Assembly (NCBI GenBank): GCA_018398805.1
Contig: JAGFBZ010000713.1
Coordinates: 371,501-435,500, forward strand
Origin: Hirundichthys speculiger
Taxonomy: Eukaryota > Chordata > Actinopteri > Beloniformes > Exocoetidae
Direction: 5' to 3'
Length of the DNA: 64,000 nt
This document shows positions 1 to 64,000 of this stretch, in pieces. The notes below the pieces were generated by a model. The model did not search any database, had not been told where the DNA came from, and saw only the letters and a program-made list of their open reading frames with translations. Each line of letters starts with the position of its first letter. The stretch's first letter is position 1. Both the position numbers and the translations under genes were made by a program.

Positions 1-370
1 AGACTTGGCTTTGGCTGGAATACAGTGACTTCATTCTCCATGTATGCAAAAGGGGTCAAACCTGCATCTCAGCAGTGGATGCAGGACATGACAATGTGAC
101 AGTGGAAGACAGGTTTCAACACTGATGCACCAACTCCTGCCCAGCGCCCATGATGGTGACACACAGGAGAAACCCAGTTAGATACAAGGATCATGGCCAG
201 AACATAATATCAGAAATTATGTTTATATATGTTCTGGACAAACAGGTCCCGTGACCTCTAGACCTCAAAGCGCTAATTATGCCATTACAAGTTCTTACCG
301 TTAAATTGAGAGGAATTACAGCTGCTCCATTTTCATAGCAAACATATCTTAGTTCATGAGGAAGTGAACC
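1..370. other. no recognisable gene
   Basis: I see no coding exon with splice signals and no repeat family that I recognise here. The open frames are short and without motif. Confidence 0.4.
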
Positions 371-545
371 AAGCATCTATTAGCTTAGGCTTAGCTAATA
401 GATGCTTAGTTTAGCTTAGTTTAGGCTTAGCTAATAGATGCTTAGTTTAGCTTAGTTTAGGCTTAGCTAATAGATGCTTAGTTTAGCTTAGTTTAGGCTT
501 AGCTAATAGATGCTTGGCTTAGCTTAGCTTAGGCTTAGTTTAGGC
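371..545. repeat. 36-bp tandem repeat (TTAGC/TTAGG-rich)
   Basis: The motif GCTTAGCTAATAGATGCTTA recurs at 389, 425 and beyond with a 36-bp period, followed by degenerate GCTTAG/TTTAG units. It is a short minisatellite with no coding sense. Confidence 0.9.
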
Positions 546-757
546 TTAGCTTAAGTTTATTTCTGTATTTCTGTAGCACATTTCATACACAAAGGCAACT
601 TAAAGTGCTTTGCAAATAAATAAATAAAAACAGCCTAAGAATGCAAGTAAAACAGAGAGAAAAGTTTTCACTCATCACCCTCCCTGCTGCTAAATCATAT
701 TATTACTTTTACTAAACGGTGGTTAAATCAATCATCTAATAAACAAAGCTAACTTAC

Positions 758-945
758 CTTGGAGTAAATGTAGGTGTGTTTTGTAACCTTCCCCACATTT
801 AGTTGTGGACGGACACATAACTGAACCACAGCCTGCATCTTTCCAGCATTTGTTTTATCTTGGGAAAGGGAATAAAAATGTCCCTCCAAACGTTCTGGAC
901 ACCTCGAGTCACTGTTGCAGGTCCCCAGCAGCAATATTTCACCAT
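758..945 (-). pseudogene. decayed THAP-domain exon
   Basis: Read on the minus strand, the segment starts at an ATG (943-945) with MVKYCCWG and, across frame changes, continues as GTCNSDSRCPERLEG, then LNVGKVTKHTYIYSK, before a GTAAGT donor at 757. This order resembles a fish THAP zinc-finger first exon: C-x(n)-C near the start and a HTYxCSK block just before an intron. The reading frame must change at least once, and the late Cys of the CSK block is Tyr, so it looks like a dead copy, probably from a THAP-carrying transposon. The THAP assignment is by pattern only. Confidence 0.5.
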
Positions 946-1595
946 GGAGTTATCATAGTATAATATTAACACTGATGATAGGCATCGGAAATATAACAAA
1001 TTAACACAGTCCTTAACGCAGGAGCAGTAAGAATGTCCGACCTAGCAACAGTAACTAGGGACCTTTCCGTTTACGGAGAGGTCAATTATGGAATGAACTT
1101 GTATTTCTCACCACTGACATTCTGTGGCTTTTTACATACTGGAGCGAGCAAGACCAACAGATTTAGCAAACACAAGGCCTTACAGCAGTGCCTCTCACAT
1201 AGTGGGGGCCCTTTGGGGGGGCACGGTGCGATGCCATGGGGGGGCGCATGTGACCCAGGGGAACATGCTTTTTTTTTTTTTTGCTGTACTGGAATAAAGT
1301 GTAATTGCACATATACTCCAGTAGGTGGCAGTGGCGCTCTCATTGTTACGGTGTGTTCAGGGAGTATTGGCTGTATTGTGTTGCATACAGACATGAGCAC
1401 AAACAGCACAGAGCAGGAGATATGAAGAGAACAAACCCTCAAGAGACACCACAGAAAAATATTTAACAGGCATGAAAAGAAAAGGAGGAGAGAGATGGAG
1501 ATGATGAGACAAACGAAAGTCACCAGAAAGTTAAGACGAGGAAATATGACGATGCTGATGTAGCGCTGCTTCACTGAGACTACGGTGGGATTGAT
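946..1595. other. no recognisable gene
   Basis: The stretch holds a poly-T run near 1268 and two G-rich stretches (about 1203-1260). The open frames on either strand have no motif or splice context. Confidence 0.4.
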
Positions 1596-1990
1596 GCACT
1601 TTAAGATAAGATAAGGATATTCCTTTATTGTCCCACAATGGAGAAATTTACATTGTTACAGCAGCAAGTGAAAAGTGAAAAATAGCAATAAAGAAGAAAA
1701 TGGACAAATAATAATAAAATTTGATAAAAAACAATAATAAAACAAACAATAACCACAATAGAGAAATATATAATAAATAATAACTCTGACTTTATTTACA
1801 AAGGATATGTTGGTAGTGATTACTATACCAGAGATAAGTTATTGCACCTGTCAATGAATATGTATATGTATATTGCACACAATAGAAATTACAGGCTAAA
1901 AAACATTTTTAATAAAGTTATTCTTTGTTATAAGTTGATCTATATTTCTTTCGTTTCTGTTTCCCTCAATGTTAATAAGGATACAGTATT
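1596..1990. repeat. fish interspersed repeat (TTTATTGTCCCACAATGG type)
   Basis: It begins with an AAGATAAGATAAGG microsatellite followed by TTCCTTTATTGTCCCACAAT, then an A-rich stretch and TTATTGCACCTGTC. This layout is common in fish retroposon 3' regions. The exact family was not determined. Confidence 0.55.
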
Positions 1991-2069
1991 ATGCAGAGGT
2001 GGGCTTATAGCAATTTTATAGACAAATGATACTATTTATAATTGTAAGTATGGATACGTTTCCTCCAGA

Positions 2070-2600
2070 ATGCATAAAATTAAGTGTGGGGTGCCCCAAG
2101 GGTCAATCATAGGTCCACTTCTTTTTAATCTGTATATGCTTTCCCTTGGGGACGTCATCAGGAGACATGGCATCAGCTTCCACAGTTATGCAGATGATAC
2201 ACAGCTGGACATCGCCGTGTCTCCTGATGACACAGGACCAATTGATGCACTTTTTAACTGTATTTTAGATATTAAGACATGGATGGCAGAGAATTTCCTA
2301 CAGCTCAACCAGGACAAAACTGAGGTCTTAGTTATTGGTCCTGAAGGCCAGAGAGAGAAATTTTTACTAAAACTACAAGACTTGAAACCTGCACAATGTG
2401 CCAAGAACCTGGGCGTCATTTTTGACTCTGAGCTTAATTTTATTTCTCATATCAAAAATGTAACAAAAATAGGTTTTTATCATCTGAAGAATATAGCCAG
2501 AGTCCCCCCGTTTCTCTCTCAGGCTAACACGGAGGTGCTGATGCATGCTTTTATCTCTTGTCGCTTAGACTACTGTGATGTCTGTGGAGGTCAATGTTAA
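2070..2600 (+). pseudogene. L2/CR1-type LINE reverse transcriptase fragment
   Basis: A 176-residue open frame carries reverse transcriptase core motifs in order: GVPQGSIIGPLLFNLYM, SYADDTQL (the catalytic YADD box, intact), NQDKTEVLVIGP, NLGVIFDSEL and ISCRLDYC. This is the palm and thumb region of an L2/CR1-clade non-LTR retrotransposon, which in fish are L2/Maui-like. Both ends are missing: the frame starts just before the GVPQGS motif and stops soon after RLDYC. No endonuclease is nearby, so it is a dead fragment. The clade call rests on remembered motifs, not an alignment. Confidence 0.85.
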
Positions 2601-4028
2601 AAAAAAACTTAAAAAGATGCAAAAGCTGCCACCATGACCGGCGCTATTCTAGAAAATTATTTAAAAAAAAAAATGTATTCTGTATTTTGAGATATTTATA
2701 TAAAATATTTATATTTACTTATGTGTTGATTTATTAAATTAAGTCAAAGGAAATTAAACCAGTGGCGCACAACATAGTAATTCCATGTACTTTCTTTAAC
2801 TATTTTTTTATTTTTCTTCTTTTTTTTCCAAAGATGATATGAAGAGCCCCCAGACTGAGAAGGTAGGAGTTTTATGATTTATTCTTTAATAATTACAATA
2901 ATAGTTAATAATTACTGCCTTACATGTTGACGTAATTTCGTCAGTGTTTATATGTGTGACATCATTAGAGCTGGAGAAGCACAGACTCCCTAAATCTACC
3001 CTTTTACTCAGTCCTGCAATGCTGCATTGGCGTGTCAACTTAGATGACCCCATAACATCCAGGAACTTGGGGAAGATTACTTTTATTGTATACTTCCTCA
3101 CGCCTCAGTGGAGGTCTTCAACCATCTCAATGACCTCAGACCTGTTGATAGGTGACCCTTAGATTCAGCTTCCTCTGTGGAAAGAAGTGTTGGTTTCACT
3201 TGTTTAAGCAACTCACCAGAGATCGTACATAACAATATTCCTCAGTGTCTCGCTTTCATGAACCATTACAGCGTTCTGTTATCTGAAAATGTTTTCTTTC
3301 CTCTACTTTATAGTCCACAGTGAAATCTGGTGGGTCTCTGGGGAACACTGGTGTGTTAGAGTGGTACAGGACATGTATGAGGGCAGCATTACAGCAGTGA
3401 AGTTCAATAATAGGAGTCACTGATGGGTTTCAGGTGGAAGGAGGACTGTATCAAGAATCAGCCTTGAACACCTCTTTGTTGCTGGGATGATGAATAGGTT
3501 GACAGATGAGATCAGACAGAAGTTGCCATAAAAAGGAAAGTAGGAAGCAGGTGTAAGAAAACCCGGAGACATGGAGATATGCACTAAAGAGAAGAACAAT
3601 GAAGGTCAGTCTCAGCTAAACAAAATATATGTATAATTGACAGGGACGCAGGTGGAACAGTGAACATGCAAAGAGTAGAGTTAAGGACCGTTTAGGAGTT
3701 AAAATAGTTGGATCCAACTATTCAGAGCAATGAAGAGCGTGGAAAAGAGGTGTTGAAAAGAGTACAGATGAAGTGGAGAGTTCGGAGAAGAGTATCTAAA
3801 GTTATCTGTGATGGAAGAGGAGCCGTAAGAGTAAAGACAATACTGTAATGAGACTAGTGAGACAAGGTCTTCTCTATGACTTGGAGACAGTGCCAGTGAC
3901 AGAAAGCAGAGAGATGGAAGTGTCACAGATTAAAAAGATTGTGATGAGGGTGGATAGAAATAAGAACAAACACATCAGAGGAACAATCAGGATTAGATGT
4001 CTTGAAGAAAAAAGGCTAGATTGAGAGG
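2601..4028. other. no recognisable gene
   Basis: Unique-looking AT-rich DNA. No exon with credible splice sites and no named repeat was recognised. Confidence 0.4.
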
Positions 4029-4036
4029 GTTTGGAC

Positions 4037-4808
4037 TAGAGGTCTTCGGAACTACACGAAAACAGAGGTTCCAACCCGACCTGAATCGGGTCTTGGGTCC
4101 ATTCAGAAGACATGACTCCGGGTTCGGGTCGGAATCGGTACAGTTAGTCTCGGGTCCGGTCGGTGCTCTCTGACAGGCTGGGTCCACGTTTACTCGAGAG
4201 GGGTAAAGATATTGGCAGTGGCAGCCAATGTCAGGACTCGGGGCAGTTTAATTAATTATTCATTAACGTGGCGTGTTTGTCATGAAACTACCGTGTTGCC
4301 GTAGCGTGTTATTACCGGTTTGCCTGGCAGCTGTAAAGCACAACGGATCGCCAACATGATAACGTTGGATCAGAGAACACATTTACGACACATCCTGACC
4401 GGTGTAGGCTATTAGCATTAGCAGTTGCTATCAATAACATATGTATCGACAAAGAAAATAATGACGTTGATTTATTGTTGTTTACACCACGTAGCATATG
4501 TAGCAACTGAACCGGGTAGAAGAAGACAACTTTAGTTAAGAAAATCAAGTTTTATTCAAGGCTAGACAACTTTAACATGAGCAACTATGGGCTGGATTGT
4601 CTGAGTTTTATTAAGGTAATTCGGTTCAGTTCGTGGTCGAAAACTAAAGACTCAGGTCGGGTCGGTTCCGGGTCCGAAAATTCCGGGTCCATTCGGGTTC
4701 GGACTCCCGGACTTATGATAATTAGCTCGTGTCGGGTAGGTTTCGGGTCGAATTTTCATGGGTCCATTCGGGTTCGGGTCCATGAAAGTGGACCCGTGAA
4801 GACCTCTA
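4037..4808. mobile_element. non-autonomous hAT-like element, family A (772 bp)
   Basis: Ends are TAGAGGTCTTC on the left and its inverted form GAAGACCTCTA on the right. An exact 8-bp duplication, GTTTGGAC, flanks it at 4029-4036 and 4809-4816. Eight-base duplications are diagnostic of the hAT superfamily. The subterminal regions are rich in CGGGTC/GACCCG motifs on both sides. No transposase is encoded, so it would need a partner enzyme. Confidence 0.9.
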
Positions 4809-4816
4809 GTTTGGAC

Positions 4817-5160
4817 CAATAAAGAGGATGGATAGTGAATACATTGATAGAAGAATGCTGAAGATATGGCTGCCAGGCAGGAGAAAAATAGTGAGACCAA
4901 AGTGGAGATTTTTAGATGGAGTGAAAGAGAATATGCAATTGGTTGGTGTAACAAAGATGCAGGATAAGATGGAACCAGATGATCAACAGTTAAAACTCCT
5001 TAAGAGAAAAGTCAAAAGAAGTCGTAGTTTGATTTTAGTTACACTGTTTTTGTGGGCATTGAAATTAAGATCCTCAACTAGAATCAAACTGAGACTCTTC
5101 ACATGGTCATTGCATTTAGTGCTGAGGCAATCACTTTTTCTTCACCTCCTTTTATTTTTA
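4817..5160. other. no recognisable gene
   Basis: The sequence contains an open frame of about 150 codons with weak resemblance to LINE C-terminal text (MLKIWLPGRRKIV). I could not confirm it. Confidence 0.3.
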
Positions 5161-5176
5161 TCCATCTATCCATCCA

Positions 5177-6913
5177 TCAACTTCCGCTTGATCCAAAGTC
5201 GGGTCGCGGGGGCAGCAGCTTCAGCAGAGGGGCCCAGAACTCCCTCCCCTCGGCCGCTTCCACCAGCTCCTCTGGGAGAATCCTGAGGTGCTCCCAGGCC
5301 AGCCGAGAGATATAGTCTCTCCAGCGGGTCCTGGGTCTTCCCCGTGGTCTTCTCCCAGTTGGACATGCCCGAAACACCTCTCCAGGGAGGCGTCCGGGGG
5401 GCATCCTAACCAGATGCCCGAACCACCTCAACTGGCTCCTCTCGATGTGAAGGAGCAGCGGCTCTACTCTGAGTCTCTCCCAAATGACTGAACTTCTCAC
5501 CTTATCTCGAAAGGAGAGTCCAGCCACCTTGCGGAGAAAACTCATTTCCGCCGCTTGTATCCGCGATCTCATTCTTTCGGTCACTACCCACAGTTCGTGA
5601 CCATAGGTGAGGGTTGGAACAAAGATCGACCTGTAAACAGAGCCTTGCATTTTGGCTCAGCTCTCTCTTCACCACAACGGACCGGTACAGAGTCTGCACC
5701 ACAGCAGACGCTGCACCAATCCGTCTGTCGATCTCCCGCTCCTTTCTCCCATCACTCGTGAACAAGACCCCAAGATACTTAAACTCATCCACTTGAGGCA
5801 GAACCTCACTCCCGACCCGGAGGAGGCATTCTACCGTTTTCTGACTGAGAACCATTGTCTCAGATTTGGAGGTGCTGATTCTCATCCCTGCCGCTTCACG
5901 CTTGGCTGCGAACCACTCCAGCGAGAGCTGCAGATCCCCACTCGATGGCGCCAACAGGACCACATCAACTGCAAACAGCAGAGACGAGATCCCGACACCA
6001 CCGAACCGGAACCCCTCCGCTCCTTGACTGCACCTAGAAATTCTGTCCATAAATGTTATGAACAGAATCGGTGACAAAGGGCAGCCCTGGTGGAGTCCAA
6101 CTCTCACTGAAAACGAATCTGACTTACAACCGGCAATGCGGACCAAGCTCCCACTCCATCTGTACAGGGACTGGACAGCCCGTAACAACGGGCCCAGCAC
6201 CCCGTACTCCCAGAGTACCCCTCAGAGGACACCCCGAGGGACACGGTCAAATGCCTTCTCCAAGTCCACAAAACACGTGTGGACTGGTTGGGCAAATTCC
6301 CATGATCCCTCCAGGACCCTAGTGAGGGTATAGAGCTGGTCCAGTGTTCCACGACCAGGACGGAACCCGCATGTTCCTCCTGAATCCGGGATTCGACAAT
6401 CGATCGAACTCTCTTCTCCAGCACCCCTGGATAGACCTTACCAGGGAGACTGAGGAGTGTGATTCTCCTGTAATTGGAAAACACCCTCCGGTCCCCCTTC
6501 TTAAAAAGGGGAACCACCACCCCGGTCTGCCAATCCAGAGGTGCTGCCCCTGATTTCCATGCGATGTTGCAGAGACGTGTCAACCAAGACAGTCCTACAA
6601 CATCCAGAGCCTTCAGGAAATCTGGGCGGATCTCGTCCACCCCCGGAGCCCAGCCACCGTGCAGCTTCTTAACTACCTCAGCAACCTCAGCTCCAGTAAT
6701 GGACGAGTCCACCCCCAAGTCCACAGGCTCAGCATCCTCCACGGAAGACATGTTGGTGGGATTGAGAAGGTCCTCGAAGTATTCCTTCCATCGCCGTATG
6801 ACATCTCCAGTTGAGGTCAGCAGCACCCCACCCCCACTATACACAGTGTTGGTGAAGCACTGCTTTCCCCGCCTGAGCTGTCTGACGGTTTGCCAGAATC
6901 TCTGTGGAGCCAA
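5177..6913 (-). pseudogene. LINE reverse transcriptase domain (broken, catalytic Asp lost)
   Basis: Motifs appear in order: GVDEIRPDFLKAL, WQTGVVVPLFKKGDRRVFSN, then QGCPLSPILFITFMDRISRC, followed by the catalytic box. That box reads FAVDVVLLA, where active RTE-type enzymes have FADD, so the first catalytic Asp is Val. Next come EFKYLGVLFTSDG and the C-terminal RWFGHLVRMPPGRLPGEVF. Frame changes near 6190 and 5650 separate the pieces. Confidence 0.85.
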
Positions 6914-7078
6914 TCAAAAGTCTTTCCATGGCCTAACAAAACTCCTCCCACACCCGAGTTTTCGCCTCAGAGACCACCAAAGCTGCCGCCCGTTTGGCCT
7001 GCCGATACATGTCTGCTGATTCCGGAGTCTTACAAGCTAACCAAGCCCAGTAGGACTCCTTCAGTCTGACGGCCTCTC

Positions 7079-8322
7079 TCACCCGAGGTGTCCACCACCG
7101 AGTTCGAGGATTGCAGCCACGACAGGTACCGACGATCTTATGGCCACAGCTCCGGTCAGCCGCTTCAGCAATGGAGAGGCGCAGGACATGGCCCATTCAG
7201 ACTCAATGTCCCCCACCTCCCCCGGGATGTGATTGAAGCTTTGTCGGAGGTGTGAGTTGAAGATCTTTCTGACAGGTTCCTCTGCCAGACGTTCCCAGCA
7301 AACCCTTACTACACGTTTGGGCCTACCAGGTCTGACCGGCGTTCTCCCCTGCCATCTGATCCAACCCACCACCAGGTAGTGATCAGTTGACAGCTCAGGT
7401 TCTCTCTTTACCCGAGTGTCCAAAACATATGGCCGAAGATCAGATGATACGACTATAAAGTCGATCATCAATCTGCGGCCAAGAGTGTCCTGATGCTACG
7501 TGCATTTATGGACACTCTTATGCTTGAACGTGGTGTTCGTTATGGACAAACTGTGACGAGCACAGAAGTCCAACAACAAAACACCACTCTGGTTCAGATC
7601 AGAGAGGCCGTTCCTCCCAATCACGCCCCTCCAGGTACCACTGTCATTGCCAACGTGAGCGTTGAAGTCCCCCAGGAGAATAAAGGAGTCCTCATTTGGG
7701 GCGCTTTCCAGCACCCCCGCCAAGGACCCCAAGAAGGCTGGGTACTCTGAACTGTCATTTGGCGCATAAGAGCAAATGACAGTCAGAGCCCGTTCCCTGA
7801 CCCGAAGGCGCAGGGAAGCTACCCTCTCATCCACTGGGGAAAACCCCAACGTACAGGCTCCAAGCTGAGGGGCTATAAGCAAGCCCACACCAGCCCGTCG
7901 CCTCTCACCCTGGGCAACTCCAGAGTAGAATAAGGTCCAGCCTCTCTCTCGAGAAGATTGGTTCCAGAGCCCAGGCTGTGCGTCGAGGTGAGCCCGACTA
8001 TATCTAGTCGGTACCTCTCGACCTCACGCACAAGCTCAGGCTCCTTCCCCGCCAGAGAGGTGACGTTCCATGTCCCAGCAGCCAGTTTCGTCAGCAGAGG
8101 GTCGGCACACCAAGGCCCACGCTTTTGGCTGCCACCCATACCACACTGCACCCGACTCCTATGGCCCTCCCTGCAGGTGGTGGGCCCATGTAGCTCCTTC
8201 AGGCTGAGCCTGGCCGGGCCCCATGGGTGAAGGCTCGGCCACCAGGTGCTCCTAAACGAGTCCCTCCCCCAGGCCTGGCTCCAGGGTGGGGCCCCAGTGA
8301 CCCTAATCCGGGCGAGGGACAT
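7079..8322 (-). pseudogene. LINE endonuclease domain (broken)
   Basis: Minus-strand frames give, in order, AGTWNVTSLAGKEPELV (N-terminal part of the endonuclease), [28 protein letters not shown] (catalytic GDFN) and STDHYLVVGWIRW (catalytic DH near the end). These are the ordered motifs of the LINE endonuclease that nicks target DNA. At least two frame changes, near 7880 and 7480, break the protein. Confidence 0.8.
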
Positions 8323-8497
8323 CGAGCTTTTGTTTTAGTTTTATCCATAAGACTCGTGTGAATCGCTCTTATTCTGGCCTGTCTCCCAGGACCAGTTTGC
8401 CTTGGGTGACCCTACCAGGGACAAATGCCCCGACAACATAGCTCCTGGGATCATTCGGGCACACAAACCCCTCCACCACGTTAAGGTGGCGATTCAA

Positions 8498-9638
8498 AAT
8501 AACCAAAATAACCAAAAAAAATTTTTTAGCTCTTTGTTCACTTGAAGGACATTTTGTTGCATCCAGTTGTTAATCTTAAGGCACTAACATAAGTCAATAG
8601 GACTGTAGTCCTTTAGTGAGCCTACTGGATAGATCAGGGTATCATCTACATAGCTAAGCAAGAACCCACAGTCTGTTCCTACACTGATGTGTCAGGATGG
8701 ATGAGTCATGTGTTGAGCCACTGGGCCACTAAATGAGTTGAAACCATGTTTGAGTCACAAATAACTTGTACATTGATTGCACGTAGGGTTCAGATAGACT
8801 CTGACTCTGACTCTTTATAGTTATGTGAGTACAGTTAATGGTACTGATTATATTTAGGAAACCTGACGTTGCTGCAAATTGGCTCTTAATCTTGGCCTGT
8901 TCTCCCATCCTGTAAAGAAACATGATCCATTGACTCGTCTAATGATGTCATCAAAAACGGCAGCATTATTGTGCTCAGAGAAATATGTGATATCCTAGGC
9001 CTAAAGAGCTTTAGGCAGACAATTTAACATTATATACAGTTAATCAAAATCGAACACATACCTCTCGGCTGATTCCCACAAGAAAGAGCCAGTTGCCAGA
9101 AACCCAACACCTGTACTGGGATGTGTGGTTCTGGTGGGTTGGTCTATTAAACACTGGACCCTGTTGAGCACATAGATCCAAGAGCACTGCTCTAGTTAAT
9201 CTAAATCAGTCCTATCAGCCGGTCATCATCATGGGCCAGGAAAACCTTTGAGGTCCTTAAAAACCCTCTCCATCCTGATCCTTAAGGATCATAATCCTCC
9301 AGATGAGCCAGTCCAGCTACATGCAGCATTATCCATGATTTAACAGAATGACTCTGTCTTAAAAACTGTCCTGTCTGACACCTGAGGGGAACCATTGGAG
9401 TCACTGGGGCCCTCAGTTTCCAGATAAATTTGTTTTCTTGATGGCAACAAACTCATAATGAGGGAAAGCAGTCATATAATGTCTTCCAATATTATTATCT
9501 GATCATGAATAATCTGTTTATTTTCCAGGAAAGAAAAATTCCATCCTGGGTGAGTGAAGTCTTTATTATGCTTGACCTTTGACTGATTTACTAAGACATT
9601 TAGGGCCTGATCTTCTGCCAAACCTCCTAAAGCCACTA
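8498..9638. other. no recognisable gene
   Basis: No exon with splice context and no repeat boundary was recognised in this AT-rich stretch. Confidence 0.4.
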
Positions 9639-10088
9639 TTAAAGGTGGGGTAGGTGTTCTTTTTTTTTGCAGCACTTTTTACAATATTGCCTGAAAATCT
9701 TTTCACATTCCCATTGCACCCACTGAAATAAAATGTTTGCAAAGGTTTTGGTCCAGTCTAGAGGGTATAATCAGAGAAAAACTCTGACCAATCAATGTAC
9801 TGATCATCTTTACATTTATTGGCTGCCTAATACATCCATCAAATATCAATACACTCCCCCCCCACCCCTCCCTCCCTCCCTGCGGTTCATGTAGTCGTGA
9901 ATAATGTGAAGGCGTGGTTTCGAGGGGTGGGCTGAAGAGGAGGCGGCGGAGCCTTTGGGAGGAGGGAGGGAGTGTATATTTTATATATATATGTAATCTC
10001 ACTTGAGTTGGATTATATTTATATGTAATCTTACTTGAGTTGGATTGCTGGAACCGTTTTTTTCAAAGAACACCTACCCCACCTTTAA
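9639..10088. mobile_element. MITE with TTAA ends (piggyBac- or Kolobok-like)
   Basis: The left end TTAAAGGTGGGGTAGGTGTT (9639) and the right end AACACCTACCCCACCTTTAA (to 10088) are perfect inverted repeats. TTAA sits at each extreme, the target site used by piggyBac and Kolobok elements. The 450-bp interior has no transposase. It contains a poly-C tract and a 27-bp direct repeat (TGTAATC..ACTTGAGTTGGATT at 9992 and 10024). Confidence 0.85.
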
Positions 10089-11340
10089 GGGATAGCGGGT
10101 AGTGGGAGGGGCATTCCCCCGCAAAAAACGCAATCTTCCACCTCCCTAAACCCCCGATCTTACCTGCGCTAACCGCTATATTATGCATATATTATGCATA
10201 GGAGTGGTTAGGGCGTTCCACCTGTTTAACCAATCAGTGCGTCAGTAGCCATTGCCTTTAAGAGCAGGTTGCGCTACCCACAACCCACTATGGAGCGTCT
10301 TTTTGTTTGTGGAGATTTAAATCCAATGTCCGCTGCACTGCCAGTGCCAATGGCCGCTGTTTAGCTTTCCCTCATTGTTTTTTTTCTCTGGGTGGTGGCG
10401 AAGGATGTGCGCCGTCATGTTCATGGTGTTACCACAGTAAGAGATTTGACTGCAACAAAGCTTACATATGGCTTTCCTCATATCGAGCTCTCCTGCCCCA
10501 TGCTTTTTATAAAAACCAAATTAAGTCCATACGTGGGGGTGGTGGGGGAAAGAGTTGAGGCTCTGTGAAAGTACTCAGCTTGCTGCACTCCGCCATTTTG
10601 TCGCGTGAATTTGCCAGCATTCGGGTACTATGGTGACACCCGTGCTTCTATTTTCACGGAGCCACCCGGACTCTTTACCCCACCATTAAATAAATAAAAA
10701 TCGATTCTTGTACGAGAATCGATTTTTAAAAATCCCCAGAAAAAGATCGCAATTAACATAAAAATTGTTTTTTTTGGCCCAGGCCTAGTGTTCTCTGATC
10801 TCCTCGTTTCCTCCACACCAGACATCTGAATGAGATCATGCCACAGCTGAACAGACTGACGTGTCTGGACGTGACTATTCCCACATCCACCACAACTGCT
10901 GACCAGACATCCTCTGACCTTAGAGAATAAAAACATATGCAAGTAATGCGGTGATGCGTAATCGAGAGGTAGAGCCATTTGTGCATGTCCACATGTGACC
11001 AGGTGGACACACATTTATGCCATTTGGATGCCCTCTTTTACGCGCCGACATGCGGGTTACACTTTCCGGAAAGTTGGTATCTTGCGATTGCAGGTTGCGG
11101 GTAGCGGGTGGTCTGACCACCCACTACTCGCTATCCTAAACCTGCGATCGCAAGATACAGAGTTTGCGGAAAGCGCAGAAGACATTCCCATTGCCACGCC
11201 TACAATGTGAGTAAGGGACTCGGCAAGGCAGGTAGCAGCTTTAGGGAGGCGGAAGATTGCATTAGCGGTTAGTGAAGGTTCCTAAACCTGCAATTTGCGG
11301 GAAGCGGGAGATGTACAATCGGGGCCTTACTGTAAATGTT
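10089..11340. repeat. GC-rich repeat-like region with large hairpin
   Basis: The region is rich in GCGGGTAGCGGG and AACCTGCGATC motifs scattered in both orientations (10090-10180, 11080-11160, 11280-11310), as in a decayed non-autonomous transposon. The centre of 11078-11157 is an imperfect palindrome, described separately. No exon was recognised upstream of the OB-fold gene here. Confidence 0.45.
11078..11157. repeat. 80-bp imperfect palindrome
   Basis: TATCTTGCGATTGCAGGTT at the left pairs with AACCTGCGATCGCAAGATA at the right, and the inner GCGGGTGGTC/GACCACCC arms meet at the centre. It would form a long hairpin and probably marks the end of a foldback or helitron-like element. Confidence 0.75.
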
Positions 11341-11351
11341 CCTGTGTCCAG

Positions 11352-11780
11352 AGACAACCCATCCAGGACCTGAAGATCAGTGGTTACTGTGATGGAAAAG
11401 TCATTGGTGGAAAGGTTGTGCGGAAATCTGGTCGGCGTACATACCAAACAAAAACAAAGGAGAAGAAGTTTTTCTTCTACCTGGGAGTGACCGATGAGAC
11501 TGACTGCATCAGAGTGATGGTGTACGGGACGGAGCGCTATAATTACTTTGAGGTGGGGAAGTTCTTCAACTTCAGAAATGTAATCAAGGATGGGAAGGAA
11601 GACGTCATGAAAGTGACCAGAAACACCACAGTTTCAAAGCCAGCTGAGTTCAACATCCCCAAAGATCTGGAGGTGAAGGCTCAGACGATCATTTATAACC
11701 ACAGTCCATTTTGCTCCATCGCAGAGGTCAACAGCTCTGGAGACAAGACTGCAGTGAGTGTTGAAGGAACTGTTAAAGAG
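11352..11780 (+). CDS. OB-fold gene, exon A (first OB segment)
   Basis: The acceptor is TGTGTCCAG before AGACAACCC and the donor is GAG|GTACGT. The 143 codons begin and end in phase 0 and have no stop. The text is typical of an OB barrel: IQDLKISGYCDG, YLGVTDETDCIRVMVYG, then SVEGTVKE at the donor. Confidence 0.7.
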
Positions 11781-12951
11781 GTACGTTCCAGTGAGCAGTT
11801 TGTTGGCATGTTCAGGAGAACGTATCTAGTTCAGTTGATCCAGTGTTTTGATCCTGTGGTTTTGGTTTGTTTAGATTGATCCACGCGAAACTGTCAAATT
11901 AAAGAAAGATAAACGGAGGAAGAAAGATTTAGTCAGATTCAGACTAAAAGATGAGACCGATTCCATCTGGATCACCCTGTGGCATCACGACATCCAAGCA
12001 GCTCAGAGGAACATCAGTTGGAGATGTCATCCGGGTGGTCAACCTGAAGACCAGTCGCTACAACAACATCACATCTCTGAACTCAACTGACTTCACCGAA
12101 ATTGTCAAGGTAGCTGTTGTTGTCCTGCTGAGGCTCTCCGTCTGAAGTGTCTGTTTGACATCGTTGGTATGACAACCCATGTAGCTGGTAAATATGACTC
12201 CAGACAAAATCCAGAAGCAGCAGGAGCAACTTGATGTTTCCTGTCTGACCTCATTAGTCTGTCAGAGGTTTGTGGAGGAGTTCTTCACAACGTCGCTTCA
12301 GATGTTCACTCCTCCACAGCTCTCTGAAGGTCCCACCACAGCGTTTCAGTCAGATTCAGGTCTGGACTTTGATTTGGGTCATTCCAGAATCCTTGTAGAT
12401 CTGCTGCTGTGTTTGGACCATTGTTCTGTCACATGACCTGGTTTCAGCCAGTCTTTCGCTGTCAGATGGATCACATGTGACATGTGATCGACCTCACAGT
12501 TTGTTTAAGAACGACGGTAACGTTCCAGTTAGTTACAGCTGGTTTGACATAGTCACACCTTCTCATCCTGGATGGCGTTGGTGCAACAGAGCAGTTCAGA
12601 AGAACCTGTCAAGTTCTGCTTTGACCTATTTACTTCGGAAAGGATTGATTTCTCAATCTTCAGCTTGTCCTGACCTCAACCGTCTCTATTCTCATGTAGG
12701 TACAAAGTGTTGCTGCCCAGAAGGTTACCATGGAGATTATCGGCATCATCAAAGCTGGGAAGATTCAGACTGAGCTGGAGGCTCAGATCAACGACCAGGT
12801 GGAGACATTGGTCGCAGATTCTTCTCACCTGGCCAAAGTGTTGGGCGTCAGACTGGAGGGCGACATTGAAGACAGGCTCCTGGGGAAAATACCGATTTCT
12901 CTACAAGGAAAAATAAAAGGAAACAAGATCGTAAAGCTTGAAGCTGTTTAA
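11352..12951 (+). CDS. tandem OB-fold (HIN-200-like) gene, 3' three exons, probable frameshift
   Basis: Three exons with consensus splice sites, all phase 0, encode about 304 residues: 11352-11780, 11875-12109 and 12700-12951 (stop TAA at 12949). OB-like segment 1 includes FFFYLGVTDETDCIRVMVYG, then FEVGKFFNFRNV and AQTIIYNHSPF. Segment 2 runs LVRFRLKDETDSIWITLW, SVGDVIRVVNLKTSRY, TSLNSTDFTEIVK, then a C-terminal TMEIIGIIKAGK region. Two consecutive beta-rich OB folds of this length match the plan of a HIN-200 domain, the DNA-binding part of mammalian AIM2/IFI16; a single-strand DNA-binding RPA-type pair is the alternative. Exon 2 needs a one-base frame change between LWHHD and QLRGTSVGD, so this copy may be a pseudogene or carry a sequence error. 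The first exon lacks a start, so the 5' part lies left of the window, was displaced by transposons, or was lost. The next gene on this strand begins with a Pyrin-like domain. Confidence 0.65.
11875..12109 (+). CDS. OB-fold gene, exon B (second OB segment, frameshifted)
   Basis: The acceptor is TTTGTTTAG before ATTGATCCA and the donor is AAG|GTAGCT. The length of 235 nt is one more than a multiple of three, while both neighbours are phase 0. This agrees with a single extra base around 11990-12000, where the frame passes from LWHHDIQ to QLRGTSVGD. Confidence 0.7.
12700..12951 (+). CDS. OB-fold gene, exon C (C-terminal)
   Basis: The acceptor is TCATGTAG before GTACAAAGT. The 83 codons include TMEIIGIIKAGKIQTELEAQ and end with IVKLEAV and TAA. 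The spacing and beta-rich text fit the closing strands of the second OB fold and a C-terminal extension. Confidence 0.7.
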   Translation, partial: VQSVAAQKVTMEIIGIIKAGKIQTELEAQINDQVETLVADSSHLAKVLGVRLEGDIEDRLLGKIPISLQGKIKGNKIVKLEAV

Positions 12952-12957
12952 GAGTTG

Positions 12958-13690
12958 TGAAAGTATTGTCATACTTTGGGGTTCATCTTTGTGGTCTTGA
13001 GTTTGGTTTTTATGTGTTTTCATGGTTTTCTTGGTTTTGTCTACTCTTGTGTTTCTTTCCATTGATGTTAACTTTTTTCCTGGTTTGCTTTGAAAGTCTG
13101 TCCTTCCTCCATTCAGTTCTGTTTGACTTCCCCTTGTTCATCTCCCTGATCGTTTGCTCTTGGGTTTATTTGAGTCTTGTCTCTTGTCTCGTGTTCCTGT
13201 CCTGCTACCTTGTGAATGTCATGGCCTGGTCGCCATGGCAGCCCTGTGTGTATGTCTGTGTCAAGTTGGCGTCTCTCCCTGTCTTTAGTGGTTCCTGTTT
13301 TACTTTGAAAGGTCTGTCTTGTCTTCAATGTTTTCTGCTTTGCCTTCTCCCTCTTGTTACCTTGATTCCCTGCACCTGCCTCTGGTTTGTTCCTCTGTGT
13401 ATTTCAGTCCTGTCTCTTCCCTTGTCTGCGTGGGTCCATTAGTTTTCGTGGCATGTTGCGTGTTTTGCAGTCCTGCTTGTTCCCCTCTCATCGTCCTTCT
13501 CATCTCCCCTGGGCTTGGACTTTAAGTTAAGTTTGTATTTTGTGTTTTTGTGTTTTCGTGGTTTTGGGACTTTTGGGATTACTGGAGTTTTTTTTTTTAC
13601 TTACTGGATTTTGGATTTTGGTGTTTTTGTTCAATAAACCCTTTTTGTTTCATACCCTTGCTCCTGGGTCCTCCCTCCTACACCTACAAA
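12958..13690 (+). repeat. T/G-rich possible LTR or 3' repeat
   Basis: The stretch is strongly T/TG-rich on the plus strand with CTTGTCTC and TTTGTGTTTT blocks. It ends with CAATAAACCCTTTTTGTTTC (a polyadenylation-type signal), TGCTCCTGGGTCCTCCCTCC and then AAAACATGACAGAATGGACCC. That ending resembles fish Gypsy-type LTR/leader boundaries. No matching second LTR or polymerase is present. It could equally be the 3' UTR of the OB-fold gene. Confidence 0.35.
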
Positions 13691-13700
13691 ACATGACAGA

Positions 13701-14004
13701 ATGGACCCACCATACATCGGACCCAGCAGGAGGCATCACTGCCTTCTGGGGGGCAAAAGCCCCAAAAGCCTCCAGCAGGCTGGCAAGAGCTCGGCGTGGG
13801 GGCCGGCCCACTATTTGGCAGAACTGGCCTCTGAAGAGGATGACCGAACGCCTCGGAACAGGCAAGGTAGGCGCTCGCGATCTGGGGTGACCCCATGGAT
13901 GGTCAGTCATCGGAGGGCTCCTGTCGCCACGGTGGCCTTGGAGGCCACGTCACCTCCAAGCGCGCATCCCAGTGCGTGTCCCGGAGTGCACATCCCCCTC
14001 GGCC
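13701..14004 (+). pseudogene. possible retrotransposon leader or gag start, truncated
   Basis: The frame starting MDPPYIGPSRRHHC directly follows the possible LTR and is rich in R/P/S. It is interrupted at 14005 by another repeat. The similarity is only positional, so this is tentative. Confidence 0.2.
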
Positions 14005-14687
14005 CAGGGGCGGCGCTAGGGGGTAGCTTGCAGTTGCTATAGCAACCCCAAAATATGGCCTAGCAACCCCAAGAATTGAGACTATTAAAAATGAAAAAAT
14101 CTTAATTGTGTTAAATAAAATAAAAATTGTGACAATTTAATTTAAAATTAATTTCATGTCTTTTTGTTTTAAATTAAAATAAAAGGAAGACGATTAAAAA
14201 CGATGAGAGAGAGACTCGTCTCGCGAGAGCTGGCCTGCAGGGGTCACGCGAAGTCAGCTTGTGAAAAAAAAACCGGGCCATTAGAAAAATTACATCAAAA
14301 TGGAGGCTATCTGTTGAAGCATAAGTCTGCCAGATCTCTTCTGATGTGTACTTATGTGAATATTAACTGGTTAAAATGTGATGAACATGTTATTGTCAAA
14401 TGATTTGTAGTCTGGGCTGTTAATGTGCATTTCTCACTGCTGTGAAAAGCGGCATGACTATATGGTAAAATTATAATAACGAACTTCAAATTGATTTTTT
14501 TTTATCTGTTTCATGGCATCCGCGCTAGTTTCAGATAGCGCTGATTAGAATGAGTTGGCCGGTAATGACATACATATCCATATTTATGCTATTTAATTGG
14601 TATTGCAATTAAATTGTCCAGCAACTCCATACAATTGTTTAGCAACCCCTAAGCAACTGCTATGAAAATGTTCTGCCGCCGCCACTG
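14005..14687. mobile_element. non-autonomous DNA transposon (CAGGGGCGGCGCTAG ends)
   Basis: The left end CAGGGGCGGCGCTAG and the inverted right end CAGTGGCGGCGGCAG match at 12 of 15 positions. Both are followed inwards by AGCAACCCC/GGGGTTGCT motifs in inverted order. No clear target duplication and no transposase were seen. Confidence 0.5.
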
Positions 14688-15419
14688 CCACTGCGAGTGC
14701 GGCCCTGGAGACTATTCGCAGCCTCACTTTCCCGTGTCTCCGAGGCGGCGGAGGCGCCCTCACCTTCCCATGTTATGATTGCCAGTAGTTTTTCTTTGGA
14801 AAAAAATAAATATCTGTTCATTTAAAAAGTCAAAACTATTTTTGAATTTGTTCAAAGTATTGATGTAATGATCTTAGGTATACGGGTGTATTATTGGTTA
14901 TCAGTATCGGCCTTTAGGAGCTAAAGGTTATCGGTATCGGTTTTTAAAAACACCCTAATTTAAATAAGCTTTTTTTGATATCTTACCTCCTACTCTCCTT
15001 TATTTGGTCCAAAGACTCTTGACAAGTATGAGGCCCTCTATTCTACAGTTTATACAGTCCATGTTGTCCAGCCACTACAACAGAGATGTTTCAGTTTAAT
15101 CACCAATCAAAAAGCATTCAGATCCTCTATTTCCTGTGTGCTCTGGTGAGCACCCTGTTTGTTCTCCATCCTCCCACTGATCCCTGCTGTTATTAGTTCA
15201 CTTCCTAAATCAATCGGACACATTACTGCCAGCCACGTTGACACAGCAACAGCGATTATTGGGTGTTTTCTCTTTATTTAGCCGCTCTTGTGACTTTCTT
15301 GTCGTGAACTCAGCAACAGAGCTGAGGAACCGCCATCTTGCTGTCTTGCCGAGCCAAGGCCCAGCAGCAGTTGTTTCATTCATGCCGAATGAAACAAATG
15401 CTGAAAACATCTCTCACTT
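14688..15419. other. no recognisable gene
   Basis: This intergenic stretch has no exon or repeat that I can name, apart from a short TATCGGTATCGG motif pair near 14900-14940. Confidence 0.4.
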
Positions 15420-15423
15420 TATA

Positions 15424-17081
<1,658 letters not shown>

Positions 17082-17146
<65 letters not shown>
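17082..17146. repeat. (TA)n microsatellite
   Basis: A run of about 65 bases of TA directly follows the MITE. Confidence 0.95.
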
Positions 17147-17150
<4 letters not shown>

Positions 17151-17199
17151 TTCTCAGCACTCCTGATTTCATATTTGACATATATGCTTATGTTGCACC

Positions 17200-17300
17200 A
17201 CACAGACAAACAAGGGCAGAAAGAGAGTGGAGAAAACATGCAGCAAAGGATTGTTGGCCAGGAATCAAACCTGGAACTGCTGCAGAAGTACTGTTGACAA
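17200..17300 (-). repeat. tRNA-like SINE fragment
   Basis: On the minus strand the text CCAGGTTTGATTCCTGGCC resembles a polymerase III B box in a tRNA-derived fish SINE. Similar flanking text (ATGCAGCAAAGGATTG) recurs at 27560-27580. It is too diverged to assign a family. Confidence 0.4.
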
Positions 17301-17828
17301 TAAAGCAGACTCTCACTTCCACCTGTGGGCGATGTTCTACTACTTGTTCTTACTTCTGTTTTTATTGTTTGTGCTTCTGATTTGCTCAAACATGAAACTG
17401 AAAGTGTTTCAGTTTGTGCAACAGTAAAGACCGAACCATTGCAGGAGAGGAGGAGGGGTGACCCTCTGCAGGAGGACTAACTGTTGAATGGAAAAAAAAA
17501 GGTTTTTGAGGGTAGAAACCCCTCTCTGCATGTTGATACGTTGGTGTTTCCTGTAGAAGTTCACTCCCAGGCAGCGGGCTGGTGAATCAGTACGGTAAGT
17601 GGTTTCTACGTCTCACCTGGACAGTTGACTGCCACGAAGAGCTTCTCTGAAGGAAAAGAAAACCAAATCTGGTGAACAAAGGTCGAAGTAAGTGTTACCT
17701 CCAGGATCAACTGCTGATCACAAACAATAATGTTTCTGAGCTGATGTTTTCCAAAGCTTATCTCTGCTCTGCTGTTTTCTGAATAAAACTGGAGAATTAA
17801 TCTGGTTGATCTGGCCACCCCGCCAGCC

Positions 17829-18185
17829 AAGAGATGTAACCTCTCCAGCGTGTCCTGGGTCTGTCTCATGGTCTTCTCTTGGTTGGACATACCCAGAACA
17901 GCTCCCTCAATAGGCCCCCAAGAGGCAAACCACCGACCTTCTGACCCGAAGGTCTGGCCCCCAAGGCCTGGCCCCCAAGGTCTGGCCCCAAGGTCCTGCC
18001 ACTCTGGAGGAAACTCATTTCAGCCACTTGTTTCTACGAGCTCTTTACCCATAATTATGACCACAGGTGAGGGTTGGAACAAAGACTGAACTTTTCACCA
18101 CAACGGACCAGAACAGAGTTCACTGTCTGCAGTGGACGCTGCACGGATCCACCGGTCAATCGCTCTCTCCATTCTTTCCTCCCTC
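17829..18185 (-). mobile_element. Rex3/RTE-like LINE 3' fragment, old
   Basis: The text TCTCCAGCGTGTCCTGGGTC, CTTGGTTGGACATACCC and GTGAGGGTTGGAACAAAGA matches, with many changes and gaps, the minus-strand LINE at 5.3-5.75 kb. It is a decayed second insertion. Confidence 0.75.
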
Positions 18186-18300
18186 GTTCAATTCAATTCA
18201 ATTTTATTTGTATAGCGTCTGTTACAATGTTAGTCGTCTCATGGCGCTTTACAGAGACCCAGATCATGACCCCCCCGAGCAAATATCTAATAACTAAAAT
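18186..18300 (+). repeat. fish interspersed repeat (TTCAATTTTATTTGTATAGC)
   Basis: TTCAATTCAATTTTATTTGT, then ATAGCG and ATGGCGCTTTACAGA, is a widely dispersed fish repeat signature. Only one end is present before the minisatellite starts. Confidence 0.55.
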
Positions 18301-18319
18301 TATAACTTTAAATCCAAAT

Positions 18320-18720
18320 CGAGGGCCAGGAGGCTCCAGGACCGGGAGGTTCCAGGGCCGGGGGGCTCCAGGGAGTCTCCAGGACCTGGGGGCTCCATGA
18401 CCGGGAGGCTCCACGGACCGGGGGGCTCCAGGGAGTCTCCAGGGAGGGACCGGGAGGTTCCAGGACCGGGGGGCTCCAGGACCGGGGGGCTCCAGGGAGT
18501 CTCCAGGACCGGGAGGTCTCCAGGACCAGGGGGGCTCCAGGACCAGGGGGCTCCACGACCGGAGGGCTCCAGGGAGTCTCCAGGACCGGGGGGCTCCAGG
18601 ACCGGGAATCTCCAGGGCCGGGGGGCTCCAGGGAGGCTCCAGGACCGGGATGTTCCAGGACCGGGAGGCTCCAGGACCGGGAGTCTCCAGGACCGGGGGG
18701 CTCCAGGACCGGTGGAGTCC
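18320..18720. repeat. CCAGGACCGGGG minisatellite
   Basis: About 400 bp of GGCTCCAGGACCGGGAG units (15-18 bp), with irregular CAGGGAGTCT inserts. Proline-rich open frames on both strands here are products of the repeat. Confidence 0.95.
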
Positions 18721-19035
18721 AGACCAGAGACCAGGTCTCATTCTCCTGGATGAGAGTCTGGAGCAGAAACTTGAGGTTAATGATGAGATCCGTCAGGACA
18801 CGCGTCACCTCAGTCAGGAGGCCTCAGCAGAGATTCTTGTCTGCTGGTAGTCAGCTCAGATTTGTTCTTGTTAACAAGCATTTAAAGAATAAACAGTTTT
18901 AGTTGTGGTCATATCCAGTTTTTTTAGATTATATTTTGGGGAAAACATTTACGTCTGAAGTTGGAACTGGGAGCAGACTGGAACTGGAACTGACTTCTGT
19001 TTCTTCTTGTTGCTGCGTTCGTCTGGCTGCTGAAG

Positions 19036-19339
19036 ATGTCTCTGAAGAACTTTGAGGCCAAGTGGAAAACGCAGCTGACCTTCATCCTGCAGGAGCTGGA
19101 AGACTCTCAGTTCAACGTCCTGCTGTTCCTGCTGGATAAAATCCCACAGGGAGTGAAGGGGGGGAAAGCAAGGGAGGAAATGACCAAAATAATCATCCAG
19201 TACTACGGGGTGGAGGAGTCTATCAACATCATCAAGAATGCAATGGATAGCAAGATCCCGAGGAGGGATGCCGCCATCCAGGACCTGCTGCGCCCCATGG
19301 TGGCCAAACTGCAGACAGGGCGCACGAAGAATAAAAGCG
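19036..19339 (+). CDS. PYD gene exon 1: Pyrin-like death-fold domain
   Basis: The exon starts with ATG after GCTGCTGAAG and encodes MSLKNFEAKWKTQLTFILQE, then DSQFNVLLFLLDKIP, a GKAREEMTKIIIQYYG segment and a final helix ending DLLRPMVAKL. The helix-loop-helix order, the IP before helix 3 and the YG before helix 5 fit a PYD; a CARD-like death fold is the alternative. The donor is AGCG|GTGAGT, phase 1. No obvious TATA box was found upstream, and a 5' UTR exon is possible. Confidence 0.72.
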
Positions 19340-22300
19340 GTGAGTTCCAGAGAACATATTTACCTCTGCTTCGGCTAACATTTACTAAAACCGCAGAGGA
19401 AAATTCACTCTCCTGTAAATAAACTGACACTAAGATGTTTTTCAGGGAGGAGGAGCAGAGCTGTCAGCAATTCAGGCTCAGTGGGCAAGAAACAAAACCG
19501 TCCATCTGGTACGTTTGAAGCTGGACTTATATTTTACCTCTGCTTCCTGAACGACAGAGATTAACATTAATGTGACTCTGGAGTGACAGGACAGAGGAAA
19601 TGGTTTCCTGCCATGACTGAAATGAAAATTTAAATCACACGACGCTTCAAAACTGAGTGTTCTGGTCCTGGATGGAGGAATACAGTAAACCCCCACACTT
19701 CACAGTTAATGGGGGCTCTGACCCCCCCTGCGAATGGTGAAACCCGCAATGTGCAGTACCCCCTCCACTTTTTTGAAAAAAAAAAGTGCACTTCGTTTGA
19801 ATTTTTTTTTATTTTTAAATTTTTTTTCAAATATTTTTTTTTTTATGAATACTTTAAAAACCTCCGCATTGTACTGAGACCGTGAACTGTGAGGGTTTAC
19901 TGTATTTCATATTTACCTTCATGCTGAGTCATGAAGGGTTTTGTCTTTATGAATCCATTTATGAGGAGCAGCGCATTAATGAGGTCAGACGCTGATGCTG
20001 GACAAGAAGGTCTGGCTCACAGTCTCTGTTCGGTCCACCCCAAAGCTGCTGGATCGGGTCGAGGTCAGGAGTCTGGGTGGAGGTCAGGGTCTGGGTGGAG
20101 GTCAGAGTCTGGGTGGAGGTCAGGGTCTGGGTGGAGGTCAGGGTCTGGGTGGAGGTCAGAGTCTGGGTGGAGGTCGGGAGTCTGGGTGGAGGTCAGGAGT
20201 CTGGGTGGAGGTCAGGAGTCTCTGGGTGGAGGTCAGGAGTCTGGGTGGTGGTCCGGGGGGTGGAGGTCAGGGGGTCAGGAGTCCGGGGGAGGTCAGGAGC
20301 CTGGGTGGAGGTCGGGAGTCTGGGTGGAGGTCAGAGTCTGGGTGGAGGTCAGGAGTCTGGGTGGAGGTCAGGAGGTCAGGAGTCCGGGTGGAGGTCAGAG
20401 TCTAGGTGGAGGTCAGGAGTCCGGGTGGAGGTCAGAGTCTGGGTGGAGGTCTGGGTGGAGGTCAGGGGTCTGGGTGGAGGTCAGGAGTCTGGGTGGAGGT
20501 CAGGAGTCTGGGTGGAGGTCAGGAGTCTGGGTGGAGGTCAGGGGGTGGAGGTCAGGAGGGTCAGGGGGGGTCAGGGGTGGAGGTCAGGGGGGGTCTGGGT
20601 GGAGGAGGTCAGGAGTGGAGTGGTCAGGAGAGTCTGGATGGAGGTCAGAGTCTGGGTGGAGGTCAGGAGTCTGGGGTCAGGAGGTCAGGAGGTCAGGTGG
20701 AGGTGGAGGTCTGGAGGAAGGGGTCTGGGTGGAGGTCAGGTCAGGGGTCTGGGTGGAGGTCAGGAGTCTGGGTGGAGGTCAGGAGTCTGGGTGGAGGTCA
20801 GGAGCCTGGGTGGAGGTCAGGAGTCTGGGTGGAAGTCAGGAGCCTGGGTGGAGGTCAGGAGTCTGGGTGGAGGTCGGAGGTCTGGGTGGAGGTCGGGAGT
20901 CTGGGTGGAGGTCAGGAGTCTGGGTGGAGGTCAGGAGTCTGGGTGGAGGGGTCAGGAGTCTGGGTGGAGGTCAGGAGTCCCATTGACTCGGTTCTGTGAC
21001 TCTACGAAGTCTTCGCTGTTGTTCCTAAACTTTAATGCAAAATCTCACAAATGTTGAATTTTGTTTACCACAGCTGAGGTCTTCAGTTTTAGCTCTAAAA
21101 CCATCCACTGAGTGAACTAAACACTGTTTTTTTTCTCTCCTCGTTAAAGATCAGAGCAGCCAACCTGACGAGGTAATAAGCGGTTCATTCGTTAAACATA
21201 TATTCGTATTTGCTGTCGTCTAATGCTGCTTCAACGCTGCTTTTATCCAGAAAGACGCTGTTCTGGATCCAGATGGAAACCGCCAGCTTCTCTCTGAAGA
21301 TCCAGCTGTGCAGGAAACATCTGGAGGCTCGAAGCAGAAACAGAAGAGGGTGAGCTTTAAAACGATGGTGCAGCTCTTCACATCAACAGATCTTTTCATG
21401 AAGAATCATCAACTTATAAGATACAGTCATGGAAAAAATTATTAGACCACCATTTTTTTCTTCACTTTCTTGTTCATTTTAATACCTGGTACCACTAAAC
21501 GTCATCATGTGACTAAAACAGACAGAAAAGGAAACACTGAATGCATAAAAGCAGTGTTTTTGGCAGTACAACACCATAGCTATTGATGTAAAAACTTAAG
21601 TTATGATCAAGAAAACCATGGAAAATGGTAAGATATCAGCTTTTAAATAAAACTCTTATGAGCAATCTTTGTGGTTATCGTTATGTTTGTCCAAACAAAT
21701 GTACCTTTAGTTGTACCAGGCATTAAAATGAACAAGAAACTGAAGAAAACAAGGGTGGTCTAATAATTTTTTCCATGACTGTACATTCATTGACTTTAAC
21801 AAGTCATCAAACAAATTTCAAATATTGTTCGCCATCATGTTGGGCAGGAAAACGCTGACAGTATCCAACATTAACGTCATTTGTTGACCGTATTGAGGCA
21901 TAAATGCTTTCTTTTAAGGACCGTCTCTATCTTGTCCACAGTCTCGTTCTTTTTCTGCTCAGACTGATCCTGTCGGTCCGGCGAAGCCCAAACAGAGGAA
22001 GAGAAAGATGGAAGTTTCAGCTCTAAAACTAGAAGGTTCCACAGAAACCCCGCAGATACAGGTTGGTAGCAGAGAGGTCCAGACCCCCCCTTACCCAGCT
22101 GTCTCCTTCAGCTCTTCCAGGAGGACACCGGTGTGTCCCCAGAGCAGCTGAGACATGTAGTCCCTCCAGCCTGTCCTGGGTCTGCCCAGGGGCCTCCTCC
22201 TGGTTGGAAACACCTCCCCCAGGAGGGGGGGGGGGTCCAGGGGGGGCATCCTATCCAGATACTCAAACCACCTCAACTGGCTCTTCTCGATGTGGAGGAG

Positions 22301-25300
22301 CAGCAGCTCTACTCCCGAGACTCTTCCAGAAGACTGAACTTCCCCTCCTGTCTCTGAGGGAGAGTCCAGCCCCCCAGCGGAGGAAACTCATTTCAGCTGC
22401 TTGTATTCATGGTCCCATTTAGTCAGTTATTACTAGGGACGGGAATTGATAACTTTGGAGAAAAAGGAGAATCGATTTTTTTTACTTAGAAGTCACAACC
22501 TTACAAACTCAACAGCGACAATCATTAAACTGCCCCGAGTCCTGACATTGGCTGCCACCACCAATATCTTTACCTCTCTGGAGTAAATGTGGACCCAGCC
22601 TGTCAGAGAGCACCGACCGGACCCGAGACTAACTGTACTGATCCCGACCCGAACCCGGAGTCACGTCTTTTGAATGGACCTGAGACCCGATTCGGGTCGG
22701 AACCTCGGGTTTTCGGGTTGTCGGGTTGTTCCGAAGACCTCTACTAAGCAGTCGTGTTATCTTCAGGGACAAGCTCAGGAAAAAAGACATGCAGAGTAAG
22801 AACAGTAACACATAGTTTAATGACTCAAGATCAGTTCCACCAACAAGAAGGTAAGTGAACACATCACAGGGAGCATCATAAGGCGTCTCGGATGGTCTCT
22901 GCAGCTGAAAACAGAGATTCATTCAAACGCACTTGCTCAAAAGAATCATGACGACCTCTGGCTCCTTCCCCGTCAAAGAGGTGACGTTTCATGTCCCATG
23001 AGCAGTTCTGTCGAAGCCCCCGACCCACACGGGCCCTCCTGTAAGCGGTGTCACAGTAGGATGAAACCCCACCCACCAGGCGCTCCCTATGAGCCCCGCC
23101 CCCAGGCCTGGCTCCTGGGTGGGGCCAAAGAGGGTCCATGTCGTAGGAGCCAGTTTTACCAACGCAGACTAAAGGTCCCATATTCTGCTTTTCTTGACTT
23201 AACATGAACAGTTCATGAGTGACGAAGTAAAGCAACAAGAAAGGAGATGGATCAATGAACTGAAAGGGCAAACGAAGAAACTGAAAGAGAAAGCAGAAAT
23301 GAGGAAAGGGATGAATAAACTGTAACAAGTGTTTCCATCTTGTGCTGTTTCTTCCTTCAGACCGATCCTGCCGGTCCAGAGAAGCCAAAGAAGAAGAAGA
23401 AGACAGAGAAGAAAGATTCAGCCCTGAAACCGACGGGGTCCTCAGAAACCCTGATGATGCAGGTGGATGCTGCTTCCTACATATCAGATTCAATATTTCA
23501 ACGCTGCGCAGTCAGTGTTTCTTATCCTGATGTCAGAAAGTCAGGGAAAGATTCAAAACAACGAGAATTGATGACTGAATTGAGAGGGAAGACAAGCAAG
23601 GAAGGAAGGAACTGATCAAGGAAGTTAGCTGCGAGTGATCAGATGCTCCCTAATCCTTCAGTCCTCTTAGTGTTGCACTTCTTCATCAGACACACGACTC
23701 TCTTCCTTCTTCATCTTCCACCTCTTCATCATCTCCATCTGTCTTTGTCCTCTTCATCTTCCTCACCACCAGAGTCATCTTCCACCTCCATCCTCCACCT
23801 CCATCCTCTGCTGTCTGGCTGCTCTCTCTCCTCCCACTACTCTCCAGTCTCTGATCTCCTTCAGTGTCCATCATCTCCAGGTGTGGTCCACCTGTGTGCT
23901 CCTACCTCCGCTCTGATCAGTCTCCCTGTGTTCCTGCCTCTTCTAGAAGAAAGTCTTCACTTCAACCATCTCCATCCATCTGACCTTCTACATTCTGATG
24001 TCCCGAACACCAAACCTGTCCATCACCTCTTCATCACCTCTGTTGTCTTCCCCAACATGACCACTGAAGTCTGCTTTCATCTCTGGAGATCCTCTGCATC
24101 ACTTCATCCACCTCCTGAACTTCTCCTTCTCTTCTAACTCTGGTCCAAACTGTGGGTCAGAACCTCTAACTACAGTTATGGCCAAAAGTTTTGAGAATGA
24201 CACAAATATGTTACTTTTTCACAAAGTCTGCTGCTTCAGAGTTTTTATATGTTTTTGTCAGGTGTTTCTATGTTATAATGAAATACAATTAGAAGCATTT
24301 CATCACTTTCAAAAGCTTTTATTGAGAATTACACATAATTCATGCAATAAGTCAATATTTGCAGTGCTGACCCTTCTTTTTCAAGATCTCTGCAGTTCTC
24401 CCTGGCATGCTGTTAATCAACTTCTGGACCAAATCCTGACTGATGGCAGTCCATTCTTGCATAATCAACGTTTGGAGTTTGTCAGAATTTGTGGGTTTTT
24501 GATTGTCCACCCGCCTCTTGAGGATTGACCACAAGTTCTCAATGGGATTAAGTTCCGTGGAGTTTCCTGGCCAAGGGCCCAAAATCTTAATGTTTTGTTC
24601 CCCGAGCCATTTCGTTATGACTTTTGCTTTATGGCGAGGCGCTCCATCATGCTGGAAAAGGCATTCTTCATCACCAAACTGCCCTTGGATGGTTGGGAGA
24701 CGTTGCTCTTGGAGGACCTTCTGGTACCGTTCTTCATTCATGGCTGTGCTTTTAGGCGAGATTGTGAGAGATCCAACTCCCTTGACCGAAAAGCAACTTC
24801 ACACATGAATGGTCTCTGGATGCTTCACTGTTGGCATGAGACAGGACTGATGGTAGCGCTCATCTCGTCTCCTCCAAACAAGCCTTCTTCCAGATGCCCC
24901 AAACGGTCGGAAAGGGGATTGATCAGAGAAAATCACTTTACCCCAGTCCTCAGGAGTCCAGTACCATCAGTCCTGTCTCATGTGAGGCAGTGAAGCATCC
25001 AGAGACCATTCATGTGGGGGGTTGAACTGCAGCCTCTAGTGCTCAGAATAAGAACTGCAGCCTCTAGTGGTCGGTAGAGGAACTGCAGCCTCCAGTGGTC
25101 GGTAGAGGAACTGCAGCCTCTAGTTGTCTGTAGAGGAACTGCAGCCTCTAGTGGTCGGTAGAAGAACTGCAGCCTCCAGTGGTTGGTAGAGGAACTGCAG
25201 CCGCCAGTGGTCGGTAGAAGAACTGCAGCCTCCAGTGGTTGGTAGAGGAACTGCAGCCTCCAGTGGATGGTAGAGGAACTGCAGCCTCCAGTGGTCGGTA

Positions 25301-28092
25301 GAGGAACTGCAGCCTCCAGTGGTCGGTAGAGGAACTGCAGCTGTGGTCAGCCAGCCTCTAGTGGGTCAGCCTCTAGTGGTAGAGGAGCAGAACTGCAGCC
25401 TCTAGTGGTCGGTAGAGGAACTGCAGCCTCTAGTGGTCTCTCCTCTAGTGGTCGGTAGTGGGTCTCTAGGTAGAGGAACTGCAGCCTCTAGTGGTCGGTA
25501 GAGGAACTGCAGCCTCTAGTGGTCGGTAGAGGGAGACTGCAGCCTCTAGTGGTCCTCTAGTGGTCTAGTGGTGAGTCCAGCAGCCAGCCTGTGTCGGTAG
25601 TGGAGAGGAACTGGTCTAGGGCTGCTCTAGAGAGGAATGCAGCCATCTAAAGTGCGAGTAGAACAAGACTGGCCCTGGTCTGGTCGGTAGAGGTTGACTG
25701 CAGCACTCTGAGAGAACAGACCTTCAGCTGAGTGTCTCAGAACTGAGTGGACAGATCACTTCAGTTTCATTTGAAATGGTTCAGTTTCCTCAAAGCTTCT
25801 TCTGGCTAGTTTGGTCCATGTGGACCATCAGTGATTAATCAAAAATGGTCATTTTCTGTGGTGAGACATGATTGGCACCAGACATCCCTAACCTGGATTC
25901 AGCAGTCAAAACTTTGTGTCTGGAATCCCAACTGGTTGTGTTCTTCAGTGGGTGTTTCAAGGCAGGCATCTGGATCCAGGTCCACGATGTTCCTGTGTTT
26001 AAATCAGAACCAGTTGTAACGTTCAGGCAGTTCAGTCGAGCAGCAGAGGACGCTCAACATGACACACCTACAACAGTTGTTGTGGTTGGATCCAGTGGCT
26101 CAGGTGTTTAAAAGTCTAGATCCCAAATAAAAGACAGCCCAACTGTGAAAAGACCAGATCGCATGCACATGAAGGAATCTGTAAAGCATCATCTTATCTT
26201 TGGGTCGATGCTGTAACATCTGAGGCCTCCTCTCTGATTTCTGAATCCAAATGCAGCTAATGCACGAGTCCAAGTCTGAGTCAAATCAAGAGTCCTTAAA
26301 ATTCAGGTGCAAATCAGACTTCCAGTCTGAGCCCAGGACCAGACCAGACCGAACCGGACTGGACCAGAAGGACCGTATCATTCAGATTGAGACACACCTG
26401 TGAAAATCTTATTGGAACTGCTAATGAAACCGTCTCCATTAGTGGGTTGAAAAAGATTTGAAAAGAAAACAACAAAAAAGTAATTTCATTGTAGCTTTTG
26501 GTCCTTCAGACTGTCAGCAGATTTATCTAGATACAATCTGGCTGAGCTCATAATGAGATGTGGACTAGTGGTGTGAACATAGACATATCTGCGAAGGGAC
26601 GTCCCTCAGGAACTGCAACAAAACCTTCTGCAAACTTGGAAAAGCAGATGGATGAATAGACGGATGCAACAGATTCATGAACAGAAGGAAATACATCTCG
26701 TGCTGCTTCTTTCTTCAGACTAATCCTGTCGGTCCAGTGAAGCCCAAAAAGAAGACACAGAGGAAAGATTCACTTCTGAAACTGACTTCATTAATCTGCG
26801 AGAACCTGAAGGTGAGTCCTGATAGGCATGCTGCAGGTACCAGGTAAGTAGGTGGAGTTTGTTGTTGCAGAGCAATAAACTACAGGAGTTAAACTGAAGG
26901 GACAAAGACTTTAGGAAACAGAAGAATAAAATCATGGAGAGGTCAGAGTATATAAATAATAATTCTTCTTGACTCAAACGACTGAGTTGTCTGTTATTAA
27001 TTCAGAAGTGTTTCAGTCTTGTCCTGCCTCTTTGTTCAGACTGATCCTGCTGGTCCAGTGAAGTCCAAAAAGAAGAAGACAGATAAGAACGATTCCCTTC
27101 TGAACCTGCTCCAGGTAGACTAACTGCCAGGCTAACCTTTAAGTGTCCTGCCATCAGAAACTCAGGGAACTTTCTAATCATGCTTTCTGAGAAACAGTGG
27201 CATATTTAAGCTTTGAGAACAAGTCTTGCCTTTCCTTTGAGGCAACAAAAAAGACTTTTTTTGCTACTTTAATGTTTGAGTTGGATTAATGATGTCATTA
27301 ATATAGAAACTTCCTCACAATGTCTACTGAAGAGCACGGGCCCAGTCTACCATGGAGCTCTTTAAGGGGAAGAAACCTCAAGCAGAATCATATGGAGGGA
27401 CCTTCCTGATGAAGACCAGCTGGGTGAAGAAAGAAAAGAGGAGGGAGACAGGAAAGAGAAAGGAGAGCACATACATCCTGGCAATACTATAACTTCTATT
27501 CTAATAATTTTTCTTGGCATAAGTGGCCTTTATTCACAGTAGAAACAGAATGGGGAAGACCTACAGCAAAGGGTTGCATGGGCCGGGAGTCGAAACTGTG
27601 ACTGCTGTGTCGACCACTGAACCACCAGGCGGCCCTGTAGTTTCTATTTAGTACATGAACTTCAGAGATGACTATATAAACAGATGAAGGCAGCAACACC
27701 GAGGTGGTCAGAGGATCAGACTGCTGGTCAGCATGTTAGTTGATATCTCAGAGACACCACTAGTAGGTTTTTCTAAAGCACAGATCTGAAGCCTTTTCTT
27801 GAGGCAGCTGGGAAGTTCCTTATTGGTTGGAGCTGGCTCAAGCCACTGGTCTGACACTATACTGAACAAAGCTAAACTTAACGAGTCATTTCCATTCTGA
27901 AGTGTTTGACTGAAGTGAATCTTGGGTTGTTTCTTTGCTCAGGCTGATGCTGCTGGTCCAATGAAGCCCAAAAGAAAGAAGACACAGAAGAAAGATTCAT
28001 CTTTGAACCTGACTGCATTAATAGAAACCCTCCAGGTACAGGTAGGTGAGGCTCTATCGATATATATATATACATATATATATACATATACA

Positions 28093-28131
<39 letters not shown>

Positions 28132-28649
28132 ATATATATATATTATATATATATATATATATATATTTATATAGGAGCCAGTCTGATGCGGTAGAACCGT
28201 ACACAGCTACAACAGCCTGGCTCCTCTTCCTCATGCTGGTCACCAGTCTGATGCGGTAGAACCGTACACAGCTACAACAGCCTGGCTCCTCTTCCTCATA
28301 CTGGTCACCAGTCTGATGCGGTAGAACCGTACACAGCTACAACAGCATGACTCCTCCTCCTCATACTGGTCACCAGTCTGATGCAGCAGAACCGTACACA
28401 GCTACAACAGCCTGGCTCCTCCTCCTCAGACTGGTTACCAGTCTGGTCTCACTGCTGTATGACAGTATCCCAGTCTCCAACCAGCCAGCTTTCATGCTTT
28501 CTCTTCAGGAGTGTTTCAGTTTTTTTCTTCTTTGCTCAGGCTGATGCTGCTGGTCCAGTGAAACAAAGAAAAAAGAAGACAGAGAAGAAAGATTCATCTT
28601 TGAACCTGACTACATTAATAGAAACCCTCCAGGTACAGGTAGGTGAGGC

Positions 28650-28683
<34 letters not shown>

Positions 28684-31600
28684 CATCTATCCATCCATCC
28701 ATCCATAGCACAAAAAGTAAGTAAATCAGTGTTGGTAGATTAGATCAGTTCAAATGTATTGGTTTAACAACCAGGAGCCTCAGCAGCATGTGGTAGAACC
28801 GTAAACAGCTACAACAGCCTGGCTCCTCCTCCTCATACTGGTCACCAGTCTGATGTCGTGGAGCTGTACACAGCTACAACAGCCTGGCTCCTCCTCCTCA
28901 TACTGGTCACCAGTCTGATGTCGTGGAGCTGTACACAGCTACAACAGCCTGGCTCCTCTTCCTCATACTGGTCACCAGTCTGATGCGGTAGAACCGTACA
29001 CAGCTACAACAGCCTGGCTCCTCCTCCTCATACTGGTCACCAGTCTGATGCGGTAGAACCGTACACAGCTACAACAGCCTGGCTCCTCCTCCTCATACTG
29101 GTCACCAGTCTGATGCGGTAGAACCGTACACAGCTACAAAAGCCTGGCTCCTCGTCCTCATACTGGTCACCAGTCTGATGAGGTGGAACCGTAAATAGCT
29201 ACAACAGCCTGGCTCCTCCTCCTCATACTGGTCACCAGTCTGATGTGGTAGAACCGTACACAGCTACAATAGCCTGGCTCCTCCTCCTCATGCTGGTCAC
29301 CAGGCTGATGTGGTAGAACCGTACACAGCTACAAAAGCCTGGCTCCTCCTCCTCATGCTGGTCACAAGTCTGATGTGGTAGAAACGTACACAGCTACAAC
29401 AGCCTGGCTCCTCCTCCTCATACTGGTCACCAGTCTGATGCGGTAGAACCGTACAGAGCTACAAAAGCCTGGCTCCTCCTCCTCAGACTGGTCACCAGTC
29501 TGATGCAGTAGAACTGTACACAGCTACAATAGACTGGCTCCTCCTCCTCATACTGGTCAACAGTCTGATGCGGTAGAAACGTACACAGCTACATCAGCCT
29601 GGCTCCTCCTCCTCAGATTGGTCACCAGTCTGATGCAGTAGAACTGTACACAGCTACAACAGCCTGGCTCCTCCTCCTCAGACTGGTCACCAGTCTGATG
29701 CAGTAGAACTGTACACAGCTACGATAGACTGGCTCCTCCTCCTCATACTGGTCACCAGTCTGATGCGGTAGAACCGTACACAGCTACATCAGCCTGGCTC
29801 CTCCTCCTCATACTGGTCACCAGTCTGATGTCGTGGAGCTGTACATAACTACAACAGCCTGGCTCCTCCTCCTCATACTGGTCACCAGTCTGATGCGGTA
29901 GAACCGTACACAGCTACAACAGCCTGGCTCCTCCTCCTCATGCTGGTCACCAGTCTGATGTGGTAGAACCGTACACAGCTACAATAGCCTGGCTCCTCCT
30001 CCTCATACTGGTCACCAGTCTGATGCGGTGGAACCGTACACAGCTACAACAGCCTGGATCCTCCTCCTAATACTGGTCACCAGTCTGATGCGGTAGAACC
30101 GTACACAGCTACAATAGCCTGGCTCCTCCTCCTCATACTGGTCACCGGTCTGATGCGGTAGAACCGTACACAGCTACAACAGCCTGGCTCCTCGTCCTCA
30201 TACTGGTCACCAGTCTGATGTGGTAGAACCGTACACAGCTACAATAGCCTGGCTCCTCCTCCTCAAACTGGTCACCAGTCTGATGTGGTAGAACCGTACA
30301 CAGCTACAACAGCCTGGCTCCTCCTCCTCATACCGGTCACCAGTCTGATGCGGTAGAACTGTACACAGCTACAAAAGCGTGGCTCCTCCTCCTCAGACTG
30401 GTTACCAGTCTGGTCTCACTGCTGTATGACAGTATCCCAGTCTCCAACCAGCCAGCTTTCATGCTTTCTCTTCAGGAGTGTTTCAGTCTTCCGCTTCTTT
30501 GCTCAGGCTGAAGCTGCTGGTCCAGGGAAACCCAGAAGAAAGAAGACTGAGAAGAAAGATTCATCTTTGAACCTGACTACATTAATCGAAACCCTCCAGG
30601 TACAGGTAGGTGAGGCTCTATCTGTTTATATGTATCCATCCATTCATAGTAAATCAGTGTTGGTAGATTAATTCTTTGATGAAACAATGCTTCTTGACTA
30701 TAATACTGTTGGAAAGCCTGTTTATTCATCTTTTAAATGGAGCCTGATGTGTCAGGAACATGGATTAGTGGGATGAGCAGCAGAGCTGAGGATGTGGGTT
30801 GAACCCATGAAAGATTTACCAGATTTTCTCTGCCAGACAGTTTTTTTTTTGCTGTTGACTCGTTTGATGGTGTAGGATTTAGTTGAGTGGTGGACAGAAG
30901 GGCCTGGACTCAAAACTTCAGCTGGTGCTGGCTTTTACTTCATCCACTAGTATCATATTGTACAGTTGTGCACTGTGGAAAAATTGGTTAACAAAAAATG
31001 ACTAAACTAAATTACAAGAACTTCAAAGTAACCTCAGGAAACAGATATCAATAACAGTGTTAATACCAGTAGGACATTCACTGTGGGTTTGAGCACTAAA
31101 AGCGCTTCCAGGTCCAGCTGGAGAGGCAGCGCTTACTCCAGGCTTCATACATACACAACATGAATTTACAATTCCACAAGCTGATCAGATGGAAGATGTA
31201 ACAGAACCGTACGTTACGTCCTGTATGTGTCACCTAGTTGACAGAAAACCTCGGCTACTCCCATGACAGGTGGGTGGCTGATTCAGGTCTGAAGAAACAA
31301 CACATGTTGGCAGTTCATCAGTTCAAATGTATTGGTTTAACAACCGGGAGCCTCAGCAGCATGTGGTGGAACCGTACACAGCTACAACAGCCTGGCTTCT
31401 CCTCCTCATACTGGTCACCAGTCTGATGCGGTAGAACCGTACACAGCTACAACAGCCTGGCTCCTCCTCCTCATACTGGTCACCAGTCTGATATGGTAGA
31501 ACCGTACACAGCTACAACAGCCCAGCTCCTCCTCCTCATGCTGGTCACCAGTCTGATGCGGTAGAACCGTACACAGCTACAACAGCCTGGCTTCTCCTCC

Positions 31601-34600
31601 TCATACTGGTCACCAGTCTGATGCGGTAGAACCGTACACAGCTACAACAGCCCGGCTCCTCCTCTTCATACTGGTCACCAGTCTGATGCGGTAGAACCGT
31701 ACACAGCTACAACAGCCTGGCTCCTCCTCCTCATACTGGTCACCAGTCTGATGCGGTAGAACCGTACACAGCTACAAAAGCCTGGCTCCTCGTCCTCATA
31801 CTGGTCACCAGTCTGATGAGGTGGAACCGTAAATAGCTACAACAGCCTGGCTCCTCCTCCTCATACTGGTCACCAGTCTGATGTGGTAGAACCGTACACA
31901 GCTACAATAGCCTGGCTCCTCCTCCTCATGCTGGTCACCAGGCTGATGTGGTAGAACCGTACACAGCTACAAAAGCCTGGCTCCTCCTCCTCATGCTGGT
32001 CACAAGTCTGATGTGGTAGAAACGTACACAGCTACAACAGCCTGGCTCCTCCTCCTCCTCCTCATACTGGTCACCAGTCTGATGCGGTAGAACCGTACAG
32101 AGCTACAAAAGCCTGGCTCCTCCTCCTCAGACTGGTCACCAGTCTGATGCAGTAGAACTGTACACAGCTACAATAGACTGGCTCCTCCTCCTCATACTGG
32201 TCAACAGTCTGATGCGGTAGAAACGTACACAGCTACATCAGCCTGGCTCCTCCTCCTCAGATTGGTCACCAGTCTGATGCAGTAGAACTGTACACAGCTA
32301 CAACAGCCTGGCTCCTCCTCCTCCTCAGACTGGTCACCAGTCTGATGCAGTAGAACTGTACACAGCTACGATAGACTGGCTCCTCCTCCTCATACTGGTC
32401 ACCAGTCTGATGCGGTAGAACCGTACACAGCTACATCAGCCTGGCTCCTCCTCCTCATTCTGGTCACCAGTCTGATGTCGTGGAGCTGTACATAACTACA
32501 ACAGCCTGGCTCCTCCTCCTCATACTGGTCACCAGTCTGATGCGGTAGAACCGTACACAGCTACAACAGCCTGGCTCCTCCTCCTCATGCTGGTCACCAG
32601 TCTGATGTGGTAGAACCGTACACAGCTACAACAGCCTGGCTCCTCCTCCTCATACTGGTCACCAGTCTGATGCGGTGGAACCGTACACAGCTACAACAGC
32701 CTGGATCCTCCTCCTAATACTGGTCACCAGTCTGATGCGGTAGAACCGTACACAGCTACAATAGCCTGGCTCCTCCTCCTCATACTGGTCACCAGTCTGA
32801 TGCGGTAGAACCGTACACAGCTACAACAGCCTGGCTCCTCGTCCTCATACTGGTCACCAGTCTGATGTGGTAGAACCGTACACAGCTACAATAGCCTGGC
32901 TCCTCCTCCTCAAACTGGTCACCAGTCTGATGTGGTAGAACCGTACACAGCTACAACAGCCTGGCTCCTCCTCCTCATACCGGTCACCAGTCTGATGCGG
33001 TAGAACTGTACACAGCTACAAAAGCCTGGCTCCTTCTCCTCAGACTGGTCACCAGTCTGATGCAGTAGAACTGTACACAGCTACAATAGACTGGCTCCTC
33101 CTCCTCATACTGGTCACCAGTCTGATGCGGTAGAACCGTACACAGCTACAACAGCCTGGCTCCTCCTCCTCATACTGGTCACCAGTCTGATGTCGTGGAG
33201 CTGTACATAATTACAACAGCCTGCTCCTCCTCCTCATACTGGTCACCAGTCTGATGCGGTAGAACCGTACACAGCTACAAAAGCCTGGCTCCTCTTCCTC
33301 AGACTGGTTACCAGTCTGGTCTCACTGCTGTATGGCAGTATCCCAGTCTCCAACCAGCCAGCTTTCATGCTTTCTCTTCAGGAGTGTTTCAGTCTTCCGC
33401 TTCTTTGCTCAGGCTGAAGCTGCTGGTCCAGTGAAACCCAGAAGAAAGAAGACAGAGAAGAAAGATTCATCTTTGAACCTGACTACATTAATCAAAACCC
33501 TCCAGGTACAGGTAGGTGAGGCTCTATCTGTTTATATGTATCCATCCATTCATAGTAAATCAGTGTTGGTAGATTAATTCTTTGATGAAACAATGCTTCT
33601 TGGCTATAATACTGTTGGAAAGCCTGTTTATTCATCTTTTAAATGGAGTCTCACGTGTCAGGAACATGGATTAGTGGGATGAACAGCAGAGCTGAGGATG
33701 TGGGTTGAACCCATGAAAGATTTACCAGATTTTCTCTGCCAGACAGTTTCTTTTTGCTGTTGACTCGTTTGGTGGTGTAGGATTTAGTTGAGTGGTGGAC
33801 AGAAGGGCCTGGACTCAAAACTTCAGCTGGTGCTGGCTTTTATTTCATCCACTAGTATCATATTGTACAGTTGTGCACTGTGGAAAAATTGGTTAACAAA
33901 AAATGACTAAACTAAATTACAAGAACTTCAACGTAACCTCAGGAAACAGATATCAATAACAGTGTTAATACTAGTAGGACATTCACTGTGGGTTTGAGCA
34001 CTAAAAGCCCTTCCAGGTCCAGCTGGAGAGGCAGCGCTTACTCCAGGCTTCATACATACACAACATGAATTTACAATTCCACAAGCTGATCAGATGGAAG
34101 ATGTAACAGAACCGTACGTTATGTCCTGTACGTGTCACCTAGTTGACAGAAAACCTGGGCTACTCCCATGACAGGTGGGTGGCTGATTCAGGTCTGAAGA
34201 AACAACACATGTTGGCAGTTCATCAGTTCAAATGTATTGGTTTAACAACCGGGAGCCTCAGCAGCATGTGGTGGAACCGTACACAGCTACAACAGCCTGG
34301 CTCCTCCTTCTCATACTGGTCACCAGTCTGATGTGGTAGAACCGTACACAGCTACAACAGCCTGGCTCCTCCTCCTCATACTGGTCACCGGTCTGATGCG
34401 TTAGAACTGTACACAGCTACAACAGCCCGGCTCCTCCTCCTCATACTGGTCACCGGTCTGATGCGGTAGAACCGTACACAGCTACAATAGCCTGGCTCCT
34501 CCTCCTCATACTGGTCACGAGTCTGATGCGGTGGAACCGTACACAGCTACGACAGCCCGGCTCCTCCTCCTCATACTGGTCACCGGTCTGATGCGGTAGA

Positions 34601-37600
34601 ACCGTACACAGCTACAATAGCCTGGCTCCTCCTCCTCCTCATACTGGTCACCAGTCTGATGTGGTAGAACCATACACAGCTACAACAGCTCGGCTCCTCC
34701 TCCTCATACTGGTCACTAGTCTGATGCGGTAGAACCGTACACAGCTACAACAGCCCGGCTCCTCCTCCTCATACTGGTCACCAGTCTGATGTGGTGGAAT
34801 TGTACACAGCTACAGCAGCCTGGCTCCTCCTCCTCCTCATACTGGTCACCAGTCTGATGCGGTAGAACCGTACACAGCTACAACAGCTCGGCTCCTCCTC
34901 CTCATACTGGTCACCAGTCTGATGCGGTAGAACCGTACACAGCTACAACAGCCTGGCTCCTCCTCCTCGTACTGGTCACCAGTCTGATGCGGTAGAACCG
35001 TACACAGCTACAATAGACTGGCTCCTCCTCCTCATACTGGTCACCAGTCTGATGCGGTAAAACCGTACACAGCTACATCAGCCTTGGTCCTCCTCCTCAT
35101 ACTGGTCACCAGTCTGATGCGGTAGAACCGTACACAGCTACAAAAGCCTGGCTCCTTCTCCTCAGACTGGTCACCAGTCTGATGCAGTAGAACTGTACAC
35201 AGCTACAATAGACTGGCTCCTCCTCCTCATACTGGTCACCAGTCTGATGTTGTGGAGCCGTACACAGCTACAACAGCCTGGCTCCTCCTCCTCATACTGG
35301 TCACCAGTCTGATGCGGTAGAACCGTACACAGTTACAACAGCCTGGCTCATCTTCCTCATACTGGTCACCAGTCTGATGAGGTAGAACCGTAGACAGCTA
35401 CAACAGCCTGGCTCCTCCTCCGCCTCATACTGGTCACCAGTCTGATGCGGTAGAACCGTACACAGCTACAACAGCCTGGCTCCTCCTCCTCATACTGGTC
35501 ACCAGTCTGATGTGGTAGATCCGTACACAACTACAATAGCCTAGCTCCTCCTCCTCATACTGGTCACGAGTCTGATGTGGTAGAACCGTACACAGCTACA
35601 ACAGCCTGGCTCCTCATCCTCATACTGGTCACCAGTCTGATGTGGTGGAACCATATACAGCTACAACAGCCTGGCTCCTCCTCCCCATACTGGTCACCAG
35701 TCTGATGTGGTAGAACCGTACACAGCTACAACAGCCCGGCTCCTCCTCCTCATACTGGTCACTGGTCTGATGCGTTAGAACCGTACACAGCTACAACAGC
35801 CTGGCTCCTCCTCCTCATACTGGTCACCGGTCTGATGCGGTAGAACCGTACACAGCTACAACAGCCTGGCTCCTCCTCCTCGTACTGGTCACCAGTCTGA
35901 TGCGGTAGAACCGTACACAGTTACAACAGCCTGGCTCATCTTCCTCATACTGGTCACCAGTCTGATGAGGTAGAACCGTACACAGCTACAACAGCCTGGC
36001 TCCTCCTCCTCCTCATACTGGTCACCAGTCTGATGCGGTAGAACCGTACACAGCTACAACAGCCTGGCTCCTCCTCCTCATACTGGTCACCAGTCTGATG
36101 TGGTAGATCCGTACACAGCTACAATAGCCTGGCTCCTCCTCCTCATACTGGTCACGAGTCTGATGTGGTAGAACCGTACACAGCTACAACAGCCTGGCTC
36201 CTCATCCTCATACTGGTCACCAGTCTGATGTGGTGGAACCGTACACAGCTACAACAGCCTGGCTCCTCCTCCTCACACTGGTCACCAGTCTGATGTGGTA
36301 GAACTACACACAGCTATAATAGCCTGGCTCCTCCTCCTCATGCTGGTCACCAGTCTGATGTGGTAGATCTGTACACAGCTACAATAGCCTGGCTCCTCCT
36401 CCTCATACTGGTCACGAGTCTGATGTGGTAGAACCGTACACAGCTACAACAGCCTGGCTCCTCATCCTCATACTGGTCACCAGTCTGATGTGGTGGAACC
36501 GTACACAGCTACAACAGCCTGGCTCCTCCTCCTCACACTGGTCACCAGTCTGATGTGGTAGAACTACACACAGCTATAATAGCCTGGCTCCTCCTCCTCA
36601 TGCTAGTCACCAGTCTGATGCGGTAGAACCGTACACAGCTACAACAGCCTGGCTCCTCCTCCTCAGACTGGTCACCAGTCTGATGTGGTAGAACTGTACA
36701 CAGCTACAACAGTCTGGCTCCTCCTCCTCATACTGGTCACCAGCCTGCTGCAGTAGAACCGTACACAGCTACAACAGCCTGGCTCCTCCTCCTCAGACTG
36801 ATTACCAGTCTGGTCTCACTGCTGTGGGACAGCATCCCAGTCTCCAACCAGCCAGCTTTCATGCTTTCTCTTCAGGAGTGTTTCAGTCTTCCGCTTCTTT
36901 GCTCAGGCTGATGCTGCTGGTCCAGTGAAACCCAGAAGAAAGAAGACAGAGAAGAAAGATTCATCTTTGAACCTGACTACATTAACAGAAACCCTCCAGG
37001 TACAGGTAGGTGAGGCTCTATCAGATATATACACAGCTACAACAGCCAGACTCTGATTTTAAATGTATTCATGTATCTTGTTCTGCCTCTTCTTTGTTCA
37101 GACTGACTGTGCTGGACCTGTGAAACCTAAAAGGAAGAGGGCAGAGAAGAAAGCTTCGTTTCTGAACCTGACTGGGTCCACAAACACTCTCCAGATACAG
37201 GTAGGTGCTGAGTTCATGATGCCAGGCCTGAAACGTGATGAAACATGATGGAAATAAGGGCACAAATGAAGAACTGAGGGAAAATAATAAAACAAAGGAA
37301 CATATGACTGAAACGAGGAAAGATGATGAATATTTTTCGGGAGAAAAAAAAGATTTAAAATGAGGGAACAGAACCATTAACGGGGGGGAGGGGGTGTTAG
37401 GACAAACTGTTACAACCTCTCTGTCTAGCCAGTAACGAGGCATTAGCTTGATTAACAGGGACAAGGACCGGGTCTGGTGCTGGAGCAGAGTCTGGGACAG
37501 GAGCTTGGACACGGAAAGGTGATAACAGATAAAAGCATTAATGGATCTTCTGTTACTTATTTCTCAGACTGAATGTACGGGAGCAGTGAAGCCCAAACAG

Positions 37601-40600
37601 AAGAAGGCAGTGAAGAAAGATTCGACTCCTTCTTCCTGCCTGAACCAGAAGGTACGTTTGGATGGGGGCGGGGAAGATAAAGTGGACAATAATCAGAGGT
37701 GACGGAGGCCAAAAGAAACCCCGAAACAGCCTCAAGCTCCACATAAAGGACTGGAGTGTTTGTTCAGTGGACTACTGTCAGTCATGTATCCCAACAAAGA
37801 CGGTCTTTTTTTTTGGGGGGGGGGGGGGGGGGGACTCTCAATATTGGGTAAAGCCTTCAGCCGTTCCCTCAGAGCATCACGGATCCTCCACCATGTCCAG
37901 CTGCTGGTAGGATGTTCTCTTCATCTAAACAGTTCTGCCTGTTGTCAGGATTTGTTCCCTGAAAGATTGTGGTTCATCCAGGTGCTCTTGGACAAACATC
38001 AGTTCCTTTTTTCCTCCTTGGTGGGACAGATAAAGGTCGCTGTCTTCTTCTTCTTCTGTAAAGCCAACCATGACCACAGACTGGTTCAGGCTGGATTCAG
38101 GTCTTTGGATGTTTGGTGTGGTGGTCTTTTTTCCACCCTTCACACCAACCTTAGACTTCCCTCATCAGTTTTTCCTCTTCCTTCTACGTCCAGAGAGGTT
38201 CTTGACAGTTCCATGCTGGGAAGACGTCCTAATGACACGTGCACAGTTGAAACACGGATACCAAGGTTTTTTGGAGATGAACTTACACCGTTTGGAGATC
38301 TCGTACTTGCTAACATCACTTCTGATGTTCTCATACAGCTGCTTTCTCTTAATCACATGAACAGGGAACCATGTGGCTGTTTAAAACACTAAAGTCATCA
38401 TTCATTGGCTGATTCATGTCACATGGGCAGGACAGTTGAATCAGAATCAGAATCAGATTTATTATCATCACTGAGCCAGCGTCCCAACACAATGAATTTT
38501 GTCTTCTCAGTACACCATCCAAGAGAAACATACAGAAACAACAACAACATATGGACAGGAGTCAACGGTGCTTGGGGCAGCAGCTATAACGGCGCTTCTA
38601 CCGTTGTCAGGGAGCAGTATACTCAAGCACACCACAAGCACCCACAAGTGCCCATAGATGCTCAAGTACACCACCCTCCGGCCAGGGCACTTTTAGCAGA
38701 AGAAACTATGATCACATAGGGGATGGGGGGGGGGGGATGAAAAATAGAGGTGTCTCACACCACATGTCCTTGATCAGAGGCACATGTTGTGGGATTCACA
38801 AAAAAAACCTCAGCACAAGCATAACAGACTTATTACAAGACATCATATGGGTCAGGAAAAAAGTCCCTGCCAAGCGGCACGTGCACGCGCAGCCGGTGGC
38901 GCGCAGCGCAATCAGTCCGTTCCACGTGGGGGGAGAACATCAGGATCCAGCGAGGATGTTGAGACTCGGGGAAAGGATATGGAGCGGGGGGGCGTGGTGG
39001 GGGGCAGAGCCTTCTTCGGATAAGACCTTGGAGAGTTCTTTTCAATTCGGCCTTGAGTGAAGGCCGCTCGGGGGAGCCAGATTCAGATAAGAGAGATTGT
39101 TTTCGGTCAGCCTGACAATTAATTTTTGCCTGCCTTGAGTCCTGTTGCTGGTTTCTCTCGTGGGAATCATCCAAAAGTCCGAATTATTCATCACAGGTGA
39201 TTTACCACAGGAGTCAAAAAGTTTCCCTGCTGATTTACAGTTGAGGGTCCGGACACCAGCGACTTGGAAAGCTCTCAGTTTTTCCTCCCATGGTTTTTAA
39301 GTTGTTGTTTATCATTTGCTCTAGATTTTCTAGAGTTCTCTCCAGATGTTCCACATTATCTACTCAATGTTCATGGCTGCCAGTAAATCTGAGCAGGACT
39401 GTAATGTTCATCTGCTATGAAGCCAAAATCGTTTGGATATTTCCAGCAGTTTTAACAGCATGTTGGTGGTTTGTTCAGACTGGAGCTACTGGTCCGCTGA
39501 AGCCCAGAAAGAAGGCGGAGAAGAAAGATTCAGCTCCGACAGCAGCTGAAGCATCACAGGTACGGCAGCAGCGTCTGAATGTCGTCAGTCTTCAGACAGT
39601 GTTAATCCACACACCTCTCATGTCTCTAACATCTCCCACCGCCACCACTTGATTAATTATTCTACAGATTATTCCAGAAATGTTTTAATGTTGTGCTGCT
39701 GCTTTCTCCAGGGTAGTCCTGTTGGTACAGTGAAGCCCACCATGGCCAGCCCACCTACGAGACCAGCTTGGTTCACTGAAAATGTCCAGACACAGGTGGG
39801 TTCTGGTTCTGATGTTACCTTCACTCTGAGTGTGTTGGTAAATGTAAAGGTGTGATTGGCGAATCTCTCCTTTATCCTCACATAGATACAGTAGTGAAAA
39901 AGTTAGGACCAAGCTTTAAATCCTACGCTCTTTTCTGAAAAAAACATTATAAAAATGACAGTTGTGGGTCTTCGTATTAGACAAAGACAACCTCAAATGA
40001 AGAACATATTCACATCTCTGCTTATGTTCGGTCCTGTTCTGGAATAAACAATACCGAAGAGACGGAGACAATACGTTGTTCAGCTGTGGAAAGGGAGAGA
40101 CTTCGTAGAGGCGCTCTGCTCAGATCTCCAACAAGGCAGCCTGTTTTTATTAAGCTCCAACACAAGGAGGGGTGACATGAGTCATATGACAACTATAGCA
40201 GGATGTACATGCGTGTGGTTACCACCGCTGCTTTGTCTTGGAGGGGACCAGGCGCTTCAGAGCTGAGTTCCTGGAACAAAGAAGTCTGAACACAGAACGT
40301 TCCGGCTCAGACTTGTTATGAGCCTGCAAATGTCACGTAGTAAGCATTTAACACAAAAAAATAGCATGCAAAATGATAAGATTCACCTTGTTCACCCCAA
40401 CAACTTCCATGTGATTTAAAAGACAAGTAGTAGCCAGGTGCTGCTGATCATCATCTCCTGATGAAGTGATCACCGGCAGGTGTAGAGACTTCTAGAAACA
40501 TGCATCAGCAATGATCTCAAAGAAGCAACTGTTGCTGCATGTGAAACTGGAAAGGGTTACAAGAACCATTTCCAAAGTTCTACAGGCTGAAATACAACAA

Positions 40601-43600
40601 AAACGTGAATTTCCTTCTCAATAATTTGTGTGTAAATCTTAGTTCATCACAATCAACCTGAAATTGAGCACACGCAGGATCACAACACTCCTCCCTCAAA
40701 CAGACCAATCTGAGTACGATACCGAGGATGAACGGGGATGGACAACACCCTCATCCGAACTAAGACGATGGAAAAAGGAAATTTCACCAGATGGGCAGTT
40801 GAATAGTTACTAGAGCTTTCAAAGGTGGATTTTCCACTGATTTCAGTTTTAAACTCGTCTCTCACCAGAAGAACACCTGGAACCAACATCAGTCAGGAAC
40901 ATCTGTTCATCACATGTTAACATGTTTATGGATGGAATTTCTTCCTGTTAACAACCACAGATTCATGTTCAGATGGAGCCTTGATATCAGTGTGTGTTCA
41001 GTCCATCAGTCAGGAAACCCAGTGTTGTCAGCACCTGGAGAGGAATGGCTGATGTTCAGCTTCTCCTCGTCTGTCTCTACAAAGTCAGACCAACTCAGCT
41101 CAGAGTTCAAGAGGACAGCTGTTGGAGGTCTGAAGCAGCTGCTGGAGATCTCCAACAGCTGTCAGCTGTCATCATCATGGACTAAAACATCACTGTTGTC
41201 CCTAAAAGCCCTTTCCCTTCTGATTCCTCCAAAGCTGTCATGGTCATAGAAGAGAGAAGGGAGAAACTGCTACCATCAGGATCAATAAATGATTTCATGA
41301 CTGAAAATACTTTTTATAACATCAATTTAATGTCCGCGAGATTGTGAATTCAAGTCCAAAATCTGAAAACTAAAGTTCCAAATCAGAGAAAGAAAACTGA
41401 GAATCTGGAACCAAGAAACCAGATTCTGTCAACAAGAGAACGATCATCATTCTTGGTTGCACCTTTCTTCCTCTCAACTCTACCCATCTCTGTTTCTAAC
41501 CACCTTCCTCAGTTGTGGTTTTTCTGTTCTCACTTTCACTTCTGAAGAGAGTTAATGATGAGAAATAAAATCAACAGGTCAAACGTTTGAATGATCTCAT
41601 AGCAAAACCATGCAATTAAAAAAAGTGTTAATAATGTTGTGCTGCTGCTTTCTTCAGGGTAATCCTGCCGGGACAGTGAGGCCCACCATGGCCAGCCCAC
41701 CTGAGATACCAGCTGAGTTCAATGAAAACGCCCAGACACAGGTGGGTGCTGGTGTCGATGCTGACTTTAACTGCTGAGAAGATCGCCAGAAGTCTGTTTC
41801 AGAAGGCGGGTTAAGTTCAAACTCTTAGTACTTCAGATCTGAACTCAGGGAAACAGAGGGAACTTCAACCCGAGCAAGACGGTTCCGTTAAGTTGTTTCA
41901 GAAACCGAGGTAACTCATGAACTCTGACTCTGAACTAAACCTGCTCTTGACCAGGTTTACTTCAACAAACCCAGAGTTACTTTCTGTCTCCTCCCCTTCA
42001 TGAACGGAAAACGGGTTCAGTTTTATCAGTCGATCATATAATTCACATTTTGGAGACATCTGAACGATGATGTCATACTTACGTCAGTAGTCAAGCCAGA
42101 CGTCACTTACATTTGAGATACACCGATGAATGTTAACAGCGTTTAATCTACAGGTTTTTCTTCACATTTACCTGAACTTGTATAGCTACAAGATCTTATC
42201 CTTACCCACCGTACACCCATATTTACCTGGCGTTGCCATGGTGAATTATGGTAATTGAGCTCCATTGATGATGCCAACTCCAAAGGCCCAATCTGAAACC
42301 AGAAACTCAGGTTCTTTTCTCAGGTTTGACTCTGTTAATTTAAGTCCGAGTTTATTGAACCAAGTTTCTGAAATAGGACTCAATCATGCTCTCATTTTTG
42401 GACAAGTATAGTTTATTCATGACACCTGAACTCCTCAACAAGAAATAAAATTGAGGCGTGGGAGCCAGTGCAGGTGTGATGTGTAGGGATGGGAATTGAT
42501 AAGATTTTTCCGATTCCATTATCGATACTGTTTAACGATTCGATTCTTTATCGATTCTAATTTGGGGGAAAAGGAGAACAGTTTTATTAGCATCAATTTT
42601 TTTGACTTAGAAGTCACGACCTTACAAACTCAACAGCGAGGTCAAAAGAGGCCCAAAGCCTGGATAACGTGTTAACTGTTGTAATATGTAACTGAGTAAA
42701 TACACAAGAATGTGGAACATTTTACTAACAGATTTTTCCTAATAGAAATGAAAAAATCTCCCTTTAAAAGGATATATGAGCTCACTAAGCACTCAAAAAT
42801 AATAATAAAGAAAGATAAATACTATCAAATACAATGGAACTGTGCATAGTACAAATCTGCAAATACTATGAAGAATTAACAATTCTTTTGCAGAAAAATA
42901 ATCATGTCTTCCAGCCTCTGAACCAGCCAGACTCTCTCGTCACGGTCATCTTCTAAATGTAATGCAGAAGGCATTCGTTTAATAGCACAGCGCTAATGTT
43001 ATAGCGTGTTTTACAAAGAAGCACATAGGCAGCGGGATAGCTACTAACCAGAGTTACCAGAGGTGATCTTAGCTTGGCTACTGCCGCTGGGTTGAAATCC
43101 ATCAGTCCGAAGCGTCAAAAACACGACACTCGTTATCGCATGTTGTGCGCGCAAATGTTTCTGCATGCTAGTCGTGTTCCCTCCCGACGCTGTTATCTCC
43201 ACTTTACAATGACAGCTAGTTGCCTTGTTGCCATCTTTCTTTGGTGAAGTGAAGCCAAACTTTGGAGCGTTTGAACCTGGTGGGCACCATTGTTGTTTAC
43301 AACTGCAATGCGCGTGCTAAACCAACGTAACTTAATCATGTAAGTGCTTTCTGGAATTGACTGTGCGTAACTTGCGTTAATTACGTGAGATTCGTGCTGG
43401 TTGGAATCGATAAGAGAATCACTGGATAAATTGCCAAACAATTCCATGGAATTGAAACACACGGAACCGGTTCTCTACAGGAACCGGTTCTCGATTCCCA
43501 ACCCTAGTGATGTGATACTGTGTGTTAGTTGTTGACTCAGTTTGTTAAGCCTCCTTTCTGAATTCTGACCCTGATGCATCATCTTCTGCTGTACTTGGCA

Positions 43601-44573
43601 GCCCCTACTGCACCTCATTTTTAGTAAGACTCTCGATAAGCTGATTGCAGATAAGTCTGAAAAGCATGCTGAAAAATAGAACCCAAAGTAAGCATGTATG
43701 ATGGAAAGAAAGCTGGACCCAGAATGGAGCCTTGTGGTACCCCACAATCAGGTGGGGATGCAACTGCAGAGTACTGGCCCAGATATATGGAGAAACTCTG
43801 CTAAAATGTCTAGAACCAGTGAAGGACTAAACCCTTTGATGCCCACAGACACATCTAGATGCAATAATACAATGTCACGTCTACTGTATTAAAAGCAGCA
43901 GTAAGATCCAGGAGCACCAGAACATCAGACGAGCACCAGAACATCAGACTGACCACAATCATCTGACAAAAACGGGTCAGGTCAGACATAAAGAGATGGA
44001 TTTGCTTTCTTTCATCACCACTACAAAAACCTCACCATGGCCGACACAGGGACCCTCCTCAATGTTACGTAATGACATAAAAAGAAAGTTCTGCCCAGAA
44101 TGCAACTTTTGGTTCTGGATTCACCTTTTCATTCTTCAGAAAAATACTGTTAAGTAACTTTACACATGCGTAGAAACAACAAAAGTGCATCTACAATTTA
44201 AATGACGCGATGTTAAGTCACACTTTAAACACTGTTTCTTCTCAGTCTTTCTTTCAGCAGGAGAGCGACAACATTTTCCCAACTGGGTGGTTCTTTGATT
44301 GAACGTAATGCTGACGCCCAGTACAACCAGCACCAGCTTCAGGAGAGCCAGCAACCTGACCAGCTCCTGCAGGAGGAGATAGGACTGCACTCATGATGTC
44401 TTCTTTTTGTCTCATGAATAAATCAAAATTATTTCTTTCCTAAATTTGAACCATCACCCTCAAACCTTGTTTTTCTTCTGTTTAAGTGTTAATGGTGTTT
44501 TTTTTTTTTACAGATGTTGACCCTTCATTTCAAGAAGCACTTGTTCAGTCCGTTTATCCACATTAAACTGTGA
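19036..44573 (+). CDS. Pyrin-domain protein with amplified basic linker exons (19 exons assembled)
   Basis: Assembled from splice sites and phase: 19036-19339, 19446-19508, 21150-21172, 21251-21349, 21963-22061, 23361-23462, 26719-26811, 27040-27114, 27943-28041, 28540-28638, 30507-30605, 33413-33511, 36907-37005, 37102-37200, 37568-37651, 39479-39559, 39712-39795, 41658-41741, 44514-44573. The sum is 1845 nt, in frame, 614 aa. Residues about 1-95 form a death-fold domain best matching Pyrin (PYD/DAPIN), the homotypic interaction module of inflammasome adaptors. Residues from about 160 on are repeated basic modules of 25-34 residues with KPKRKK/RRKKTEKK clusters, probably disordered and NLS-like. 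No enzyme or receptor domain is visible. From exon 4 on, every internal exon is phase 0-0, so any can be skipped or duplicated without a frame change. The gene lies downstream of a tandem OB-fold gene on the same strand, and its 3' end converges on nup98. The death-fold family, last exon and exact isoforms are inferred. Confidence 0.68.
19446..19508 (+). CDS. PYD gene exon 2 (21 codons)
   Basis: The acceptor TTTTTCAG is followed by GGAGGAGG and the donor is TCTG|GTACGT, phase 1 on both sides. It encodes a basic Ser/Gly linker, GRRSRAVSNSGSVGKKQNR. It joins exon 1 in frame. Confidence 0.65.
19683..19902. mobile_element. mariner/Tigger-like MITE in intron 2
   Basis: The ends CAGTAAACCC and GGGTTTACTG are inverted and flanked by TA. 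The 220-bp interior is T-rich with no coding frame. Confidence 0.75.
20062..20985. repeat. 19-bp G-rich minisatellite in intron 2
   Basis: About 45 units of AGTCTGGGTGGAGGTCAGG with point and length variants. The plus (sense) strand is G-rich with GGG/GG runs. The long open frames in all three plus frames are repeat read-through, not genes. Confidence 0.97.
21150..21172 (+). CDS. PYD gene exon 3 (23-nt micro-exon)
   Basis: The acceptor is CGTTAAAG and the donor is GACGAG|GTAATA. It shifts the phase from 1 to 0 and encodes DQSSQPDE together with the preceding base. Micro-exons are easy to misread, so this is moderate. Confidence 0.5.
21251..21349 (+). CDS. PYD gene exon 4 (33 codons)
   Basis: The acceptor TTTATCCAG and donor AAGAGG|GTGAGC give a 99-nt phase 0-0 exon. 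It encodes KDAVLDPDGNRQLLSEDPAV and ends SKQKQKR. It has the length of the later repeat modules but is acidic and diverged, with a basic tail. Confidence 0.62.
21424..21781. mobile_element. Tc1/mariner MITE, copy 2 (inverted relative to copy 1)
   Basis: It has the same CAGTCATGGAAAAAATTATT ends and TA flanks as the 16.7-kb copy. The interior matches in the opposite orientation (AGTTGTACCAGGCATTAAAA here versus TTTTAATGCCTGGTACAACT there). Confidence 0.92.
21963..22061 (+). CDS. PYD gene exon 5: linker module 1
   Basis: The acceptor is TTTCTGCTCAG and the donor is ATACAG|GTTGGT. The 33 codons begin TDPVGPAKPKQRKRKMEVSA and end PQIQ. It is the first clear member of the repeated basic module family, phase 0-0. 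Confidence 0.72.
22082..22430 (-). mobile_element. Rex3/RTE-like LINE 3' fragment
   Basis: AGCTCTTCCAGGAGGACACC, GTAGTCCCTCCAGCCTGTCC and AACCACCTCAACTGGCTCTT match the minus-strand LINE at 5.25-5.56 kb. The corresponding minus-strand text includes RMPPLDPPPLLGEVFPT. It is truncated and frame-broken. Confidence 0.85.
22434..22743. mobile_element. chimeric hAT fragment: family B left end joined to family A right end
   Basis: The left end TAGGGACGGGAATTGATAA and the following AGAAGTCACAACCTTACAAA match the hAT element at 42484. The right part, including CTGCCCCGAGTCCTGACATT and the GAAGACCTCTA terminus, matches the element at 4037 in reverse orientation. The flanks do not form an 8-bp duplication. 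Confidence 0.8.
22955..23160 (-). mobile_element. Rex3/RTE-like LINE 5' fragment
   Basis: CTCTGGCTCCTTCCCCGTCA, AGAGGTGACGTTTCATGTCC and CCCAGGCCTGGCTCCTGGGT match the endonuclease start of the 5-8.5 kb LINE (8038-8290). This is an old fragment with deletions. Confidence 0.8.
23361..23462 (+). CDS. PYD gene exon 6: linker module 2
   Basis: The acceptor is CTTCCTTCAG and the donor is ATGCAG|GTGGAT. The 34 codons, phase 0-0, read TDPAGPEKPKKKKKTEKKDS onward and end LMMQ. It has an uninterrupted five-lysine block. Confidence 0.72.
24178..25016 (-). mobile_element. Tc1-like transposon, 5' truncated
   Basis: The right inverted end appears as ACAGTTATGGCCAAAAGTTT at 24172. The minus-strand frame 24352-24741 encodes the transposase C-terminal half with FQHDGAPRHKAKVITKW and STELNPIENLWSILKRRV, the second and third acidic catalytic positions. 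The other terminus is missing. The last 55 bp (24962-25016) are an inverted copy of 24804-24858, so the element ends in a hairpin before the 28-bp minisatellite. Confidence 0.88.
25020..25700. repeat. 28-bp minisatellite in the intron after exon 6
   Basis: About 20 units of GAACTGCAGCCTCTAGTGGT followed by CGGTAGAG, regular to about 25340 and then increasingly scrambled to 25700. Confidence 0.96.
25701..26718 (+). other. intron, no feature recognised
   Basis: Intron sequence between modules 2 and 3. I see no further module exon, only scattered CAGACC/GGACCAG text. Confidence 0.5.
26719..26811 (+). CDS. PYD gene exon 7: linker module 3
   Basis: The acceptor is TTTCTTCAG and the donor is CTGAAG|GTGAGT. 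The 31 codons begin TNPVGPVKPKKKTQRKDSLL. Phase 0-0. Confidence 0.7.
27040..27114 (+). CDS. PYD gene exon 8: linker module 4 (short)
   Basis: The acceptor is CTTTGTTCAG and the donor is CTCCAG|GTAGAC. The 25 codons begin TDPAGPVKSKKKKTDKNDSL. It lacks the LTxxxET segment found in the 33-residue modules. Confidence 0.7.
27505..27640 (-). repeat. tRNA-derived SINE-like fragment
   Basis: On the minus strand GGCCGCCTGGTGGTTCAGTG resembles an A box and AGTTTCGACTCCCGGCC a B box of a tRNA-derived retroposon. Related text occurs at 17.2 kb. Confidence 0.5.
27943..28041 (+). CDS. PYD gene exon 9: linker module 5
   Basis: The acceptor is CTTTGCTCAG and the donor is TACAG|GTAGGT. The 33 codons begin ADAAGPMKPKRKKTQKKDSS and end LQVQ. 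It is the founder-like copy for the amplified set at 28.5-37 kb. An in-frame alternative donor (CCAG|GTACAG) lies 6 nt upstream. Confidence 0.75.
28054..28170. repeat. (TA)n/(CTAT)n microsatellite
   Basis: Mixed TATATA and TATC tetranucleotides begin 13 bp after the exon 9 donor. Confidence 0.95.
28175..28438. repeat. 65-bp repeat, block 1 (about 4 units)
   Basis: Units contain CAGTCTGATGCGGTAGAACC, GTACACAGCTACAACAGCCT and GGCTCCTCCTCCTCATACTG. The period is 65 bp. Confidence 0.95.
28540..28638 (+). CDS. PYD gene exon 10: linker module 6
   Basis: The acceptor is CTTTGCTCAG and the donor is TACAG|GTAGGT. The 33 codons begin ADAAGPVKQRKKKTEKKDSS. The preceding 120 bp (GGTTACCAGTCTGGTCTCAC onward) recur before exons 11, 12 and 13. 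Confidence 0.75.
28648..28706. repeat. (CTAT)n/(CCAT)n microsatellite
   Basis: Tetranucleotide tail directly after the exon 10 donor. Confidence 0.95.
28773..30400. repeat. 65-bp repeat, block 2 (about 25 units)
   Basis: Starts after GTTCAAATGTATTGGTTTAA and a CAACCAGGAGCC junction. Units of 65 bp carry the core CTGGTCACCAGTCTGATG, and unit variants (TCGTGGAGCTG, AGTAGAACTG) recur in the same order in block 3. Confidence 0.97.
30507..30605 (+). CDS. PYD gene exon 11: linker module 7
   Basis: The 33 codons begin AEAAGPGKPRRKKTEKKDSS, phase 0-0, with the same acceptor flank and donor as exon 10. It differs from exon 12 at two residues only. Confidence 0.75.
30606..31345 (+). repeat. unique intron spacer, duplicated at 33512-34250
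   Basis: About 740 bp, beginning GTAGGTGAGGCTCTATCTGT, reappears almost unchanged 2905-2906 bp downstream. It is therefore part of a tandem segmental duplication that also includes one exon and one 65-bp block. Confidence 0.92.
31346..33305. repeat. 65-bp repeat, block 3 (about 30 units)
   Basis: The variant-unit order (AAATAGCTAC, CAGGCTGATG, AGACTGGCTC, then TCGTGGAGCTG) parallels block 2. This shows the two blocks were copied as a whole. Confidence 0.97.
33413..33511 (+). CDS. PYD gene exon 12: linker module 8
   Basis: The 33 codons begin AEAAGPVKPRRKKTEKKDSS and end IKTLQVQ. It is a near-identical duplicate of exon 11, 2906 bp away. Confidence 0.75.
33512..34250 (+). repeat. duplicated intron spacer (copy of 30606-31345)
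   Basis: Same order and text as the upstream copy, with scattered substitutions such as GAGTCTCACGTG here for GAGCCTGATGTG there. Confidence 0.92.
34251..36805. repeat. 65-bp repeat, block 4 (about 39 units)
   Basis: The longest block. It holds its own internal higher-order duplications: the run GTTACAACAGCCTGGCTCAT recurs near 35332 and 35919, and AGAACTACACACAGCTATAA near 36301 and 36561. Confidence 0.97.
36907..37005 (+). CDS. PYD gene exon 13: linker module 9
   Basis: The 33 codons begin ADAAGPVKPRRKKTEKKDSS, with TTLTET instead of TTLIET. The flanking intron matches exons 10-12. Confidence 0.75.
37102..37200 (+). CDS. PYD gene exon 14: linker module 10
   Basis: The acceptor is TTTGTTCAG and the donor is ATACAG|GTAGGT. 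The 33 codons begin TDCAGPVKPKRKRAEKKASF. It is more diverged than exons 9-13, and its flanks are unrelated to the 65-bp blocks. Confidence 0.73.
37568..37651 (+). CDS. PYD gene exon 15: linker module 11
   Basis: The acceptor is ATTTCTCAG and the donor is CAGAAG|GTACGT. The 28 codons begin TECTGAVKPKQKKAVKKDST and end LNQK. Confidence 0.7.
37808..37833. repeat. poly-T/poly-G tract
   Basis: A T run followed by 19 consecutive G (37815-37833). It may be unstable, and the exact length is doubtful in any assembly. Confidence 0.9.
37940..38350 (-). mobile_element. Tc1-like transposase N-terminal fragment
   Basis: Minus-strand frames give YEISKRC, then HGTVKNLSGRRRKRK (the GRPR/AT-hook-like zone), ESSLNQSVVMVG and FVQEHLDEPQSFRE. 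This is the order of the DNA-binding and early catalytic part of a Tc1-like transposase. Frame changes make it dead. Confidence 0.72.
38432..39260. repeat. fish interspersed repeat of uncertain family
   Basis: It begins GAATCAGAATCAGAATCAGA followed by TTTATTATCATCACTGAGCC and AATGAATTTTGTCTT, the start of a common fish retroposon type. The rest, including CCACAAGCACCCACAAGTGC, was not identified. Confidence 0.45.
39479..39559 (+). CDS. PYD gene exon 16: linker module 12
   Basis: The acceptor is TTTGTTCAG and the donor is TCACAG|GTACGG. The 27 codons begin TGATGPLKPRKKAEKKDSAP and end EASQ. Confidence 0.7.
39712..39795 (+). CDS. PYD gene exon 17: C-terminal module type 2, copy 1
   Basis: The acceptor is TTTCTCCAG and the donor is ACACAG|GTGGGT. 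The 28 codons begin GSPVGTVKPTMASPPTRPAW and end NVQTQ. It keeps the GPVKP-like start but has lost the lysine cluster. Confidence 0.68.
39884..40640 (+). repeat. repeat-rich intron with Tc1-like fragment
   Basis: The segment 40505-40590 (AATGATCTCAAAGAAGCAAC, then GAAAGGGTTACAAGAACCAT and TTTCCAAAGTTCTAC) resembles the N-terminal coding region of a fish Tc1-like transposase. The rest is unassigned. Confidence 0.45.
41658..41741 (+). CDS. PYD gene exon 18: C-terminal module type 2, copy 2
   Basis: The acceptor is CTTTCTTCAG and the donor is ACACAG|GTGGGT. The 28 codons begin GNPAGTVRPTMASPPEIPAE and end NAQTQ. It is a clear duplicate of exon 17. Confidence 0.68.
41742..42475 (+). other. intron, no feature recognised
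   Basis: No additional module exon and no repeat family identified. Confidence 0.45.
42484..43506. mobile_element. non-autonomous hAT element, family B (1023 bp)
   Basis: The left end TAGGGATGGGAATTGATAAG and the right end GATTCCCAACCCTA are inverted. The exact 8-bp duplication GTGATGTG flanks at 42476-42483 and 43507-43514. Interior ends are rich in ATCGATTC motifs. No transposase frame is present. Confidence 0.93.
43515..44513 (+). other. intron, no feature assigned
   Basis: A possible alternative acceptor (TTTCTTTCAG at about 44260) would open QESDNIFPTGWFFD and then stop. It is weaker than the exon at 44514. Confidence 0.35.
44514..44573 (+). CDS. PYD gene candidate terminal exon
   Basis: A strong acceptor (a run of T then ACAG) is followed in phase 0 by 19 codons, MLTLHFKKHLFSPFIHIKL, and TGA. 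A polyadenylation signal lies about 30 bp later. It carries no OB-fold or other domain, so this gene ends differently from the upstream OB-fold gene. The choice of last exon is inference. Confidence 0.5.
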   Translation: MLTLHFKKHLFSPFIHIKL

Positions 44574-44604
44574 GAGTAATGTTTTTACTGTTTTCTGTTA
44601 ATGT

Positions 44605-44610
44605 AATAAA
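44605..44610 (+). terminator. AATAAA polyadenylation signal
   Basis: AATAAA lies 32 bp after the candidate stop codon of the PYD gene. Confidence 0.5.
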
Positions 44611-45544
44611 AAACAACAAATGTAAATACCTGTTAACAAGAAATCCTTGGTAGTTAAATAGTTTACCCTCCTTACTTCAAAAAGCTGATTTACCAAAACA
44701 ATGCCGTTCTTAAACCAGTTGTCAAAAATAAGGATTTTATTTTTATAACATCAATTTCTGTTAATCCAAATAAAATATCTATTTGGTAAAAAGTTAGGGC
44801 TTGTAAATAAGAGACCAAAGAGACAGGGATCAGATCAATATTGTAATTACGTAGGAAGACAAATTTCAGGCCACCTAAATTAGAATACATGATAATTTCC
44901 ATATGGAGGTGGGTTTTAAATGGTCGTTAATCCATTTAATTTTGGAGTTGCTGAAAGCGTGATAAAGTCAAGGAAACTGAGATCACCATTTTTATAATTA
45001 TTCACTGTAACTGATTTTTTAATATGTGTGTTTTTTTTTCAAATGAAATTATAGAGCAATTTTTCAATATCCTTCCAGATGTTATTATCAACGGTGAGTC
45101 AATGATACAGTAGCATAGGTTAGTCTAGATGTTGCTTCTGCTTTCTATAGTAATATTCTACCTTTTAAGGAGATGTCTCTGTTTTTTTTTTCTTGTCTTT
45201 TCTACGATCGGGTTAAAGTTAAGGCTACGTCTAACTTTCTGGTCTTTGGTTACATTTATACCCAGGTAAGGTGACTTTCTCCTTCACTGGAATATTACAG
45301 ATGGAATCCAAGCTACAGTTTTTTTACAGCCATTAATTCATTTATTTACGTTCAAATGAAGACCTGAAGCTGCTGAGAACACCTTAATAATATCCAAAAC
45401 CAGAGTCTTTAAAAAGAAATGTAGTGTCAGCAGCCAGTAGGCTTATAATAACGTCTTTGTCTATGACTGACGTTCCTTTCAAGTCACTGCCTTTGATACG
45501 ATTGGGTAATAACTGGGTACACCGCAGAGAGAGAGCATCCCTGA
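44611..45544. other. intergenic, no feature recognised
   Basis: AT-rich DNA between the PYD gene and the 15-bp satellite, with no gene seen on either strand. Confidence 0.45.
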
Positions 45545-46222
45545 CGTATACCACGGTTTAGTATACTACAGATGAGTATACCACAGTTTAGTATACCACG
45601 GTTTAGTATACTACGGATGAGTATACCACAGTTGAATATACCACAGTTTAGTATACCACGGATGAGTATACCACGGTTGAGTATACCACAGTTGAGTATA
45701 CCACGGTTTAGTATACTACGGATGAGTATACCACGGTTTAGTATACCATGGATGAGTATACCACAGTTTAGTATACCATGGATGAGTATACCACAGTTTA
45801 GTATACCACGGATGAGTATACCAGTGAGTATACGAGTTGAGTATACCACGGTTGAGTATACCACAGTTGAGTATACCACGGATGAGTATACGACAGTTAA
45901 GTATACGACAGTTGAGTATACCATGGATGAGTATACGACAGTTGAGTATACCACGGTTTAGTATACCACGGATGAGTATACGACAGTTGAGTATACCACG
46001 GTTGAGTATACCACAGTTGAGTATACCACAGTTGAGTATACCACAGTTTAGTATACCACGGATGAGTATACGACAGTTGAGTATACGACAGTTGAGTATA
46101 CCACAGTTGAGTATACCACAGTTGAGTATACCACGGTTTAGTATACCACGGATGAGTATACGACAGTTGAGTATCGCATGGATGAGTATACACAGTGAGT
46201 ATACCACAGTTGAGTATACCAA
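45545..46222. repeat. 15-bp satellite between convergent genes
   Basis: About 45 units of GTATACCACGGTTGA with variants (CAGTTTA, GGATGA, CGACAGTTGA). The period is a multiple of three, so long repetitive frames exist on both strands, but they are artefacts. Confidence 0.97.
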
Positions 46223-46389
46223 GACAGATCTGGATTTAATCTGGTCTTCAGGTAAGAAACCCCTCAGTTAGAAGAGGTTCAAGACGACCCAACGGACCTC
46301 TACACGAGGCTGCATTTATGTGTTTAAATTAACAGCTCAAACATGGCAGCACACGGTCCAAGAAGGAAAAAAAAGTCAACAACCTTATT

Positions 46390-46405
46390 TTTATTTGACT
46401 TTATT
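46390..46405 (-). terminator. nup98: nup98 polyadenylation signals (two AATAAA)
   Basis: Minus-strand AATAAA occurs at 46400-46405 and 46390-46395, about 0.77 kb beyond the nup98 stop codon. The intervening DNA is the likely 3' UTR. Confidence 0.55.
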
Positions 46406-47171
46406 AAAAAATATCAACAAAATCATGATGAAAACATGCGCACACACAACCATCCACGTACACGACTCAGAGACGGTGGAGCTGAACTTCCTGTGGTTCA
46501 CGCCCACCTCACTGACGAGATTCAACTCACATCACGTTCCCTGAATGTTTGTCCACGAGCTGCACACGTTTCTGAAAACACACCTCTGATCGACATTCAG
46601 ACCCAAACAAACACCACAAATCTACAAAAATAGGCCGTCGGGCTTTTAACTCTAGACGTTGGCTTTCCCTCCGAGTCGCTGGGAGCAGCGTCTCTAGAGC
46701 ATCGGATCATCAAAACCAGAGACGTCCATGAAAACCTCCAGAGGAACCAACAGAGCTGATCTACGTAGAAACCCAACGAGGTTCAGCTGTTCAACAAGGA
46801 AACATCATTTGAATCAGAACGTTTGGTTGGAAAGAACTCTGTTGGGCCGCTGGTTCTGCCCCGGAGCTGCCGTGTGATCGACCCGAACATCTCAACCGTC
46901 CGGTTCTGTAGTTGATCCAGGAGATCCTGGTGATGGAGCCAACACTAATTAACTCCACATTTCTGCCACCAGACCAGAGAGCCGGGTCTGGACCTGACTG
47001 AGATCGGTCCAAACACCTGATCAGGAAATTAAAAATGTTTAAATGGTTTCACGTGTTCAAATCCAGGTGGAGTCGCTGATCCGTCGGGATGAAGCAGAGC
47101 GCCGTCGTCAGTGTTCATGACGTCACGCACACCGACGCCCTCCTACTGTAACGGCGCCGCCCACGGCGCTC

Positions 47172-47374
47172 TCATTGGCTGACGATGAGCTGGCGCAGGT
47201 ACGACTGCGTGAGTCCTCGCAGCTCCTCCAGCGTGTAGTCCTCCGGCATCGGCAGGCGCCCGATGTGCGGCGCCAGCTGGGCGAGCGGGATGCTGAGGGA
47301 GTCGGCGGCGGCCGCGTCGCCCTGCTGAAGACTCAGGACCACGCGCAGGATGTTCGCCACACGCTTCGCCATCT
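47172..47374 (-). CDS. nup98: nup98 last coding exon
   Basis: It encodes MAKRVANILRVVLSLQQGDA, then IGRLPMPEDYTLEELRGLTQ and a C-terminal SYLRQLIVSQ before TGA (47172-47174). The IGRLPMPEDY block is the conserved NUP98-NUP96 C-terminus. Confidence 0.97.
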
Positions 47375-50300
47375 CTGCAGGGAGGGAGGAGGGGGGGGGG
47401 GGGGGGCTTGGTTAGGTCAGAGCTCAGGTCTTTAAAACCGAAACGGGTCGTAGTTGTTATCCGTTTCTCTGAAACTACCAGAGATGTTTATGGAAGTATT
47501 TCTGTGCCATCTGAGTTTGAATACAATTTTTTAAGATTGAAAATTTTCAGCATCAAAATCAGACTTTGAATTTAAAAAACATCAGATTTCTAGCACTGAA
47601 TTTTTTTTTCCTCTGAATTTATTTTGTTAAAATAAATTCAGTGTTTAAAAAAATTGTCTTAAAATATTCAGTTTTTCAAAATTCAACACACAAAGAAATT
47701 CAACACCCCAAAAAATTCAGTGTAAAAAATTCAATTTCTAAAAAAAAAAAAAAATCAGTGTAAAAAAATTCAACCTAAAAAAATTCAGTGTAAAAAGAAC
47801 CAGACTCAACATCCGGGTCACCGGGGAGAAGCAATCGATCCCTGTCTCAATTCAGCCAACGTCCAGCCATTAAAAGTTTATTGTAGATATTGATCAATAA
47901 TATCAATCCAGTTAATGTGCAACGTGTCGAGTGATATCATTTAATAAATGTATTTTAAATGTTTAATACAAACAGCAAATAAAGTAAACAGACTTACTGC
48001 AGCACCATCACCTGAGTTTGCTGACCGGTCCGTCTTACTATCTGGGTGGGTGTCACATGATTGGCTGGACGTTGGCTGAATTGAGACAGGGATCGATTGC
48101 TTCTTCCTGGTGACCCGGATGTTGAGTCTGGTTTTTTTTTTTTTACACTGAATTTTTTGAGGTTGAATTTTTTTTTACACTGAATTTTTTGAGGTTGAAT
48201 TTTTTTACACTGAATTTTTTGAGGTTGAATTTTTTTTATTTCGAAAAGTTTTTAATTTTGAAAAACTGAATATTTTAAGACAACAATTTTTTTTAACACT
48301 GAATTTATTTTAACAAAATAAAATTCAGAGGCAAAAAAAAATTCAGTGCTAGAAATCTGATGTTTTTTAAAATTCAAAGTCTGATTTTGATGCTGAAAAA
48401 TTTCAGTCTTAAAAATTTGTATTCAAACTCAGATGGCACAGAAATACTTCCATAGATGTTTCACTGCGTCTGCAGCTCAGACTGACTGGCCTGACCTGCA
48501 GGAGGCGCTCGTTTAATCAGTTACAAACAAAAACTTATCTGATCATGGCGGCTTTTTCATGTTAATTAACACAACGCTGAGAGAGAAAGACTCAAGCAGA
48601 GGTTTTAGAGAAACGAGCAACCTTTTCTAGACTGGCTGAAACCGGGTCATGTGACTGGACGACGAGCCCGGACTCAGCAGGTCTACGTCAGGAAGACTGA
48701 AAAATAAACGTAATAAATAAATGTCCAAAAACCTCAAATGAAACGTTCTGAAGAAAAGCAGACCAGAATTCTTCCAGACTGAAAACTAGTAGTTTCATCT
48801 TTCTGCAGGTTTATTACTTTACAGTTTTATTATCTTTTCCATTTTTATCTTTGTAAAGTCATCTTAAACTCTACAAACAAACTTGTCTCAGCTAAAGGTG
48901 GATCTACAAACTTTGAATCTTAGACTTAAACATTATTAGTTTTTTGCGTTAATTTTTATTTAATGATACTGTAAAAATAAATAATGAGTCGTAGGTTTGA
49001 ATCTAATACTGACTCACTGGAAGAGGACTTTTTTAAATAACTAATTAAAAGAGGGCGTTCAAACTTCAACATCTCAGCTGCTTCGGTTTCTACTGTATCT
49101 GGTCACATGGTTCCACCCGTATGTTCAGCCAATCACAGGACAGGAGTGAGTCATGCCATCACCTGATTGGGCGAGCCGGTCCTTGGCGGCGCTGCAGGGC
49201 AGCAGCTCGATTCTGCTGCACAGCGACGTCACGTCGGTGTAGAGGCGCTCCAGCTCGTAACCGGGGTTCTCCATCTGAGACGAGAACAGGGTCAGACCGT
49301 TAGAACCCAACTCTTCTTCTCACCAACCCAAGAGACCGATTATTCTGCAGGTTCAACCCCCGAACATCTCTGACAGGCCGATACTCAGGTAGGTTTACTG
49401 TCACTGAACCAGCGTCCCGGTCCAAGAAAACAAAAACCAAACGGGCCAGGACCGGGGGGACGGACCTTTATTCATTAGATAAGGAAAAAGGGGGACACGA
49501 GGAGAGGAGTTGAGATCAGCCTCCTTCTGAGACTCAGTTCAGACAGCAGTAACAGCTGAGGGTCAGTCGCCTCTAGAGGAGCTTCCTTCAAGCTGAGCTA
49601 CCAACTTCTCCAAGTTCTTCTCCATCCTGTCAGTGAGGTCAGGAGAGGTCAGGTGAGGCAGCACCCCGCTGAGCCTCACCATGGATTGCGCAATGACTCG
49701 GCTAACTGTGCTGCCATGCTATGTAGTGAGACCAGATCGCCGTCTCTTTGTATGTCACTATTAAAATGTTCAAACACGTTTGCTATTTGGAATAAGTTTC
49801 CATAGTTTAGCTGATTTATATAATGAACAGCAACTATATGTGTGTAATGTGTTTCTTGTGCCGGCACGATCATAAAACGGCTGAGAAGAGGCACGGGGTG
49901 AAGCACGCACTTCTCCTGCCTCACGTTAGGGGGCACTAGTGAGCACAGGGATTCTTCTTGCGACACATTGGCTGCAGAATAAGTGACAGCAAGCGCTGTC
50001 ACTTATTCTGCAGAAGGAGCGGCGCATGGACTTCATTTATAAGTAAAGGTAAGACCATAATAACTTTTTTTAAAATTAAATGTGCTTTTTTGTGCGCTAC
50101 AGTTTGTATGTGTAAAGCATTTATATGTGAATGACGATAGGAGGTTTTAAACATAAACAGTGAACACCTGCCAATCAAATGGTGAATAAGTTGTTCTGGA
50201 GGGTTCATATGCTCGTAAATCTGACTGATGAAGTCAGTGCCTCACCAGCCATGAATCTCACCGCACGTCACTGGAAACAGCATATAAAACAAACACAGAC

Positions 50301-53300
50301 TAGTTCAGAGGCAGCCTGAAGTTCTCTGGAAAACACTGAGATGCTTCAGAAGATCAGATTTTCATCGTCGATCTCACCACAGAGGAACAGAAAACAGCAT
50401 CATCTCCTCCATGACTCTAAATGTGAACGTTCATGCTCGGCAGCTACAGACCAGATGTGAGCTGTGCTCATCTGGACACACACCTGCTGGGTGTCCTGCA
50501 GAGTCTTGATGACTCTGATGTAGTCCAGGTAAACCCGCCCTGCCGTGTCCCAGTCCTGGATGGTGGCGCTGTGTTCAGGAACCGCCAAACCCTCCAGGAA
50601 CTCCAGGAGGAAGTCGTGGTTGTCGTTGATGATGCAGTCTGCAGCAGGAACAGAGAGCAAACCTTCAGGACCAGAGATGAAGAGGAGCCTGTAACGGTCC
50701 GTTTATTAAAGTATTAAACCCCTGAGCTCAACACAACAACATGAGGAGGGGCAGGGCTGCACCTGAGGCCAGGTGGCGGATCAGCAGCCGGTGGCACCGG
50801 TTCCAGTGCCCGGCCCGGTACAGGTGCAGGGCCTGCTGGTGTCTGTCGCCGTGGCGATGGGCCCGCGTGGCCTTGGCCTCGTGGATCCACTGCTCCGGGA
50901 TCAGCAGCCTCTCGGTCAGGAAGCGCTCGCGCTGCAGCGACTGCTCGGTGTCCTGCAGGGGGCAGTGGAGGGTCAGCACCTCCCTGACGGCCCGCTCTCG
51001 CTGGCTGGAGACCCGAGGAAGAGGAGGGAGAGATGAAGGTCAGGAAAGCAAGATGGCGGCGCGCACGGGTGCAGCTCTTCATTTAGGTGCTTGTTTTTTC
51101 TACTTTTTGTACTTTTTCTGAACCCCATTGACAATCTTTGGGATGTTCTGGAGACTCAGACTCTACCATCATCAATGACAGATCTGGGAGAAAAATTAAT
51201 GCAACACTGGATGGAAATAAATCTGGGGACATTGAAGAAGCTCATCGAAACAATGACACAGCAAATGTGTGACGTAATCAAAGCTAAAGGCGGTCCAACG
51301 AAACAGAGTGGATGAGCTTCTTTGGTGGCAACTTTTTTATATCCCAAGTTTATACTGACACCACAAAACTAGAAGAGAAGAAGAAAGACCCTTCACATCA
51401 TCTGAACAAGTCAAAGATCCTCTGGAGGAGGTCGGAGCTAGGGGTGTCCCGATCCCGATCCCCTGATCAGATCGGCCTTCGATCTTAAAAATTTAAGGTG
51501 GATCGGATCGGCCGATCAACATTATTATAACACGCCGATCTTTTTTTCATTATTTTTTTCCTCAAAAAGTGATCCTGATTAACACAAATTAATAAAGTAA
51601 TCATATTACAAAAAAATAAATATTTTTTAAACTATATACATTTAATAATTTGCACTGAAATGAGGTTTCCCAGCAGCGCTGTCTTGTATCCACCTTAAAA
51701 GTTTTAAGACTGGCATCGTTAGGCTAAACTTTAGCAAAAATGTCAGCAGTGTGGCAGCGCTATAAAATTACAAAGACTGACGCTTCGACTGCGACTTGCA
51801 ACATGTGGAAGGCTGAGATATCACGAGGGGTAAGTAAGAAGAGAGTTTACAACACCACCAATTTAATCAGGCACTTAAAAAAGCACCATATTACCGAACA
51901 CGCAGCCTTCTGTCAGGCTGCCGACGGCAGCAAACGCTCTGTGAAACTTTTAAAAGAAAGGACAAACTCCCGAAAGACTCTGAGAAATACAGAAAAATCA
52001 CCGAGCTAATCGCGGAATGTATTACTGAGGACGACCAGCACATTTACAAAGCATTTAACCGGCTCATTAATTACCTCGAGCCTCGTTCCCGTCATTACAT
52101 GAACGACAAAGGACACAAAGGTGCGCGAACATGTGCAGCGGGTCTTAAAAGAAGTTAAGTTAATATTTTATGTTACTTTTATTCTGATGTGATTTCATTG
52201 ATTGCAAAGACTTCTGCTAGTGTTTTCATTGCCTTAAACTGCTAGCCAAGTTCACCTGCTGCTATTTAAATGAAGTGCTATGTTCTTTAGTACTGAGACT
52301 GTTGAACAGTCACTGTTCTGTAACTAAATGTGTTTTATAATAATTCTCCCAAACAAAAAAGAAAGAAAGAAGAGTGTTTAAATAAGTTATTGTTTATTTT
52401 ATGAGATTATAAAAGCTATTAATCTCAGCTTGGATGCAGGCCTATTTATTAATGTACACAGGAAATAAAATGCATGGGAAATTAAACTCTGTTTGCCCAC
52501 TCAAAAAAAGTGAAATCGGATCGGGAAAAATCGGGAATCGGCCGATCATCAAAATTAAAAGATCGGAATCGTAGAGGAACGTAGAGTTAGCACCGGTAAC
52601 ATTCAGGAACAGGAGACAGATTAGACTTAAAATGATGAAACCAGGACAGACTGGTATCAGCACCATGGGAGCAGGAACATCTGGAGGAGGACATGAACAG
52701 CTCAGGATCCAAAGACACCATAGCATGTGTCAAACACGGTGGAGGCAGTGTTATGATGAGGCAAACATAACATCCTCACTGGTGTTATTGATGACTAACT
52801 GCTGACAGAAGCAGGGCTGTAACGATGCACTAATCACGCGATACGATACACGATACTTGGCTCACAATATGAAATATCGATATTCATCTTACAATACATT
52901 TACATCATTTTCTGAAAGATTTTAAAGGGACAAAGTGATTTTGGTGACATCTTGTGAGTGTTCCAATGACTTTGTTTGAATTAATCGAACTGAAAGCATC
53001 AATTACACATTACATGGCTGCAAATTGTTGCTTGCAAGCTTTTAAAGGTGGGACACCAGGGTTTTGGAAGAAGCTTAGAATATCGATACCCGCGGACGAA
53101 AAAAATCGATACTCGATACAATATTGATATATATATCGCAGAATTGATAAAATCGCTCAGCTCTAGACAGAAGCAGGTAGGTTCATCCATCGGTCTGAAA
53201 CCAGCAGAGCAACTGGGAGCAGCTGCAGTGAAGGTCTGGTAAACCACCGACTGTTTCAGAAGGTAGACTTCTCTTAAAAATGGCTCCAACTCCAAAATGG

Positions 53301-56300
53301 TAAATACTATTTTTGAGAAACCTCTTAGAGCTGAAAGTCATCAGTTTGATCTCATCTTCACTAGGCTTGGGCGGTATTACGGTAATACCGTATACTTCTG
53401 GTATTTAAAAATAGCAGCGGTATCAGTTTTAATACCGTCATAAAAAAATGCAATGAATGATTTCTGTGGTTTAAAGTTTAGTTTCTCTCCTGTATCGCTG
53501 TGTGTTCTGCTTTATTTTACCGTTTATTCATGTTCGCTCGCAGCTGATCTTGGTTTGACTCGTCCTGTTAAGGTACTGACGATGAAAACAACACTTCCTG
53601 AGTTTGCTGCTTCAAAATAAAAGCTTCTGATGAAACTAATAATGTTGGACTTTTATGTTGAAGAATTTATAGGAAGTGAAACGTTCAGCATCAGACACTT
53701 TAGTATAAAGCACGTTTCAGCAAACACACACCTCGGCAGCAGAGAGGAGCTGGGGCAGAGAAGGAACAGTTAAAACTACAGTGAAAAGCAAGAAATACAC
53801 AAATAAATAACAACTGTAGTTGAGCCAACTTTATATTGAAGCACTGAACTGCTGTTTCGAGGTAAACTCGCCTTTTTTTTCCAGGCGTAAAGCCCCGCGG
53901 CGGCGCACATAATGGGGACGGCTGTTTTAACGCGCGGCGTCCGCCGGTGGTGTTTGTTCGCCTTAATAGTCGCGGGAATACCGTATACCCCGGTAAAATG
54001 TGAGGGAAGTTTGACGCTATCAAAATTTGGATACCGCCCAAGCCTACTCTTCACAACTCCAATGTTGATACGACCAGATGGCTACTGAACATGGACATGA
54101 TGCTCCAGTTACAGTTTTATCTGGAGTTAACGCGTATTAACAGTATTTCCCTTTTGTGCACGTTGGCTTCTCTTAATCTACCAATGGTCTTGAATAGTTT
54201 ATTTTTTTAGTCCATTACGTGATTAAATGATAAAATACCTCGACATACTTGAGCGTTAAAATCAGCGGCAGATGTTTGGACGTGAGCGGCGGCGTGGACG
54301 CACCTGTGGTCGGGGATGTGCAGCAGGATGAAGACGGCCATGTGCCACAGGCCGGCGCTCTCCAGCTGGGCGGCGTAGCTGGCGTGGAGGAGTCCCTGGC
54401 GCGAGGCGCTCAGGTGGCTGTAGTTCAGCGCCTGCAGGACGCCCCACAGGTGCCAGCTCAGCCGGTAATCCAGGCGCTGCCAGGTGACCGTGAGCGGGTC
54501 CAGCAGCTGCTGCAGGCTGTAGTGTCTGCGGGGCGACAGTTCTGTTAGAACCGGTCCGCGCCGCCTGCTGCAGACAGGTGAGGTCTCTCTTACCTGTCGC
54601 TGTAGAGCTTCAGCAGGTGAAAGCACAGATCATACAGCGGCCGTTTAGACTCCTCCTCCTCCTCCTCTGACTCCTCCTCCTGCAGGTAGGGAGGAAGCGG
54701 GGCGCAGCAGTACTTTCCTCCCTCAGCTGAGCCCTGCAGGACACAAGCAGGAACTGTCACATCTCACAGCCGCAGACAGGTGTGCAGACCGCTGGCGGGC
54801 AGCAGCTCACCTGGAAGGCGACTTCGTATTTGGTGAGGGCGTCGGCCACGGACGCAGTGGGAGGCAACATGAACCAAAGGTGGAGCGCCACGCAGCGTTT
54901 CCAGTTGAGCTCCGAGCAGACGTTCACCACCGAGTCTGGCGACTGCCAAACCTGCAGGAAACAAGATGGCGGTCAGACTTCAGCCGCTGGCTTCTGGCTT
55001 CATCGGCTTCATCATCGGAGGCATCGTACCGGTTTTCCAGCGAGCAGCGCGAAGATGCGGAGCCGCTCCTCGGTCAGGTAGCAGTCGGTCTGCATGCGGT
55101 TCCAGTCGGCGAGCTGTAGGGCCAGGAGGTCCCGGCAGTCCTGCGAGCCCACGGCCTGAGACAGCAGCACCGACAGACGGTGGTCGCCTGCAGACGAAAA
55201 CCAGCAGCTTCATACAGGAACCCTGGAGGAGCTTAAACCCCCCCCACATCGGTCCAGAAAGACAACGACCCACATCCGGCTCTCCTCACCTTCCTTCTGA
55301 GCGAGTCGACACGCCTCGCTGATCCGATTCCCCGTCAAGTAGCTGAAGATGGCGTCCGTGTGGCGACCTTTCCCCGCCAGAGCCACCTCCTCCTCCACCC
55401 TGTGGGTGGCGCCGCGGGACAGCCAGGCCGAGAAGGTCCGCCTCCTCTGCAGCTGCTGTTTGTACTCGTTGGGCATCTCCGTGTCCGGCTCCTGGTCTGA
55501 GGGGCCCAAGCGGCCCCACAAGGCTTCACACAGAGTCCAGACCTCGGCCCAGTGACCGAAGAGGGCTGGGGGGGGGGGGGGGGGGGCATTAATGGAAACA
55601 GGTTAGACCGTCAGCAGGTCCAAGACTCGTACAAACATCTGCTCCTACACGTGCTTATGAGAGTCCTGATGGTCTCTTTATAAGTTAAATGTCATTTTCA
55701 AACTTTCCAAAGCTCTTGGAGCTCATTTCTCTGCATTCATGTAGTGGAAACGCTCTAGAAACCCCCAACACCCATTTGACTGGACCCAGATGGATTCTTC
55801 TAGTGATCTAGCAGTTATATTGATGTAAACTTCTACCAGTAACAGAAACAACCTGAGATCCAGAATGATTGATTTGTCACAGAGACTGGGGATCACATGA
55901 ATCAACTGGGAAAATAATTTATGATGGTGAAACATGTAAAGTAAAACCAAACTCAAAGTTTTTTTTTGGTAATTTCTCTTCTTTACACCATTAAAACCTG
56001 TGGATTCTCAGCTTTAAAACCACTAACAGGCAGCATCTTCTAATGCAACTCAAACTGATCCGTTAAAGGGTCGTGTGGCTGCAGGTTTTTGTTCCAACAT
56101 GCAGCAGCACAGCTGACTGGTTTTAGTCAATCAACTAGTTGTCTTCACTAAAGATCTGAACCAGTTCAGTTGATTGAATGAAACAAGTCAGCTGTGTTTC
56201 TGCGGCCACACGGCCATTTAACGGACCAGTTTGAGATCCCTGTTCTAATGTGTTGACTTCCACCAACTAAAGACTGGGAACTACAGGATCACCACTTCAG

Positions 56301-59300
56301 CAGCTAACGTCCCTGTTGGTTTGGTGACTAACAGAGTCACGGGACGGCAATCTGCGTGAAAATGGACCGAAGACTAGCAATAACATTAAACAAGTTTGAT
56401 TTTAACACCAAGATGTAGGAAAATAATGCACTTGGATCAACTCAAAGTCTGATTTATGGTTCCACTAAGGTCAGGGACCCACGTCGTAGCTGGCATTTTA
56501 CTTGCTTTATGACTCAGACGTAGTAACAAGTAAATAAATCTAATGAATTTGAACGGATAGATCTTAACTAACTCATTTTAGTAGTTACGGGAAATACAAC
56601 ACTACCAGGTGGACCCATCACGTTCGCTTGGAAGGAGAACCAAATGCGACGCTACATTTTTAGGAAGGATGACATCGGTTTCCCAGCGACACCAGAGACG
56701 TGTTGCTGGTTTGATGTGGAGGCCTAAACCACCCATCAGACTCAAAGGCTACGATTTCCTTCCAGCTGTGGAAATTAATCTGCAAGCTTGAAAGGCAGAC
56801 CCAGGACCTGCTGGGGAGATGATTTTCTCAGATAGGGTTGAGGTGGTGTCCCTCGGTCTCCTTCCAGAGGAGCTGGAGGACCTCTGGTGCTGCTGGGACC
56901 AGAACCCAGATGAGCAGAAGTTAACAGATGGACCCTGAAATCCCTTCAAAGGTTATCTAGTTGAAGCTGGAACAGAGGCCACCGAGTAGCGGTTAACCTG
57001 CACCGAGGGTCCGTGTGTTTGCATCTGCAGCGGGACTCACGCTCTGCGTCGCCCTGCTTGTCGTTCAGCTCCGTGATCCACTCGGCGTACTCGTGCAGCG
57101 CCGCCACGCCGGTCTGCGGCCGCGCCAGAGGGCAGGCGGCTCCGTCGGGAACGTGGACGGTGCTGTGCTTCAGGTGGATCTCCAGGGGGCAGTGCACCGC
57201 CGCCTGGCCGTCGTCCCCGTCCTCCCCGCTGGTCCTCGTCTGTGAGGAGTCCAGACCCAGCAGCTGCTCCAGAACCACCTTGTAGGGGCTTTCTGTGAGC
57301 CTGAAGGAGAGCGGAGCTCGTTACTTCCTCTGCACTCACGACATTTAATCAATCAGCGTTTTATGAGTCAAGATATTCTGAACTTTCTGTTTAACAAGCA
57401 AAACTGTGATTTAAAAAAGGACAAATGGTCCAAAAGTCTCACAGTCATTCTACAAAACCCTGACTGCAATTTTAAAACTTGTCATTTTTACAAGAGATCT
57501 TTATAATTTCAGAACAAAAGCCTCAATGTTAAAATAAAAATATTTTATGACAGTTGACCATTTTACTACAGAACCTGCTGATTCAGGAACCAGATGTTGT
57601 AGTTCTGAAGCTGAGACTCCAAGAGTCCAGTCAGCTGACCCTCACCAGGAAAAAAAAGAGCATAAAATCCCACAATCCAACACTTCAAGGGTCGGTTTTT
57701 AAAATCGAACCAACCGGAGCAGGTTAGTTCTGAGGAACTGATCTGAAAACACACCTGACTGAGCAAAATACCACCCCTTTGAGTGTAACCATGGTGATGA
57801 TGTGGCCTAGGATGACACAGAGTGACACTGCTGCCTACGCAAAGCATCTTGGGAAGGCGGGGCGTCCGAGCAGAGCTTTTTAAAAGGCTGAGCTTTGCTA
57901 CTTCATCTAAACGAAGGCGAGGGAGGACATTGTTCTCTGCGTTGTCTCTAGTACGTATGGAGGTTGGTGGAGAAAATTAAAACTTTACGTCGTTATTAAA
58001 GACCACAAGAGAAACCGATGGAGGCAGGTTGATGATCCCTGCCTGTCTGAGGTTCAGAGCATCTTCATTTGCTGGAGTTAAAGCTGTTAATGACTCTGTT
58101 TTTACAGATTTACATCTGACGTGACTGTAAGTTGACGTTTTGAAGTAACGGTATGAGACCAGCGGACAGGCGGCCTTAGCTTTAAACAGACTAGCGGTAG
58201 CAGCGGGTATCTGACTGGTTCCTGTGAGATGCCACGTTCACGTGTTCACTTGGCTGCATCGAGTTGAAATGATGTCTCATTTACGTGGATGTTATAGACC
58301 TTTTCGGGCCAGCCCCCCCGGAAGTACCCCGTCCCCCATTGCTGGGTTGTGCTACAGAGCGACACTTTCACCGGCTCGCAGATTAACCAGTGTTTTTCTC
58401 TTTCTACAAATATATATTTTTATAATGTCGAGTCGGTCGAGTGGGAATACATGATCCATCATAAACTGTGCCAACAATGGCGTGAAAATTCAACAATGGA
58501 AGAAGAAAGTATGTGAAATACACAAGCCTTTACTGCACGAAGACTGCCTTGTTTGCAGAACAAGAAGTTAGGAAGACGTGGGTGAAAAATATCAACAGAA
58601 AGGACTTTGTTCCAAATGAATACAGCCGGGTGAGTTTTCGTTAACATTTAATCTCGTACTATTCATAGTCTCGCTGAGATTCTGGCCGAAAGAACAGCAG
58701 TATGAGGCTACTGTAGCCCTCGGCGCTAGCACAAGCCTATAAATCAATGAATGAATGAATTAGGAGAATGATAAAATAAATTAAATATAACATTAACACA
58801 TAGCCTAATTTACCGCTAGCGTTAACGTTACAGTAGCATAATCTTTATGGCTTGTTGACGTTAGTTATAGCCAGCGTTGCATTTTTCACGTATTCCCACA
58901 GTTTTTAGTGTTTGGTTACGGGAATAGATCATGCTATTTCCATAACCAATCATTAAAAACAGCGATAAACTACCTTCATCTGTAACTGGAGGCCACTGCC
59001 TAACATCATCAATCCAAGACATGTCTGCGTTATCAGTAACAGATCCTCCACGCTGCTGTGTTTGGGTTACTTAGGTGGAGCGCCGCACACTCCAGTTATG
59101 GCGGGGCCACTAGGGGGCGCATGTCCACAATTTTTAAGTCAAAAAGGTGTATAGGACGAAGCTGAGCTTCATCCTGCTTGTTTGGTCTCCATCTTACTGT
59201 GTGAATGAAATGATTGAATGACCTCAGTGTCCCTTCAACAGGAAGAAGTTTATTTGAGAAGGTTCTCTGACTTCTACATGGAGACTCTTACGGTTTGGTC

Positions 59301-62300
59301 CTGGCAGGTTTGGGCAGGAAGCTGAAGTCAGTCTTGGTAATGAGGTCTTGCTGCTGGAGGTCTTTGGACGTCGGGGGGCTCAGCTGGCTGCCGCAGTGAG
59401 CCAGCGTCCATCCAGGACCCCAGCCCACCCTGAAGGAGCGGGTGGCGAACAGCCCCGTGTCCATCATCAAGGCTCCCTGTGAACAGAGGCAGAAGATGAT
59501 GATCTCATCAACAGGAAACACCCAGAATGCATCACTCGTACTGATGGATAAAAACTACCGACTGAAGCATGCTAACTTTAGCTTTCAGAACAGTAACTGA
59601 TAAACGGAGTACCAACCTTTCCTCGAGTGACGGACTCTTTGAGGGGGACGGGACCTCCCAGCCGCCGGACGCCCACCGTCCTGATTGAAGGCTCAGGAGT
59701 TCTGGGGGGCAGCAGGAAGGAAGAGGGGCCCAGGCCCTTCCACTGGGATGACCGGGGGGCCTCGGCCACCGCTGGAGACCCCCGGGATGAAGGGAGGGGA
59801 GCGTGGGGCGAATCTGAGAGCTGGGCGAGGAGGCCAGAGGTGAAACGAGTCTGAAGAAGTCCACCGACTGCACAGAGAGAGAGGAACAGTTAGATGAAGA
59901 CCTTCACCTTGAGGCAGGAGGACGACGGAGGTCTGAGCTTCGTACCGGAGGATCGGCCCTGAGCTCCCAGCAGCAGGCGAGGGGATGAGACCTCAGACAT
60001 CTTCAACAGTCCCTGACCCTGGAACATGTCGCCCTCGTCCTCATCTTCAGCAAACAGAGACGCCTTCATGATCTGCAGACAGAAACGGAGCTTCTCAGCT
60101 ACTTGATGGCAGTATTACCATCTCCTGGACAAAGTCCTCACACTCAGATATGCTGTAGAAATGGGACTGCTACCAATATTCCTTTTACCAAACACCAACC
60201 CCATCCCTAAAATTTACAAGATGTCTGGACCAAGGTTATTATAGTTTTGAAATTTTCTTTAGTTTTTATTTTTATTTAGTTTTCCAGTTTGCTTTTTTAT
60301 TTCAGTTTAGTTTTAGTTAGTTCAACAAGTAATTTAGTAGTTTTAGTTTAGTTTTTATTTTGAGGAATTGACTAGTTTCAGTTTAGTTTTTATTTAGTTT
60401 TAGTCTTAGTTTTAGTTTTTCTTCTTCTTGCAGTATGCAGCAGATTATACACCTTTTCGACTTGAAAATTGTGGACATGCGCCCCCTAGTGGCCCAGCCA
60501 TAACTGGAGTGTGCGGTGCTCCATCAAGTAACCCAAACACAGCAGCGTGGAGGATCTGTTACGGATAACGCAGACATGTCTTGGATTGATGATGTTAGGC
60601 AGTGGCCTCCAGTTACAGATGAAGGTAGTTTATCGCTGTTTTTAATGATTGGTTATGGAAATAGCATGATCTATTCCCATAATCAAACACTAAAAACTGT
60701 GGAACGCTGCAACGCTGGCTATAACTAACGTCAACAAGCCATAAAGATTATGCTACTGTAATGTTAACGCGAGCGGTAAATTAGGCTATGTGTTAATGTT
60801 ATATTTAATTTATTTAATGATTCTCCTAAGTCATTCATTCATTCATTGATTTATAGGCTTGTGCTAGTGCCGAGGGCTACAGTAGCCTCATACTGGTGTC
60901 TTTCGGCCAGAATCGTCCGGGACTCTCAGCGAGACTATGAGTAGTACGAGATTGAATGTTAACGAAAACTCACCCGTTCATTTGGAACAAAGTCCTTTCT
61001 GTTGATATTTTTCACCCACGTCTTCCTAACTTCTTGTTCTGCAAACAAGGCAGTCTTCGTGCATACTTTCTTCTTCCATTGTCGAATTTTCACGCCATTG
61101 TTGGCACAGTTTATAACGGAACATGTATTCCCACTCGACCGACTCGACATTATAAAAATATATATTTGTAGAAAGAGAAAAACACTGGTTAATCTGCGAG
61201 CCGGTGAAAGTGTCGCTCTGTAGCTCCCTCCAGCAATGGCGGACGGGGTACTTCCGGGGGGCTGGCCCGAAAAGGTCTATATCCGCTATGCTGCCCCCTC
61301 TCTGGAGGGAGGGTAGCATAGCGGCTGCTGCAGGACCGGCAGTAATCTCTAAGGCAGTAATCGAGGGAGAAAACGAAACGACAACGAAAACGAAGCTGAA
61401 TTTATCTACAATTCAGTTTAGTTTTAGTTAGTTTTACATCCTTCATTGTAGTTTTTATTTAGTTTTCGTTTTTTTTTTAATTGTAGTTTTTATTTTTTAT
61501 TTCAGTTAACTGAAATATTTTTTCATTGCTAGTTTTAGTTTTAGTCTTAGTTTTCGTTAACTATAATAACCCTGGTCTGGACCAAACCACGACCCCCCAT
61601 GGAGAAGCAGCTTACAGCTAAGAAGGTTGTTAAGACAGCAGTTTCCAGGACCAGCGTCCTACAGAAGATGTCTCCCATTAATCAACGATAATAACCTCCG
61701 AAGTTTATCAAGCCCTCTTAATCCTTCAGCCAGTTATTCAGGCAGAATAATCTAGAAGAAGATGGAGAACAACTTGTGTGGAAGGACGCCTTCATGATTC
61801 TGGAGCAACGCTCAGAAAAAAGGGCATCACGTGAATATTAAATTCATGACAGACAGATACGGTTTCATTTTCCCCGTCTGAGCTGCACGTGTATGAAGCC
61901 AGACAACCAACTCTTTGCTTCAGATGTGCTCTAGAAGATGGCATCCCTGATGCTTTATCTAAAATCATGGATGCTCTCTGGACCCCAGGTCTTCCAGGTG
62001 ACCTCTAAAAACTGAAACTCTTCTTAGTTACTCTGTCAAAGTCACAAAAATCCTGTTGGTCATTGAGAAAAAGCGTACAGCTCTGAAATGGAAACCAATC
62101 CTCCACCGCCAGTTGGACAACAGCTCTTTTAGAAGTTAAAAACTAATCTCCAGAAGATTACCTCCTCATTAAAGCATTTTTAGAATACTCTGAATACTCA
62201 TAATTAACTGGATCTGATCTACTCAAGTACATTTGTGCTGTAAAAACTGTGCAGACGCTGGGGAACGTTGTAAAGTTTCATTAGATGTGCCTCGCTGCCA

Positions 62301-62898
62301 TCTAGTGGACTGTTAGTGGTACTAAAACACAGACTGCATCCAAGACATAAAAACCTGCCCAACGAGATCTCACACTACTGAATCATGACGAGCCCAGCCA
62401 GGAACTAGGTTCGGTTCCTGCAATGACCCCGCTTCATTAAACAACACTAGTCTCTACATTAAGGGTTTTCTTTTTAAAGTCAGATAACCAGATGACTCGC
62501 TGTAACACTCAGATCTGGATCTTCCAGTTCGTGTCCCTTAAGCTTCATGTGCGAATCAAGTCTTCAGTTTGGGACCAGGACATCTGTCTGGATGTTTCCA
62601 GGACTGCCGTCCAGTCTGAGGTGGTGAGTTTCCTGTCTGTGGGCGTGGCCTGCAGACCTACCTGGAGGGTGTGCGGGTTGATCCCAAAAGACGAGGCGAT
62701 CTGGGCGGAAGCAGAGTCGCCGTCGTGCTCCATGGAGGCCACGCCGCCGAACTTCCCACCCGCCACGTCAACTTCCCCCGTGGACAGGTCGCCGTCGTCC
62801 TCGCCTCCCAGCATGCTCTCTGGCGGGAGGCTCTGGGTGATGTCGGCCATGTCGCTGTCTAACTCTGCCACGCCGTTCGCCAGATCCACAATGGTGGA
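47172..62898 (-). CDS. nup98: NUP98-NUP96 precursor, C-terminal 14 exons (Nup96 part)
   Basis: Fourteen minus-strand exons with GT/AG sites and matching phases join to 2709 nt (902 codons plus stop): 62662-62898, 59946-60072, 59617-59867, 59292-59476, 57041-57300, 55290-55565, 55030-55187, 54811-54951, 54594-54733, 54304-54525, 50763-51004, 50484-50638, 49163-49274, 47172-47374. The protein is the Nup96 half of the NUP98-NUP96 precursor, a scaffold subunit of the Y-shaped (Nup107-160) complex of the nuclear pore. Recognised blocks: SFRVGWGPGWTLA, EIHLKHSTVHV, IFSYLTGNRISEACRLAQ, RLRIFALLAGKPVW, LDYRLSWHLWGVLQALNYSH, LYRAGHWNRCHRLLIRHLAS and the C-terminus IGRLPMPEDYTLEELRGLTQ. The self-cleavage site and FG-repeat Nup98 half lie beyond the right edge. 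All exons are open and look functional. Introns are filled with transposons. Confidence 0.95.
47489..48454. mobile_element. foldback element (long palindrome) in last nup98 intron
   Basis: The left arm (about 47489-47877, starting TATGGAAGTATTTCTGTGCC) and the right arm (about 48053-48454, ending GGCACAGAAATACTTCCATA) are inverted copies with small gaps. They leave a loop of about 175 bp. Inner arms end with GGGATCGATT/AATCGATCCC text. GATGTT flanks each side. The arms contain AATTTTTTTACACTGAATT repeats. Confidence 0.92.
49163..49274 (-). CDS. nup98: nup98 exon (2nd from end)
   Basis: It encodes MENPGYELERLYTDVTSLCS, RIELLPCSAAKDRLAQS and one base of the next codon. The donor is CAATCAG|GTGATG. 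Confidence 0.95.
49630..50230. repeat. transposon-like repeat with perfect internal hairpin
   Basis: GTCAGGTGAGGCAGCACCCC on the left and CAGTGCCTCACCAGCC on the right are roughly inverted. 49972-50013 is a perfect 19-bp inverted repeat (CTGCAGAATAAGTGACAGC) with a four-base AAGC loop. The family was not identified. Confidence 0.5.
50484..50638 (-). CDS. nup98: nup98 exon (3rd from end)
   Basis: It encodes CIINDNHDFLLEFLEGLAVP, then IQDWDTAGRVYLDYIRVIKT, and ends DTQQ at phase 0. Confidence 0.95.
50763..51004 (-). CDS. nup98: nup98 exon (4th from end)
   Basis: It encodes QRERAVREVLTLHCPLQDTE, RLLIPEQWIHEAKATRAHRH and LYRAGHWNRCHRLLIRHLAS. The donor is CAG|GTGCAG, phase 1. Confidence 0.95.
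51091..51315 (+). pseudogene. Tc1-like transposase C-terminal fragment
   Basis: NPIDNLWDVLETQTLPSSMT, then LIETMTQQMCDVIKAKGG, are the last about 60 residues of a Tc1-like transposase. The third acidic position of the DDE triad is Asp (NPIDN). Nothing upstream matches. Confidence 0.8.
51439..52571 (+). mobile_element. hAT element with BED-finger remnant
   Basis: It starts TAGGGGTGTCCCGATCC, a typical hAT terminus, and has GATCGG/CCGATC motifs at both ends. The right terminus lacks the matching GGGACACCCCTA, so it is truncated and no duplication is found. It holds the start of a transposase with a BED-type zinc finger. Confidence 0.8.
51740..52009 (+). pseudogene. BED-type zinc finger of hAT transposase, broken
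   Basis: The frame begins MSAVWQRYKITKTDASTATC and includes NTTNLIRHLKKHH, the paired-His end of a BED finger. The second zinc cysteine of the expected CxxC is Trp (CNMW), and the frame stops before the catalytic domain. Confidence 0.78.
52685..53250 (-). mobile_element. Tc1-like remnant split by a hAT insertion
   Basis: TGTCAAACACGGTGGAGGCA and TGTTATGATGAGGC (52728-52764) resemble the conserved KHGGGSVM part of Tc1-like transposases. The remnant resumes after 53174. Orientation and extent are approximate. Confidence 0.45.
52813..53166. mobile_element. short hAT element nested in a Tc1 remnant
   Basis: ACAGAAGC is duplicated on both sides (52805-52812 and 53167-53174). The interior begins AGGGCTGTAACGATGCAC and ends GCTCAGCTCTAG, with many ATCGATA motifs. 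Flanks on both sides read as Tc1-like text, so it inserted into an older copy. Confidence 0.8.
53362..54046. mobile_element. non-autonomous hAT element (TAGGCTTGGGCGGTAT ends)
   Basis: The ends TAGGCTTGGGCGGTAT and ATACCGCCCAAGCCTA are perfectly inverted. They are flanked by ATCTTCAC and CTCTTCAC, an 8-bp duplication with one mismatch. Subterminal GGTAATACCGTATAC motifs are palindromic. Confidence 0.9.
54304..54525 (-). CDS. nup98: nup98 exon (5th from end)
   Basis: It encodes HYSLQQLLDPLTVTWQRLDY, RLSWHLWGVLQALNYSHLSA and WHMAVFILLHIPDH. The donor is ACAG|GTGCGT. Confidence 0.96.
54594..54733 (-). CDS. nup98: nup98 exon (6th from end)
   Basis: It encodes GSAEGGKYCCAPLPPYLQ, a poly-Glu loop and SKRPLYDLCFHLLKLYSD. 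The Glu run (EEESEEEEEES) is an acidic loop coded by a GAGGAG tract. Confidence 0.94.
54811..54951 (-). CDS. nup98: nup98 exon (7th from end)
   Basis: 47 codons with VWQSPDSVVNVCSELNWKRC and LHLWFMLPPTASVADALTKY. Confidence 0.95.
55030..55187 (-). CDS. nup98: nup98 exon (8th from end)
   Basis: It encodes DHRLSVLLSQAVGSQDCRDL and TEERLRIFALLAGKP, phase 0 at the donor. Confidence 0.95.
55290..55565 (-). CDS. nup98: nup98 exon (9th from end)
   Basis: It encodes LFGHWAEVWTLCEALWGRLG, then EYKQQLQRRRTFSAWLSRGA and IFSYLTGNRISEACRLAQKE. A poly-G (C on the minus strand) tract sits right at its acceptor side (55566-55587). Confidence 0.95.
56046..56242. mobile_element. short hAT MITE in nup98 intron (197 bp)
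   Basis: CTCAAACTGATCCGTTAAA on the left and TTTAACGGACCAGTTTGAG on the right form the inverted ends. An exact 8-bp duplication, TTCTAATG, flanks at 56038-56045 and 56243-56250. Confidence 0.9.
57041..57300 (-). CDS. nup98: nup98 exon (10th from end)
   Basis: It encodes LTESPYKVVLEQLLGLDSSQ, then PLEIHLKHSTVHVPDG and VAALHEYAEWITELNDKQGD. The donor is GAGC|GTGAGT. Confidence 0.94.
58293..59153 (+). mobile_element. THAP-bearing DNA transposon fragment, copy 1
   Basis: The ends TATAGACCTTTTCGGGCC and CAAAAAGGTGTATA are imperfect inverted termini. An exon-like segment from 58424 (ATGTCGAGTCGGTCGAGTGG) encodes the start of a THAP-type zinc finger, with CANNGVKIQQWKKKVC, LHEDCLVC, then (after a frame change) EVRKTWVKNINRKDFVPNEY, and a GGGTGAGTT donor. 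No transposase catalytic domain remains. Confidence 0.8.
59292..59476 (-). CDS. nup98: nup98 exon (11th from end)
   Basis: It encodes GALMMDTGLFATRSFRVGWG and PGWTLAHCG, ending FLPKPARTKP. FRVGWGPxWTLA is a hallmark of Nup96. Confidence 0.95.
59617..59867 (-). CDS. nup98: nup98 exon (12th from end)
   Basis: It encodes VGGLLQTRFTSGLLAQLSDS, then a Pro/Ser-rich stretch and RTVGVRRLGG, and ends ESVTRGK at phase 0. Confidence 0.92.
59946..60072 (-). CDS. nup98: nup98 exon (13th from end)
   Basis: It starts IMKASLFAEDEDEGDMFQGQ and ends in phase 1 at GTACGA. It continues GINPHTLQ from the preceding exon, as in vertebrate NUP98. Confidence 0.92.
60233..61574. mobile_element. T-rich non-autonomous element, host of the inner THAP element
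   Basis: The ends AGGTTATTATAGTT and AACTATAATAACCCT are inverted, and an exact 10-bp duplication GTCTGGACCA flanks at 60223-60232 and 61575-61584. The subterminal text is TTTTAGTTTAGTTTTTATTT-like. The THAP element at 60446-61281 lies inside, so this one was already in place. Confidence 0.85.
60446..61281 (-). mobile_element. THAP-bearing DNA transposon fragment, copy 2 (inverted)
   Basis: It has the same termini as copy 1 in reverse order (TATACACCTTTTCG left, CGAAAAGGTCTATA right). The minus-strand frame begins MSSRSSGNTCSVINCANNGV and continues QEVRKTWVKNINRKDFVPNE. It lacks about 30 bases present in copy 1 after KKKVC. The two copies are 1.3 kb apart in opposite orientation. Confidence 0.82.
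61585..62661. other. nup98 intron, no feature recognised
   Basis: Intron DNA with no repeat family or additional exon identified. Confidence 0.5.
62662..62898 (-). CDS. nup98: nup98 exon (14th from end): acidic N-terminal part of Nup96
   Basis: 79 codons, phase 0-0. Text includes TIVDLANGVAELDSDMADIT, QSLPPESMLGGEDDGD and IASSFGINPHTLQ at the donor (CAG|GTAGGT). Confidence 0.93.
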
Positions 62899-64000
62899 CT
62901 GAAGACAGACGAGAGCACGGAGAAACACTGATTTATGTGTGGCGGCAACACATTTGTTTTCTCCAACCGCCCGCCGTTGAAGAAGCTCCTCAAACCCTCC
63001 AGAAGTAAACGACATCAAACAAGTCTTCTACCTCGTTACTACCATGGTGCTTTCTAAACACACCAGTAAACGGTTCAACTAGGCAGCTGTTTAAATAGCA
63101 GCTCAGGACAGTAACATTCAAATCAATGCACTTTCAGATATTCACTAAAAGAAAAAAAACAAAAATAAACCCTCACACAAACTGAACAGAACAAAACTTA
63201 AAATTTTATCTTTATTAATCTCAACTTCACCTGCAAAGTGAAAATTAAAACAGCGATGTGAAGCAGATGTTACATTTCCTGTCTAGATAATCATGTTAAT
63301 CTGAAAACAAAAATCTGAAAATCACTAAATACGTTCTAACTAAAAGTTCTGATTTCCATCTTAAAGTTAAATAAATTAAAAACAAGTACTTTAATCTGAA
63401 TGCAACTTTTATTTACCTTAATTTCTTCCAATTCTTTGGTTTTCAAAGTTCAACATCAAAACCTCTCAGATTCACCTTAAATTATATTTATTTTATATTC
63501 TGACCACGATTAAAGCAGGTGTGAGGAGTAGTGGTGCTGCAGCACCTCCTACTGACAGAAGGATGAAACTACACCTATGAAACATTCAAGCTCTAAAACT
63601 GGAGGAATATTTGATCCAGTTCAGATTGAAATTCATTCATGCATGTCATGATCCACTGTGACAGACCGACTCAGCATCTCTGCACAGAAGGACAAACGTC
63701 TTAGAGGTTCCACTGAGACGTCACCAAACGCCTTAAAGACGACGTCTCATCATTGATTCAGATAATCAGTTCTTTATAGAGCAACTGTGATGGAAAACAA
63801 AGCAGTTAAAGCCGCTGTATCAGTCAGGAAGATGAGCCTGACAGCTGATTGATCTGATCAGGTTTGTTTCATCTCTCCAGTGTTCACTGATCAGACACAG
63901 TTTTCTTTAGAACAAAAAGGCCGATTTCAGTTTTTCCCCACATCTAAAAAATTTGAGAAGCTTTTTAGTTTCACGCATGATAAAAAGAAAAAAAACCAAA
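62899..64000. other. nup98 intron running off the window
   Basis: AT-rich intron sequence. No further nup98 exon was found to the right edge, so the Nup98 half and its autoproteolytic domain lie outside. Confidence 0.6.

Follow-up and report, generated by a model that had tools for sequence, protein, structure and literature searches.

A pyrin-domain gene of Hirundichthys speculiger carries an array of 14 in-phase basic linker exons and may be a HIN-less member of a fish PYHIN-like family

On balance, we read a gene in the genome of Hirundichthys speculiger as belonging to a PYHIN-like family of spiny-rayed fishes but lacking the HIN domain, with a single linker exon multiplied into about 14 in-phase modules; its membership in the family is well supported. 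The gene lies on the forward strand of a stretch of 64,000 nucleotides (the window, whose positions are used below unless stated otherwise) from a 510-kb contig of the 1.04-Gb genome. Its first exon encodes a pyrin domain (PYD), as judged from a structural model, that is akin to the PYDs of fish proteins harboring a PYD and a HIN-like domain in one chain; 14 module exons follow, and no HIN domain. The sister proteins found carry fewer modules, and two isoforms of one sister gene differ, as annotated, by a stretch that holds a single module.

Results

Exon structure of the array gene

The gene model (19036–44302, forward strand) has 18 exons followed by a putative terminal one and predicts a protein of 613 residues. 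Every exon of the model reads open, the terminal one included; the splice borders carry AG and GT, and joining the exons gives an uninterrupted frame of 613 codons. Exon 1 (19036–19339, 304 nt) supplies the start codon and the PYD in 101 codons plus one nucleotide and leaves phase 1. The original prediction had this exon lead directly into the modules; the PYD exon and the module exons stand, but three short exons had been overlooked, namely exon 2 (19446–19508, 63 nt, phase 1-1), exon 3 (21150–21172, 23 nt, phase 1 to 0), and exon 4 (21251–21349, 99 nt, phase 0-0), through which the frame that exon 1 leaves in phase 1 is back at phase 0 before the first module. Exon 2 is weakly like (E 3.3) a 21-residue stretch by which the perch isoforms P0111 and P0113 differ in the database annotation, present in the former and missing from the latter; exon 3 is by eye like the perch sequence DQLKSCQPD, and exon 4 is non-module linker. 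The proposed terminal coding exon (44246–44302), which would encode SFFQQESDNIFPTGWFFD and a stop codon ahead of an AATAAA at 44417, is the weakest piece of the model: its start is placed at ≈44246, and the predicted tail, IFPTGWFFD, shows no more than a short resemblance to the end of swamp eel P0116 (IFPETGYSYYD). An Rfam scan of 18500–45000 returns no RNA families, and among the 7991 candidates scored in the database search with the predicted protein (those sharing most words with it), none closely matches it.

The pyrin domain of exon 1

We assessed the fold of exon 1 from an AlphaFold model and VIA alignment, since phmmer returns zero matches for this domain among PDB sequences and Foldseek gives weak E-values (best, 0.096). 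The model is confident, and the PYDs of AIM2 and MNDA top a tied list of PYDs in the alignment, which argues for the death-fold PYD originally predicted and places a pyrin domain at the N terminus of the predicted protein, as in the PYHIN family. The profile search that had been proposed for this exon gives a Pfam PYRIN match below the cut-off, so that the fold is backed by the model instead; Pfam PYRIN is found at E ≤ 0.01 in only 12 of 47 fish relatives. The domain shares 49% identity over 89 residues with the PYD of P0006 from Morone, which harbors a PYD and a HIN part in one chain, and 63% over 100 residues with P0116 from Monopterus, which carries a PYD and five modules.

Fourteen module exons and an interleaved minisatellite

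A splice-site scan and a module profile together delineate the modules on the forward strand. Modules 1 to 5 are found at 21963–22061, 23361–23462, 26719–26811, 27040–27114, and 27943–28041 (99, 102, 93, 75, and 99 nt); four recent copies of 99 nt each, modules 6 to 9, are found at 28540–28638 (adjoining a minisatellite), 30507–30605, 33413–33511, and 36907–37005; and modules 10 to 12 at 37102–37200, 37568–37651, and 39479–39559 (99, 84, and 81 nt) are followed by two divergent modules of 84 nt each, module 13 at 39712–39795 (GTVKP type) and module 14 at 41658–41741 (GTVRP type). All 14 are open AG..GT exons of 75 to 102 nt, some with longer or shorter alternatives. The scan was limited to lengths divisible by three, and phase 0-0 is thus not its independent outcome; we assign this phase because splice sites fall at the module borders in 14 of 14 cases. 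A profile of the 14 modules, run against the window in six frames, recovers exactly these 14, all on the forward strand, at E ≤ 6e-9, with the next match at chance level (0.56); 20 mononucleotide shuffles yield no match at E ≤ 0.01. A single-module query that differs by one residue from the module at 36907 recovers nine of the 14 (E ≤ 3e-4), with no match outside the array below 0.31. The predicted set of about 14 phase 0-0 exons encoding one basic module is therefore borne out by scan, profile, and the splice sites at the module borders.

The module consensus reads roughly T-D-P-A-G-P-V-K-P-K-R-K-K-T-E-K-K-D-S-S-L-N-L-T...Q-x-Q, from which the last two modules diverge. An xQxQ ending had been ascribed to the module as a whole, and a QxQ end is present in nine of the 14. 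The basic character of the tail holds as predicted, with 89 Lys and Arg against 43 Asp and Glu over the 432 residues of the array. The Lys/Arg clusters may act in nuclear localization or nucleic-acid binding, as originally suggested; the monopartite motif K-[KR]-x-[KR] is present in only four of the 14 modules.

The four recent modules (28540, 30507, 33413, and 36907) are near identical, with 92 to 96 of 99 positions shared in pairwise comparison, and are interleaved with a minisatellite of 65-bp unit on the forward strand that extends from 28178 to 36812, between modules 5 and 9 and around modules 6, 7, and 8 (TRF arrays 28178–28445 and 28788–36812), the unit of which is found in 97 places in the first family of the repeat scan. 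The 150 bp upstream of the recent modules are conserved at 142 to 146 positions, and the downstream flanks are equally alike only for the pair 30507/33413 (146 of 150). From the sequences, this pattern of copies and minisatellite is as would be expected from unequal exchange within the minisatellite. The recent copies show no visible constraint, since, over the six pairs together, 19 of 24 codon differences alter the amino acid and the exon is kept no better than its upstream flank.

The locus of the array gene is otherwise rich in tandem repeats. Three more minisatellites, with units of 16, 19, and 28 bp, are found at 18329–18712, 20056–20979, and 25024–25554, before or inside the gene. Transposon-derived remnants include a reverse transcriptase (RVT_1, 5502–6221, reverse strand) and two DDE_3 transposases (15858–16244, forward strand, and 24352–24798, reverse strand), one of the latter within an intron of the array gene.

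An upstream HIN-like gene and other loci in this genome

The end of a HIN-200–like gene lies upstream of the array gene on the same strand (11352–12951). Its first HIN OB-fold exon (11352–11780) scores above the Pfam HIN cut-off (E = 4.1e-5, 23.8 bits versus 22.7), the second (11875–12109) carries a frame break near 12000, and a C-terminal exon (12700–12951), recognized by the OB3 profile, encodes a third OB-like domain and the stop codon. We assign to the same gene a PYD exon on the same strand, located 3.2 kb ahead of the window, at C713:368051-368284 (L007:5037-5296). Frame breaks affect two of the four identified coding exons (the PYD exon and the second OB exon), and this gene is thus a probable pseudogene in this genome, unless the breaks are assembly errors.

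Those breaks bear on whether the array gene itself could be a pseudogene or a mirage of annotation, its exons persisting through recent duplication with no protein made, since they suggest that decay may be active at the locus. The open exons, AG/GT borders, and continuous 613-codon frame of the array gene argue against this possibility, as do the related proteins annotated in other fishes, and we consider it quite improbable.

A Pfam HIN profile search of the genome returns nothing, even though the HIN exon in the window scores above the cut-off, which points to low sensitivity of that search; we therefore used a protein query, which matches only the upstream gene (three exon matches, a lower bound). 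The PYD of the array gene, used as query, matches at least three places, all on this contig; among the PYD exons is a third one of the same family, open and on the reverse strand, ≈100 kb from the array gene (C713:290579-290836, locus L008). The one HIN-type gene recovered from this genome thus looks broken, and the adjoining HIN-less array gene is fully open. On the other side of the array gene, Pfam Nup96 matches in two frames of the reverse strand (50728–54629), with a third below the cut-off (55210–55602), mark a neighbor gene that is presumably NUP98-96 and might serve as a synteny anchor for the locus in other fishes.

OB1, OB2, and OB3 profiles at E ≤ 0.1 match only the upstream gene, at 11 to 13 kb, and nothing after 19036, and searches with fish proteins and profiles likewise reveal no HIN or third OB-like domain downstream of the array. 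The array gene thus lacks the C-terminal HIN-200 domain of a PYHIN protein, and we class it as a HIN-less relative rather than a PYHIN in the strict sense.

A fish family that joins PYD and HIN-like OB folds

Related proteins were retrieved with the HIN part (6), with Morone P0006 (111), and with the predicted protein of the window (4), giving 118 distinct sequences. By profiles built from 47 of these 118 proteins, 83 combine a PYD with OB1, 67 harbor a PYD with OB1, OB2, and OB3, and 11 have a PYD with neither OB1 nor OB2, nine of which carry modules. The PYD and the HIN-like first OB fold are thus found in one and the same protein among the fish sisters. The proteins of the window are closest to those of spiny-rayed fishes, as which we take all named sources of the related proteins, Centroberyx belonging to the Beryciformes and Monopterus to the Synbranchiformes. 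Three contigs of ≈1.5 to 1.6 kb (P0075, P0083, and P0085) contain PYD and HIN parts in unbroken frames of 365 to 450 residues, whereas the same parts extend over ≈16 kb here, which suggests that these contigs derive from spliced transcripts.

Most of the listed relatives are named "uncharacterized protein" in the database. P0061 is automatically named "gamma-interferon-inducible protein 16-like" and P0080 "myeloid cell nuclear differentiation antigen-like." We dismiss the names "synapsin-1-like" (P0116) and "neurofilament medium polypeptide-like" (P0011), as these chains start with the same PYD; "replication factor A" (P0047, P0090, and P0103), which suits the OB folds but not the PYD, is likewise set aside.

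Several relatives carry further domains. P0074 from Pelmatolapia arranges a PYD, a module, a HIN OB1, a second module, and a CARD in one chain (Pfam HIN 21.6 bits versus a cut-off of 22.7) and, provided that its gene model holds, places the module at home in HIN proteins. A CARD is joined to HIN-like OB folds in P0074, P0100, and P0105, to OB folds lacking Pfam HIN at E ≤ 0.01 in P0095, and to two PYDs in P0098; these CARD-bearing relatives may represent a direct caspase-recruiting form of PYHIN-like protein. The same PYD in P0109 from Thunnus maccoyii precedes a domain like the bulb-type (mannose-binding) lectins (B_lectin, E = 5e-4, below the cut-off). In many of the fish PYHIN-like proteins the HIN pair is followed by a third OB-like domain (residues 366 to 446 in P0008), and it is this domain that the HIN-less proteins of perch and sea bream retain.

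HIN-200 affinity of the first OB fold

RPA70 and HIN-200 come out level in a full-length profile comparison and again in structure comparison of the P0008 model (pLDDT 86.6), and OB2 does not separate them either; among 47 fish proteins, Pfam REPA_OB_2 is found at E ≤ 0.01 in 45 and Pfam HIN in 38. OB1 taken alone gives a different ranking. Pfam HIN is matched by 20 of 21 OB1 pieces and the next family by three. Among the 29 PDB sequences listed by an OB1-only profile, 18 are HIN-200 sequences, 15 of which rank ahead of the best RPA70 (3e-4), including p204 HINab (3e-13, a value that sums several stretches, the best single one being weak), IFI16 (3e-10), mouse AIM2 (5e-7), and MNDA (2e-6); the other three, namely human AIM2 (0.037) and two p204 HINa sequences (9e-4), fall behind it. 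The OB1 ranking and the Pfam HIN matches lead us to reject kinship with RPA70 as the sole reading, though three of 18 HIN-200 sequences fall behind RPA70, and we read the fish tandem OB domain as HIN-like.

Against the HIN-like reading stand the p204 HINa and human AIM2 ranks, the level scores over the whole length, and the three proteins named replication factor A. Fishes could have joined a PYD with a tandem OB pair of RPA70 type in an event separate from the origin of the therian PYHIN proteins, which would make the fish family an analogue and not a homologue. Such convergence would have to account for the preference of OB1 for HIN-200, for a Foldseek search with the whole model in which the first four matches are HIN chains and the RPA complex comes fifth, and for a three-part order of PYD, basic linker, and tandem OB domain that fishes and mammals share; RPA70, for its part, has the tandem OB folds but is not known to carry a PYD. 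The HIN part is furthermore split over two exons in the fish gene, going by exon number in the one species examined, and mammalian HIN domains are encoded by two exons according to the cited passage of PMC3458909. We regard convergence as a real possibility but a doubtful one, and common descent of the fish HIN-like family with mammalian PYHIN as somewhat the likelier case.

HIN-less sister proteins

The nine HIN-less sister proteins that carry modules have two to five of them by profile, versus 14 in the array gene: three each in perch P0111 to P0114 and walleye P0115 (Sander vitreus), five in swamp eel P0116, five and four in sea bream P0118 and P0119, and two in tilapia P0117, which has two PYDs. 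In seven of the nine, with each isoform counted as one protein, the modules are followed by the third OB-like domain, unlike in the array gene. P0118 and P0119 are annotated in the database as isoforms of a single sea bream gene, the difference between them being a stretch of 36 residues with one module in it. These counts and this isoform pair agree with the prediction that such an array can grow or be spliced in frame.

The array may instead be neutral length that minisatellite instability has produced, with the PYD alone of importance, as in PYD-only proteins. The lack of a HIN downstream of the PYD and the unconstrained recent modules would fit such a plain decoy, and HIN-less members of the mammalian PYHIN family exist, namely p208, p213, and AIM2b in the cited part of PMC3458909 and POP3, which is PYD-only, in that of PMC13253634. 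The module motif, however, is still recognizable by profile in perch, walleye, sea bream, swamp eel, and two cichlids, which makes neutral sequence improbable, and we hold the decoy reading to be unlikely. The mammalian HIN-less proteins resemble the array gene in having a PYD without a HIN, but the cited passages of PMC3458909 and PMC13253634 describe no amplified basic exon array in them, and p208 may have a HIN-bearing splice form (PMC3458909, as cited).

Discussion

The kinship outlined above concerns a family confined to mammals in PMC3458909, PMC7905024, and PMC13253634 (2012–2026). In the passages cited, PMC3458909 detected HIN nowhere beyond mammals, PMC7905024 repeats this absence, PMC13253634 (May 2026) places the origin of PYHIN in therians, and PMC9978379, a review of inflammasomes in fishes from 2023, describes teleosts as lacking the AIM2 gene. 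We found no description of a fish HIN protein in the open-access literature, from which other journals may differ; in the parts consulted, PMC3458909, PMC9978379, PMC13253634, PMC11253629, PMC4588145, PMC7905024, PMC6988351, and PMC11054388 describe none.

The fish proteins resemble the mammalian PYHIN proteins or AIM2-like receptors (AIM2, IFI16, MNDA, and p204) in the N-terminal PYD, the model of which is best matched, within ties, by AIM2 and MNDA, in the basic linker, and, in the sisters of the array gene, in the HIN-like tandem OB domain. They differ in that the array gene lacks a HIN, in that many fish proteins add a third OB-like domain, and in their host, fishes, for which the passages cited above report no such genes. 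For the effect of repeat number, the closest described parallel, and the nearest one tested, is mouse IFI207, a PYD protein with a polymorphic linker of 11 to 25 S/T-rich units, in which the PYD is required and forms with 24 to 25 repeats stabilize STING better than the 12-repeat form (PMC11253629, as cited). The repeats of IFI207 are 14 residues long, lie in one exon, and are S/T-rich, and HIN-B is kept (same passages), whereas each unit of the array gene is Lys-rich and its own phase 0-0 exon, and no HIN is present. For the loss of the HIN, the mammalian HIN-less PYHINs would be the nearest analogues. The original prediction knew of no inflammasome protein with this plan; the gene does not stand alone, however, as it belongs, itself without a HIN, to a family of fish proteins of the PYD-linker-HIN plan and has parallels in IFI207, p208, and p213. 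The PYD-linker-HIN kind of protein is thus already known, and what is new is the fish family and its HIN-less form with an exon array.

How such a protein might act can be sketched from its parts. The PYD, going by its fold, would join homotypic filaments with ASC or with sister PYDs. Lacking OB folds, the protein would not be a DNA sensor in the manner of AIM2 but could regulate or co-scaffold the PYD-HIN sensors of the family, and its Lys-rich and probably disordered tail may engage nucleic acid or acidic partners through numerous weak contacts. The copy number of the exons, altered by unequal exchange in the minisatellite, and the skipping of single modules would then set the number of contacts with the frame intact. 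Within the overall reading of a HIN-less family member, this role as a regulator of tunable valency is a tentative proposal that we place somewhat short of probable.

A broader scenario, which we advance with similar reserve, is that the AIM2/IFI16 architecture is older than mammals and present in acanthomorph fishes, and that some lineages dropped the DNA-sensing HIN while the linker exon became a copy-variable, splice-selectable basic array, yielding a PYD scaffold tunable in the germline, with cassette-exon units driven by the adjoining minisatellite. If true, a family of PYD-HIN proteins in fishes, including farmed and research species, would shift the origin of the AIM2/IFI16-type sensor and would offer a fish model in which to test it. 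The exon array is in addition a clean natural experiment on linker length in a death-fold scaffold: with one unit per exon, phase 0-0, and module numbers that differ among the species sampled, the effect of linker length can be asked directly, a question made worthwhile by the altered stabilization of STING with repeat number in IFI207 (PMC11253629, as cited).
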